Of a stretch of 64,000 nucleotides of DNA, positions 1-64,000 are shown one piece after another (within the stretch, counting starts at the first letter, position 1; every line of letters starts with the position of its first letter). A model generated the notes under the pieces. That model was not told the origin of the DNA. It made no database searches and saw nothing but the letters and a program-made list of their open reading frames with translations. The translations under genes and the position numbers were made by a program. Source of the DNA: Deuterostichococcus epilithicus (taxonomy: Eukaryota; Chlorophyta; Trebouxiophyceae; Prasiolales; Stichococcaceae); contig JAVTLE010000021.1 in the NCBI GenBank assembly GCA_033439295.1, positions 248,009 to 312,008 on the forward strand, given 5' to 3'.

Positions 1-3000
1 GATCAGGCCTGTGGCGACGGCGCAGGAACCTACTTCTGGCACGATCACGCCAGCGGCAACCACGCTGACGGCCTGGCAGGGCCTCTTATCATAGAGCCCG
101 AGGAGGGCACCCCGGTGCGCACTAAACCCTAAAACCTAAACCCTAAACCCTACCAGTGGACGCAGGAAAGGCGACGCTGTCACACAGTTGCATCTTGCAC
201 CATTGCGAGTTGCGGTGGCTGCTCAGCAGTGCATGTGCGGGGTCCGTGGGCGCTGTTCGCAGCGCCAGCGTCTGGGCCTGCTCGGAAGCGTGCCGCGCAT
301 CGCCAATGCTGGTGTTATCGGTTGCGGCTGTTGACATGCCCGACTGCCGCTGGCGCTCAGGTCCTGGACCAGTACGATGAGGAGAGGACGGTGTTCCTGC
401 ACGACTGGTTCCACACCCAGGTGCCGCATTGCTGGAGCAACACGCACACCTAAAGCCTGCTCTGCAGCAGCCCGCCCCACGCCAGCGCATACTAGCACAG
501 CTCTGTGTCCGTGGTGACTGCAGCAATCGGCTGATTCGCTCACAACGCGGCGCCAGTGCAGAACAAGGGCTGCTCGACGCATCTTCAGACTGCTTCGCTC
601 ATTGGCCATCATGTTCTATGCAGGGTGACGTACTGGCCATGAGCCTGAACAGGTGTAGTTCACGAGTGCACTGCTGGTGCTGCGCAAATGTGAAGGCTGT
701 GGCAGTGGCTCGGCTTGCATGGCACAGCCCTAGAGCAGCGTCAGCGATGAGCGCGCGCGCTACTTGCCGCCTTGCATTGCGCAGCGTGAGTCACCATGAC
801 GAACGTGGCGCCGCCAGCTGGCCGGCTGCTCCCGCCAGTGCCCTACTGCACAGCGGGCACACATTTCCGGATCGACGCTCTGCAGGCCATTCGACCCAGC
901 GAGGGTGACGGTCGGGCGCGGCGCCTGGAACTGGGTGCAAGTGCCGCAGGCGATCCTGATCAACGGCAAGGGGTACGCCATGGACTGTCCTCTCGGGTGA
1001 GTCATCTGTCCACAAGTGCAAACGTCCCCGTCCACCCTGTATGCATGGACTTCCCCGATCCCTTTCAGGGCAACTGGCCTCCAGACCCGCCCTGGTGCGG
1101 CAAGGGGCTCCGTGCATTTTGTGCAGGCCGCCGGGGGCGGCGAATCTGACGTGCGCCGTCAATCGATACACTGTCGCGCCTGGCCTCGCCGGCCAGCCGA
1201 TGGCGTCTGCCGCAAATCCAGGTGTGCATGAACCATGCGCAACTACAGAACACTGGACGAGCAACACCATGCATATAACTGATGTTCGGGGTTCCTGCCA
1301 GACCCTGCCAGAGCTACTGCTTCTCCAAATCGGAAAGTTGCACGTGCAGTTTGCACCTGCTCAGTGCCTGCAGCGACAGACAGCTGAGCGGCTCGCTCAC
1401 TCAGATTCGAAGTGCACCACCAACAGGCTGCTCGCACGCTGCACTGAACGTGGAGGCGAACAAGACGTACCTCATCCGGGTGGTGAATGCCGGCACGCTG
1501 AACATGCAGTCGCTGTGCTTTGAGGTGCGTGGGGCGTCCCACCCTGCAGCCTCTCATGTGCGACGCCATCTGTAAAAGAAGCAAACGGAGCACAGCTGCT
1601 GGCTGCTGCTGTTGCTAATTCACCTGCATCCTGTCCAACAGCCCCTGTAACGAGCACAACAGACTGGCTTGTGGCGCTTGACTTTTAATTATGTCGTCAT
1701 GCTGATCAGGGGCACAGGGTGTCGGTGGTGGCTGCGGACGCCTCGCCGACTGAGCCGCTGTCAGTGCCTTGCGTCGATGTGAACGTGGGACAGAGGTGGG
1801 CCCTCGATCTCTCCTCCCGCGGCTCTCTCTGATGCTTGCGCTGCACCCCTTCCTGCTTGCATGGCGTGCTGACGAGTTGGTTTCAGCATCAGGACGAGAG
1901 AGTGTGTAGTGTCTCTGCGCCGAGACGTCACCACGCAAGCCGCCTGCTGTTGGTGGAAGCCAAAACCAGATAATGACTGTCTGTGGCGCACAGATACGAC
2001 CTGCTGCTGACGACAAACGGGGAGCCACGAAACTATTGGATGACGTCCGCGTCCCAGGCACGACATCACCTCACACCTGCTGCTTGCTGGCTGCTCGTTG
2101 CGTCTGCAGACCATCATGCCACCGCTGCACTGCACACCCTGCATGGTCATGACCTACTGGCCATCTCCCATATATAAGCCCCAGCTTCACAGATGCAACC
2201 TCGTGTCCATCACACCGCATCGCATATCCCGTGCTGGAGGTTCCCGCCAGGTGCTGACGTTGCGTCTGTGCTGTGCAGTACCGGGCGGGTTCCCCAAATG
2301 GCTTTGGTGTGCTGCACTACGCGGGTGCGCCAAACATGACGCTGCCCACCTCGGCACCACCGCAGCCCGGCGCCATTGGTCCCTGGTCCCTGAGCACCAT
2401 CAATGCGGTATGCGCGGCAGACGGCTGTCCGGGAGTCTCGAGCAGCATTTTTGTGTGCGTGTGCAATCGCTTCACGTGCTGCCGCGACCCGCGACCTACC
2501 GCCTGGCCAGTCGAGGACGGACAGCATGTGACCCCCAGTTTCAGTGCGGTCCTGTGTCTATCTGTTTCACAGGTCAAGTCGCGCGCCATTCTGTTCAACG
2601 CCACCGCTGCCGCACCCCTCAAATACCCCTGGCCGGGCAACCAGACCTCCCTGGCGGTGCCACCGGCCACCAGGAAGTATCGCATCGACATCTCGCAGCC
2701 GATCGTGACTCCGGTGACCTCCTGCTTCCCTCTGCGAGCGACTTCCTATTTGGCCAACACGCCTATGCCGGAGCACATTCACTACGCGCCCCCTAGACAT
2801 GATGAGGACTGCCGGTATATGGATTTGTCCAGCAGACAAAGGTTTTGGCTGGATGATCGCATCGCAGGTGGCATTGACGCAGCTTGCCAGCTGAGCCTGT
2901 GCATGCGCATCCTGCAGACGGGCCAGCTGCGCTGGGCGCTGAACAACATCGCCGGCGCTGACACGCCCACCTGCTCGCCGCTCCTCGAGGTGCAGCCATG

Positions 3001-5139
3001 GACGGCAGCAGTCAAAGGCGGTTGCTGAAGCAAATGAAATTGCGAGGCGATATGCAGCACACCTGCAGCCAGCAAGAGTGCCGCAGGCCGTGTCGCAAGG
3101 CGGGCGTTTGCAATGCGTTCCTTGGCATTGTCTTCATTCTTTCGCTGCCTCAGACCTCAACTCCATGTTTCCAACTTAGCAAGTGGCGCTGTGGGCAGGA
3201 CATCACGGGCACGCCAAATTTCCTCCGCCGCCAGGAAGTCACCCCCGGATACAACACCAGCGGCAATGGCGTGCTGGGCCGGGAGTCCTCAGGCGACGAG
3301 CCGACGGGTGCGGGCCCGCCAGCCTCTGCTCACGAACCATCTGGCGAATGTCTTGAAAGGCAAAGGAGACTGGGCGCATCTCGGCGTGCCTCCAAAGCCC
3401 CAACCACCGCACGTGGCTCAGTAAGTTGGCAGGGAATCTGTTGTCACCCGGCACACCCTTTCTGTTTTGACGGAAGAGGTACCTTACACAACGAGCTGGT
3501 GGTTACTTGTCCGGCATTGTCGACTCGTGCAGGCAGGGACGTCTACCTGGACGAGGTTTTCCCCGGCAGCCCAGTCGGTGGCCGCCACGTTGCACGCGTC
3601 AGCGTCGGTGCGCGAGAAGCTATGAAGAAAGCCTGCCGCTTCTCTATGACCTGTTTGTTGCATTATTCGTGTCATGAGCGTGCAGCTCGAGTCACAGCAG
3701 GTGATGTTGTGCTGTGGCTTTCAGTTGTCGTCGTAGCCTTATAGGCCTCGGAATGTGCTGCCGCAGGCAATGTGGTGGATGTGCTGATACAGAATGGGGA
3801 AGCATCTGCCTTCATGGGCAACCCGGCCGATGTGATGTGCGTGCTTTCCACCTCTCCAGTCGCTGTTCAATGCATCAACCGTTCAGTGCTTTGCCTGTTG
3901 GTTCGCTCAACGTGCTTGGGACGTTCTGCGCCACATTTTTGCGGCGCTGCAGCCCCGCTGTCTGCCGGCCCTGAATGGCGCACCATCGAACCTCCAGCCG
4001 GTGCATGAATATTGTCGGCCTGATACCTGATGCGCGGTGCCGTCTCTTTGCAGGAGGAGGAACGCTTCAGAGCAACACCCATTCCACCTCCACGGGCATC
4101 ATTTCTGGGTGCGCCATTGGAAATTCAGGCCATTCCATCCATTGCTGCGAGTCCTGTGTCGGCCCATGCGTCTGAAGGAAGCGCCGCCTCATATAGCTTT
4201 GTCATCTCTACCTACTGCTTGGCACCTGCTATGATGTGCTGGCATTGCCGCATCTGCTGAAACAGCATCAACGTGACCTGCGTGACTTGCATTCAGCTGC
4301 TCGGTACTGGGCCGGGGCAGTTCAACGCCACCAATGCCACCCTCAACACTGTCAACCCTGCGTATCGCGACACCGCAACAGTTCCACCGTATGGATGGGT
4401 GGCATTCCGCTTCCTGGTAATCTCAATTGACATTCGTATGTATTATCAGATTGAAAAAGTGCGCATACGTATGCCATTCTAGTTGCCCAGCGTCCACAAC
4501 CCCGGCATTACCCTGAACCAGCTTTGACGAGCGCCGATCTGCCAATCACAGGCCGACAACCGTGGCACCTGGCTCCTGCACTGCCACATCTTCTGGCACC
4601 AGGTGGCCGGCTTTCCCTGATTCGCTTCCTTCGTCTGCCAACTGACTCTGGCTAGTTGCTTTGCAATCTTGGCTGTGTGCATTCAGAAGGCGCAGAGGGC
4701 CATGTACGCCGCCCTTGAACATTTGACTGCGTGTACGCTCGAATTCCTGTACTTTTGAAGAGTTTTTGCTTGCTCTTTCTCAGTTCATGGGCCAGACAGT
4801 CATATTCTCCGAGGAAGCCGAGCTGGTGGGTTCCCTTGCATGACTGCGCCGTCACCGTCTCTATTAGCGTCAGCTCTGCTGTTGGACACAACAACCATGC
4901 ACGTACGCAACGTGCTGTTGGCGGCTCACTCGCTCTTTGGGCTCTGCCAAGACATTTGCACGTTATTTGCGTCTTAAAATTTGCAGGTCAAGGCGCCGCC
5001 GAAAGACCTGCCGACATGCCCGAAGAAGTGTCCTGCTCAGTTTGCGCCCTGGCGCCCAGAATACGTGGCGCAGCAGTACCGGGACACCGGGTATGAAATT
5101 CCCTTGAATGCGGCGGCATCCGGCCAGGCCGGCAAGTAG
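1..5139 (+). CDS. multicopper oxidase (laccase/ascorbate-oxidase type), 5' truncated
   Basis: Three-domain blue copper oxidase that couples one-electron oxidation of a substrate to O2 reduction; probably secreted, substrate unknown. The gene runs off the left edge. Phase-consistent exons: <1-114, 361-420, 624-652, 886-996, 1127-1221, 1427-1524, 1710-1795, 1994-2057, 2279-2407, 2573-2713, 2918-2989, 3199-3307, 3533-3577, 3767-3836, 4054-4108, 4297-4416, 4552-4602, 4784-4825, 4987-5139 (547 residues plus stop). Copper motifs: FWHDHASGNHADGLAG in exon 1, HPFHLHGHHFW (4054-4108) and HCHIFWHQ (4552-4602) joined to FMGQ. Other family landmarks are NKTYLIRVVNAGTL, HRVSVVAAD and GQLRWALNNIAG. The intron after 2057 uses a GC donor (CAG|GCACGA). 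Exons 3199-3307 and 624-652 are the least certain. The residue at the usual type-1 axial position is Gln. Confidence 0.93.
121..153. repeat. interstitial telomere-like tract (CCCTAAA variants)
   Basis: Three to four imperfect CCCTAAA units begin six bases inside intron 1 of the multicopper oxidase, just after the donor at 115. CCCTAAA/TTTAGGG is the plant and green-algal telomere unit. It lies between two exons of one gene, so it is not a chromosome end. Confidence 0.85.
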
Positions 5140-8009
5140 CGGCAGCTCAGCTTGGGATTCATACGTATGCGGGGAGTGCTACGCTGACAACTGGGTCTGT
5201 ACAACTTCTGCAATCTGCATTGGCCTTTGGCATTTTAGAAACATCTCAGAACGGATTTCAACTTCTTGGTGCCAAATGAGTCGCTGCCGCCGCAAGCAGC
5301 AGCGAAGCTGAAGTGTGCAACTCCTGCAACCTTCGAAACTTTATTGTCTAGCGCGCAGCGCCTCACTTTGAAAGACATGATTTCTGTGCGGAATGATGGC
5401 TCGTTAAACATGACAACCAGATTATGATCAACAGATGAACTGCTTGAGCGACGGTTGGAACTCTATCGCTCACAGTCAAGCCGTATGTAGTGTTTCGGAC
5501 ACATGCATAGTGGTGGCAGGGCATGAAAACACGTCATCGGGTTTATTTGCGCCAAGCACCTTCGATTTCCTAGTATGAGTCAATTCTGTCGAGCGAGGAC
5601 GTGCTGATCAGACCGACCATGATAAGAGCCTCTGGATACTGGATTGCGCACATGCTGATGGCGTCATCACAGCACCGTGCCGTACTGCCAGCCCTGCGCT
5701 TCATCTCCTGAGCGCAGTATAATGGTGCTTGGCCCTCCAGCAGCATGCCGCAGCGTGCATGTGTTCCTGCAAAGTAGTTTGACTTCTGAATCGATTGCTC
5801 ATGAGTCAGGAATAAATTTAATGAACAGGATCAACAATGGAGCAGGCAGTCCTCGTGATGCCAATGCGCTGCTCGACATCTAGAGGGCGTTATTGCCAAC
5901 GGTAGTCCCCTACATACTCCTGCCGTGCAATTCGGAGGTCGAGGCTGTGGCTCACATAGCCCACCGTCCACCAGTGGCGGTGCATCGATTGATGTCTCCA
6001 GGACCGGCGCCGACGTTTGCGGCATACTGAGTGCAATCGTTGAGGCGTCCACAGCCGGCAGGAGCAGCACAATAAACCCACAAATTGTACTACAGGGAGC
6101 AGGAAGCAGCAGGTCAAGTAGACTCAATCTGCATAAAAACGCCGCTCATCATGCTGCTTGCCATCGGTATGCAACACCAGGCTGCAGTGCGGACGGCAAA
6201 ACCTCACCGCAGTTTCAGCAGAAGGGGTGCTGTCAAGCCGGCACTGCGTGCAGCAGTCTTGTGTCGAAAAAACGTGCGCCGTCTGGCCGGATGCTACTTT
6301 GGCAAGATTGAAGTCGAGTGTGAGAGTCTGCACCAGGACAGAAGGTTACTGATATGTGTGTCTGCTCGCTCGAGAATCATTACAAGCGTTTGTACAACAC
6401 CCACATCGGCTCGCCCGGCCAGAAACTCGAGAGTGTGCCAAGAGCGGCGACGGGACAGACCTACCAGGCCGTTGGATGGGTTGCCATCATCTGCAGCCGG
6501 CGCACAGGGCAAAGTATGAGCAGGAATCGGAGAATTTTTTGCAAGCACAGGCTCCGGCTCTCCTCACGAAGCACGCAACGCCGCGGCCCACTGTCAGGGT
6601 GGCAGCTCCTCAAGCCACAGACCAGTAGACCGCAAGATGAAGACAATCGAACTCACGGATAAGGCAGGCGCTCGACGGTGCATACGATGGCGGCTGCACG
6701 CGTGCTGGCGGGGGTGGAGGCGGCGGGGGCGGCGGCGGGAAGGGGCGCAGTCGGAGGGGTGGCACCAGAGGAGGTCGTACCACCGGTGGCGGGGGTCGAC
6801 CTGGCCGGCGTCATGCAGCCATTATGTCCATAATCAGGGGCGGAACAGAGATGAGCGCGTCCGTCTCATCTACCAGAGGAAACGATCGGACAGACCATCC
6901 ACATTCCGAGTGCGGCTCAGCAGCAATGCGCATCATGGGCACACGTACTAGCAGCGGAGGTGACTCGTGGCTGCAGCTGTTGGTGAGCACCTTGCACATT
7001 CAAGCGGGCACGCCAGTCATAAACAACGACACTCTCCAGTGCGGCTCGGGACAGATGCTCAACAAATTGCCAGACCTGCGTGAAGCTGATCAATGGAGTA
7101 CTGGCGCATGCAGATCCCGCGTGCCGCTGCTGGGGCGCAACCCCGGAAGCAGGACACGCGCTGGGAGGGCAGCTCCATTATGCGACTGGTGCAGCAGTCG
7201 CCGTGCGACGCGCAGATGTCGCCCGGATTGCAGCAGCCGCCGGCACATGGTTGCTGCAGCCACGATGATTGTCGTCAACTTTATATGAGATAACAATTGC
7301 CCAGCAAATGTCAGAATCATGACGCTCGCAACATTCACCTTTCGCACATGTGACACCGGCTCTGGGAAACGTGTCCAACGCCATCGATGCTCCGCATACT
7401 CTGTCCAAGTCTCAATCTTTGGGACTGCTAAGCTGCTGGTAATCGCGCATCGCTCACCGAGGCTACAGGCGATGCCGTGAACAGCAGCAGCAGCAGCAGC
7501 AAGGCCACCTCCACAATCTTCGGCGGGAGACGTTGGTGAAGGCCTACGTCTTTCCTTTCCATGATGGTTAGCTCCTTGCTCGGCTCGAACTGTCCCTGGT
7601 GGGAAACGACGTAGAAACAGGAAACAGGTTCGTGACTTCGTGGTGCTCGATCCGCTTTCGAAACACGCAGCTTCCTGCTTCCCAGGTATTTCTGTCACGA
7701 GCCTCGATTTGCCAAGCCAAATAGTGCCAGTACATCTCATCGGTTCGCTTGTGGCACTTGGCAGGCTGGAACAAACAAGGAGCCAAGCGGAGCCCGCTAA
7801 TTCTCGTAGCGGCGGTGCTGATGTTGAACGTTCCGTCTGTTGTTGCGGTGACATGCCCTCACACATCTTGCACGAGTGCTTAATCAATCTTGCACAACGT
7901 CTGTGTTTCGCGTTATTCTAGGTCCCAACCGATGCTCAGATCTTCGCGTTATACGCCGGTGTCCCCTACGGATCAGATTCCTGCTGACATGATGTTATGG
8001 CGCCTGCAG
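5140..8009. other. unresolved 2.9-kb stretch with candidate exons only
   Basis: I could not build a gene here. It should hold the oxidase 3' UTR and possibly the 5' exons of the secreted protein that follows. Suggestive pieces on the + strand: an open frame at about 5884-6120 containing VQFGGRGCGSHSPP, a Gly-rich low-complexity run at 6708-6800, and a frame ending at 7270 with Cys motifs CSTNCQTCVKL and ADPACRCWG. None has convincing splice sites on both sides. A CAG run of five to six units lies at 7484-7501. Confidence 0.4.
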
Positions 8010-9920
8010 CAATGCGGCGGTGGCTGTTGTGCGCCAGGAGACGTGTGTACGTACACATCAGACTGCTGCAACAGCAGGTTGCTGCCCAATAACCTGCCGC
8101 TCAGCAGGGTGGAGTGCTGGCTAGGTTGCTCAGCGGCGCCAGCACTCCAAGGGGTGTGCCTCACCCAAGGCGCAGTCAACACGCTGCAAGGTCAGGCCCT
8201 TTTCTTGGCTTCATATCTGTAAAACACGGCGACGTTGCATTTGGAATGTAATGCAGAGTGTAGCACGGCGAGGCATATTTGCTGCCCATCGTCAACTCCA
8301 CACGGTCTGGTACGCCTGCAGGCGGTGCGGTTGTCCGATGATGGCGCAAATGTCATACCAATCCTCAGACACCGCTCGCCAGTGCCCCGCAGGCTTGCCG
8401 CCGGCGCCGCCCCCTCCTAATGTGCCCTTCGTCTCACCCAGCGCCTGTCAAGCCAGTGCGCCCCTTGAGTTGCCTGTCGCTACAGCCACTCCCTGCTGGG
8501 ACCGACGTTGAACATGCAGAACGGTTCTGTGCTTCTGTCATCAGCGCAAGGACACACAGACACTGCCTTGCTACCCGGTTTGCTGTACTCTCTGATCTCG
8601 TCATCAGAGCCTGGCATGCGAGAGCTGCAACCCAGTGGCAGTTCGTGCACCACTGGTTTGTGAAACGCTGAACCGCTTTTTGCCCAAAAATCATGCAGGT
8701 GATGGCAACCCAAGCAATGTTCAGCAGGTGAGGTGTTCAGCGTCCATCTCACAAAGGCAGCTGCTGGGGGGCTGGCAATGCCGGTCGCAGACCCCGGAAC
8801 TCGATCACAACAAGCCTGCCTGACCCAGCGATGCCTGCTCATTGCCACGACCAACGACCACCTCCAATCGAAACTATAGCGGCACGGGTCGCCAGCAAGA
8901 ACTGCCGGTCACGATGGTATCGACCTCCTGCGCATGCTCGAAATAGTCCAAAGACATTGATGCGAGCAGCAAGGACACTGCTACTAATGCTTGTTGTGAT
9001 ATGAGTCAAATCGACTCTATGTTGTCTGCAGATCCTGGTCCTGGATGTGAATGGCCTTCGGGAGCCGTGGCTGCCTCGTGTGCAGAGCCCAGAGGACTGC
9101 TGCATCGCCTGCCAGCTTAATTCCGCTGGCGTGAGGCTTTCTTCCAGAATGGAAGCATGCCAATATTACCTTTGTGTGTGGGTTCGCATCACGATCGGTA
9201 CCACCCGCCCCATGTGCTTCCAATGCTGATTAATGCCATTATCCACGGCGGGTCCCCGCTGCATCGCATGCATACATATGGTGATGGCTTTGTGTGCCTC
9301 CCCTAGTTACCGCCCATTGTCATGGGTTGCTGCACACAAATGGCACTTTCAAAGCCTGCTGACTGTGCATTCCTCCTGTGCAGTGCAACCTCTTCGTATT
9401 CTGTGGCGCCGCAGCCGGTTGCGGCCCGCCCGGCGGCTGCGCATCCTACGCCGCGGCCACTCACCTACTTTCACTGCCGGGCGGCACAAGCGCCAACTGC
9501 ACCAGCAGCGCTGGACGCTGGGCCCAGTGAGTATCCCCTTCTCAAGCCAGCTCTGCAGACTGCTGGCACATGACAGCCAGGCTGCCCAGCCTTCATTTGC
9601 TGTAGATGCGCACTGTGAAAATGGCACGGCGCGCCGCATGTTTTGGTCTCCTTGATGCTGTCGCCTTTCCACTGGCAGCAGCCGCATCGATTCCGAAGGG
9701 CAGATTCCCAAAACGCTACCAGTATGTTTCAGTTTCAAAATTGTATTGTATTGTGGGCGTGCCGCGGCCAGGGCATGCAGGTGGCACTCACTCTCAGATG
9801 GCCATTGCACATCATCACAGGGGCACCTGCTCGTTAAAGGTGGCTGCAGATACCAACAACCTGGAGTTGCAGACAGGCGTCAGCGCGGCAGGCTGGCAGT
9901 TCGGAGTTCTGCCGCGATGA
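8010..9920 (+). CDS. secreted Cys-rich protein: knottin-like motif, Pro linker, PAN/apple domain (5' end unresolved)
   Basis: Exons that chain in phase: 8010-8077, 8322-8455, 8699-8727, 9032-9130, 9384-9526, 9821-9920 (190 residues plus TGA). The first two join into a tight pattern, CCAPGDVCTYTSDCC then CGC, like the inhibitor-cystine-knot (knottin) core, followed by a Pro-rich run (PPAPPPPN). The last three form a PAN/apple-like module: SPEDCCIACQ, CNLFVFC, CG, SANC, GTCSLK. Such domains bind carbohydrate or protein outside the cell, so a wall or secreted role is an inference. Start codon and signal peptide were not found and should lie upstream of 8010. The 29-base exon at 8699 and the first exon are the least secure. 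Confidence 0.6.
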
Positions 9921-10909
9921 CATGGAGCCTTGACTACTGCCGCGTTTAAAACGTATGCCCGTTGGTTGGTTGAACGGCGATCGTGGCGTGCATTTGCAAG
10001 ATCACTGCGCTGATGGCAAGTTGATTGAGACGAGCTGAACAGCAGCTGCTAATCCTGTCCTGGTGATTACGTGTCGAGCAGTAGTATCCAACCAACCAGA
10101 ATCACAGCAGACTCAGTTCGTTGCTTGCTGGTGCTAGTATAGGCCGCCCAAACACCAGCAGAGGGGGGCACACCGTGCAGCCAGCTGGCAGGAGTTGTGT
10201 GCCAAACGTCATTCAAGGTTAGGCGGCGCTGCGTGCCGCGGCTTGCCAATGCGCGGCAGTGGCGCACTCCCACTGCCTGGCCATGCATGGCGTGATTATC
10301 CTTGCCGGCACGCAAAAGGCAAGTAGGCCACTGGAGATGCATCGAAGGATATGTGCAGCCTCGTGCAAGCGTGCAGCTCGTCATGCTTCCTGTCCTGCTC
10401 TCTCGACTGCCCAAAGAAGACAGATTGTCAATCCAACTCTGCCGACTGAGGCCGGGGTGCACAGACCGAGGCGGTTCGCCGCAAAGCGAGGCAAGGCGAG
10501 CTCGATCACAGAAGAGATGCGTTCTGCCTGTCGTTTCGCACTCGCTGGCAAGGTATCCTCTACTGAGTCTCGGTGTCCCGACCACATGGACCACATGCTC
10601 GAGGCGGTTGCGCAACTCCATTACCCACTGGTGATGGTACTGCAGAAACGAGGTTCAACAGCAGTGGAGAAGCACACCTGTGCCTAGGTACACTGCGTTG
10701 CAAATAAACATGGTAAACCACATTGTGCTCTCGCCTCATTCCTAACAACATCTCTCTGCACTGTCCTCCATTCCTGCTTCGGGCTGAGATGCCCACCATT
10801 AACAACGAGCAACTTGCAAGCCGGTCTCGGCACCTTTACAGTTCCCTGCTGCTGCTCTGTCACAGCCTGGCCCAGCCTCCTGCTGCTGCTGCTGCTGCTG
10901 CTGCTACCA
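9921..10909. other. convergent intergenic region
   Basis: The 3' ends of the apple-domain gene (+) and the fibrillin gene (-) face each other here. I see no supportable gene. A CTG/CAG trinucleotide run (about nine units) lies at 10879-10905, right beside the fibrillin stop. Confidence 0.6.
10836..10840 (-). terminator. putative TGTAA polyadenylation motif (fibrillin gene)
   Basis: TGTAA on the minus strand about 70 bases after the fibrillin stop. TGTAA is the known chlorophyte polyadenylation signal; use here is inferred from position. Confidence 0.5.
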
Positions 10910-13791
10910 TCACGCGTACTGTGGCTCTATGTGCCAGGTTGTGTCGACACAAGCGGTGACTGCAGTGAGCGGCCACTCGAGGCTGCCGCCAGGCCGCCGA
11001 GCGCAGGGCGCTGTGGTCCGCCGGCCGCTGCTGGCAGCTGCATCCGGCTGCAGCGCAGCCACACCCGCTTGCGCAGTGCTGACTGCTTGCTTGGCCAGAG
11101 CCGAGCTGCTGGTTGCCGGCGACACGGCATCCAGAGGCTCGGCGGCGGCGGGCCACCCAGCCACCACAGGCTCGGCTGTCATTCCCAGGGCCTCATCCGC
11201 GGCCGGCGTGCCAGCCTCGTCCTTGCCGCGGCTGCGACGCTTGAACTCGCCAGGGTCCGGCACTGGCCCCTCCTTCTGCAGCACAAACAACGTCCCCTGC
11301 GGCGGCAGCCAGCTTTGCTTGGCGTCAGCGCACGTCAGCCGCCCAATCGGGTTGGTGAGAACAGACCTTGGAAAGCAGCCAGCCGGCTTCAAGTGAGACC
11401 AGGGCCAGGGGATGCCTGACATCACGGCAGCTATTTGCAGGGTGTGGCCAAACCTCGGACATGCAGCGCACGCACCTTGTTGCCGCGACTGAGGCGGATG
11501 CCGTCGGCCTTGGCTGACATGTATGTGACATCAATGAAGCCCTGCGGGCAGCGACAGCGCTACTTGGCTCGGCATGCAGTATTGCAGGGGTGCGTGGCCG
11601 GCTGCGCGAGGCCGGTCCAACCCCGCTAGGTGTGTGCTCTGACCACAAAAGTTAACTTTCAGAAAATCAACGGGCCAGTGCCTGCTCTGCGTCAAGGCGC
11701 CCCGCTACGCCAACCCGAGGTGCTGTGTAAGCGATGTGGCACCTTCGTCTCGTCGCCCAGGGCCTTGAAGGGCACCGGGTAGGGTATGGTGAAGGGCAGG
11801 AAGTTGAAGGCGAAGCCGCCCTTCGAGAACTGGAAGTCGACCCGCATGTCCTGCGGCAGCCGTTCGGAAATGGGTCTGAGACGCGTTCAGTTTCTGGCAG
11901 GGTGTCGAGTGCCTACTGGCCGCTGGCAAACTCGTCTGACACGTCGATAGGAGCAGGCCATGTGCGTGGCTCAGCGCTGGAATGTAGAGCAACAGTCTGA
12001 AGCGCTGACGGCTGCATGTCGCCGCCAGGTCCCCGTCCCAGCGGCACAATCACTGATGCTGGTGCAAGAAGTGGACGTGTGCACGCCCTCAGGGTCTAAG
12101 TGTTTCACCGGGCCGGGCGGCGGGTAGGTGCTGCTTTTGCCAAACAGCGGGATGCCGGCGCCCTTGCGCGGCGTAAACCCTGGCAGTGGCCGGCTGTCCG
12201 TGTTTGCCTCCGCTTCCACCTGCGCATAACGCAACTGTCTCCGTCATGTCCTGCAACCACCTACCTGACCTGCTACACTGCCTGATCTGCAATTACCTGA
12301 TGTGCAGTGCAGCTGTGTCATGGCCACCATTCGACAGAAAGTGCAAGTTCAAACGAAGGTCTCGAACACAGGCTCGTGCAGGCCAGGCGCAGGAGGTTTC
12401 AGTCGCTAACAGGGGCGTGCGTCTCGCACCCGCAGCACGCCTACGCTGCCGAACTCCACCACGTTGATGATGGTGGGGAGGCCCTCGCTGCGGAGCGTGA
12501 TGTCCTGTCAAGGTCACCTCAACGGTAAGTCCAGTTGAGGACTCCTCGACAGTCAGTCCTTCTAAGGTCTTCGCAACAGCAGACTGCTTGTGCTATGAGA
12601 GCACAGCGCTGGCTGGCTGCCTGCTGGTTTCCACACGTCGGCAATGCGCGTGTGCACCCACTTCCCATTTCCCTTCGGTGACCTGCCACCCGCTCGCTCA
12701 GATGCCCTGCTCGCTGGGGCATCCTGCAGTCTCTTCACACACATGTGCACCTGAAAGATGCTGAACGCATCGACGCCGGTGAACGTGCGCTGGATGGGAG
12801 AGGCAGTGCCCGGCTTGCTGGTGAATATCAGCCGCCACCGCCCCTCCAGCTGTGCAGATGTTGTTGGCGCCTGCAAGTGAGCATTGCTCTGGGGTAATAG
12901 ACGATGCGAAATTAGGTGTTGAATGGCGATTGAAAGATAAGAGGAGCTGCATTCGGCTGTCTGACCTTTCCGGACAGGAGTCCCAAAGGGCAGCACAGCC
13001 ATCAGCAGCCTCCAGCAGGTGATCCTCGACGATTGCCAAGCCTCACTGGAAAATTGCCGTGACTACCGCTGCCCACAGGACGCTTCTGCCTCCTGACGCA
13101 CGTGTCTCTGCTAAGCAAGCCCGAGCGTGGGCGGCATTTGCAGGGATTGCAGGCTCACGAGTGCATCCAGGCTCCCACCTTCACGCCGCCGTCTGCCTCC
13201 AGAACCTCCACAGCCGCGTCGAATGCCGCCTGCTGCTCTGCCGCTAGGCCCTTGGAGCCACGCCCCTCCACTCCTGCAATGGCCTCCAGCACCGCCGCCT
13301 CGGCCGCGGCCGCGCCGCCACTGCCGATGCCACCTTTGCCGCCGCCGCCCAGGCGGGTCACCAGCGAGCGCAGCCAGTTGCCACGCTGCTGCACGTGCAG
13401 TGCAGCAGGCAGCATGTCGGACCGCCGTGCATGGACTGTTTGTGCTCGAATATGACTTCTTCTGGATAGCCATGCAGGATGCCAATACGAATGCATGCGT
13501 GCATGCAGCCAGCTTGCATCATACTTTCAGTGGCAACTGGCACTGAGGAAGTCAGGAACCGCGCACAGATTCTCGAAGCGCCACACAGCATTGCAGCGTT
13601 GCAGAGTGGGACGCCCAGCCTAGCACTCAGATGCTCACCTTAGCTGGCTTGGCGTCTGCTGCGGACATCCGCTGCGTGCCGCAAACCGCCGATTGGCGCT
13701 GCTGCCCTCTTGAGGTACCGTTGCTTCCCTGAAATGCTGCAGGGCGCCGGGAGGGCGCTCTGAGGGAGCACGGCCGGCGCTGCATATTCAT
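10910..13791 (-). CDS. plastid lipid-associated protein, PAP/fibrillin family
   Basis: Fibrillins coat plastoglobules and thylakoid margins and take part in plastid lipid and prenylquinone metabolism. Exons (minus, 5' to 3'): 13791-13639, 13388-13179, 12870-12751, 12504-12430, 12219-12109, 11850-11743, 11541-11476, 11296-10910; 409 residues. Exon 1 encodes a Ser/Arg-rich, acid-poor leader (MNMQRRPCSLRAPSRRP...), fitting a chloroplast transit peptide. Family blocks follow in order: VLEAIAGVEGRG, LEGRWRLIFTSKPGTASPIQ, LPTIINVVEF, IPYPVPFKALGDETK, and GFIDVTYM...IRLSRGNK joined to GTLFVLQ. The last 110 residues are Ala/Ser-rich and not conserved; an unseen intron there is possible. The start is the first ATG in frame. 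The gene is head to head with the folate transporter. Confidence 0.93.
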
Positions 13792-14456
13792 GAGCGAGCA
13801 GCCACATGGATTTGAGGATGCCTGGTCCACGATCAACACCATGATGAAGCGCTGTTGTGCTGAAGGAGCAAGCCAATCCACACAACTGGGCGTCGACTTG
13901 TGGGATGATGTGCGCTAGCAACACTACATGTGAGTTCTGTTGCGACGTTGGCGGTGCTTGCAAGGCCTGGAAATGAACAGTGATCGTCAGCCTTCTTGAT
14001 GCACTTGCATTCTGCTCGTCGCTGTTGACGACATCGCCACACGTGCCACGGTCATTCTGCATCAGCGTCCGTTCAGTGTCGCAATTCTCGATGTTCCTTC
14101 CGTTGATCGGTGACGCTTGGTGACGCCTGGCGCGACATCTGGCTAAATCGCCAAGATTGCTCGCCTGAAGTTCGTGGCAATCGAGGCCATGTCTTGAACC
14201 ATATGCACAAGCACGATCGTTTGCAAAAGCACAGCGAAACGAGCTTATTCCTGGAGAACATCGTCAAACATGCGCCTGCACCAGCACCTGCGACTTGAAG
14301 TCAGCACAACCATGGTTCACGCATGCGCTTGTAACCAGTAGCCTGAACCCGGGGTGAGTGAGTCAGAGAAAACTCCGTCGAATCTAACGATGTCTATCTG
14401 GCGCACGAGCTGCCGTGCGTCGACAGAAATACGGCACTAGGCCCTGCGCCGGCGGT
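13792..14456. promoter_or_regulatory. shared upstream region of divergent fibrillin and folate-transporter genes
   Basis: 665 bases separate the two start codons. No clear TATA box or other element was recognised. Bidirectional promoter function is inferred from the geometry. Confidence 0.5.
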
Positions 14457-17400
14457 ATGCCCCCTGCGGCAGCACCATCCTCTGAGGAGCACCAGGCAAT
14501 GCACCACAGCGGCGGCAGCCTAGGCAGCGACGACGGTGCGGCGGCGCGGCGGAGGCACCTCGCAACCCTCAGCGCATCGAAGCGCGGCAGCTCAGCTGCT
14601 CCAATGCCGGAGCGGGTTGCTGAAGCCAGCGGCTCCGGCAGCGATGACGAGGGGCAGCGGCTGCTGGCACACAGCAGAAGCAGGTCAGGGCACACACCGT
14701 TCAGCGACCAGGCCTCCAGCAGTGCAGCGTTTGATGGCATTGAGACACACGACGGCGACGGCAGCAGCGGCGGGCACAGGACACCCGCCTGGCGGCCCGG
14801 CGGTGGGAATGTGGCACGATGGCGGAGACTGCTGCCCGGGCTTGCAGCCTTCTACGACGGCATCACACCGGAGCTGGTGGCCGTGGCATTAGGTGAGCGA
14901 TCTGTTGGTCAGCAGATGTGCGTCAAAACTGAGTAACATGGTCTCCTATGAGCCATGCGAGGCACGGACATAAGGCCTTGGACGCACCTTTCCAGGCACT
15001 TCCCTGCTCTATCCACGACCCTGCTGAATTGTGAGCAGCAAGCTGTGCTCTGCGCAGTGTACATGGTGCAAGGCCTACTGGACATGACCATCCTCGCCAT
15101 CAGCTACTTCCTCAAGGCGCGCAACCTCCTGGACACAGGGAACACCTTGGCGCCTGGTGTGCCATGCGTCTGCTCCTTGACTCGAGGTGGACAACTTCCG
15201 GCATCAAAGCTGAACGGCGGTCGCACTTTGCCGCAGGACGTTTTGGGCATGGGTCCCGCACGCACCGGGCTGTGGATTGCGCTGTCGAAAGGGCCCTGGC
15301 TCGTCAAGCCGCTGTGGGGCTTCCTGTCAGATGCGTACCCCATCGCCGGCTACCGCCGCCGCAGCTGGCTCATCATCGTGAACGTCATAGGTGTGGGAAC
15401 GGACCTGTGCTTCACATCCACGGTCCTCACAGACCTTTCACAGCCTGCCGCCCTGACCGGGAACTTGCAGATGGTCTGTTTGCGCCCATGCCTCTCTGGC
15501 AGTCATATTGGTGCATGCAACTGGGTGGCAATGTCATTGAATCTGACTGCATGCTGTATTACCCGCAGGCATGGTCGGCTGGATCGGCCTGGGGCTGTTC
15601 ACGCATGGCCCCGGCGTCGCCATGGCGTTCCTGCTTGCAACGAACCTAGGCCTTGCCTTTGGTGATGTCATCGTGGTAAGGACACCTGCTCTCAATATCA
15701 GCTGGTACTTGACGACCACCAAATCTGCTAATGTTTGCTACTTGCTGCACGTTGGACAAGACAAATCTACTGTTGTATCTAATGTCTACTGTATCTACTG
15801 TCTACTTTCTGATGTAACTCCTGGATGTGCCAACCCTGAGCATTCGTCACAGCATTGGCGCAGGACGCCATAGTCGTGGAGATCGCACGTGATGAGCCGT
15901 CGGAGCACGCCGGCAGCCTGCAGTCGCTGTGCTGGGGTTCCCGGGTAGGTCGACCGACCATGCGCTGGCCGACAGCACTGGCACATGCAGGTGGTGCGCT
16001 GACACTTGATATGATGTGGGCTGCAAGGAAGCATGTGTGGCCGAAGGCAGGGATGAGGCGCAAGCTTCCTGAGAGTTGTCTGCAGCATGATGGCACAACA
16101 CCGCAGCATGGGCACAGGAGCAGGAATGGAGCTTCTAAGATCGATGCGCTGCCTCCCCCGCAGGCGGTGGGCAGCATCGGCAGCGCCTGGTTCGGCGGCT
16201 GGCTGGTGCAGCTGTTCGGACCGCGCCCAGTGCTGCTCATGTCGGCGGTCTTCCCGGCCGGCGTCACCTGCACCGCCTTCATGATCCGGGAGCAGCGCGT
16301 CGACCCGCTGCACGGCGGCAGCGAGCACGCAGGTCGGGCTTGCTCCCCAACAGACTAAGCGGTCATGCTCCAGGCGAGACGGCGCCGCAGCCGGCCAATG
16401 CTGCTGTGGCTGCGAGGGTGGCGCAATGTGCGGCTGCAGGAAGGCACAGGAAGGGTTTGATACGGGAGGATGCAGCGGAATCAGGATCGGGCTTTCTTTT
16501 GTTTGCAGGCGGCAAGTCCAAGGCGTGGGCACTGCTGGCGTCGCAGTCGGCCGCGCTGTGGTCGGCAATCCGGCTGCGCACTGTGTGGGCGCCCATGGTC
16601 TTCACCTTCTTCTGGTCGGTGAATATTTCTTTCATGTAGGAATCCTTTATTGAAACCCAACACATACTGGAAGACGCCTCCCCTGCCTGACCCCTGAGCC
16701 ACCGCGCAGCATGTTCGCCCCTATTGCAGCCCCTGTCCTCACTCCTGTGTCCTACCGACACCATTCAGAGGGCCGATTCAGAACAGAGGGGATGGCTTCA
16801 TGCGGTCGTTCGCCCGCAAGAGAGGCTGCTCCGCCGCAACCGCAACCCTTGTCGATGCTTCTCAGCCTGGCAGTCCACTGATGTTCTCCTCGGACGTTGC
16901 ACGGGGCTGCACAAGCCTGCGGCGGCTGAGAACTCGAGGACAAGGACGGATCTGACGGCGTGTGTTTGGCGGACAGGCAGCGCCAACAGCGGAGGCAGCG
17001 ATGTTTTTCTTCATGACTAATAGCTTGAAGTTCAGCAAGGAGTTCCTGGGTCGCATCCAGCTGTTCCAGGGCATCGCCGAGCTGCTGGGTGAGGGTTTTG
17101 AGTCGCTTCCAGCAGATGCACTGCATGGCCGAGCTGTCGGGTGATTGCCTATGATGCGCACACGTCACACCTGAGCTGCGCCGGTCAGCTCAGCGACTTG
17201 CAGCCTTGCAGTGTGGCCACCGCAGATTGCAACGTGTTGGGGTATGGCCCACCTACTGGCACGCCATGCCAGGCTTGACCAGCAGCACCGCAGGCCATGC
17301 GGCGCTGTTGCAGACAGCGAATGGGCGCGCCTCAGCCAAAGCGTGCTGCTGCCTTTTTCTCGAAACTTCTGGGAGTTGTTTGGGCAGGCGTGTGGGCGTA

Positions 17401-18666
17401 CAACAGGTTCCTTAAAGCGGTGCCGCTGCGGACGGTGCTCGGCTGGACGATGGTCGCGGGCACTGCCTCCGGCATGACGCAGCTGGTCCTCGTCACAGGC
17501 GCGTCTTTCTTTGCTTCTGCTGCCGGAACCGCCAAAGGCAAGAGTCCGTTTCTATAATGTCTGCAGTCGTACCGCTGCGGAAACGAGTATCTGCTGGCCT
17601 GAATCTGACCCTCTTGCAGCATGGCTGCAGTGGCAGCGACACAGCCAAACAAGCAATGCATCTCACCAGCGAAAGGGAGCTCTGACTTCGGGTTCTGCCC
17701 CCGCTGCAGGCGCCAACCGTCATCTGCACCTGTCGGACAAGCTGTTTGCGCTCGGCGACAGCGTCATCATCCAGGCGCTGCACCGCATAGCGCTCATGCC
17801 CGTGTTCGTCCTGTCCGCCCGCATCTGCCCCAAGGCGCGCTTGTTTTGACGACTTTTCTCAGTGGAAGCGGCCTTGGCGCGGCCCAAGCAGTTGTTACAG
17901 TGTGCAGAGGCGAAACAGCCAGCACTGCACGGTTCCTCCTGCCCCTGCCGGCTGCCGCACCGCCTGCCTCCTGTCGGCCTGCATGCTGGCAGGGTGCAAC
18001 CCCAGCTGATTGGCGGCGCGTGCTGACGGGCGCGCAGGGCGTGGAGGCGACGCTGTTCGCGACCATCATGTCCATCGGCAACGCCTCCATGGTCACCTCT
18101 GCCAGCCTCGGGTCGGGGCTGACGGCAGCCCTCGGCGTGACCGCCACAACCTTCACCCGCCTGCCGGCGCTCGTCATCATCTGCACGCTGTCCAGGTATG
18201 CGCCTGTGGGCATGCGACCGATTCAACACTCATGTCTGGATCCCACCGCGAGCACCGCATTCTGTTGTCGCTGCCTCAGCGCGGTACAGTTGCTGTGTGA
18301 CACGGTACAGCAGCCCCTCGCTTGTAGCCTATGTGTTTGGGCGCCGAGCATTTGTGATTACGGACTTGCAAGTCTAGTCTGCAGGAGGATTGCGGTCTCG
18401 CCGCGCCACTGTTTGGCTTGAAAACTTTGAGCTCGTAAACTTCCAATCAGACTCTGCACACCTGTTCATTGAGTAGGTACACAGTCCGCAGTCGAACTGG
18501 TGCGCTTGCCTTCAGAGGGGCCACATTCCTGTGCCAGGTTCGTATACTCCCTTCTGTGTGTAGATTGCTGGCGCTGCCGTTGCTTGCGCTGCTGCCAAGG
18601 TCGCTGGACGAGGAGAAGCCGTCGGACGAGCTGCCCATCGAGCCCAAAGATGATGTGGGCCTGTAA
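14457..18666 (+). CDS. folate-biopterin transporter (FBT/BT1 family)
   Basis: Multi-pass membrane carrier for folates or pterins; plant relatives act at the plastid envelope. Exons: 14457-14892, 15058-15116, 15237-15390, 15569-15675, 15864-15944, 16164-16332, 16509-16618, 16977-17088, 17388-17498, 17710-17834, 18038-18195, 18564-18666; 574 residues. A 130-residue polar Ser/Gly-rich N-terminus precedes the membrane part. Signatures: YMVQGLLDMTILAISYFLK, GPWLVKPLWGFLSDAYPIAG followed by YRRRSW, YNRFLKAVPLRTV, LSDKLFALGDSVII, and CPK joined to GVEATLFATIMSIGNA. Three of its eleven introns use GC donors (at 15117, 17499, 17835); the conserved sequence continues exactly across each. Start is the first ATG of the open frame; an upstream GTG in frame was ignored. 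The acidic tail ends KPSDELPIEPKDDVGL. Confidence 0.95.
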
Positions 18667-19122
18667 GGTAATGATTGGTTAAAATGTAACCTGCACGACA
18701 GGTTGTTGATGGCACGCAGAACGGAGCGCACGTGTTGCGCTGCTGAAGGTATTGAGTCCCTTGTGTCTCTTTGAGTGGGTATGAGTTTTCGTACTCAGAT
18801 ACCGTCATGTATGTTCGTTCGTATCGTTGCCGTTCTCTAGGCGGAGGGTGCAGTAGAAATGCGCTGGGGCTGTGGCTCTGCTAGGTTTCCATTGCTTCCT
18901 GTTTGGGCAACATCCGCTGTTGCATAATGTCAGACACGAAACACAACTCAAACCACAATTATCAACAGAAGGCAAGTCTGACAGTCGTCAGGCAGGGACA
19001 GTGGCACTGCCCCAACTTACAGTACATGTACAAATATACAATAGCCGTGTTAGAGACTCTTCCTCCTCACACTTCTTGTCCCCTGGGCACGAGAGGCTCA
19101 GCAGGTGCCTGCCATGGTGCAC
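18667..19122. other. convergent intergenic region
   Basis: 3' flanks of the folate transporter (+) and the hypothetical gene (-). No gene seen. A minus-strand TGTAA at 19017-19021 lies about 100 bases beyond the hypothetical gene's stop and may be its polyadenylation signal. Confidence 0.55.
18685..18689 (+). terminator. putative TGTAA polyadenylation motif (folate transporter)
   Basis: TGTAA 19 bases after the stop; a second TGTAA overlaps the stop codon itself. Inferred from the chlorophyte consensus. Confidence 0.45.
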
Positions 19123-19792
19123 CTAGGTGCCGCCGACGTCGTTGGTACTGTCGAGGTCGGCCTCGTGGTAGCTGCTGGGAAACCGGTTTTGGTACTCGTC
19201 CAAGTACTGCTGCTGACCGCGGCTTGCATTGCCGCCGTTGGCGCCTTGGCGGCCGGATGCCTGCCGCGTCTCTGCCGCATGATCTGGCCTCAGGCTGCTA
19301 CCGCCATTGCTGGCGGCGGAGCCGTCGCTCAGGCCTGCGGCCCCTGCAGCGCCAGAGGCCACCTGCTGCGCCTGCGCCGTCGCATGCGTCGCTCGCTCTC
19401 TTCAGCGGTCCTGATGAGGGGCTTTTGCACTGACACCCAGAGGCTCAATTCGCAGCAGGCGGTCCGACACTTAGCGAGCGGTCTGCAACTCATCTCACGG
19501 ATGGCCACTAGGACGAGTTGCTGCCTGTGCCATACTTGTCCTCTGCCATGCAAGCACATGCGGGCCGGCAGAGCGCCGGCCCTGATGCATGTGCTGGCTA
19601 CACGACTGCTGTCTGGAGGCCGTTGCTGGCAGTGCAGAAGGTGAAACGCTGCAGAGCTGGGCCGTGCACCTGCTGTGAATTCGGTAGAGCGTGCAGGTCT
19701 GCCAGCTGGCCGCTGGCGGTCGCCTGCTGCGGCGTGGTGCCACCGGCGGCGGCAGCTGCGTCGTCCGCTGCAGCGCGCCCGTTCTCCATCAT
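19123..19792 (-). CDS. small hypothetical low-complexity protein
   Basis: Two exons in phase: 19792-19670 and 19371-19123, 123 residues. It begins MMENGRAAADDAAAAAGG and ends QQQYLDEYQNRFPSSYHEAD...NDVGGT. The donor is CAG|GTGCAC. Composition is Ala/Gly/Ser/Gln-rich, with no predicted membrane segment and no domain I recognise. Support comes from codon-like GC bias on this strand, a good splice pair and a downstream TGTAA. The acceptor could lie a few codons away, and an additional 5' exon is possible. It lies head to head with the SOUL gene. Confidence 0.5.
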
Positions 19793-20162
19793 GCCAATAC
19801 GTTGTAGTTTCTTGCAATTTCTTGTTGTGTACGATTCACGGCCAACCGATGAAATGTAGGGCTTCAGCTTCCTGCAGCTTCGCTCATGTGGGCGTAGGTC
19901 TGTCGCCAGTGCACAAGCGCCCAACCGTAAAGCACGTTGACAGGTCTTTGCAACCCAAGCAAATCATTGGGCAGCCGAGAAATAAATTTGCCGTTAACCG
20001 CGCAACAGCTTTGCTCAAACCCCACATCTGACCAACACTCGAAGGGACTGTCTCTGGACGGTGCAGCAGTAGAAGCCAAAACTCTTGAGCTTCAGCGTCA
20101 ACTGACGTCGCTTGGCTCATAGAGCCATACTTGCAAGCCAAAGCTCAAGACTGTTGGTAAAA
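19793..20162. promoter_or_regulatory. shared upstream region of divergent hypothetical and SOUL genes
   Basis: 370 bases between two diverging ATGs. Bidirectional promoter function is inferred; no specific element was recognised. Confidence 0.4.
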
Positions 20163-22324
20163 ATGTCTGCGGCGAGCTCGAGCACCGCCCACACCGCCCT
20201 AGCTGTCGTCGGAGGCGTGGCTGCCACCGCACTGGTCGCTTGGCCGGTGTTCATCTGGTGAGGCTCAATGTGGTGCAGCAAGGCACCACGTTGCGGACAG
20301 CACCGCCGCCATGCCGGCAGTTGACACACCCTGAAACATCCTCCTGACCCTCTCATCACCACAACGCCATCAGGTGGGAGGTCAGGCGGCTCGAGAAGCC
20401 GAAGTACAGGGTGCTGAAGACGCTGGAGCCCACCGGCAGGTACGGACCAACAGTTGCGCACCAAAATATGCGCCACCGCAGCAGGTGTGCTGTCATCCCC
20501 CGGGCTACTCCACCTGCTGCATCTCCGTGGCACACGTGTTATCGTGCAGGTTTGTTCCGCCGGTGGAGGTGCGACAGTACGACCCCTTTCTGGTCGCGGA
20601 GGTGACCTTCAGCAAGGAGGAGGCGCCGGAAATGAGGAATGCACTGTCGAACGGCTTCCGCGCTATTGCAGGCTACATCTTTGACTCCAAGGTACGACAC
20701 TGCACATGCGCTGCCGATCGTCGCAGAGGTGTTTGCATGCCAATGCGCCCCTCCAGGCCGCTGGCCAACCTGAATGGCACGCTGGCTGAACAGCGCTACT
20801 TAGCATGTGTGGAACAGGGGCTGCGCATCCAGCAACACCTCAAACGTTTGGACATCTGCAGGGCGAGGGGCAGCAGGAGGAGGGCAAGGAGAAGATCGCG
20901 ATGACCAGTCCCGTCACCGCCGAGATGGGCAACGACGGCTACAAGGTGAGCAGTGCCGGTGGACTGACCTTTCCTGGCCCTGCACTGCACATGTCAGCAT
21001 TGAGCCAGTTCGCATGCTCAGCGTGCAGCCGTGCGGTCGGTCTGAACAGCGTGAGTAGAGGTGTTTTCCCAAATTGCATTTGCAATCAAGCGCCGAAGCG
21101 CATACTGTGTCTGAGTTCTGTTTGTGCGCTGTCGCGCAGGTGGCGTTCGTCATGCCAAGCAAGTACTCAGAGGCCAATATTCCAAAGCCATCCAATGCTA
21201 AGGTCTGCCTGAAGCCGCCTGATGCGCCCGAGCCGAGTCCTCGGCGCTATTGTTGCTGTTTTTGAGCTGGACGGCAGTCTGACAGAGTTTCACTGCTGCA
21301 TTCGGCAACACGTGTGATGGACCCCAGAATTGTGATCTGGCAGTCTTCTTGCCGCAGGTGGAGATCAAGTCGGTCGGCGCGCACACGCTTGCGGCGCTGT
21401 CCTTCAGGTGAGCTGCTGGAGACACACGCTTTCCGACATTCGCATTCGCACATTCGCTGGCCTGGCTCTCAGATCCGGTCCGCTGCTCTGGCTCACCGAG
21501 TGGTGTGCATTTGGGTCGAGCGCCTTGCAACTTGCTCCAGAGCGAGCTGCCCGAACTGGTGGCCGACGGCAGACATGCGACGCCCCTTTCAATTGTGTAC
21601 GCCTCTTGTGTTCATGTCGAAGCAGTGCCGATTGCACCAGCGATGCCAGGAAACCACCTGAGAACAGCAAAGCACGCAGCGCAGCAAACAACAGACAAGG
21701 GGGGAGGGGGGGGGGAATCGCCACCCTCGCCTGCATATGGCTTCGCTCCCTCTGGAACATGCTGCCGTCCGGCGCGTAGGGGCAAGAGTCCCAGGGAGCC
21801 GGACGTGGAGTCCCGCAAGCAGCAGCTGCTGGCGCTGCTGAAGAAGCACGACATCAGCGTGCCCGAGGCTGCCGCCACGCGCGTGTACCAGGTGCGCACC
21901 CGTCTTGCAGCACAATTCCTGCTGCGGCATCGTCGTGGTTTCACATATACAGAATATATCTATATGAGGTTTGCCTCGTACGCCTGCGGCCGCTCCAGCA
22001 GCGTCGCAGTCGAGGCTGCCGGAGTGAAAACGGCGCCAAAAACCTCTCTTGCCGAAAATTACTTGACGTTCTCTGCAGTACCACCCGCCCTTCGCGCCCA
22101 ACTGGATGCGTCTGAACGAGGTGCGACCGAAACCTGGTCAACCTGATACGTGTCCTCATGCTCTCCGCCGCACTCACTCCTGCAGTGCACCTTGCTGCAT
22201 GGCTGTCGCCATTCGATTGGGCGCAAGGCTGCAGGTCTGTAGCTAAGTCGGCCGGCTCAACAGGAGTGGCTGCTGCCTGCAGGTGCTGCTGCCGGTGGAC
22301 TTTTCACCCGACGCCGCCTTCTGA
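20163..22324 (+). CDS. SOUL heme-binding family protein, membrane-anchored
   Basis: SOUL/HBP proteins bind heme or tetrapyrroles; plant and algal members occur in plastids, cytosol and eyespot. Exons: 20163-20257, 20374-20439, 20550-20691, 20862-20945, 21140-21202, 21358-21407, 21780-21891, 22079-22120, 22283-22324; 231 residues. Residues 8-30 form one hydrophobic segment, a likely N-terminal anchor or signal. SOUL landmarks: VEVRQYDPFLVAEVTF, GFRAIAGYIF, KIAMTSPVTAEM, and near the end YHPPFAPNWMRLNE then VLLPVDF. Length and block order match the family. All introns are GT-AG. A G-rich run lies in the intron at 21700-21717. The 5' exon depends on the first ATG after an upstream stop. Confidence 0.94.
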
Positions 22325-22914
22325 TGCCTTTGCCGCGGGCTGCGAGGTTCAGAGGCTTGATATCGCCCATCGCCATTCGGGATGCCAGATGTAGGTCGGC
22401 GGCTGCGAGCACTGGACGAAGAATGCTGTAACGCTTGTATGTTAAGGGTTCAGGGTAGAGGATTGACGATTTTCTGAGGTTGCGTTCAGGTGCTTTAACA
22501 TGTCTGACTGAACAGCCAGCGAAGCCGGTACAAAGTGCCGGATTGAGTTTTCCAAGACCTCGTTGCTTGCTGTCCTTTGAAATGGCTTCATGCGCATATG
22601 CGCCATCTGTCAAGGTCTTCCTTGTTTGTCTGCTGCTAATGGCAGGCAGACCCCACATCCCACATCCCAAACCCCACATCCCGAATCAACAACTGTCAGA
22701 TAGTGGCATTGTTCCACTACTTGCACAAAACCACCTAAGCATGCCACCTCCACGAGGCGGATCAAAAGGCCCTTATCACCACAAATAGCTCCGCAACAAA
22801 CGGCACACCTACCGCCTTCATTGTAAAGTTCAATGCCGGCCATCTACAAGCGGCGCAAATTCGCCAACACAGACATGCCCAAGCTTGTCAGGATCAAGAC
22901 AGTCCTAGCACGCG
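22325..22914. other. convergent intergenic region
   Basis: 3' flanks of SOUL (+) and photolyase (-). No gene seen. It contains a telomere-like GGGTTCAGGG variant at 22446-22455 and a short direct repeat (CCACATCCCA type) around 22653-22682. Confidence 0.55.
22427..22431 (+). terminator. putative TGTAA polyadenylation motif (SOUL gene)
   Basis: TGTAA about 103 bases after the SOUL stop, in the convergent spacer before the photolyase gene. Inferred from the chlorophyte consensus. Confidence 0.45.
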
Positions 22915-25900
22915 TTACTTCTTCTGCTTTGCCTTCTTCTCGGTCTCCTTCGGCGGCGACTTGAGGAATTGCTGAATGGTCTTTTGCTGCCCGGTCGACA
23001 GGCTCTCCTTCACCGCGCCCTGCACATCGGCATGTTTAGGGTCAGGACAGCCGTCATCATGTCGGATGAGCCCGGGAGCACCACGGCTGTAGAGCAGGAT
23101 GCGCAGGGTGCCATCGACTGGCTTGACAGAGCCATCTGCCATCTGCGGTGCCCTGTGCACAGGCTGCACTGCGCCCGCCAGTGCAGCGTCAGCATGGTGT
23201 TGAGCAGCATTGCATTGCAGGCTCACCCCCTTGATGGCCTTATCGACCTTCTTCACATACCCCTCGATGTCGAACTTTCGCTTGCAGCCTGCAGCGCAGC
23301 GGTGTGTGATGCATTTGTGGACTCGACCGGTGGACAAGGCATCTGTGCATGCGCAGTCAGTCGTGGCCGCGCCGGCAGTCCACTAATCAACATGGTGGGG
23401 GAGCCTCAAACTCACCATTGTAGTTCATGTACCTGCATCCACCCGTGCGCATAAGAGTCAGACAGCATGCGGCTGTTTGGCGTTTGAAGCAAGGATGATC
23501 AGCCAATTACTGAGCTGCTGGCATCGTCCTCAGCATGTGCCTGTATGCACTCGCATGCCAAAGTGCACGGCGGTCATCAGGCTCGAGACTCCCGCGACCT
23601 CTCACCGAATCTTGCCGAAGACCTCGCGTTCGGCCCAGCCCTGGTCATGGACGCCGCAGACGCTCCATGTGCAGCCGACGTAGCCTGCGGTGTGTCGAAG
23701 GGCCAGCGGGTAAGCTGCAAGCGGGGATTTGCATCCATGGGCGAGCTGGTCCCGAGGCCGGCACCACCGTGCAGAGTGCTGCACTGGGCTGCCCACCACG
23801 CCGCCGGCGCAGCGCCTCATGCGGGAGGCACACGGTGGTGTGGCTGCCACCGCCACATGCAATCTCTCGAACCCCGTTGACCAGAAGCTTCGCGGTGGCC
23901 GGGCACTCACCATTGGGGTCGCGTCCGTCGAGCTCATACTTGTCGTTGAGGTAGATGGACCACTCCAGGGCCTGTTCGGGACTCTCAGTCCACTCCAATA
24001 TTTTCTTCGCCTGCCAGGGCAGCGCGACGTATGACGCCAGGGTTTGCGAGCTGACGGCCCGCGAGGTTCTCGAGATGTTGACAGCAGAGTCTGAGGTCCA
24101 GCCGTCTGGCGGTTGGCTGCTTGGCACATTGGCTGGCGAAAGACGTGCAGCAGGCACGCGGTGCCTAGCCGCAGGCAGACAGCAGGCAGGCAGAAATGCA
24201 GGACCACATGCTGCAGGCTGCAGGTGGCGAGCAGAGGGTGCTGCGGAGACACAGGCAGGGGGGTTTGGAAAGGCGCACCCAGTACATCCGCATAAAGCCC
24301 TGCGGCAGGAAACACCGCTATGTCAGGACCAGGGAGGTTGCGCGGGGATCAGGTCACATCAGCGAGGCTGCCTCAGGTGACACAGGCGGAGAGGCTGCAT
24401 CATGTGCCCTGCGGACAAGCACGTCCTTGAATGTGCAGCACGTTGCCGACATGCGGTGGACGGCACTCTGTGTTGGATACCGCTTGGTGGGCCACAGCGT
24501 GTTGAAGCTGCTCGGCTGCTCTACAGCTATGGTATCTGATGCGAGGCCGCAGAGCAACATACCAAGTCCTAGTGGCACACACGCCATTGCCGGCGCGCAC
24601 CACCCTGACGGATCACTGTCAAAACACCACCAACAGGATAGAGAAAATGCATCTTGGTAGGATGAATTAGACGGCGCACATGCATCTTGCCGGTGTGCAC
24701 CACCTCCAGCTGTGCGGCGTTCCACAGCTTGTCATGCGTCTTGCCCTCCTCGAGCTCCTCTCTGCACCAATTTCATGGAAACACTCAATGGGGCCAAACA
24801 AACTTTAGACCTGTTTGGATCGTCTGGTCTCAGTGCAGCATGTAGTGTGACCTGCCTCCTCCAGCTCCTCCCTGCGACACATCAAGCAGCAGAGCACTGG
24901 GAACAGGGCTGTTGCTTCAAGCGGTGCATGTTGAGGCAGAATGTCGGATTCACATGCTGGCGCGCGCTTGGCCCGTCTGCCGAGTCACGCCCCCCCCCCG
25001 CGGACGCGCTGAACGTGTGCAGATGCAGACCAACGCCATCCAGACAGGATCACCTAGCCGGGCTCTGCAGAATGGTTGCCTCATCGTCAGCTGTGCATCC
25101 TCAGCACAGCTGCAATGGCCGCCGCACGCTCCGCAGCGCCGCCGGCAAACAGGGTTCGCCCGCAGACTCTGACACGAAACAAGCCGAAGAGTCGGACAGA
25201 GGGAACCCAAGCAGAGCCACAGCGGCCAGCTCACTTTGAGTACAGGTATTCCCGCTTGTCAGACGAGTGCTTGGCCAGCGACTCCGCCGCCCACGGCGCC
25301 GCACAGCCGAGGTTGTCGTAGTTGGGCTCGTAGAAGCAAAAGTTGTCGGCCAGCTCCCGGCGGATGATCATCTCCTCGAGGAAGCCGTCCACCGCAGCCT
25401 GCATTAGGACACAAGTAGGGTTTTAGAGAGACAAAGGGTTGAGGGCGAACAGCCCATCGCGCAAGTCGGCCAGATCCCACCAGACTGACATTGCTCCTGC
25501 GCGCTGCAGAATGTGGTGCGTGTGCGAGTCTTCAATCTCCGCATTGCCTTCCAGTGCAAGAGCACACGCGCCTTTGCGCAGAAAGGCACCCATCTCAAGG
25601 GCATTGCAGGCGCAACAGCTCTGCAGCAGGTCAGTGGACAGTTTCACCGAGCAATGGCCAGGTCGCAGCGGGTCGTTCAGGTGAGTGTGCAGGGGCGATC
25701 AAATCGTCCGGCTGTCTCTCCGAAGACAAACACGAGCTGCTCACAGAACACTGCAACGTGCATGCGGCTGCACGAGGTTCTCGAAGAGGGCTTCAGGGAT
25801 CCCTGTCCATCAGTTTGCGGCGCCGCCCCTTGCGCGCCGGCTGCTCGCGGCAAGGGGCTGACAGAACTCCGCAACTCACAGGGATCGCTGCTCTGGTTGC

Positions 25901-28900
25901 ATCATGTGGCATGTTGGCTGCGGGAAGCCTTGGCTGCGGGCAGATGACATCGCCTCGCCTTGCTGGTTTTGCAAGAGCTTGCACACCGCGGCGCCAGCTG
26001 CTCAGAGGCTGACCTCAGCTGTCAAGCTTTGGAACCTAACTCGCCTTGCTGGTCTTGCGGTGCTTGCCCGCCTCCAGCGCCGCCCGCTGCGGCGCCAGCT
26101 GCCCAAAGTGAAAGTACGCAGACAGCCCCGACACTGCGTCCGCATTCGGGTCGTTGCGCTTGCCGTCGTAGTGCCCCAGCCGCGCCTTGGACAGGAAGCC
26201 GATCTTGTCGTCCAGCAGCGCCTGCGTGCGCACCACGCTTCGGGGTTCAGGGGAGGCTGAGGGTTCAGGGGTCGTCGTGCTTGCCGTCGTGAGAGCGCCT
26301 GCGCGAGCGCGACAGCTCCGGGTTTCGGTGCTGCCCAATGTCTCTGACGTCAGCGCCACAGCAACCCCCGCGCACACACTGCCTCGCCTAGCGGAGACGT
26401 CTGCCTGGCGCCCCAGCGCCTGGGCAGCGCACGGCGGCGCAGCCTCCCACGGACGCTTCTCGCGCATCTGCACAGTCGATCTCCACTCGGGGTGCCAGGT
26501 CGCGTCCAGTGGTGGCGCATCGCAGGTAGCTCAGCGGCTGTGCCTCGGCCGCCAGCCGGCCTCCACAGCACGCCACACCGGGTACCGCGTCAGGAGGCCC
26601 TGGCCGCAGTTCCGGCTTCGGCGTTGGGTGGGGGTGAAGATCAGAGAGCTTCGTGTCGCCCACCTCACGGGCGCCGTCCTCTCCCGGCTTGCGCCAGGTG
26701 ACCTCTGGAACGGCCCTGCCACGCTCAATGACCTCCTCCAGCAGGGCGTCCCAGTCGACTGGGTCCGGCGTCACGTCGACGTTCCAGTCGGCCTGCTTCT
26801 CCAGCTCCGGATACTCCTGCGGCATGGTGCGAAAAGCCAGGATGAAGTCGTGAAGTGAAGGGTCCCAGTCGATGGGGTCCGGCGTGGTATCTACATTCCT
26901 CTTGGCCTGCTTCTCCGGCTCCAGCCGTCTTTGCAACACATCCTTGCGGCAGGCGGAGTAAGAGGCAGGTGAGCGACCTAGCCTGATGATCTGCGCACAT
27001 TCCGGTGTGCAACTAACAGCAAACCGCAGCTTCACTTGGCAGTGGCAACAACCTTCTTAGGTCCAGAGGCCGCCGTCACACTACGAATGCGGCGGCAAAG
27101 CGTGTGTCGCATGTGCGCAAGAAGCCGCAGCAAGCTGCCAGCAAGCTGTGCCGGCTCAGCGGCACCCTAATCCGTTTCCACTCTGCTTTCCGGCCGCCAT
27201 GCCAGCATGACATTGCAGGGGGCGCAAGGGTGTGCCGACTGTCGAAGGCGTTGTCGCACATGTGTTTGATGGGGTACCTCGAATGTGGACGTTTTGTTTC
27301 TTTCTCTACGACCTGTGTGCCTACCTCCAGGTACTTGCCCAGCTGGTGGATGACCTTGACGCGGACGGTGCGTGCATGCCTGGAGCATTCTGAGACATGC
27401 ACACATCCAAATTTGGAAAGGGGCCTTCCGACCAGCTTCGGGATCACCTCCAGGTACTCGCCCAGCTGGCGGTTGATCTTGTTGCGGATGGTGCGCGCTC
27501 CAGTTTCCCGCTTGTCCGACGCTTCCCAGACCGGCACAACGTTGTGGGCATCCACCTCGTGGAAGGGCACCTCGATCTGTTCCGCGACCTGCAGTGCAAA
27601 GACTTGGGTAAGGACAAGCCGCATTGATAGGGTTCCGTGGACAGGCACCCCTGCCTTCTTGCGCATTCCAAACCGGCACCACATGGTGAGTGTGTCCACC
27701 TCGTGGAAGGGCGCCCCAAATCTCTTCCGCGACCTGCGGCAGTGCAATGCACAGGTATGGTTGGTCAGATGGTCGATCGTCGAGTAACCAACACAGCATC
27801 CATCCTATTTAGCTGACCGCAGCCAGAGTTGAGTGGCTGGAGCTGTCTCCCTTCCCTTCCAGCCGCAGAGTGGCACTGCGCCATGGCCAGGCATGCAAAG
27901 CCACTGCTGAATCTTGCCCATCAGCCACAGCAAGAACATGCATGACGCCTCATACAGCATATGCCTATTCATGTCTATACAGAAGCGGTGATGGCGCCCA
28001 CCCTAATAGAGCGCCCCAGCAACATTAGTACCAGCTCCGGCGCACCAGCTCCGGCGCACCAGCGCCAACTTTGTTAACAACTATCTTTGTTACCTTCTTC
28101 ACCGTTTTGCGTACCAGCCGCAGCAATGCCAGGCCCACCCCGCTCAAGAGCATTTGTATGATGTGTTAATATATAGGTTTGGCATGTTTCGCAATCGCCC
28201 ACCCTGCTGTGCAATGGGCACCCTGGCCGCAGCATTGCCAGAGTCCATCGCCAGTGTGCTGGCGTCAAAATGTTCGAAGAGAGTGCCTGTTGACTTTCGC
28301 CGACACCCACCATCTCGTGCCATTAGCGCCCCCGTTGCAGCAGAGCTGGGTTCGAAGCAGCAGAGCTGGGTTCGAAGCAGGCCGTCGTAATCACGCAGCG
28401 TAATTGGCCACAGTTGTCCACAGCTGTCCTTTTCCACAGGATGCGCCCACCTTTTCGCGCCACTGGCGGCCCAGGCGCAGCACCGCCAGGTCCGTCACCA
28501 GCGCGCCGGCTCCGATGTCCTTCACGAGTTTCGGGATAGTGTCCACAGGGTCGCCCTTGACCAGGAAGAAGGGGATGTTCAGCGCCTCCAGCCGAGGCTC
28601 CAGCTCCCGCAGCCCCCGCAGCATGAAGCCGAACTGGCGCGCGCCCGCGCCCAGGTACTCTGTCACCTGCGGAGAAGGCGTTTCGAACTGAGGCGCTAGG
28701 ACTGCGATGAGACACGCCGGCGGCCGATTCAGGAGGGCGGCTGGCTCGGCGGCTGTGCGCCTCAATGGCAGTGCCCAGCCTGGGTGTTCAGTATGTAGTG
28801 TAATTGGAAGGTGCAAGACGTTTTCGAGTCCGATGCTGCCCACCAGGCTGAACGCGACGGCCACGGGGGCGCCGCTCTCCGCCGCCAGCTCCGCAGCGTG

Positions 28901-29375
28901 CAGCAGCGCCCAGTTGTCGCGTGCCCGCTGGTCCCGAGACATCCTGAAAGAGCGAAGTCGAGGTTGGGAGGTTGGGTTGCACGCTGCACGGTCGGCGCGA
29001 GATGTGCGGGCGATCACTAGCAATACAGCAAGTTGCCCCAGTGACCGCTTCTTCCCCGAGTGGAGCGCTCAGCCAGCGCTGACGTCTGGACCAGCAGTCC
29101 AGCAATTTGCATGCAGCGGGATTTCACTGCAAATTACTGCCGTTGGGAGCCCTCCCACACCAGTAGATGACGGGGCCGCTGCCGATGTCGCCGCCCCTCA
29201 GCTCCCGCCAGCGCTTCGGGTTGACGGTCGCCTTGTTGGGCTTTTGCCGCTTGGACCCCTCGGCCTTTTCCTTGCTGGCCTTGCGTTTCGCAATGTCTTT
29301 CGTGGCTTGAGCAGCCTCCGGCTCCCCCTCCCCCTCCTGATCGTCCGCCTTGTTCTGCTTCTTCGTTGGCGCCAT
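22915..29375 (-). CDS. PHR2: class II CPD photolyase with C-terminal PIP-box-like motif
   Basis: Flavin enzyme that uses blue/UV-A light to split cyclobutane pyrimidine dimers. Exons (minus): 29375-29161, 28943-28844, 28666-28451, 27588-27448, 26816-26664, 26221-26045, 25398-25235, 24761-24680, 24299-24279, 24010-23911, 23684-23606, 23432-23416, 23288-23227, 23019-22915; 543 residues. The basic N-terminus looks nuclear. Family blocks: [122 protein letters not shown]. Two exons are only 21 and 17 bases. The intron after exon 6 uses a GC donor (AAG|GCGAGT). The tail [14 protein letters not shown] fits the PCNA-interacting consensus. The frame stays open upstream of the chosen ATG and includes RGRPRKADG, so a longer N-terminus is possible. 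Confidence 0.95.
24567..24612 (-). repeat. decayed copy of the 3' end of photolyase exon 8
   Basis: Plus-strand sequence here (GTGGCACACACGCCATTGCC and following) resembles 24671-24704, the exon 8 end with its donor. It lies in the intron between exon 8 and the 21-base exon. A second fragment at 24851-24877 resembles the exon's 5' end with its acceptor. Confidence 0.55.
25955..26007 (-). repeat. decayed copy of the 3' end of photolyase exon 6
   Basis: Matches 26043-26108, including the exon/intron boundary, with an internal deletion. It lies in the intron just downstream of exon 6 in the transcript sense. Confidence 0.65.
26861..26930 (-). repeat. decayed copy of photolyase exon 5
   Basis: On the minus strand this reads [20 protein letters not shown], parallel to exon 5 [20 protein letters not shown] at 26745-26806. 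It lies in the intron upstream of the real exon. Confidence 0.8.
27322..27379 (-). repeat. decayed copy of the 3' end of photolyase exon 4
   Basis: On the minus strand this reads [18 protein letters not shown] beside real exon 4 [17 protein letters not shown]; by eye about 80% identical over 54 bases. It lies downstream of the real exon. Confidence 0.8.
27643..27735 (-). repeat. decayed copy of the 5' end of photolyase exon 4
   Basis: On the minus strand this keeps the CAG acceptor, then VAEEI and, after a frame change, APFHEVDT and VVPVWNA, parallel to [21 protein letters not shown] of the real exon at 27448-27588. Frame changes show that it is no longer coding. Confidence 0.8.
28332..28377. 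repeat. 20-bp tandem duplication
   Basis: Two exact adjacent copies of a 20-base unit, AGCAGAGCTGGGTTCGAAGC, in an intron of the photolyase gene. Confidence 0.85.
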
Positions 29376-29827
29376 GCCGTCTGCCTTGCGCGGCCGGCCG
29401 CGGGTCGCGGCTGCCACCACGGATCTGGAGGATGTGTGCAGACAGTCCCAGTTGGGTCTGGCGTCCTGCAAAGCGCCTGCTGTCGGCAAGGTTGCCCAGT
29501 GCAGTACTGGTGGGCTGGGCGATCGCCACGAAATCTCCGAAACCGGTCGACAAAGGGTCCTTGGCGCCAGATGACGCAGCGCAAATAGCGCCAGGGTGAT
29601 CCGATCGCGGTCACAGCAACCGTCTGTGACAAAGATGCGGATGTGTGCGTTCAGACGTGGATCAATGATGGCCCTGTTGTGCTGTGCGTGCTTTGAATCT
29701 GTCAGCCAAGCCCTACTCTTTCCCATGCTGTCTGTCTGACCACGCGCGACTCTAGACACGGTTTCTGGTTTCCAAAGTGAAGTGCAACAGGCAGCAGCAG
29801 CACCGGATAGGCTAGGTTACGGGCAGC
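29376..29827. promoter_or_regulatory. shared upstream region of divergent photolyase and HECT-ligase genes
   Basis: 452 bases between the two ATGs. The photolyase frame remains open to 29759, so part could be coding if translation starts upstream. No TATA box was recognised. Confidence 0.45.
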
Positions 29828-32800
29828 ATGAGCGCGGCCGGAGCCAAGCCTGAGGCCCCTGTGCTGGAAGGTAAGCAGAAGCCTCTGGTGCGCGTGGCGC
29901 TGGTGGCGTCCGCGCGAGCGGCCGACCAGGAACTCGAGGCGTTCACCCCCAGCCCCGCGTTCGGGCCGCTACCGCCGCTTCGCGTGCGATATGATGCATC
30001 GCCGGTGAGCAATCCTGACACGCGCCAGATCTGTATGCGCAAGTTCCATGACGCTTATTGCGTTAAACGTGCACCATGTTTCTGCAGCTTCAGGGTGAGG
30101 CGGATTACCAGGTGTCGCCGCGAACGCCGATCCAGCGCTGCAACAACTGGGTGTGCGGTGAGTGACATATATATGTCGATGGTTCTGTCCGGCGAACGCG
30201 GAGCAATTGATATGATCGTCCAGGTCGCTGGCCGCGCCCGATCATCCAACAGCGGCAGAAGGGTCCGGCAGGGGCCACGGAACTGCAGCGGGCGCCTTGT
30301 TTCGAGGTTGAGTATTAGTTGGAACCCTTGCGCCTTGTCAAGTTAGGTCAAGCACCATGATCTGGCAAAACCGACATGGTCAGTAGTTGGCCTTGTCGGT
30401 ACAGTACGCCGTTTGCTTGTGCGACTGCCAGGACTGTCAACGCTGCTTGCAAGCGGGCCAATCACATTGGCTCATGCTTCAGGGAGCACCGTGTAAACGC
30501 AACGACGTGCACGGGTCAACTCCATGGGGACGGCTGTAGCACAGGAAGTGCAGCCAGGCTGCTGTGCCTGAGAAGCGCACTGGCGTCTCTGCCAACATTC
30601 TCACACTCAGCCTTGCTGCAGGTCGCAACTGCGAGGGGCAGCTGGGCACCGGCGCCGGCGGCGGCATTGTCACCGAGCCGACCCTGCTCCCAGTGAGTGC
30701 GGCTTGCACAGCGGCATGTGCACTGAGGTGCCCTGCAAAGATCTGTCGGATCGCCTCAGCAGCGACACTCCAGCTGCAGATGCGACAGGCCAAAACGAGG
30801 TCAGCGCACCTTGCCACATGCAGCACTGTCCTGGTCAAGCCCTCCACTTCATGGCCTTGGCAACATGCTCCGTTGCAACAACCGCAGTCAGCGGAGCGGT
30901 GGGTGGCGCTCGGCTTTGGCGACGCGCACGGCGCTGGCGTCACGGACGGCGGCAAGGTGTTCACCTGGGGAACTGGCGTAGCTGGGCCTGCAGGACATGC
31001 GCCAACTGGGGCAGGCGGTACGGCGGCGGCGCAGCCTGAGCAGCTAACGGTGTTGCGGGGACTGGACGTCAAGGCCCTCGCCTGCGGCGCTGAGGTGAGT
31101 CTGCTTTTTCCTGCCCGGGGACCGAGGGAGAGAACTGCTCGCTCCATCCTTGCCAGAGAAGCGAAGGTGGCAGGCGAGCCATCCCACTGGCACAGCTGGA
31201 CGTTTAAAAAACAAAAGTCGTGGCCAATCTCTGTGAGCCCTCACTTGTGGTGTGGTTGTGTGCTTCGCAATAAGATGCCCCAGGAGGTGGATTGCCCAGT
31301 GTGCCCAGCTGTGCCAGGTGGGCTCTGCACGCTCAAAAGGAAGTGCTTTGTGGCGCTGAGGACCCGTCGCCGAGCAGCACAACCCCCAGCATAGCGTCTA
31401 TTTTATATCACGTGATTGAGACTCAGGCTGCAGCACAACCCTTTTGCCGCGACTGCGGACAGGGCAACGCCCTGGAGGCCCCAAACCCACAAGCCTCTGC
31501 TGCGGCAGCACGCCGTCGCCACGACAGCAGGAGAAGACATGCCACCAGTCCCTGTCGTTACACCCATGGACCCCTGCCGGCGCAGCACACCGTCGCCATC
31601 ACAGTGGACGAGGTCATCACCTGGGGTGCCAACGGCGAGGGCCAGGCGGGGCAGGGCGAGCGAGCCGAGTTGGCGTGGGTGAAGCCGCGATCGCTGCGGG
31701 CGCTGCGCTCAGCATTCGTGACGCAGGTCGTGTGCGGGTCCTACCACACGCTCTGCGTCACTGCAACCTCCCAGGTCGGTCCAGGGTCCCAGACAGAAGA
31801 TGTAGCTGCAGGAACGCAGACATACAGACATCACATTAGCTCACACTGTCTAGCCTTCTCTAGCTCTGCATGCTGCAGTGGTGGTGCCTGGCGTGGGCCG
31901 CCAACAGACACTCTGACAGACCCCACCACGTCTCAGGGTGAGCAGCAGCACTGCGCATCATGCCCTCCGTGGTGGAGTCTGCCTTCTGCGCTCGGCGCTT
32001 GCAGCCTTCAGCACCTGCAGCATCTCATTTCCGTGGAACAAGCCGGCCTCACAACCCTAGATACTCGTGCGTGCAGGTGTATGCATGGGGCAACAATGCC
32101 TTCGGGCAGCTGGGCTTGGGCGACAAGAAGGCGCGGCGCAGCCCGACGCTGGTGGCCGGCCTGTGGGCGCTGCCGGTGGCGCAGCTGGCGGCGGGGGCGG
32201 CGCACTCGGCGGCGCTCACATCCGCGGGCTTCCTGTTCACATGGGGCGCGAACTCGCGGGGACAGCTGGGGCTGCCCGCCATGGCGGAAGTGGCGGCGCA
32301 GCACCAGGTGGGATTTAGGGTTCAGTGTTTTTCCATCTCCCCCTCGGAATCTGTTGACGGCCTGCGCCATGTCATTATACACGAAAGAGATGCACCAAGC
32401 AGCCCGATGTGAATTCTGGGGTCAGTGGACTGGGACCTGATATTATCAGCGTTACTCCTAGCATCCTCCTTAGTCGGAGCTCTGGCACTCCTTGGCAGTG
32501 CAGCCCGGAATGATATAATGTCTTGCGACTGGGGTCATTGTTCGGATGGATGTGACCTGCAGATGTCTTGGCTGCTGCAACGACAGCGGCTGCATGCAAC
32601 ACGGAGCATGCGGCTTCTCTTCCCTGCTGCGGCAGTGTTGAGAGTGGACTGAATGCGGAAACTGGCACTGGCACTGCACGGCATCCGTCCTCTGTGCACC
32701 TGGGCCAGTGCGGCGCCAACTGGCCTCCCGGGTCACCGCGCTTTCTGCACCCTGATCGTTCACCTGCATTCTCCGTCTCGTGGCCTTTTGCACAAAACAT

Positions 32801-35800
32801 AATCTCTAAATACAGGGCCAGTGCGGAGCAGACGAGCGGCGACGGGTGCGGCGGGCAGCCAACCAGCGCTTCCTGGGGGCTATGCTGGACATGGGCATAC
32901 CGCAGGAGCATGCGGAGCTGGCGCTGGCCGAGACCGGCAACGTGGGCATCGAGGTGAGGGATCGGTCGTTGGTCCCGTCTCAGACTTGCAACAGTAGCAG
33001 CGTGAGTGTTCACGAGCTGGCGCTGGCGGTGACTGGGGTCGTTGGCAGCAAGGCGGCCAGAACACGCAGAGACCTCACCCCAAGAGTGGTACTGGCAACA
33101 TTGGGGCCGGCGTGGTGCGCTGACGTCAACCTTGACTCAATTGTGCTGCAGCGTTGGTTAGGGCCCACGAAGCACTGTCTCTGCTTGAGACGGGCGATGC
33201 GGGCATGGTGGCACACGCTCAGGCATGGGTCCTGTTTAGTCGTTGAGTCCTGTTTCAGGCCTGATTCATCTGGTGCCTGGAGCTCGGCGCGGTGGGGCTA
33301 GGCAGGTCCACCGTCTGGCCCAGGCAGCTGAGCGGCGACTCCCATCCATTGCAGCACGGCCAACCACCCTCGCGCAGGCAGCATCGTGTGAGCGGCGCAT
33401 CTGCGCCGGCAGCTGCTGGACAGGCTGCCGAGCAGCAGCAGGCAGCGACTGGTGTACCCATCGTGCGATGGCAATGACAGCATGGACACGGGCAGTCACG
33501 CGCCGTCGCAGGTGGCCTCCGAGTGGCTGTACACATGTCCAGACGACGTGCTGGACCGGCTCCTGCACGGCAGCGGGCCCGGGACGCCGCACGCCGGCGA
33601 CGGCGCCGACGACGCCCCCGTGCTGACACCCCGCCGCGTCACCACCCTGCAGGTGCGACTCCTCCCCGGCTGTCTGAAATGACTGCAATGAGTGATGAAA
33701 TCGCTGCGCATGAAGCAATGGTCCAAGCAGGTGACGCTCTGCATGACCATTTTACTTGCGACCGTCCCGCGAGCGTGACGCGAGTTCCTCTTCGTCTGCC
33801 ATGGGCCGCACAGCTCCCTGCTGGAGTGACGCCGCTGCATCGAGGCAGGACTGCGTGATCTCATGCTCCATCACAGCCACAGCTTCCGTGTCGGCTGCTC
33901 CTGATGGGCCAGTCGCGTGCCGTCCCCCCGCAGGCGGTGCGCTGCATCGCGATGGGCGCCTTTCACACCGTGGCGGCCACTGGTGCCGGCGCAGCGGCCT
34001 TTGGCGCCAACGACGCCGGGCAGCTGGGCACTGGTGATACGTCAGATCGGCAGCAGCCGGCGGTGGTGGCGGGGCTGGACGGGCGGCCCCTGGCGTCCGT
34101 GGCGTGCGGCGCATACCACACCCTGTTCCTGTGCAGGTGCAGGGTGGTGCACTGCAATTTTTTTGGTGCCTGAAGCGCGCTCATATACGTCGGGCTTGGA
34201 GGCACTCCATCCAGTCGGCAGTAGCCGGAGAGGCGATTGGGCCCTGCTGGGTCTTGGGGTTGATGCCCGCTCAGGGAACGCATCCTCGGAAACACACCCG
34301 ACCGGGAAGCGCACGGGCCGAACAGAGGCGCTCTGGTGACATTGCAGAGACGGCAGTGTACTCGGCTGCGGCGTGAGTGACAGCGGCCAGCTGCCGCTGG
34401 GCGCCTGCGGACCGCATCAGCAGGGTCAGCAGCAGCGGCGGAGGTCCAGCCCGCTGGGCGGCGGCGGCAGCGGCAAAGTCAGCCGCACGCCCAACGGTGT
34501 GCAGCAGCAGGGCGCTTCGGTGCTGGTGCCGCAGCCGCTGCAGCTGCCCTTCCTCCAGGTGACATCGCATCGCCTTGCAGAATTATTCTTAGGAACTTGC
34601 CCGCATTGGCAGACAGTCGGTGCTGTGCGTCAGGCGAATGTAGGACGTAGGGCGTACAGCCACGAGGAGGGGGGAGCCTGGCGACAGCGGTGCAATGAGA
34701 TCAGCGGCTGAACATCAGCACATGCCAAGCGCGAGATTCTGCCAGTGGATTGGCCGCTGTGTCCCTTGACGAGGACACTCTCTGCATGTGCTGGTGCTCT
34801 GACGCCTTTCGCTTCTCCCGGCAGGGACACTGTTAGCATGCAACTTGGCTATTCCAATAACTCTTGTGACTTGTTTAGGCGCCTCTGTAAAGGAGGTGCA
34901 ATCAGCACGCACTTGGCTGGCAGCCACGCTTCTAGCATTCCAAATGGTTAAGAAGGTGGTATCTGTAGAGTGTGATCTTCCAGTCTAACATTGCCCCTAG
35001 GCGCCAGATGTGCGGGCCGCGTTGGTGGTGAGCTCGCTTGCGGCCGTTGGCACCACCTCTGGCAGCCCCGGTTCTGAACATCAAGGCGGGGATGTCCGCC
35101 GTCTGTGATCAAGATTGTTTTAATCGTTGAACCCGTACAGGCGCCCCCAGGCCAGGCTGTGCCGGTGGTCAGCGCCCTCGCCGCCGGCGGTGCTGCTTCC
35201 GGCTTCCTGGTGCGAAGCGGCAGCGAGCTGCCAGAGCCGCGGCCGCCGCAGCTGCTGGAGCGGCTGCAGGCCGCGGTCGCAGGGGCGGCAGCGGAGGCGG
35301 CCGCAACGCTAAAGGGTGGCCCGCTGCCGCTGGACGGCGGTGCAGCGGCGCTGGCCGGCGTGGTGACGGCGGTGGAGATGATCTTCAGCTCCGCCGCGGC
35401 CCTCAGCGCCGCCTTTGGCCACCGGGTGAGGAACCGGGCTGCGACATTATGCGGCAGCAAGGATCACTTATACAGCGCAGCCTAGACAGCGAAGGATATG
35501 TCTCTCATATTTCGCATCCTGCATGTGCGCAGGATGGTGTGGGGCTGCAGATCCAGGCCCTAGTTGACATGCAGCTTGCCATTCTTGGGCTGTATGCACC
35601 GCACCGCGGCAGTGAGCAGCCACAGGACCAGCAGCGGCGGCGGTGCAGCCTGCACGGCGGCGGCAGTGGCAGCGCCGCCTCTTCAGCGCAGTCCACACCG
35701 TCACACGCGGCGGCAGATGCCGCGACGGCGGATGCTGCGGCAGCGTTGGCAGCGGACGCGGCTGTGGCAGCAACAGCACTGTCAGCGGCGGCGCCTGCAG

Positions 35801-38800
35801 CTGGGCCCGCAGGCGACGCCGCTACACTAGACGTGGCGGCGGGCTCGGCGCCGAGTCGACAGTACAGCCATGCCGAGGTGGGTCTGAAGAGCGATGCAGC
35901 ATCCCAGGGTTGAGCTTGGGGGTTTTTCGTCGAAACCTCGCTCGAGGCCAGAGGTTTTCGGCGGGGCTTGGCTGCGCCCGACGACAGCTGCGCCGGACAT
36001 TCCTCGAAATCCAGCCTTTTCTGCGCCGGCGCCGGTGCCAATGTGGGAGGCGTGGCGTGGCGTCAGGCAGCGCTGTTGGAGCGCTGCCTGGGCCAGCACT
36101 CGAGCTCGCATCTTGGCACTATTCGTCCCCACTCCCCAACCTTTCCTGTCATGAGACTTGGGGCGCGCCAGCATGCACAGCTGGTTTATCGTGCCCTCTT
36201 TGCGGCTGTGCAAGCCCCAAACTCAATTGCCACAGTCAGTTCGCCCTTGCAACCGCGCCTTGGGCAGGACCTGCCAGAGTGGTGGCACCACAGCCAGTGT
36301 GCAACGCGCTTGTGCCAGCACTATGCAACGAGAGACTGCCGTTCGGACCTGCACGAGTGGCGAATCGGCGCGGCGCTGCAATGTGACGGACGCATTTGCC
36401 ACTGCCCATGTCGAGCACTGACTGGAACGGGGCTGGGCAGCTGCTGAGGCCTCGCTGCTGCTGCTGTTGAAAGGCGTGCACGAGTGGCGATCGCGGCGCT
36501 GCGAGGACCTGAGATTGCCTCGGACTGTGCTCTGACTTGTTTTGACACTTGATGGTTACTCGTTTCTAGGGCCTGCACGAGTGGCGGGGGCGCTGCTGTG
36601 AGGATGTCATTGGTGCGCTTGGCTGCGCGACGGACCACCTGCTGGCCGAGCTGGCCACCTCCATCAGACTTCTCGGTGCTCCCGCCGTTCCCATTTCGCA
36701 TTCCAGAAAAATGCATGCTTATGGGTCCTTGAGCTGGTTGCTTTCTTTCGCAGTGTCCCAAGTGCTCAAGTGACACAGTATCATCGTTGTTCTGCTACTG
36801 GTGTTCCAAGAGCACCTGCCGCCGCCGGCACCACAAGTGACGCAACATCATCATGGTTCCATCACTGATGCTCACGCCCCTGCTGCCGCCGCCGCCTGCT
36901 CCTCAGCAGCTGCGACCATTTCGACTGTACAGCATGACGATCAATCGCTTTCGGCCAAATGCTTCCAGTCAATTGGCGTGTCGTCTCTGCCCAGGCACCC
37001 CGGAACGGGCGCAGGTTTTGCTGGCGGCGGCGGCCAGCCCGCTGCTGGCGCACCCGCTGTGGGGACCGCGCCTCATCCCCCGCCTGTGCCAGACCATCCT
37101 GGACGCGCCGTCGTCCGCCCGCCAGGTGCACAGGCACCAGGGTTTTGGGTTGTTAACGGTCTCAGACACCACAGCCGAATCGCTTCTTGTCGCAAGCTCA
37201 GCAGCCTCTACGATTGGGCCTGCAGCCTGTGGGAGGGTCCATCATGTTGGGGTATCAGTCACTGGCGGTAGGCACGTGCATGCGCCATGTGGGTCGCCCA
37301 GCAGTTTCCCAGGGCATGATTATTGGCCACCAGCAGCCCCGGCGGCCGCACCCGGGTCAACAGCGTTGGGCAGACTGCCTGTGACATATGCGCTGCCCGG
37401 TGCCACGATCCCGCGCATCTGCATGCAAACCTGCAGGCCTCATTCGGACGCCATTGCCTGCCTCTCATCTGGCCTGCACTCATACCTGATACAGAGCAAG
37501 CAAGCCAGTAGAGTAGCTGGAGTAGCTGTAGCGTCAATAGGGAATAGGCTGGCTGCGGCAGTCTGCAGATCGCCAGATCCCTGCACTTAAGTGCTGTCTA
37601 CTCCTGCCACAACCCATTGCACTGCAAAACGGCAGCCAGGAGTGGTTTAGCGCGCATGCAAGCCGTTGCCGCAGGCAGAAGCCCAAGCCCCCTCAGCATC
37701 AGAGGCTCTCAATGCCTAGGGTTCGCCTGCACACCGATACATGCGACAGCAGTTTCGTCAAGTGCAAGTACCATGTAGCTTCGGATCCGATCGTCAATCT
37801 ATTGAGGTATCTACGCCGCAGTTGCTGGTGGTGTGGTGGTCCGAGTTCGAGCCGGCGCTGCTGGACGCCTCCGTGGTGCAGCCGCTGCAGGTGCGGCAGT
37901 CTCCTCTCACTGTTGACTTCTGAGCCTGTGGACGTCTCCAGATGCAAGCCTGTCGAAGTGCATCAAGTTTTGAATACGGGCAAGGCGTTTGCACTTGTGC
38001 CCTGTGATTGCTCGGCCCTGGCAGACTCAGTCCGAGTCGGGCGGGCACACAGCATGCAGGCTCGCTGTGCCTCACTCCCCTCTTGTCAATGCCCGACAGC
38101 ATGGGACTGACGATGCTGAGGATGCTGCTGCTGTGATGCTTAACTTGTGTTTCTGCGCAGAAAAAGTGGAAGATGCACAATCTCGACGCATGATGCGTGG
38201 GCTGCTGAACAAGGAAATATGCTCCGGCAACTTCCGCGCTGCAGATGTGCCTGAACAGGCGAGCCGAAGGCAACGAGAAAGCTACGGTGTGATGGCGGCC
38301 ATCAAGGGCCTGGCAATCGTATCTGCAGCAGAAGCGCTATTACTCTAATCATCAACTGCTCTGCTCGCAGGCGTACCTCACAGGCGAGCTGACGGCGACC
38401 AAGAAGCTGACTGGCGGCGTGATGGCGGCCATCAAGGGCCTGGCGGTTGTAGAGCAGGCCAACCAGCTTGCACGGCGCCTGCCGCCAGAAGCCTTCTACA
38501 ACGAGCTTATCAGGTGCTACCTTCAGAAAATTACGTTCAGGGGTTCAGGGTTTGCGCCCGCTGATTGAGGGGGTTGCGCCAGGCAGGCCAACTAGCTGGT
38601 GTGGCGCCTGTTGCCACAGGCCTTTGGACACGAGCTCACTCAATAACCCAGTCGGTGGCGGCTATAAACGCTGCAGCTCACCTTCGTGAAACTCTGAATT
38701 ACAAAGATTGCGACGCACGGCCAGCCTGTGCTCGTAGGACTTGCAGCGAAAAAGCAGGACTCGGGCCACCACTCCTTTGTGCAAAGCCAGACGCACGACC

Positions 38801-41800
38801 GACCGGTGCTGGCTCACTACTGTTGCCATCAATCCATGTTCTTAGTCTAGACTTTTCAGGTTAAGGTACGCATCTGGCGTGCGTTTCACAGTGAGAAGCT
38901 GGACGTGGAGGACCACTACGTTGCATGGCGGCAGACGCACGACCAGCCAGCGCTAGCTCACTGTTCTTGCCGTCAACCCATGATTTCAGCCCAGAAGATG
39001 GGCTCAGAAATGCGCCTGGTGTGTGCTTCACAGCGAGAAGCTGGACGTGGAGGACCACTACGTGGCGTGGCGGCAGACGCACGACCAGCCGGCGCTGGCG
39101 CACGCCCGCTCCGCCGACGGCCCGTTCTCCTTCTGCTCCTACGCCTGGCTGCTCAACCCGCGCGCCAAGTCGCGACTGCTGCATGCGGAGGCTCGCTTCC
39201 TGATGGCGCAGACGGTTCAGCAGGTGTGTGTCGAAAGCCCGGCCCGGACCAGCACTTGGTATTTTGGGCAGGTTTTCACCTGGCGCTGCGGAGAAAATTG
39301 CCTGCTTCACATAAAGGCCGGATGCCTCATGGCGCAGATGATGCAGCAAGTACGGCCATTTTCTGTTTACCTTTTGTACGCCTGTAGAAGCCCAAGCTTT
39401 CGGTCGCACCTCTGAATGGGACCCAAGCCAGTTGCGCCTCTCCTGCATGACGGGGAGCGGCCGCCAAACAGGTCTCGTTCGACAGTGGCTGGTGCTGCAG
39501 CCGCAACTGGCCCTCGAGGGGCTAGTGGGCATCCAAGAGCAGCCAGTGTCAAACGCTTCGATGCCTTTGAGCGTTTGAGGTGAACACCTAGTGCATCTAG
39601 GTGCATCAATGTTGGGGACGGAAGCTCAGGAAACACTTCAAGCGTCTGCAGTCCGCCAGGGTTTTGCAGCGCAGCCTTAGAGCGGCGCAGGCCTGAAGGC
39701 CATCTGCTCAGCAGAACAGCGGTTTTTGACTGCTGCATGCCGTCTTGCACAGCGCCATGAGTTTTTCTGCCCAGCTCACTTCACGGCTGGCGCCATCCGA
39801 AGCGTGCCCGCTTCCCTGGGCACCATTATTCGGTTGAGTGCAGCCTTGTAGCGCCTTGGACGACAAGGGCATGGCGCCGTGCTAGGGTTTAGGGTTGCAG
39901 TGCTTGTTCTGGCGCAGTGCGAAGCGGCTGGCTGTTTCCCGGCCCCAGAGGGGCGAACGCCACACTCGGTGGCCAGCACGAGCTCTGACGCCACACGCAT
40001 CCAGCATGGCGCAAGCGTGCGGAATGCAGCGACAGACGCCCACGGGTAGTTCCAGCCAGGTTCGTCCAGCCAGGTTCAGCCAGGTTCAGCGTTCAAACGA
40101 AAATTCTGTCAAGAGCAGCTGTGTTGCATACCGGATCTCCTGTTGCATCCTGGATCTCCAGTCGTTGGTTCTCAGCAGGCTCTCTCAAACCCATTGGGCA
40201 ATGCTTCTTTTGTACCATAGATGAAAATAATAATAATGATAATAACAATGATGATAATAATATTAATAATAATAATGATGATAGTAATAATAATAATAAC
40301 AATAATAATAATAATCATAATAATAATAACAATAATAATATTAATGATATTAATAATATTAATGATAACAATAACAGCAATAATACTAATAGAAATTTCA
40401 CATTCTTACCCTGCAGGCACGCGTGGAGCAGATCCACTCGCCCATTCGCAACCGGCGGCCGTCGCCCCACGAGGAGCGTGTGGTGCCCGACGACAAGCCG
40501 CGGGGGGCCGCCGCGCGGACAGCGGCGGCTGAGCAGCGCGCTCGCCGGGACGCCAGGTATTACAGACCGACATGTATGTGAAATTTAAAGTATACTTGCA
40601 ACTTTCCTCAGTTGTATGCTGTGTTGTTCCATTCTCGAAGTGGAGCATAGATAGCATCTCTACCCTGGAACCGAGTTACGCTGCAGGCGGCGGGACCGAC
40701 AGGCGGGCGGGCTGCGGACACTCTGGCAGAGCATGTGGCGCAATGGCGGTGAACACTCGCCGCCTGCCAATGTGGCGGTGGCGCCGCCGGTGGCGGTGCG
40801 GCGGCCGCAGGATGCCGCGCGGCAGCTGTTCCCCGACCCCGCGCACCTGGTGAGCTCCGGAGGCGTTGGGGACAGGGGATGCTAAGTTGGACTTGATATT
40901 CTCTGTGGGGGAGCTCGCAGTGCCATTTCATCTGGCTATGACAGCCTGCATCAGTGCGCTTTCCAATGCCGAGCTCAGGGTTTACCGACTCGGCGAATTT
41001 CGCACTGCAGATGAATGCTGACTCCTGGTGGCGTCCGCAACTACAGCACATGGCGGCCGCGCAAAGATTGCCATCCCCTTCCGCATGTGGCCTGAACGCT
41101 TGCAAATCCCTGAAAAACCCCTCCTCCCTCCCGCAGGTGGGCAGCGCCGAGCCCAGGGCGGGGCAGCTGCGCATTGAGCTGCCGCCAACGCCGCAGGAGC
41201 CGCCCTCGGGCGGTGGCTGGACGCCGCCGGCCGGCAGCATTGAGGCGGCGCTGGACGATATGTCGCTGTCCAGCGACGGCAGCGAGGTGGGCTACCTATC
41301 CAAAGAACAAAAGGATAAAAGATAGAAGAACAAATGGTTCTGTTCAAGAACAAGCAAGATGCGCGGATGTCTCACGATGGACCGCTGCTGGGCAGGGTAC
41401 AAAGACACAATCATACCTTGGCTTGCTGGAGAGATGGGTGCTATTACTCGGGGCGGCACAACTGCTGCAGGCTGTACGCACCACGTTGGCCGAGCCGGCG
41501 CTGATGGCACACCAAGCCGCTTGCTGGACAGTGCAAAATGCGACTTTTGTCATAGTCGCGGTCTGTCACCGGCTGTTTTTGTGTACGATCGCCTGGCTTG
41601 GTCAATTAGCCTGCCAAGCTTGACTCGCCCCTGTGTGCCGGGTCTTCCCTCAGGCTCTCGACAATGCAACACACAGCCGGCGCCTCCACAAGTGTTCACA
41701 ATGCTCAGCCTTCGCCCTGAGACTGTTGAGCCGGCTCGCCGCGCAGGCCGGCGGCCTGGGGTGTGAGAGTTCTTGAACCTGCTCATGGAAGAGGACAGTG

Positions 41801-44800
41801 GCTTCCAGCATCTTGCAGCACCTTCTACTCATGTCAGCCCTCTGACAAAAGTTCCTGTCGTCCACTGTCACTCACTCTGGCAGGTTGACGCGCTGAGGCA
41901 GCACTGATAGATGAATCTGCCGATGCAGGAGAACTGTGTCTTCCAGCATCGTGCAGCAACTTCTGCTGATGTCAGCCCTCACGGCTGACGGGATTCATTC
42001 TTACAGGCGAGCGGCCTGCGGCGGCAGGGGTCGATGAATCTGCCGACGCCGGAGGACAGCGGCGTGCCGCCCGACAACCCCGACTTCTGCATCCTCCGCA
42101 TCCGCCGCAACCACCTCATCGAGGTGTGTGTGTGTGTGTGTGTGTGTGCACGGGTTGGTGTCCTCGTCAGAGTCTGAGCTCGGGATTGCACAGGTACACT
42201 GTCGCATCCTGCGCATGCGGCGCAGCCATCACACCGAGATGCGTTGGAGGGTGACCATGTTGCAAACAAACAAAAGCTGCAGTTGCGGCGCAAGCAAGAC
42301 CTTTGAGTGTCGACTTGCGCACGAGCTGCGTCACCAGGCGCCCACCCGCAAGCCACATACGAGCCGTGACAGCCTGCCGCCAATCAGTTCAGTTTATTTT
42401 ATTTTTATTATATATTCTATATGATTTTCTTTCATAATCATTCTTACCCGCACAGGATGCGCTGGACGAGATCGCGCGGCAGCGGCCGAAGGATCTGTTC
42501 AAGCCGCTGCGGGTGCACTTCATCCAGGAAGCCGGCATCGACGCCGGGGGGCTGAAAAAGGAGTTCTTCCAGCTGCTGCTGGCGGAGCTGCTGTGCCCCG
42601 ACTACGGCATGCTCATCTTCCAGCCGGTGCGCTCTGCGGGTCGCCACATCAACCGCGATATGATGATGCCAAAAAAAATCTAATATTTGACAGCCTGGCA
42701 GCGTGCCGGTCTGAGTGCTCACAGCGCCAGGGCTGTGGCTTGTCACAGATGTTCAGATGCCCTGGCAAGGCCTGATCTTGCTGGCACTGGGCCCCCCACC
42801 TCTGGTGGGCTCAGCCCAGGTCAATGCCGATCTGCTTGTCCCCTTGTGGTCACACGCCATGCCGTCTCTGGAAGCAAGCTGATTCGCATACAACAACCAC
42901 AGGAGTCAGGCACCTACTGGTTCAACCCCTCGTCGCTGGAGGCGGACACTGAGTTCATGCTGCTGGGCCTGGTGGCTGGCCTCGCCATCTACAACGGTGC
43001 GTCCCGTCCATACAAGTTCGTTTTGCTGTCATGAGCCCCTCGCACTCGCAAGCTGCAGCCCTGCGGCAGGTGCTGGGCAGTTGCTCGGCTACAACGGTGC
43101 GATTTCTTCGAAATGTCTCGGGCACCCAACTGCTGACAGGATGTGCCAGGGCTGCTCAGTGACTTGCTCACGTATGCTCCTGGCTGGCGCTGGCGCTATA
43201 CAAGCACAGTCGCTGTGCAGACACCAGACACCAGACGAGACCAATCTTCCAGTATCTATCAATGCGCACATTCCCCCAGAACTGTTTTCTGCCTGCTGCA
43301 GATGTGCTGTTGGACATTGCGTTGCCGCTGCACGAGGAGCTAGCAGTGCAGCTGCCGAGTGCAGCTTGGTCAATTGCTTGTCGCGAGTGCATTGGTTATC
43401 AACCTGTGCAGGCGTGCTGCTGGACTTCCCGCTGCCGCTGGCGCTGTACAAGAAGCTGGCGGGGCAGCCGCTGGGGCTGCGCGACCTGGCGGACTTTGAC
43501 CCCACCCTGGGGCGCTCACTGCGCCAGCTGCTCGACTACGACGGTGCACGCTCCCTGAGACCAAATCCTGACATCCTGATCCTCATCATGTTCTGGCAGC
43601 ATCTCGGTCGATGTGCAGGATCCGCGCAGTGCTGGACATGCCAGCTGCACGATCGCACGGCTGCGCGTGGAGCGTCTGCTTGCCACACCCGCTTTCCTGG
43701 GCACAGGAGCCGGTTTGTTGCAGGAATCGACGTGCAGCCGTGCTGAAATTGGCAGAAAGCCTCTGTCCCAAAGCATCCTTGAGCTGTGGTCCGACCTTGA
43801 GTACCATCAAATTTGTAAATGTTTAAACTGTCCAGGCCCCGGCACCGTGGAGGACGTCTTCTGCCAGACCTTCACCGCCGGAGTGCCTGGCATCGGGCAG
43901 CCGCTGTCGCTGCCACTAGTGCCGGGGGGTGAGGCGCTGTATGTCACCGAGGACAACCGCCGCCAGTTCGTGGACGCCTATGTGGACTGCATCCTGTCGC
44001 GTGCGGTGCACCGCCAGTTTGAGGTGGGCAGCCGATCTCGCATCTGATTCGACGCTTGCAAGGCTGCATGCGGCGGTCGCAACATGGGAACAAGTGCAGT
44101 ACGTGAGCATCCGGCACTGCGGCCGCTTGTCAATTGCATGTTGTTGAGCTTGCTGCACCGCGGCTTCTTGGTAGAGTTGTGCGGGGCTTGTCTCATCGCA
44201 AAACAGCATTCGTCTGGGACTCTGGCTCCTGGCCTCACTGCCGCAGACGGGTCGGAATGTGAAGTACAGAGCCACATATGCCACTGCTCCAATAACGTCC
44301 TTGTGGTCATTTTTCCAGGCCTTTGCGCGCGGCTTCCTGATGCTGTGTGGCGGCCCAGCAATCCACCTGTTCTCGGCCACGGAGCTGGAGCGGCTGGTGT
44401 GCGGCACCCCGCTGCTGGACTTTGGGGCGCTGCAGCGGGCGGCGCGCTACGATGGGGGCTACCACGCGGAGCACCAGGTGACAGCAGGCCCCACCTTGAG
44501 GAGGCTGTTGGAAGGGATGTCGATTAATATGACATTGTGCACGCGACCCTGCAGCAGGGTGCCGCGCTTCGACGGCAGCTGCCAAGCAGACCGTCAGGTG
44601 GCGGGAACACGCGATACTGGAGGTCAGCTGCTCCACTGCGAGCCTCTGGCTTGTGCTGGAGGTATGTTCGGTGATGTCGGGCCCTTGTCAACGCTGGCAC
44701 TCCGGTGCGATTGTGGGCTGTGGCCGCCTTAGGAACCCCTCACCCGGGAAACATCGAACCATGTCCAGCGCAGCAGGACCTGCTGTTCTGACGCTTGGTG

Positions 44801-46044
44801 GCTTGGGGTCGCACTGCCCGGGCAGCGATGGGCACTCAGCTGGATGACTTGCAGCTCAGAGGGGCCGACAGGGCCGGCAGCTTGCGCAAAGACACGAGCC
44901 AGCCTGTGTGCCAGGCTGTGTTGCAAGCTATGTGTCAGGCACACGTCAGCACGTCCCTTTCGTAAATCAGCTGCGTCAATGGTGTGAGTATCCCACTTGA
45001 AGAAGCTCTGAGTGCAGTGCTGGAGCCACCTGCCCCACGCGTGAGTGGATGCTCAGCCCGCTGCGCCACTGCAGCAGCCGAGACCAGCCTGGCTGCATCT
45101 GCGCTAGAGCCGCCCCAATGCACTCAGAACAGCAACTGTAGGTCAATCAGTGGCGTCCTCCCCGCCTGCAGGTGCCGCGCTGGCTGCAGGGCATTGCGTG
45201 CACGGCCCTGCGCTGTCGTCGGCTCAGTTTTGTGCACACTACCTGGCAGGCGGTGCGCCGACTATGGGCGCTGGCGCTCTGCTGCTGCAGCACGACGTCC
45301 ACATCTCTGTACAATCCGCCTCCGTGCCCATGTCCTCAGGACGTCCTTCTTTCAACGCTTGGCCGTTTGTTGCTGCAGGTGGTGCGCTGGCTGTGGGACA
45401 CTGTGCACGGCCTGGCGCCCGAGGAGCAGCGCAAGTTCCTGAAGTTTGTGTCCGGCTCCGACCGGGCGCCGATCGGCGGCCTCGCCAACCTGCGCTGCAC
45501 CATCCAGGTGCGCCCTCGCATGCAGCCCAGCAGCGCTGCGTGTTCTTTTTCCTGTGCGAGCTCCTTGAGCTGCCTGCACATGGGGAGATTGTCCCCGATG
45601 CAGCGACGGCGGCGCGACAGCTGCCCCCTGCCAGGTGCTGGGCTGCGCGTTGCAGGAAGCAACCCGCTGAACAGCCTGCTTCCAGCTGCGAAAGTGCCCG
45701 CAACGCAGGGGCAACGGGCATGCTGCTGGACAAAGCGTGCTTTGCAGAGCCCCAGGGTAGAAGCAGTCATCCTGAAGAGTGACACATGATGGTCAGTTAA
45801 ACAGAATTGCGTGACCAAAATCTCAAAGCTCAGAACGTCGGGCCTTCCAAACCCGACTTCAACTCCGCCACTTGAACGCTGCGTGCTGCCCCATGCACAG
45901 GGCGATGGCAGCGACAGCACGAAGTTGCCCACGTCACACACCTGCTTCAACACGCTGCTGCTGCCGGCATACGCAAACGCAGCCAAGCTGCAGGAGCGGC
46001 TGCGGCTGGCCATCATGAACGCCGAGGGCTTTGGGCTGGAGTAG
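29828..46044 (+). CDS. HERC-like HECT E3 ubiquitin ligase (RCC1 repeats, UBA, RCC1, HECT)
   Basis: Large E3 that takes ubiquitin from an E2 onto its own Cys and passes it to substrates. 28 phase-consistent exons, 1497 residues: 29828-30004, 30088-30157, 30622-30692, 30888-31094, 31586-31774, 32077-32307, 32816-32953, 33512-33652, 33934-34136, 34348-34558, 35141-35425, 35533-35877, 36570-36675, 36995-37125, 37822-37890, 38371-38513, 39034-39223, 40417-40556, 40687-40849, 41137-41286, 42007-42123, 42456-42626, 42903-42996, 43412-43543, 43836-44023, 44319-44477, 45379-45507, 45901-46044. RCC1 blades: [62 protein letters not shown] joined to [12 protein letters not shown]. Pre-[48 protein letters not shown], and catalytic Cys in [16 protein letters not shown] near the end. 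Additional small exons cannot be excluded where phase is 0. Confidence 0.93.
33008..33215 (+). repeat. two decayed copies of the UBA exon (exon 7)
   Basis: 33008-33050 reads [13 protein letters not shown], and 33158-33215 reads [13 protein letters not shown], both parallel to exon 7 [16 protein letters not shown] (32816-32953). Both lie in the intron that splits the UBA domain. Confidence 0.65.
34997..35070 (+). repeat. decayed copy of exon 11 start
   Basis: It keeps the acceptor AG followed by GCGCC, and reads [20 protein letters not shown] against exon 11 [20 protein letters not shown] at 35141. Tandem spacing is about 140 bases. Confidence 0.75.
36348..36510 (+). repeat. two decayed copies of exon 13 start
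   Basis: 36348-36385 and 36474-36510 both carry the TGCACGAGTGGCG core of exon 13 (LHEWR, 36570 onward), giving a three-rung ladder with steps of about 100-130 bases. Confidence 0.75.
38287..38325 (+). repeat. decayed copy of the middle of exon 16
   Basis: GTGATGGCGGCCATCAAGGG and flanks recur at 38417-38455 inside exon 16 ([10 protein letters not shown]). The upstream copy lies in the intron. Confidence 0.8.
38573..38655 (+). repeat. decayed copy of the 3' part of exon 16
   Basis: It reads QAN, a stop, then L-WRL-PQAF-HEL, parallel to exon 16 [18 protein letters not shown] (38455-38511). It lies downstream of the real exon and contains an in-frame stop. Confidence 0.75.
38706..38990 (+). 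repeat. ladder of three decayed copies of exon 17
   Basis: 38706-38732 and 38789-38850 are fragments around CAGACGCACGACC. 38868-38990 is long, keeps the TTCACAG acceptor, and still encodes [20 protein letters not shown] (38894-38950 region). The real exon starts at 39034. The longest copy is nearly intact for 20 residues and then diverges. Confidence 0.85.
39299..39352 (+). repeat. decayed copy of the 3' end of exon 17
   Basis: CTCATGGCGCAGATGATGCA and flanks resemble the exon 17 end (FLMAQTVQQ, 39195-39223). It lies downstream in the intron. Confidence 0.7.
40046..40092. repeat. short tandem repeat (CCAGGTTC units)
   Basis: About four imperfect copies of an 8-12 base unit containing CCAGGTTCAG, in the intron before exon 18 of the HECT gene. 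Confidence 0.75.
40222..40397. repeat. AAT/AAC-rich trinucleotide microsatellite
   Basis: About 175 bases built from AAT, AAC and GAT triplets on the + strand, ending roughly 20 bases before the acceptor of exon 18 (40417). Extreme A/T content and strand asymmetry contrast with the GC-rich surroundings. Confidence 0.95.
41791..41980 (+). repeat. two decayed tandem copies of exon 21 region
   Basis: The block around CTTCCAGCATCTTGCAGCA at 41801-41842 recurs at 41939-41980, and each copy is preceded by an exon-21-like segment. Copy 2 (from 41881) keeps CAG and ATGAATCTGCCGATGC, matching exon 21 ([10 protein letters not shown], 42007-42123), but has TGATAG stops. Spacing is about 120-150 bases. 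Confidence 0.85.
42124..42148. repeat. (GT)12 dinucleotide repeat at a splice donor
   Basis: The exon 21 donor (GAG|GT) opens directly into a run of GT dinucleotides. A decayed copy of the exon 21 end (ILRMRRSHH, parallel to ILRIRRNHL) follows at 42201-42240. Confidence 0.95.
43077..43365 (+). repeat. decayed copies of exon 23 end and exon 24
   Basis: 43077-43100 resembles the exon 23 end with its donor (YNG|GTGCG). 43172-43210 and 43301-43365 resemble exon 24; the latter reads [15 protein letters not shown] beside the real [17 protein letters not shown] at 43412. Confidence 0.75.
44549..44600 (+). repeat. decayed copy of exon 26 end including donor
   Basis: 52 bases parallel to 44428-44480. 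It reads [12 protein letters not shown] followed by GTGGC, against the real [17 protein letters not shown]. It lies downstream of the real exon. Confidence 0.75.
45164..45285 (+). repeat. two decayed copies of exon 27 start
   Basis: 45164-45215 (acceptor then VPRWLQGI) and 45245-45285 (AVRRLWAL) resemble exon 27, [16 protein letters not shown] at 45379. Both keep a CAGG acceptor. Confidence 0.6.
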
Positions 46045-46476
46045 ATCGAGCCATACAGGCAGTGCTAGACGCGCGGATGCCTTTCGTCGGCCCTTTTGGC
46101 GCGGGCACCTTTTTCGCTAGACGGCGCAGACTGGACCTGGCTGGTGCAATGCTGACGAGCCTCTGCGACGAGCTGGCAGCTGAGGTTTGCAGCGGAAATG
46201 AATTGCAGAGCGACTAAGGAGTCAAAGGTGGACATGACCGACACTGCCAACTCTGCAGTGGCGTATTGCCTCGGCTCTTCATTTCTATTGTGGCCTTCAT
46301 CACTGCAGCGCCATCGGAATGTTATTCACGTTGAATCGTTGATGCCTCGATAATGTACGACACAAACTAGTCCTTGCGTGTCCGGTCTGGTTGTCAATGC
46401 CTCGATTACTGGATGGTGGAGCCTCAAATACGAAGAAGTTCATACGACCCCGGTAAAGCTCGTCAAGAAGCAGGTG
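46045..46476. other. short intergenic region and unresolved 5' end of the LRR gene
   Basis: The HECT stop is at 46044. An open frame from about 46356 (with SLKYEEVHTTPVKLVKKQ) runs into the first LRR exon, so the true start may lie in this interval. Confidence 0.5.
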
Positions 46477-48794
46477 ATGGAACTTCTTGCCAGCTACGGC
46501 GCCCGCGCATGGGCAAGAGAAAGCGCCGCACAGGTCATCACACAGTCTTGAGAAAAGAATCATGATTGCAGATATTTGCAGGCATTCTGAATGTTGACCA
46601 CCATGCTAAGAGGCTGGAGTTCCCCGTCGCAGGTCTGCGTGACATCGGGCGTGCATGCACAGCGCTGGCTGAGCTGCAGCTCTTGAGCTGCCGGCAGCTG
46701 GGGGGCGACAGCGTTGCCGGCCTTGCAGCACTGACGAGACTGCAGCTGGAAGACATTCCTGATGTCGATCCGGCAGCGTTTGCGCGGGCGCTGGCGGGCC
46801 TGTCAGGGCTCAAGAGCCTGGCGCTCGAAACGTCACACCTTCCGGCAGGATGTGGGCCAGTTCCTTCCTGCTGTGGAGCCGACAGCGGGGCTGGCTTGGT
46901 GCTGGCTCTCATTGAGCGGTAAGGGATGGTTGTCTTGGCGACTTGTGGTCAGACGCACAATCCCTGTGTTAGCCGGAGGATTCTGAGTTATGTTGCTTGA
47001 CATCCGCAACAGGTGTCTCGGCAGTGCGTGCCTTGGAGAGTGTGGAGCACATCACCGTGGATGGGAAAGCCGGCGCAGCCTGGATGTCGGGATTTGCAGG
47101 CCACAAGAATGTGACGGCATTGACGTTCGAGCGCCTTGAAGAGGTGGGGATCGATACTATTGTGGCGTCTGACGCGACATCCTTCCCAGACACTCTGTGC
47201 GGCATGTGAACCAACGTGCGATGCCACAGCGTATGCTGCCATGTGACCCTGTGGCACCATGCTCTCCATCCGGCAAGATGTGCTGACCATATCAGTTGCC
47301 GGACCTCTTTATGCGATGCGCTTGCGGCCTCGCGTGCTGTGAGGAGGCTGTGAACCCTGAGGATTCCGGCGGCCGTTCTCAACTGCAAGTATGTAGGGCA
47401 TGTTGCTTATGTGTGCTCACTATGCTGCAGATGGACGACCTGCAATCGATCACAGAAGAGTGGTCGCCATGCCTGAGGGAGCTGCACCTGGACACCATGC
47501 ACATCAAGGAGAACGTCGTCTGGGACATCTGCCATCGCTTTGGCGCCTCACTCACGTGCCTGGACATCCACTCGGCTCATGAGACTACGACCCGCAGGTG
47601 CGTGTTTGATGGGCATGTTGCATGAGCGGCGCATCATGCTGCGGGAAAAATCCCGGGCCCCAACAACATCTGCATGGTTGGGCTCGCCCAGTCCTGACTA
47701 TTGTTGGATGTGTCGATGGAGACGTGGCTAGTCCGAGTCTGATGCTGTCGCTGCCGGCCGGCATGCTTGTAAAGCCAACGATACCAACGGCACACTGGCG
47801 CAGACGGGATGTCCCCAACCAGAGGAGTCTCACTTGCCTTTGCACCTTCGTAGGACCTGCGAGGAGATGCGTCGCCACCTGACGGGGCTGCGGCATCTCT
47901 ACATGTCAGTGTACGGTGACGAAGAGGGCGAGGATTCTGATGCCAGAGTCAGCTGCCTTGCCTCGCTGCCGGAGCTGCAGGAGTGGCGCCTCATGTACAG
48001 CCGCGGAAGCAACCTGCAGCGGGTGTCGGCCGCGACGAAACTGACAAAACTGGCACTGGTTTGCTTCGTCGACGATGACGACGCAAACAAGGTGGGACCT
48101 GCATGAACTCCATGCTGTCGTCTTGGGCCTCGTAACTGTTGCTTGTCCCGTCCAGCTTGTCATGAGATGCTGTAGGAGGGGTGGCATCGAGTGCCAATGA
48201 CCGTGATTCAGTGGATCGGGGGGGTGGATGCTAGCGCTGTGACATGTCCTTGGCTGGCAGGGCCAGCCTCTCATTCTACGTCTGCACCGGTTTGTGCAGA
48301 AAGTTGCGGAGGGTCTCGAGGCGCTGCACATCTTGCCTCAACTGACGGTGCTGCACCTGAACCGGCAAGATCCCCAGTTCCCGCTGCCGGTCATGCTGGC
48401 GATTGGCGGCATGCACCACCTGACGGAGCTGAGCCTGAGCGGGAGCAAGGTCGACGACGCGGGGTTCGCAGAGCTCGCACGGCTGTGGAAACTGGTGGTC
48501 CTGGACCTTTACGACTGCCATGGCACCACGCCGAGGTGACGGCGGTTATGCTTGACTTGCATCTGCAATGCCGTCACCGGGCTACTGCCGCTGAATTGAT
48601 CCCCCCGCACTAGAATTCTGGGCACTCCCTGACCAGTGACGGGCTGGCACTGCAGGGGCGTGAATGCGCTGCGCGCGATGCAACTGCGGCAGCTGAAATT
48701 GCGTGACGACCATGGCCGACAGCGCTGGCCGGGGGCCGGCGACTTCGACCACCCTTTCATGCGGCTTGATGTGCACACCTTGAGCACCACGTGA
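46477..48794 (+). CDS. leucine-rich repeat (RNI/F-box-LRR-like) protein
   Basis: Exons in phase: (46477-)46533, 46572-46851, 47013-47143, 47431-47597, 47854-48091, 48261-48535, 48656-48794. At least 410 residues after the first exon. Irregular leucine-rich repeats, e.g. LAELQLLSCRQLGGDSVAGL, LKSLALETSHL, CLRELHLDTMHI, LPQLTVLHLN and LTELSLSGSKVDDAGFAEL, of the Cys-containing/RI type found in F-box-LRR proteins. A possible N-terminal helix (MELLASYGARAWARESAAQ) precedes them, but no F-box is clear. Start codon uncertain: 46477 is the first ATG of a frame open from about 46356. Probably a protein-binding scaffold. It follows the HECT ligase in the same direction after only a few hundred bases. 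Confidence 0.8.
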
Positions 48795-49954
48795 TGCACG
48801 AATGAGCCGAAGGTATGCGGCATAGGTAGAACCGCAGTGCGCAGCTCCGGGTCGGCTGATCAACTTGGGCGTCTGCCCGATCAGCCACCTCATGCGACCG
48901 TTGACGACGTTTTGTCCAACGGCTCGGCCTGCATCTGCCTGTGCTTTATCGACCTTGCAGATCTCTGTGGGGTGCAAACTCAGTCGTGATGGTTTCAGAT
49001 CAGTGGTGCACTGGCTTACCCCTCGTCCCGTCGAGCACCGACCCCGCCTCAGAGCATTCAGCCCGCGTGCGCCTCGAAATTTGTCATTATTGCTGCGGAG
49101 AGTCGGCTGAAGCCCTGTCGAGCACTGCTTTCCGCTGCAAACCATTGGTATGTCCGTATGCCCCCTGTCCCAAATTCCTCGTTGGTTCCCGGGCACCGCA
49201 TTTTCCAGCGACGGCACCCACTAATGATCGTCATTTCCGGCAGCACATAATTTTGCAGGCACCGTGTCCCGGAGACCGCTCATGCAGCGTCTGCACCTTC
49301 GGCGTCGCTTGTGTGGCTGTATTTGGGCACTGCAGCTCCTGTGCAAAAGTTTGGCTTGCAGTGCTTCAAAACGTGTAGGAAGACAGTGTCTGGTCTCAAG
49401 TGCCTACAGCCGCTTTGAATCTGCTTCTGTAAGCATCATAGCATTCTGAGCAGCGGGATCGGTGGCGCTGACGCTGCGACATTCGCAACACATATTTCAC
49501 ACAGCGGTGCAGATCGCCGCTTCTCACGCAGCCCGCCTGCGCGACGCGTTCCGCCGTCCAGGTATTGCACGCTTCACTCACATCGCCATCCTTCAGGTGC
49601 ACTAGGGGGCCATCCTAGGTGGGCTGCCCCTGGGCCCCTTCTGGCGCTGCAGGAACTGCCTCCGCTACACCCTATTTGCATGCTTGCCACCAGAAGGTAA
49701 AGCTGGCGGTCTAAACACAATGCGTGTGCCTTTTCGGCTCGCGCAAACGTCTTGCAAGTGGATATGAAGATCGCAGAGCAGCGGTCTCCATGCACATGTG
49801 CAGCTGCAGCATGCTAGCACCTGGGGGTTTCTTTGCGAGCACGGCATCACACTCGGCAGCACATGTGGCAAGCCTTACAATCACGGTAGAGAATCTGCGG
49901 CCGTTTTCTTGATCCACCTCTCATACATGATGCAGGTGGCAATTCGGCTCGGCC
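48795..49954. other. intergenic region, no gene seen
   Basis: About 1.16 kb between the LRR stop and the ARID-gene ATG, same orientation. No frame with family similarity or good splice chaining was found. It should contain the LRR 3' UTR and the ARID promoter. Confidence 0.5.
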
Positions 49955-52900
49955 ATGGCAGACCTGCCACCGCTGACGCAGGCGGCCTTTGACGCTGCAT
50001 ATGTAGAGTTCTGCAAGCAACGCGGTGCGCACCCCCTTTGCCAAGCATATCTGCATCTCGACACTGTGCGCTTGTACGACGAAACCAGTTGGCAGCGTGC
50101 AGTGCTGGGATTTTCGGCGCTGCTGCACTCATGCACCGGTCATGACATGGGTCATCGCTCCATTCTAGAGGCACTAGCCATTCCAAAATATGCTGAGTGC
50201 ACCCCAGCGCATGGGTTCAGGGCATGCAGGTGAACAACCCTGTGGGAACAAAACGGCTGCGCCGCATGCAGCACTCCGTGACATCAGAAAGTGCCGCTGA
50301 CGCTGGCGGCTCTCGAGGGAGTTGCGCCGCACCACAACTGGACTGACATCACGACTTCCAGGCACGCCCTTCCAGCGTGGCGTGGACTGCTACGGAGCCC
50401 CGGTGAGCCTGTTCACCACGTACGCGGTCATCCAGGCTGGCGGCGGCTGCGACGCGGTGACCGCAGCCCGGCGCTGGACCGCCGTGGCGGAGGCGATCCT
50501 GGCGCCACGCTCGGGCCGCGGCGGCATGTCGCTGCACGTGCGCCACCTGTACGAGACATACCTCCAGGTGGGCAGGAGTTTCCTGCATGGTTCAGCTGCA
50601 GGGTGCCAACACAATCCCGGCACAGGCCTTGGGCTGGGAGGCAGCACAGAGCGTGGCTGCTCGGCATCGGCACAGCAGTCTGACGCCAGCCCCGGCGCGG
50701 CGGCCGCCGCCGCAGCAGAACGGCGATCAACACGCGCCGGCTGTCAGGGTGTGCTTGCTAGGAAGGCTCAGTGCCATAGAGGGGACAGCCAGCACTGGAA
50801 TAACTCTCGACAATGCTCTGATTGTTGTAAAATTCTCAGAATGTTCTGAAATGCTCGGCTTCAGCGTGTCTTCTCGTCTCTGCGACTGCAGGAATTTGAG
50901 AAGACGGCGCGGGACACGCTCATGCGCCGGCACAGCGTGCCGGCAACCATCCGTGCAGCACTGGAGGCGGCGACGGCGGCAACCCGCCAGAACAGCAGCG
51001 GCAGCAATGGCGGCGGTGACGCTGACAAGGTGCTTGTGTTTCGGCTTCGCAGCCTCGTGCGGTCCTTGGCTGCCAAGCGACAGGTTTTCCCGTGGGGACG
51101 CTTAGCTGCCTGTCAGCCTGCATGTCACCGATGCAGCGCCTGCCCTGCTGCCGCATAGCATGACTGCCGGCGTCATTCCAGAAGCAATCGGCCCCATTGG
51201 CGCAGAAGTGCACTAGACCTGAGGCACGATGCAGTCCACTGTGCTGTGTGCCACTGCGCCAAACACGTCGTGGTATGCTCCCACAGAACCCAAAGCGGGC
51301 GCGCGATTCCGACAGCCCGGAGCAGCGCGAGGGCAGCCCGGCGGCGCGGCCGCCGCTCGGCGGCGGCCGGGCGCCGGCGGGCGCGGCCGCGGTCGCGGCG
51401 GCGGCCGCCCCAAGCTCAAGCCGCAGCCGCCGGCCACGCCGCTGCCGCCTGGCTACATGCCCACGCTGGCGCCCAATCACCAGCTCAGCAGCCGCGCCAT
51501 CCTGCCGCCGCACGGCCGCGGCCGCGCCCCCAAGGTGACGCTCTGGCGGCTCACCAACCCCTGCCATGCCCGGCTCTTCAGCCGCGCTGCCCCGACGCAC
51601 GGAACCTGCACAACCCTCCCAGTCGTCTCACGCAGCGTCGACGCGCAGCCGAGTCGTCCAGCATGTCAGCGGTGCGCTGCCGCCGCAGGTGTTACCGCCC
51701 ACGCTGATGCGGCGGGCGACGCCGACGCCGCCGCCGGGCGCCGGAGCCGGCAGCCCGGCCACCAGCGACGCCAACATGCCGGCGGCCAAGCGCGACCCTC
51801 GCGCCGCCAGCCGTGCGACTCCTCGCGGTGCGACGCTCTCATCATTTTTCCTGCTTTGATTCCAGATTTGTAGCAAAGCAACCTGAGAGTTTCTTTTCCT
51901 TTTCTCAATTGGTTTTCGTTAATTCCGGTTGTTTGTTTGTGCATTTCCCGAGTCGTGGCAAAACCGCATGTCTACGCACACAGGACACTTTTGCACTTTT
52001 TAATATGTTGTTATATAGTTCCATGCACACAGGACACCTGTGCAAAATTTCCCTCAGACCAAACCGAAACGTGCCTCCCTGATGCTGGCTAGACCGCTGC
52101 AATCAGACCTGATTCCCTGTCTGCAGCCGCACCCAGCCGGCGAGCGGGCCGAACCACACACACCAACGCAGCACATGTGCACAAGTTCCAATTATCATAC
52201 TCAATTGCAAGAACATCTTGCAATGTCTCGAGGCTTGTCCTTCATGGATCCTTGTGCAAATGCGGTCCCTTGTGTCCCTGCAGGCGCAGGCGCCGCCGCT
52301 GCCAAGGCAGGTGCGCAGGCCGCCCGGCAGCCGCAGCCGAGCACTGCTGCGGCGCAGCTCATGGCCCTGGGCTTCGACTCCCCGGCGCCGGGGTCCGACT
52401 CCGATGCGGGCGCGTCCGCCAGCCCGGCCGTGGGTCGCGGTGAGTCTGAGATTTCAGCCAAGCTGCCGCCTCGCGCCTGTGACTGTGACTGGATCGTGCC
52501 GCCGGGCGCGGCAGCCGCCGTCTGCACACGGCTGTTCGACTTCCGGGCACCAGGGTCTGGCTGCGAGGCGGGCGCCTCGGCTGGTCCGTGAGTCGTAGCC
52601 AGTTGGGCATGGCGTATGGAACACGCTGATGTGCCCGTGTGAAACAGTGATTTGCAACATGTGGCACTGCCGCCGCCCGGGCCGGTGGCACATCCACAAG
52701 TGTGCGGCTGCACCTTTGTGGGTTGGTGCACCAGGAGTCCAGGCCGGGTGCCTGCGTCACGCTGCAGCTGCAATCGGACGTAACACACGCCACTCATACA
52801 TCAAGACACGCTCAGCACCATCAAGGATTTAATTGCAAGGGTCCACAACGCGGTGCACAATACCTGAGGCTTGTTCAGAAGCATGAAGGAAGCGAGCCAA

Positions 52901-55900
52901 ATTCTGCGGGCATTCACACGAGGGCACTTCTGCTGTGCATATCGGCTGCTTGACTGGGAGGTTCTCGAACAACTTGTGTTCAAGCGCAGACACGGCATTA
53001 CGGCGGAAAGGAGCTGGCGCATGTTCAGGGGCGCAGTGTTGCTGGCGCCCACGGCGGTACAGCAGCGTTTGCCCTCGGTCACGGAATTCCAACCATGCCA
53101 GACTGTTTTGTGCGCACAGCCATGGCGAAGCCGCAGCTGCGGCAGGCGCGCGAGAACAGGGCCGCCCTCACGGCGGCGCAATCACGGCAGCTTTAATCTG
53201 TTTTTCTCAAATAATGTGTTTCAACTCGTTGCTGCCATGAATGTGCGCAGACGGTGCGGCGCCGCGGCAGCGGCGGGCGCGCAAGAAAAAAGTGCCCCAG
53301 GCCGCGGTGGACGGAGTGAAGCTGGTGCCGCCCCTGTTCGGGGAGGGGCGCGCGGAGAGGGCGCCCGCGGCGGCGCGGTCGTCGCGCGCGCGGTGGCAGC
53401 TGCGCGGCTACTCGAGCACGGAGCAGGTGGGGAATGCCGGAATCTCAATGGGGTCTGTCTCGTGCCGCGATCCTTGCATGTGCTGTGGTGGATGCGCGGT
53501 CACTCCAGTATGCAGCAGTATGCAGCAAGGCAATCCTGTTCTGAAGACGGTTCTGCAGCCAGCAGCAGGCAGCTCCCAGCTCGCATGTTTGGGAAGTGCA
53601 CTCCAGCAAGAGCGGCACCGAACGAGCAACGAGACCTCACCTGCCACTGCCCACGTTTCCACAGCTTGCCACCTGTGTTGCAGCATGACACAGGCGCGCA
53701 CATTGCAGGCTGGGTCAGTCTGACCGTGCTGCCACTGCTTGAACATCCTGCCGTTCTCCAAACAGTGCTGGTCTTGCTTCTTCGCAAGCCATACAGCGCT
53801 ACAGCCGGGAGCCTGCAGAGAAATTTACACGCCTGTATGGCTGCCGCGCTGTCTTCAAAGCCGCATCTCAAGTCAGCAGCGCTCAAGTTGAAAGCTTCCC
53901 ACGTGCCCGCGCAGAGCTACGGGCCCGAGCCGCTGGCGGCGATGGTGAGCTGGCTGCGGGACGCTGCGCGGCAGCTGGGCCACTCCTCGCCCTGGGAGCC
54001 GCCGCTGCTGGCCTCCCCCGAGACACACACCTACGAACAGGTGCCTGCTTCCCATGCTCATTTGTGTGCCGATCTCCCGGCTCACCACCGGATACGCACG
54101 CTGCCGTCCCTTCGTTGATCGGACATCGCACCGAGACCTGAGCCTGCACTGCTGCTGCCTGCCGCTGCTCATGCGGCAGTTGCGCGACATTAGGCTGAGC
54201 ATCAGCGGAAGCTTCACGTCGGCAGGGAAGCGCCCAGTCAGCCTGCTGTCTGAACACCGTCTCGGCCGAGCGTGCAATGGTACATGCAGACCGTGTGTGA
54301 TCTGCGTTTAGCTCGTCTGCCGGTCCAGTCAACTTGAGACTGCCGTCCGCGTGTTGGGGGCCGCACTGCCTGGACCGGTGGCCCAAGGCGTGATCCGAGA
54401 GCCCCGGAGCCGCCGCTGATCGGTGTCGTCCACTGACTGCACCAGTGGTCTGCTGACAATTCGTCAACCTGGAAATGCCAGCTTGAGTGCCGTGGCGTGC
54501 CGTGCCCTGCAGTGCCTGGCGCGCTGGCGCAGCGCAGAGTTTGAGAATCTGGACCCGCCGCCGGCGGCGGCGCCGGAGGCGGGCAAGCGGCGGTCGACCC
54601 GCTCCCGCGGCGGCACCCAGTTCTTCACGCCCACGTTCGGCGGCCCCGCCAAGCACGCACGGTGCGCTGAGCCTCGCATGAGGGGGGCCCGCTGGAGGGA
54701 ATCGCCGCGGTTGAGCGGTTGGGTTAGCCTGGCAGGGCTGTCTTTGTGGCATGTCCTGGGTGCCGCGGCCATTAGCGAATGATATGCCTCCGCCCAGTTT
54801 GGCGTTCGGGCCCAGCAGCCCACCACCGCACAGCTCACGACCACCGCCGCCTGCAAGCCTGGCCCAGGTCGCTTGCTCTCTGACTTCTTTCCTGCTTGTA
54901 TTGAGGCTGCTCCCGCAACGCTTGTGCGCCAGGGTCAGCTTCGGACCCACATCCACCGGCGGGAGGAAGAGGTGAGGAGGGGCTGTCACAGCAAGTGTGT
55001 CTGTCGAAGCGCTTCTGCGCAGTACAGCTGTTCGGATGGTGCATCAGCCAGCTGTGGGAAGAGGGCTAGTTGAAGGCGTCAGGCGTTAGGGGTTTGCTGA
55101 CCTGGCAATTTCGTTTATGGAAACGTCGGAACATCAGGGATATACAATGTCCGGGATGGCCAATGTAGGGGATGCCGGCAAAATCCCTGCGAGCCCCTGT
55201 GCTCCCCATGACTTCTGTCGACCTGGGAGCACACACCCATTAGGGCGTCTCCCGAGAAATGCCCCCGCCGAAGGAACTCACTCGGCTCTATGATGCTTGC
55301 AGCGATCACTTCGCTGATCATCTGCCACCATGTGCAAGTCGTTGGTCACTTCTCACCGTTATCAAGGCAACCACCGCGGGGACTACATCCTACCAACACC
55401 GCAGGGACTGACACCCTCTCAAACCGCAGGGACTACCTGGAGGACGAGTCCAGCGACGAGGAGAAGGAGACGCGCGAGGGGCCCGGCTTCCAGGCGCAGC
55501 TGCCGCCGCAGCGGCCGCGGCCGGCGGGCGTGCCGCAGCCGCCGGCAGCCCGCCGCCTGAGGAGGCCAAGTGGCTGACCGGGCGGGTGCTGGGCCCGGGC
55601 CAGCTGGCGGACAAAAAGAATGCGCCCGCGCCCGTCGGCTTTGCGGCGCTGCCCATCGAGGAGAGGTGGGTGCCGGCAGACACTGTACCAGCAGGGGCTG
55701 CCCAAACTCTAGACCCTACCCCTGAAACACGGCGGCTGCTCCGGCTGCGGTCGCTCGCCCCCTCTCTCAGAGCTGGCCTGGCCGGAGCTGGCCTGGCACA
55801 GGTGCTGCGAGCCAGGACAGGCGGCCCAGGATGGAAGCGCTGTGCTGGGTGCGCACCTCGGCGGCGCCCCCAGGACCCTTGCTGCCACTGCAGCTGCTGG

Positions 55901-57675
55901 CGCCTCGATTCTGCCCCGCCGACCCTGCCCAAACCCGCCCTCTGCACTCCTCCACGGCGGGCTGGAGGCCGAGGCGGCGGCTTCGCTTTCCAGCGGCCGA
56001 CCTCTGCCAGCCTTGCCGCACGGTGCCTTGGGGCGGTGTCAGCGGTGGCCCACACCCTGCTCGCTTGGCCGGATCTGAGAGTCGAACATCTGCTCACTAC
56101 GCCTGCTCGCAAACGCAGGCTGGAGATCGAAGCGAGGGCTGTGGCGGCGCTGCGCGGCGCGGTAGGCCCGCACGCGGGCGTGTTGGGGCTGGACTCCATG
56201 GGCGGCGCCTACGGCCGGGACTGGACCGACCGGGAGGCGGCGCTGCTGGAGGAGGGCATGCGCCTCGTGGGCCGCGACTTCAGGTGCACCTTTGTAACCA
56301 GAAAAGGTATTGTTTCCATTCGGAGGCTTTTTTGGAGCCACTCTGGAACTCTTTGCAAAGGTTTGTGTGAGGGCGCGCACGGACCGTGTCACTGCGGTGA
56401 GTTTGCTGCCAAAGCGCGGGCGGCACACCTCACACCGCCCTACTCCCTCCTCTACTGATGTTGAAAACCTGCACCTGATCTTCGGTTTCCGAGTGCATGT
56501 TCGCGCTAGCGTCAGCCGGCTGCCTGAGCGGCGGGAGGCGGCCCCCCCATCCTGTATCCACTCATACTGTCCTGCTCATATCCATAACTGATGGCTGGAC
56601 GGCATTTGTGCCACAGGCGCATCGCCATCAGCCTGCTGCCGGAGCGGCGGGAGGCGGACCTCATCCTGTACTACTACAACGTGTGGAAGACGCGCTTCAC
56701 GCCGCGCGCCCGCGCCTGGTTCACCGCCCTGGAGCAGGTGTGTTGCTGCTGAGGGTTTAGGGGTTAGGGTAGCATGCCAGGTGGCACACCATCCGGGGAG
56801 CTTGCGGGCTCCAGGGAACATTGGTTGGCCTGGCAGCGGCGGCTCGGCCGGTGCCAGGAAATCCAGCGCCATCGACTGCCGCTGCATCTTGTGATTGGCT
56901 GTCCACCAGCCCATCAAAGACCCCCATGCTCCGGTGTTCAGCTCGCGCCAAGCGGCCCCTTCAGTTGCAGCAAGTCCGTCGATATTGACATCAGCCGGCA
57001 CAGCCATTCCGTGCGCCGCAGGCGTGCAAGGCCGAGGCAGGAGAAGCCGTGGAGCGGTCCCGGGTGGCTGAGGCGGAGCGGGCGGTGATCAGACACCTTC
57101 AACCTTTTCCTCGTTTCCGAGGTATCAGCACCGAATTCTTCGGATGCAGGCGCGCAAGGCGGAGGAAGCAGAGGAAGCCGCGGAGCGGGCCAAGGTGGCG
57201 GAAGCGGAGGCGAAGCGGGCGGCGGCACAGGCAGCATCGGTGCAGACGCGGCAGCTGCGCGATGCCGTCGCCTGGCTGCGCAACTCGGCCAAGTGGCCCG
57301 CGGACTCGCTGCCGAGGTGGGGCGCCTTGGCCCGTTGAGCAACTGGCGTGATGACGGAAACGCACATAGACTTATTGCTGAAGCAGATTAGACTCAAAGA
57401 GTCGTGCAGTCCGTGCTTCGCATGTCTGCTCGAACCAGCATGACGAATGCAATTGGCAGCGCCACTGGCGGCACGCGCGGGTTGGTGAAGGTGAAGTTGT
57501 ATAAAGGCAGCGTGGACAGATGCGAACTGACGCGCATTGGCCTGCTGCAATGTACAGGCAGAAGCACAGGGAGCGGGCCATTCGCATGAAGTCGCTGCTG
57601 GCGGCGCAGCACGTGGGCGACCTCGCCGGAGAGGGTGCCGAGATGCCGACGTCGCCCTACAACGACAGCGGCTGA
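49955..57675 (+). CDS. ARID-ELM2-SANT chromatin protein
   Basis: Nuclear DNA-binding/co-repressor-type protein. Exons: 49955-50024, 50362-50567, 50892-51029, 51316-51534, 51689-51827, 52284-52439, 53251-53426, 53915-54040, 54513-54661, 54906-54971, 55430-55665, 56119-56283, 56617-56737, 57150-57316, 57558-57675; about 739 residues. ARID: FDAAYVEFCKQRG joined to TPFQRGVDCYGAPVSLFTTY, then HVRHLYETYLQ|EFEK. A basic GRGRGRGGGRPKLK run resembles an AT-hook. ELM2-like: REGPGFQAQLP. SANT: DWTDREAALLEEGMRLVGRD, ISLLPERREADLILYYYNVW, KTRFTPRARAWF. A coiled, Ala/Glu/Lys-rich helix follows. Within 55430-55665 the frame must shift in a Pro/Ala-rich stretch: either a 32-base intron at 55530-55561 or an indel. 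The same domain trio occurs in plant ARID proteins. Confidence 0.9.
52531..52594 (+). repeat. decayed copy of ARID-gene exon 6 end
   Basis: It reads LFDFRAPGSGCEAGASAGP then GTGAGTC, parallel to exon 6 GFDSPAPGSDSDAGASASP and its donor at 52440. It lies about 170 bases downstream. Confidence 0.8.
53108..53155 (+). repeat. decayed copy of ARID-gene exon 7 start
   Basis: TGTGCGCACAG, then a purine/GC pattern ending GCAGGCGCGCGAG, resembles 53243-53292 (acceptor plus the basic APRQRRARKKK segment). It lies upstream of the real exon. Confidence 0.55.
56504..56565 (+). repeat. decayed copy of the SANT exon start
   Basis: It reads VSRLPERREAAPPSCIHSY beside the real ISLLPERREADLILYYYN (56617 onward). 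The core CTGAGCGGCGGGAGGCGG is almost exact. Confidence 0.85.
57017..57092 (+). repeat. decayed copy of the ARID-gene exon 14 start
   Basis: It keeps the CCGCAG acceptor and reads ACKAEAGEAVERSRVAEAER against the real ARKAEEAEEAAERAKVAEAE (57150). Spacing is about 130 bases. Confidence 0.85.
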
Positions 57676-59823
57676 TGTCAGAAAAGCTGCCCTGCAATGA
57701 CAGCGGCTTGCAACTTCAGTAGCAGCTGCTGACGCGTCAATGCTGCGGCGGCTTTGCGAGGGTCTTTGCTCAATGCAGCATGCACTGTGCACGAGATGGT
57801 CGCAGCAGCGCCCTGCGGCAACATCGGCTGCATGGGCTCGTCAAATCGTCGTGACTGTGTCCGCTGACCAGCACGCTGGCTGATCGGCGTGGGTGCCTGA
57901 CCCGCTGCAGTCGTGAACCCAAGTGATCTCACGATGATAATTCAAAAATGCAGCTGGACTCGCCTGCAGTCTCTTGACATCTAGTCTGGGTGAGTCAGCA
58001 TGCTCGGTTCCATGTAAGACAGCTTTGAAAACATTTATCAGTAAAGCCAACATTTTTGCCCACTCAACGAAGGACGTGCACTAACGGCGCCGCCGATGAG
58101 CACCTGTCTCTTCTACCGCTGAACCATTACTCGGCGGGCATACAAAAAATGAGTATAATGATATGGTCATATTATACAGTTATATGGTCATAATGTCGAA
58201 TTCACAGTGTATGAGCTCTTCATCAATGCACAGCGATCCAACTGCCCGCGCCTCGGTGAGAAGACACCTGCCGCTTGACAGACGGCATCGAGTGCTGCGC
58301 TGCCGGCTGCTGGTGATCATCAAATGACGATCATGGGCCGTCTGTCTACTGTGCCATCTGCCCTGCGGTGATGTTGGCTGAGTCTTGGAGAGCGTGTCAG
58401 CGTCCTTCGACAGGAGGAGGCTTCTCAGAACTGGAAACCTGTCGAGAGTGGTTGCAGCCGGTCGTTCCACCGGGGATACCTTGGGCCAGTCTAAGAGCTC
58501 GGGCGGGTCTAAGAGATTGTCAGCCTTTCTCAATACACTGATGAGGTTCCAATACATTTGAGCTATAAATTGTGACGTGAAAATGCAGCTCCTGAATTGA
58601 ATTGAATTGCAAACCAAACAACGTTAGTTTCAAATTTGGAACTGGCACACATCCAAACTCGGCGACACGCATTTTTCAGCGCTGATACCGCCAGTCAGCT
58701 GACTGCTGCTGATGAGAGGCTGCTGAGCTTGCAGGCCCGCGAGTTGACACAACAATCGTCATATGACTATCACTAGCGATCAGGAATCATCGTGTCACTG
58801 TGATTGCAGTCTCGCAACGAACTCGTGTACCGCCTGACTTCTCCTGAAACTGCGCAGCACAGCACAATTGCTAAAATATTTCTGCATCAAGACACAATCA
58901 CTTGCTATCAGTGAAGGGACTGAGTCTCGCCAGGAGGGCACGCGATCCACACCTGACAAGACAATGCTGGTAGCCTTTGGTCACCTGCAGCAGGCCCAGG
59001 TACAGACATGTTGCCAACATCCAGTCTGAGTGTTCCAGCACATAGGATCACGCCGACAGTGAGTTTTGGAGACTCTCACACAGTGCAGGTGCAGATCGAG
59101 AATGCCGCGGGCGCAGCAGTCAGTCGCTTACCATGTCTCGAGGAGCAATGGCACATCCAGCACGTCCGAGTGGGCAGTCTGCGTTGCAGACGGACAAGGA
59201 TTCCCAAAGCTTGGACATCCAAATGCTGACTGGATGCAATCAACAAAGTGGCAGTCACGAAACCCGCAGTTGAGAATCATGAACACCTCCTTGAGTTCAG
59301 CAGCGCTGGTCGCACAATGCAATAACACACCGTTCCAATGGTTCGGTCCAGATGCAGGTCATGGGCATCCGGCAGGCTGAAGTCCTCCTGTGTTCGAAAG
59401 GATGAGCATGTAAAGTACAGCGCCTCCGGCGGGCAGCCTGGCGCCTCAGTCTGGACACAAGGGTTTGCACCTCCACTCTGGTGTGTTCTGAACAGGGCAC
59501 TAGCAGCGGTAACGGCATATATATGGGGATTGCAATATATAGATATTGCATTCCAACACGGACACTCCTGCTTGGAAGGGCTAGGCTGCAGACGCACCTC
59601 GGTATCGCCAAAGGCACTGAGTCCTGAGCCAGCTGGAGGCAGGTCTTCGATCGTCTCCAGAATAACCTTGCAGCTGCTCAGCCAGCTGCCGCCCTGCCAC
59701 CCGACAGCAAGTTCAGCGTGTCAGGAGCCTGACTGCATGAATGTCCTGACAGGATCAAGCATACTGCGTATGCCCGAGTACTATGATACATACCACTTTG
59801 GAGACTCGAACTGTGAGAGCTAC
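57676..59823. other. intergenic region, no gene established
   Basis: About 2.1 kb, locally AT-rich (58140-58200, 58600-58900). It contains a palindromic ATATGGTCATA-type run at 58157-58195 and an ATATAT-rich spot at 59516-59550. Open frames at 59000-59290 and 59338-60099 lack splice or family support. Confidence 0.5.
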
Positions 59824-62800
59824 TTAGCATGCGCAAATATGCTCCTTCGCCTTCGGGCCGAGCAAGAAGGCCCCTGTGACCAAGAAGGAGCCCAGCCGTC
59901 GGCTCTCAGCCATTCCACATTGCAGCCGCTGGCTGCGAGGCTGACACCCTGCGAGGCTTGCGATGGAGGCAAGCACCGGAGGCAAGGCTGGGAGCGCTGC
60001 CTCCTCGACCGCCGCCGCCGGCGCCGCCGCAGCGCCGCCTGCTGCGCGGCGTGCCGCTGGATGTTTTGTAGTCCTCGCCACGGCCCGCTCCTCGCCTAGG
60101 TCATCGCAGCCAAAGCCGTCCGGCGGCTGGAGGTCGTCAAGGTGGCTGCTGTCGAACGTCCAGCTGTCACGCCGGCTGCATGCAGAACCCAGCTCCGTCT
60201 GCGGGGGCACACCAATGGACAGGCATGTCAGAGTCTTGTGCAGGGGACCAGCCTGCAAAGGACCATCTGTTCGTCAAGCTGATGTGTTCTGAGACCACAC
60301 CAATGGAGCAGGTCTGGTCAGACCGCCAGCGGCCGCAGTCACAGCATTCCAGGCGGTGCTGCGGAGACGATGGAGCACCGCTGCAAGGTCATCGTACATC
60401 ATGACACGGTGCGACCTGGTTTTGTCGCCATTTCCTGACAAATGGCTACTTCAGTCTCGTGCACCTGTTCGGCCACGCCGCTGGCGTTCGAGCCGTCCCA
60501 TGTCAGCGCCCGCCGCCGCGCCGCCTGCCGGACCGTGCGTTTGCGGCGCGGCGTGTTAAGCAGGAACGCCGGCACCGGCGCCGGCTGGGGCGGCGTCTGC
60601 GGCAGGTGCGCCTTTGCAGGCGTCGCAGGCGTCGAGCTGCGCGCAGGCTTGAGGGTGCACCTAATGGAGACCAGTGGCTGCACAGGCAGGGTATAACTGT
60701 CATGCTCGCTGTTTGGAGAGGGCTGCTGAGGTGTTCGTCGCTGGACGGGGGAACAGTTTTGCCCTAGTTGCGCTGTTTACGGCTGGGGGAAGGAGAGCCG
60801 TCACTAGTGGCAGCAGCGATGCTAAAGCAGGCTTCTGGCTACAACGCAATGTCTGCCAGTTCCTGGAGGAAAGCGTTGTCGCACCTTGGCACCGTCAATG
60901 GGTGCGCGGTTCTCGTTGCCACTCGCAACACGCCCGGGTGCCGGCCTGGCCGCCGAGCACGGCGTGCGCTGGGAAGGCGCCAGTGGCGGGGCACGGCCGA
61001 CCGCCGCCGCGCTGCGCCCACACGCGCCAGCAGCCTGCAGCGCCTGCATTGCGAAACACTGCAGGCCATGGGCGCCCCAGGTTGGAACCACACAACTAAA
61101 CTCTGAGGGCTCTGCCATGGCCTCGGCGGCAGGCCAGCCATGGCATCGCACCCAGGTGTCTGAGTGCTGCCCCTGTCCGCTGCTCCGGGCAAACTCGCAT
61201 GTGCATGCGCCTCATGTTTGCGCGCCTCAGACCCTGCGGCGACTCGGACCTTCTGCCTGCATGTCAAAGGTAGCCGGGATGCTGAGCGCTGCCGGCTGCT
61301 GGTGTCAGCAACAAGATATCGTCTTCAAGCTGCACCTACCTGCAGCGGGGGCCGGGGCGTGGTCGCCTCATCACCGGCCGCCGCTGTCACACGGCACTGC
61401 TCGTACCGGTTGGCGCACTCGCGGCAGCGGACATGCGTGCGCACCCGGCCCTTCGTGCTGTCGTAGTATGCGCGGGTCGCTTTGAGGCACTGCTGGCCAT
61501 CAGCGTCACGCATTCTGCACCGGCCTGCAAAACAGTGGGCAAAACAATTGCCATCCTGCATGTAGTTGAGAAAGACCGGACTGCTACAACGGCCATTTGC
61601 GAGCTCCCTAAACCCTAAATCCCTGAACCTCCCTCCACCCTCCTTCCCAGTGGAATGCTGCATGGCAAACTTTGCGCATGCGCTTGCTCATTTGCAAAGT
61701 TTGCCATTTGTGCACATGAGAAGCGCATGCGCAGGCATGGCTGCATCGGGCTTGCACAACAGTGAGGGCAGAACAGGTCGAGCGTCAGCACACGAGGCTG
61801 TCCAATAGGTGACGGGACCTCAGACGAGGGGGCATGGCCCGCTGAGCCGCGCACGTCTGGTGGCAACGAAGCGCAGGGGCCGCTGAGCCGCAGCCAGCCA
61901 CCCAGGCCCAGCGTCCAACAGCGGCACCAGCACATCACCCTCGGTCACCACGTGCACCGTGGTGATGCGCATGTCCCAGCCGTGCGCTGTGCAGCGCGCG
62001 GCAATGCTGTCCTGCAGCTGCCGCGGGTCTGTGCCGGCACCAATGTCAGCGCCCGAGGCGATGCGCCGCCACAAAGCAGCCTCTGTCAGGCTGCTGACGG
62101 GCGCGCCCTCACCGGCGAGGCATACATTCGCCTGCAGATTGGAGACGTTGCTTCTTTGCAGTGTCCCCTGTTCTCCACTGCAGGATGTGAGCGTGCATGT
62201 GAGTGATAAGAGTGCGGCGTAGCGAACAGGGCCGCAACAGATGCTCCAAGTGCGTAAATTCGGAACCTGCAATCTAAAACCTACTGAAAGTGATGCTGGG
62301 GCCGTTGTGCAGCTCCACAACCTCCTCAGAACCACACTTGACCAACGCACCATGTCTTTGTAGATGCAAGTGCCGATCCAGCGCCAGAGGGCGGCACGGG
62401 ACGCTTCACGGCTCGCTCATGTCAGCGCCGCACCACTGCGCCGCGTATGCCGAGCACGAATATTATGAGGGCGCCATGAAGCCGTTGCATGTATAGGGCA
62501 AAATTGCAAGTGTCCGAAATCTGCAGCACGCCCGGTGCAAGTACAGACCATGTTTGTGAGCTAGCACCACTTGAAACCAGAGCTCCAACGTGCGCGATCT
62601 TGCACGGGCTTGCTGTACAGTCTGAATCTGCTTTCGGAAGGCCCGTCTGGCCCCCGGCCGCAAGACGCTTCTGCGCAGACGCGGCTGGCGGGACGGACAC
62701 CTACATATGCTTGCATGCCAAAAACATCATCACGCATGATGATTCGATTGGGAGCGGCAGCGCACGGAAGAGTTGAGTCGGACCCATAAGCAAATTGCCG

Positions 62801-62844
62801 GTGACGACAGGCGGTGAGGGCGCCCGCGCCAGCTGGGCCTGCAT
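59824..62844 (-). CDS. Cys-cluster nuclear-type protein of unknown function
   Basis: Minus-strand exons that chain in phase: 62131-61855, 61524-61340, 61043-60885, 60677-60465, 60198-59824 (402 residues plus TGA). A putative first exon starts at the ATG at 62844 (MQAQLARAPSPPVVTGNLL), but its junction is unresolved. Exon 61855-62131 is globular (HGWDMRITTVHVVTEGDVLV). It is joined to a Cys/His cluster, CX9CX20CX2CX6C, with YYDSTKGRVRTHVRCRECAN, probably zinc-binding. Downstream parts are disordered and basic, with GNENRAPID and NTPRRKRTVRQAARRR, suggesting a nuclear protein. No family recognised. The C-terminal exon end could be altered by an unseen intron. Head to head with the FAD enzyme. 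Confidence 0.55.
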
Positions 62845-63067
62845 CTTCTTGTAGGCCAGGCGTCAGTGCTGCAAGCTGATTGTGCGTGCATGATCAGACG
62901 GATGGTTGCATCATACATGTGGAATGGATGACACAAGCACAGTGTCACATATTCAAATCCCCTTCGTCCAACGGACCCTCCGACAAGTGGAACGTGGAAC
63001 GGACTCGGGCTGGAGTCCAGGCGAATGCATGCAGGTTTCGAGATCGCTCCTTCACTTCTAGACCGAA
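62845..63067. promoter_or_regulatory. shared upstream region of divergent Cys-cluster and FAD-enzyme genes
   Basis: About 220 bases between the two proposed ATGs. Depends on the uncertain start of the minus-strand gene. Confidence 0.3.
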
Positions 63068-64000
63068 ATGAGACTTGCAGGCGCTGTCCGCGTCCCCAGC
63101 CGGAACCGGCCCGTGGCCTGGCAGAGAGGGCCACGGGCCAGAATGCAACTTGGCACGGATGTCGTACCCAGACCGCGCGCCTGCGACGTCTTGATTGCCG
63201 GCGCGGGTCCCGGAGGACTGGCAGCCGCAATAAAGCTCGCTCAGCCCGGCCGCAAAATCTTGGTTCTCGAGGCAAGCCCCAGCGTCACGATGGCAGCTCC
63301 AGAGCGGGCCTTCAGCCTGGTGAGCCTGCCAGCACTCATTCCGGATGCAAACGAGCATGTACATGAAGCTTGGAGCCACTGTATCTACACGCTTTGAAAC
63401 AACGCGTGACAGCTGACGCTGTTTCGTGGGCCGCAGCTGACGCAGCAGCGTGCCTCAAAAGCACTCGGCTTCAAGCTGCGCGACCCCACTGAGGCAACCT
63501 TCGAGGGGAATTGGATTGAAGTGAGACATTTTAGAGTTCGGAAGCGTTAATGAAAACCTTACCAGAGCTTCCATGTCGATGCATGCCAAGCGCCACTCCC
63601 AGCATGCAAGCGCATGTTGTTCAAGCCACTCCACGCGGCCTACATCGTTTGCATCTCCGTCCATGCGCGTCATCGGGAGGTGTGTTGGCAGCGGGACCTC
63701 ATAAATCTGGGCATTCATGCTGGTCTGAACCTTCGCTGAGTTTGCAGGACCCGCGGCCTTGGGCGCCTATGGGACAGGAGGTTTGTGTCATGCCGGCCAT
63801 GGAGCACAACGTCCTGTGGACGGGGCGACACACGCTCTGCGCAGCGCTGCTGCAGTACATGGCACCCCAGCTCGCTGCCGGTGACATCGAAATCTGGTAC
63901 GGTGCCGGCATCAACGCTGGCGCCGTCGACCTGGCCGGCCGCTCGGTGACGGTGTCGACCAGAATCGGCGAGAACAAGGGCGCGGGCGGCGAGCGGCATA
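63068..64000 (+). CDS. FAD-dependent monooxygenase (kynurenine-3-monooxygenase-like), 3' truncated
   Basis: Exons 63068-63319, 63437-63520, 63748->64000, all phase 0. The N-terminus (MRLAGAVRVPSRNRPVAWQR) is basic and could target an organelle. It is followed by the dinucleotide-binding VLIAGAGPGGLAAAIKLAQ and the strand ending ILVLEAS, the FAD ADP-binding fold of group A flavin monooxygenases. The third exon has HNVLWTGRHTLCAALLQYMA, fitting the conserved Arg-x-x-Leu helix that contacts FAD, then the IEIWYGAGI strand. Substrate cannot be told from this part. The gene runs off the right edge. Confidence 0.85.

Follow-up and report, generated by a model that had tools for sequence, protein, structure and literature searches.

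Decayed tandem copies of exon parts in the introns of Deuterostichococcus epilithicus probably derive from short duplications across exon-intron boundaries

Introduction

Why should introns contain pieces that resemble the exons next to them? The question is raised by a stretch of 64,000 nucleotides from the green alga Deuterostichococcus epilithicus (hereafter the window), in which an initial annotation had described at least 20 such segments in three genes between positions 24567 and 57092 and had ascribed them to recurrent short tandem duplication followed by decay. The origin of intron sequence is hard to document because copies decay. In this compact genome, with introns of about 200 bases, the source exon adjoins the relic and provides a molecular ruler, so that the divergence of each relic dates its duplication and yields a neutral mutation spectrum.

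Results

The segments are, as had been proposed, direct tandem copies of exon parts, often across exon-intron boundaries. Banded Smith-Waterman self-alignment of the window, with low-complexity sequence masked here as in the 264 kb scan described below, detected 26 direct repeats with a score of at least 16 at shifts of 40-180 and none in the complement control. At score thresholds of 14, 15, 16, 17, 18 and 20 the direct copies at these shifts numbered 44, 33, 26, 21, 16 and 14, and the complement gave 3, 2, 0, 0, 0 and 0. Complement, reversed, reverse-complement and other-exon sequences served as controls in place of shuffled introns. The interval 24567-57092 holds 20 of the 21 repeats scoring at least 17, which bears out the earlier count, and the measured shifts agree with the 75-170 base spacing reported with it. 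Window self-BLAST also returned direct repeats, many at shifts of 99-165, the strongest being 38752-39225 against 38896-39351 (E 5e-37); inverted matches within 1 kb were self-palindromes, bar three at distances of 423, 934 and 951. Because BLAST self-comparison may conceal matches near the main diagonal, spacing counts were taken from the banded aligner. Besides exon-intron pairs, the repeat list includes exon-exon, intron-intron and intergenic pairs.

The gene identities first assigned held in part: a photolyase on the minus strand (which we take to be class II), RCC1 and HECT domains on the plus strand and an ARID domain at 50361-50567 were recovered, but ELM2 and SANT were not, a sub-threshold Myb-like match (E 0.066) being all that was found. 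The gene finder splits the ARID and 53-57 kb exons into two separate genes, and the gene models, which are self-trained predictions made without RNA, call some relics as exons. In the photolyase gene (minus strand throughout), the modelled exon at 27448-27588, part of a joined draft that aligns to photolyase 3umv_A, is the source of relics on both sides. Upstream in the gene sense, 27662-27747 repeats its start and acceptor (78% against 27520-27599, with 1- and 2-base indels and a matching acceptor); downstream, 27323-27375 repeats its end and donor (85% against 27446-27498), with 27325-27354 predicted as exon. The segment 26862-26922 aligns with the exon piece 26748-26808 at a shift of 114 (80%, no indel); the model calls both as exons, and one of them is probably a relic. 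The repeat list adds two overlapping relic matches at 26269-26326, from exon pieces 26148-26180 and 26204-26248 and both with 1-base insertions, and a relic at 24836-24875, displaced by 110-111 bases from its source exon piece 24725-24765 and with a single 1-base deletion.

On the plus strand, the RCC1-HECT region has a relic at 33014-33053 of the exon end 32915-32954 (shift 99, no indel; another match at 33175-33235, repeat list), and 31485-31540 repeats 31562-31617 including its acceptor (shift 77), as found in the repeat list and the splice-site comparison. Alignment places a relic of exon piece 38353-38451 at 38228-38321 (shift 125-130, three indels and a stop). The array at 38744-39033, supported by self-BLAST and alignment, holds two relic copies with exon-start equivalents at about 38748 and 38892, upstream of the exon predicted to be real by the gene model at 39034-39223; its unit of about 142 bases comprises about 72 of intron and 70 of exon, and the predicted protein containing this exon had no Pfam match. 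In a second intron array, at 41744-42027, alignment shows the start of exon 42028-42123 copied twice as relics, with the exon start matched at about 41767 and 41905. Three further copies come from the repeat list. That at 43284-43355, with indels of 1 and 6, is the relic of a HECT exon segment (43395-43471) at a shift of 111-116. The copy at 44549-44600 of the end and donor (44430-44480) of HECT exon 44247-44477, at a shift of 119-120, may be a relic, even with a model-called exon at 44555-44597, and 52535-52588 copies 52373-52426 at a shift of 162, both being predicted as exon. Finally, the start and acceptor of exon 56632-56737 recur twice as relics at 56404-56556 in the alignment, beginning near 56402 and 56516, the nearer one having a 2-base insertion. 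The ladders that had been reported are thus present as three-step series near 38748/38892/39034, 41767/41905/42028 and 56402/56516/56632.

The signal is spread through the genome. A scan of 264 kb of the same genome gave the same picture as the window, with shifts peaking at 100-140. At scores of at least 20 there were 71 direct pairs and none in the complement control; 17 lay at shifts of 100-120, 10 at 120-140 and none at 300-400, and no inverted pair of this score was found below a shift of 300. Detection accounts in part for the lower side of the size peak, because short units seldom attain the threshold score. Exon-intron pairs (score at least 20, shift 60-180) occurred in 8 of 17 ten-kb samples taken elsewhere in the genome, so the phenomenon is not confined to the three genes in which it was noticed. 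The stretches L039 and L040 lack any such pair, with only one of score 16 at a shift of 135, an observation that counts against the tandem-relic explanation.

Relics of tandem duplication are expected to be direct, adjacent and displaced by about one unit, and this is the arrangement found. In the best-preserved arrays, the only ones assessable, copy length attains the shift, so that unit equals period. The best-preserved case, L014 9178-9469, spans intron and exon and has 2.2 copies of a 133-base period at 91-92% match; in the window, 38752-38961 matches 38896-39103 over 210 bases at a shift of 142-144. A dispersed repeat or introner element was considered and set aside: the 38700-39400 array, the one searched genome-wide, matched only itself in a search that skipped simple and very common words.

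Alignment of introns against exons, the check suggested with the initial annotation, found matches to the adjacent exon far more often than in the controls. At a score of at least 22, 21 of 715 introns matched their adjacent exon, compared with 3 of 2437 for same-gene non-adjacent exons, 1 of 715 for the reverse complement, none of 715 for the reversed sequence and 1 of 3758 for random exons. Copies stand on both sides of exons, as had been claimed: among 38 adjacent intron-exon matches with a score of at least 18 in 234 kb, 20 are downstream and 18 upstream. Exon bases duplicated in an intron 60-180 bases away at 80% identity or more, counting mismatches only, total 417 of 88,075 (0.47%).

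Most copies are old. Pair identities range from 0.69 to 0.91, and a single pair among 38 is at least 90% identical, where duplication at a constant rate predicts 28% (P 6e-5); for exon-intron pairs alone the figure is 1 of 22 (P 0.007). No tandem array with a period of at least 25 and a match of at least 95% was found in 284 kb. The age counts cover 41 of 43 pairs: window 27323 and L012 4852 were omitted, yet kept in the class counts, because their copies overlap in coordinates and give a false identity of 1.0 (63% and 61% by BLAST), and 3 of the 41, with identity below 0.70, fall outside the test of 38. The L002 tandem gene pair was discarded for paralogue dating, as it contains a coding repeat and not a relic. 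With hardly any young copies, it is doubtful that the process is recurrent, and the same data argue that tandem duplication came in a past pulse, such as a transient repair defect might cause, and not as a steady process. Against a pulse, the L014 array indicates that activity was not all simultaneous, identities are spread over their whole range, and purging of young copies or assembly collapse of near-identical ones would look alike. We therefore give the pulse a substantial chance of being correct, though somewhat short of an even one. Tentatively, a size-restricted duplication with units of about 100-140 bases might have hit the whole genome in such a pulse and then ceased, its legacy being roughly one legible duplicate every 6 kb and exon relics at several percent of exon-intron junctions. 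The unit could then conceivably resemble a physical one, for instance an interval on the scale of a nucleosome or a repair patch. If true, the pulse would be a dated mutational episode recorded in introns, and the age gap makes the question of burst versus steady process directly testable. The scarcity of young copies is also odd for tandem relics of an ongoing process; near-identical copies may be collapsed in the assembly.

The copies have decayed without coding constraint. Of the 42 exon-intron pairs identified in 264 kb, 28 have frameshift indels, 5 have in-frame stops and 29 have at least one of the two defects, in keeping with the stops, indels and frame changes first described. Mismatches at codon positions 1, 2 and 3 number 129/598, 124/583 and 173/578, a mild third-position bias such as would arise from an unconstrained relic and an exon accumulating synonymous changes. 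Relic acceptors keep A in 23 of 28 cases and G in 24 of 28, and relic donors keep G in 12 of 17 and T in 9 of 17; these cases are not independent, as ladders have an exon in common, and retention is not clearly above that of the exon body (0.64-0.86). Codon-position, frame and splice-site tests thus support neutral decay and the original view of the copies as relics, which as a group appear to evolve without coding constraint. One relic, 38892-38961, is an exception and looks more like constrained than neutral sequence: its 6 changes in 70 bases relative to its exon are all at third codon positions, which speaks against the tandem-relic explanation. This relic, the AG retained in most acceptors and the frequent origin of such exons by tandem exon duplication in animals (excerpts of PMC9013439) would suit a functional role, whether as alternative or mutually exclusive exons or as decoys maintained by selection. 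Such a role is nonetheless improbable for these copies, since most are frame-broken, the overall third-position bias is mild and splice sites are near background.

A further alternative is that exon segments bearing AG/GT were duplicated in tandem and so gave rise to the introns, the copies being the new intron. Cases have been described in potato (PMC4974935) and Drosophila (PMC2891723), at least in the excerpts consulted, and on this model both ends of an intron should resemble exon sequence. However, the predicted likeness of donor and acceptor flanks at equal offsets is absent: across 443 introns, identity in none of the six bins departed from the shuffled control by more than 1.7 SD (for bin -60..-30, identity 0.2635 versus 0.2642 shuffled), and gapped alignment of 296 introns of 160 or more bases gave 2 scores of at least 22 where 1.4 were expected, shorter introns having entered the ungapped donor-acceptor test only. 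We accordingly consider this origin very unlikely. The suggestion that relics lengthen introns was not supported either: median lengths were 235 for relic-bearing introns (n=31) and 205 for others (n=484; P 0.26). Once detected copies were masked, exon-intron 30-base matches by shift left no clear residue of older hidden relics, which had been considered as the chief origin of intron DNA: the rate of 84.0 per 100,000 at shifts of 100-120 was the top of 18 bins, with 82.7 and 81.0 in the relic-distant bins 300-320 and 400-420.

Chance similarity, composition or ordinary low-complexity and coding repeats can be dismissed with near certainty, for although some pairs are coding repeats (L002 5262-5492; probably L040 4205-4391) and low-score complement matches exist (3 at 14 or above in the window, 2 at 18 or above in 264 kb), low-complexity sequence was masked, complement pairs vanish at the score where 71 direct ones stand, and the adjacency and orientation controls fall far below the adjacent-exon rate.

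Discussion

We conclude that the copies are probably leftovers of short tandem genomic duplications spanning exon-intron boundaries, decayed as neutral intron sequence. Duplication of genomic DNA in units mostly of 100-140 bases would at times chance to span such a boundary. The original exon would still be spliceable, so that the surplus copy could be tolerated and then decay as neutral intron sequence while selection maintained the exon; ladders of three would result where a locus was duplicated again with a unit of similar size. Tolerated splicing is likely to be the reason that copies were retained, and we suspect that their source was not a mobile element but either replication slippage or the mending of staggered breaks, in which complementary overhangs are filled in and the ends then joined. 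Rather than functional elements, the copies appear to be neutral debris left by a known type of mutation. As a set, they provide a natural experiment on the loss of surplus splice sites.

Tandem exon duplication and unannotated duplicated exons in animals were reportedly studied by Ivanov and Pervouchine in 2022. The initial annotation knew of no described process of this kind, but excerpts of the literature describe tandem duplication across an intron-exon boundary in a potato RdRp gene (PMC4974935), unannotated exon copies in animals (PMC9013439) and a route through break repair (PMC8355091). The tandem genomic duplication model of intron gain (Rogers 1989, as cited; PMC4974935, PMC2891723) likewise involves short tandem duplication within genes, crossing a boundary in the potato case as excerpted; there the copy makes a new intron, whereas here it lies inside an intron and donor-acceptor homology is absent. 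The animal exon duplicates, in the passages available, are also exon homologues in gene sequence outside annotated exons, but the units here are short and in many cases incomplete, and most have lost the frame. About 2% of exonic nucleotides in human, 0.08% in D. melanogaster and 0.06% in C. elegans are given as having a homologue of at least 80% identity (PMC9013439, in part), and our 0.47% is six to eight times the fly or worm value and below the human one, a rough scale only, as the methods differ and one paper is compared. Internal gene duplication (Gao and Lynch 2009, as cited in the excerpts of PMC4974935) is likewise a general process in which exon-intron segments are tandemly duplicated within a gene. 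Short tandem duplications also result from break repair in mouse and human cells (PMC8355091, excerpts) and occur in rice among insertions 10-1000 bases long (Vaughn and Bennetzen 2014, as summarised in part of the review PMC7407515). As far as these sources go, however, those are induced, overhang-set events or insertions of broad size range, whereas the units here peak at 100-140 bases and few are young. Boundary-crossing tandem duplication is thus known, and what is unusual in this alga is its size peak, genome-wide spread and old age.

Direct copies in the window and the gene models

The initial annotation had placed direct copies of exon sequence in the photolyase, HECT and ARID genes (window 24567-57092), and these copies are present. 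Self-BLAST of the window returned many direct repeats at shifts (distances between two copies) of about 100-165 bases, with E-values down to 5e-37. Independently of BLAST, banded Smith-Waterman alignment found 26 copies at shifts of 40-180 and a score of at least 16, versus none in the complement control. At a score of at least 17, 20 of the 21 copies lie inside 24567-57092, with one before it and none after. The window holds 35 predicted introns before this range, 70 within it and 13 after it, so that intron number alone (35 versus 70) does not explain one copy versus 20. The sole relic-like pair in window 1-24566 at this score is 17047 / 17099, despite those 35 introns, and the other 20 fall in the next 32.5 kb. 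The HECT region also carries an AAT-rich microsatellite of 166 bases (40226-40391). Near the window's start lie 4.4 copies of a telomere-like CTAAACC motif (122-152), about 248 kb inside contig C18; we take CTAAACC to be the plant-type telomere repeat.

The window spans positions 248,009-312,008 of contig C18, in a genome that comprises 46.8 Mb in 21 contigs, and its GC content is about 60%. A purpose-built gene finder, combining a 3-periodic coding model, splice-site weight matrices and explicit intron lengths, took the window together with 17 ten-kb stretches as its training set and, working from sequence alone, settled on 112 predicted genes and 443 introns, with a median intron of 203 bases and a consensus of AG|GTG(C/A)G at donors and GCAG at acceptors. 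When 8 merged pieces (30,295 bases) were included as well, the predictions rose to 128 genes and 515 introns, again from sequence alone.

Intron copies match the adjacent exon

The proposal that intron segments repeat the neighboring exon was borne out. At a score of at least 22, introns matched an adjacent exon in 21/715 pairings, versus 3/2437 for non-adjacent exons of the same gene, 1/715 for the reverse complement, 0/715 for the reversed sequence and 1/3758 for length-matched random exons. Lowering the score to at least 18 gave an adjacent-exon match in 35 of 405 introns, and the relics lay on both sides of the exon as described, 20 downstream and 18 upstream.

When 43 pairs (score at least 20, shift 60-180) were classed against random placement, 23 were exon-intron (33% expected, about 14), 11 exon-exon (14%), five intron-intron (27%), two exon-intergenic (6%), one intron-intergenic (2%) and one intergenic-intergenic (18%). 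The exon-exon class is mixed, some members being relics that the gene finder miscalled as exons and others coding repeats. Neutral decay predicts the exon-intron excess, because conservation of one member roughly doubles the time over which a pair can be recognized; the excess need not reflect a preference of duplication for exons.

The reading of the copies as relics, with stops, indels and frame changes, also held: of 42 exon-intron pairs (score at least 18, shift 60-320), a frameshift indel interrupts 28, an in-frame stop five and one or the other 29. Read in the exon frame, first codon positions mismatch at 129/598, second at 124/583 and third at 173/578. With alignments extended over the exon boundary, relic acceptors kept the A in 23/28 and the G in 24/28 cases, and donors the G in 12/17 and the T in 9/17. 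The nine exon bases beside these sites are 0.64-0.86 identical, a range indicating that relic splice sites are not specially preserved, and identity in the intron flank drops to about 0.2-0.5 within 12-20 bases. One copy runs counter to the group: 38892-38961, in the three-copy ladder 38744-39223, differs from its predicted exon (39034-39223, + strand) at 6 of 70 bases (39034-39103), all third codon positions. Because its unit of about 142 bases is no multiple of three and only the first 70 exon bases are present, we regard it as a candidate for follow-up by RNA and not as an alternative exon.

Relics are genome-wide, with a preferred unit size

Relics are not confined to the three genes of the initial annotation, since 8 of the 17 other ten-kb stretches hold at least one exon-intron pair (shift 60-180, score at least 20). 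Pairs of all classes average 1.7 per stretch with a variance of 4.7, indicating clustering. Across 264,295 bases (window, 17 stretches and 8 merged pieces), direct pairs scoring at least 20 numbered 4, 3, 2, 6, 17, 10, 5, 3 and 1 in successive 20-base bins of shift from 20 to 200, then 17 at 200-300, none at 300-400, three at 400-500 and none at 500-700. Ladders of two steps account for several pairs at 200-300, such as 38744/39031 beside 38752/38896 in the window. The complement control gave no pair at a score of at least 20 and two at 18 or more, and no inverted pair reached 20 at shifts below 300. Two later stretches outside the training set gave no exon-intron pair at shift 60-180 and a score of at least 20, one exon-exon and one intergenic pair at those settings, and one exon-intron pair of score 16 (shift 135); the complement control also gave one pair, at a score of 16 or more.

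Two sampled stretches hold other repeats. In L008, 7090-7194 and 7742-7845 form an inverted repeat (78% over 106 bases), one arm lying mostly in exon and the other between genes; no other of the 37 pairs examined was inverted. The coding tandem repeat at L002 5262-5492 sits inside a single predicted exon and belongs to one member of a tandem gene pair, whose two copies match at 76-77% and lie 3.4-4.9 kb apart; the repeat's 123-base period falls within the relics' range.

Most copies are old

Median identity is 0.785 across 41 pairs, two artefact rows having been dropped. Of the 38 with identity of at least 0.70, only 56512 / 56628 in the window reaches 0.90, versus 28% predicted by a constant rate with neutral decay (P = 6e-5); exon-intron pairs alone give 1/22 (P = 0.007). 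The test is conservative, as choice of the best local stretch and loss of old pairs both act in that direction. In 284,295 bases, Tandem Repeats Finder (minimum score 40) gave no array that combined a period of 25 or more with a match of at least 95%; of 11 arrays, the best was L014 9178-9469 (period 133, 91%). The youngest array, L014 9140-9469, has a 133-base unit at 91-92% with an older, more diverged copy alongside, and this site was thus duplicated more than once. The duplication that had been termed recurrent is therefore better called formerly frequent. Possibly young duplicates are purged, or near-identical copies may have collapsed in assembly.

Relics and intron length

If tandem duplication had created the introns, donor flanks should resemble acceptor flanks, and no such homology was seen in 443 introns. 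Nor did the suggested lengthening of introns emerge: relic-bearing introns show no clear extra length, and readable copies occupy 2865 of 115,589 intron bases (about 2.5%). With these masked, no clear remainder of exon matches was found in introns. At present sensitivity, relics are not supported as a main source of intron DNA.

Comparison with known processes

Statistically, the pattern is secure: tandem duplications across exon-intron boundaries, most of them old, are real and genome-wide, and their preferred unit is 100-140 bases long. The underlying type of mutation is already known. The initial annotation knew of no described process, yet a tandem duplication spanning an exon-intron boundary is reported from the potato RdRp gene (PMC4974935), and tandem duplication within coding sequence from Drosophila (PMC2891723). 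According to PMC8355091, staggered breaks followed by fill-in and end joining yield small tandem duplications, and a review describes rice insertions of 10-1000 bases, some of which are tandem duplications (PMC7407515). We tentatively suggest that the relics arose by such a route, with fill-in of staggered breaks and then end joining. What may interest specialists is the 100-140-base size peak, the genome-wide spread and the age gap. Among the matches listed (open-licence titles and abstract openings), none deals with exon relics in the introns of green algae; literature outside that set may do so. Animal genes contain unannotated exon copies (PMC9013439). In the sequence sampled here, an intronic counterpart at 80% identity or more exists for 0.47% of exon bases; that study, with different methods, gives 0.08% for fly, 0.06% for worm and about 2% for human.
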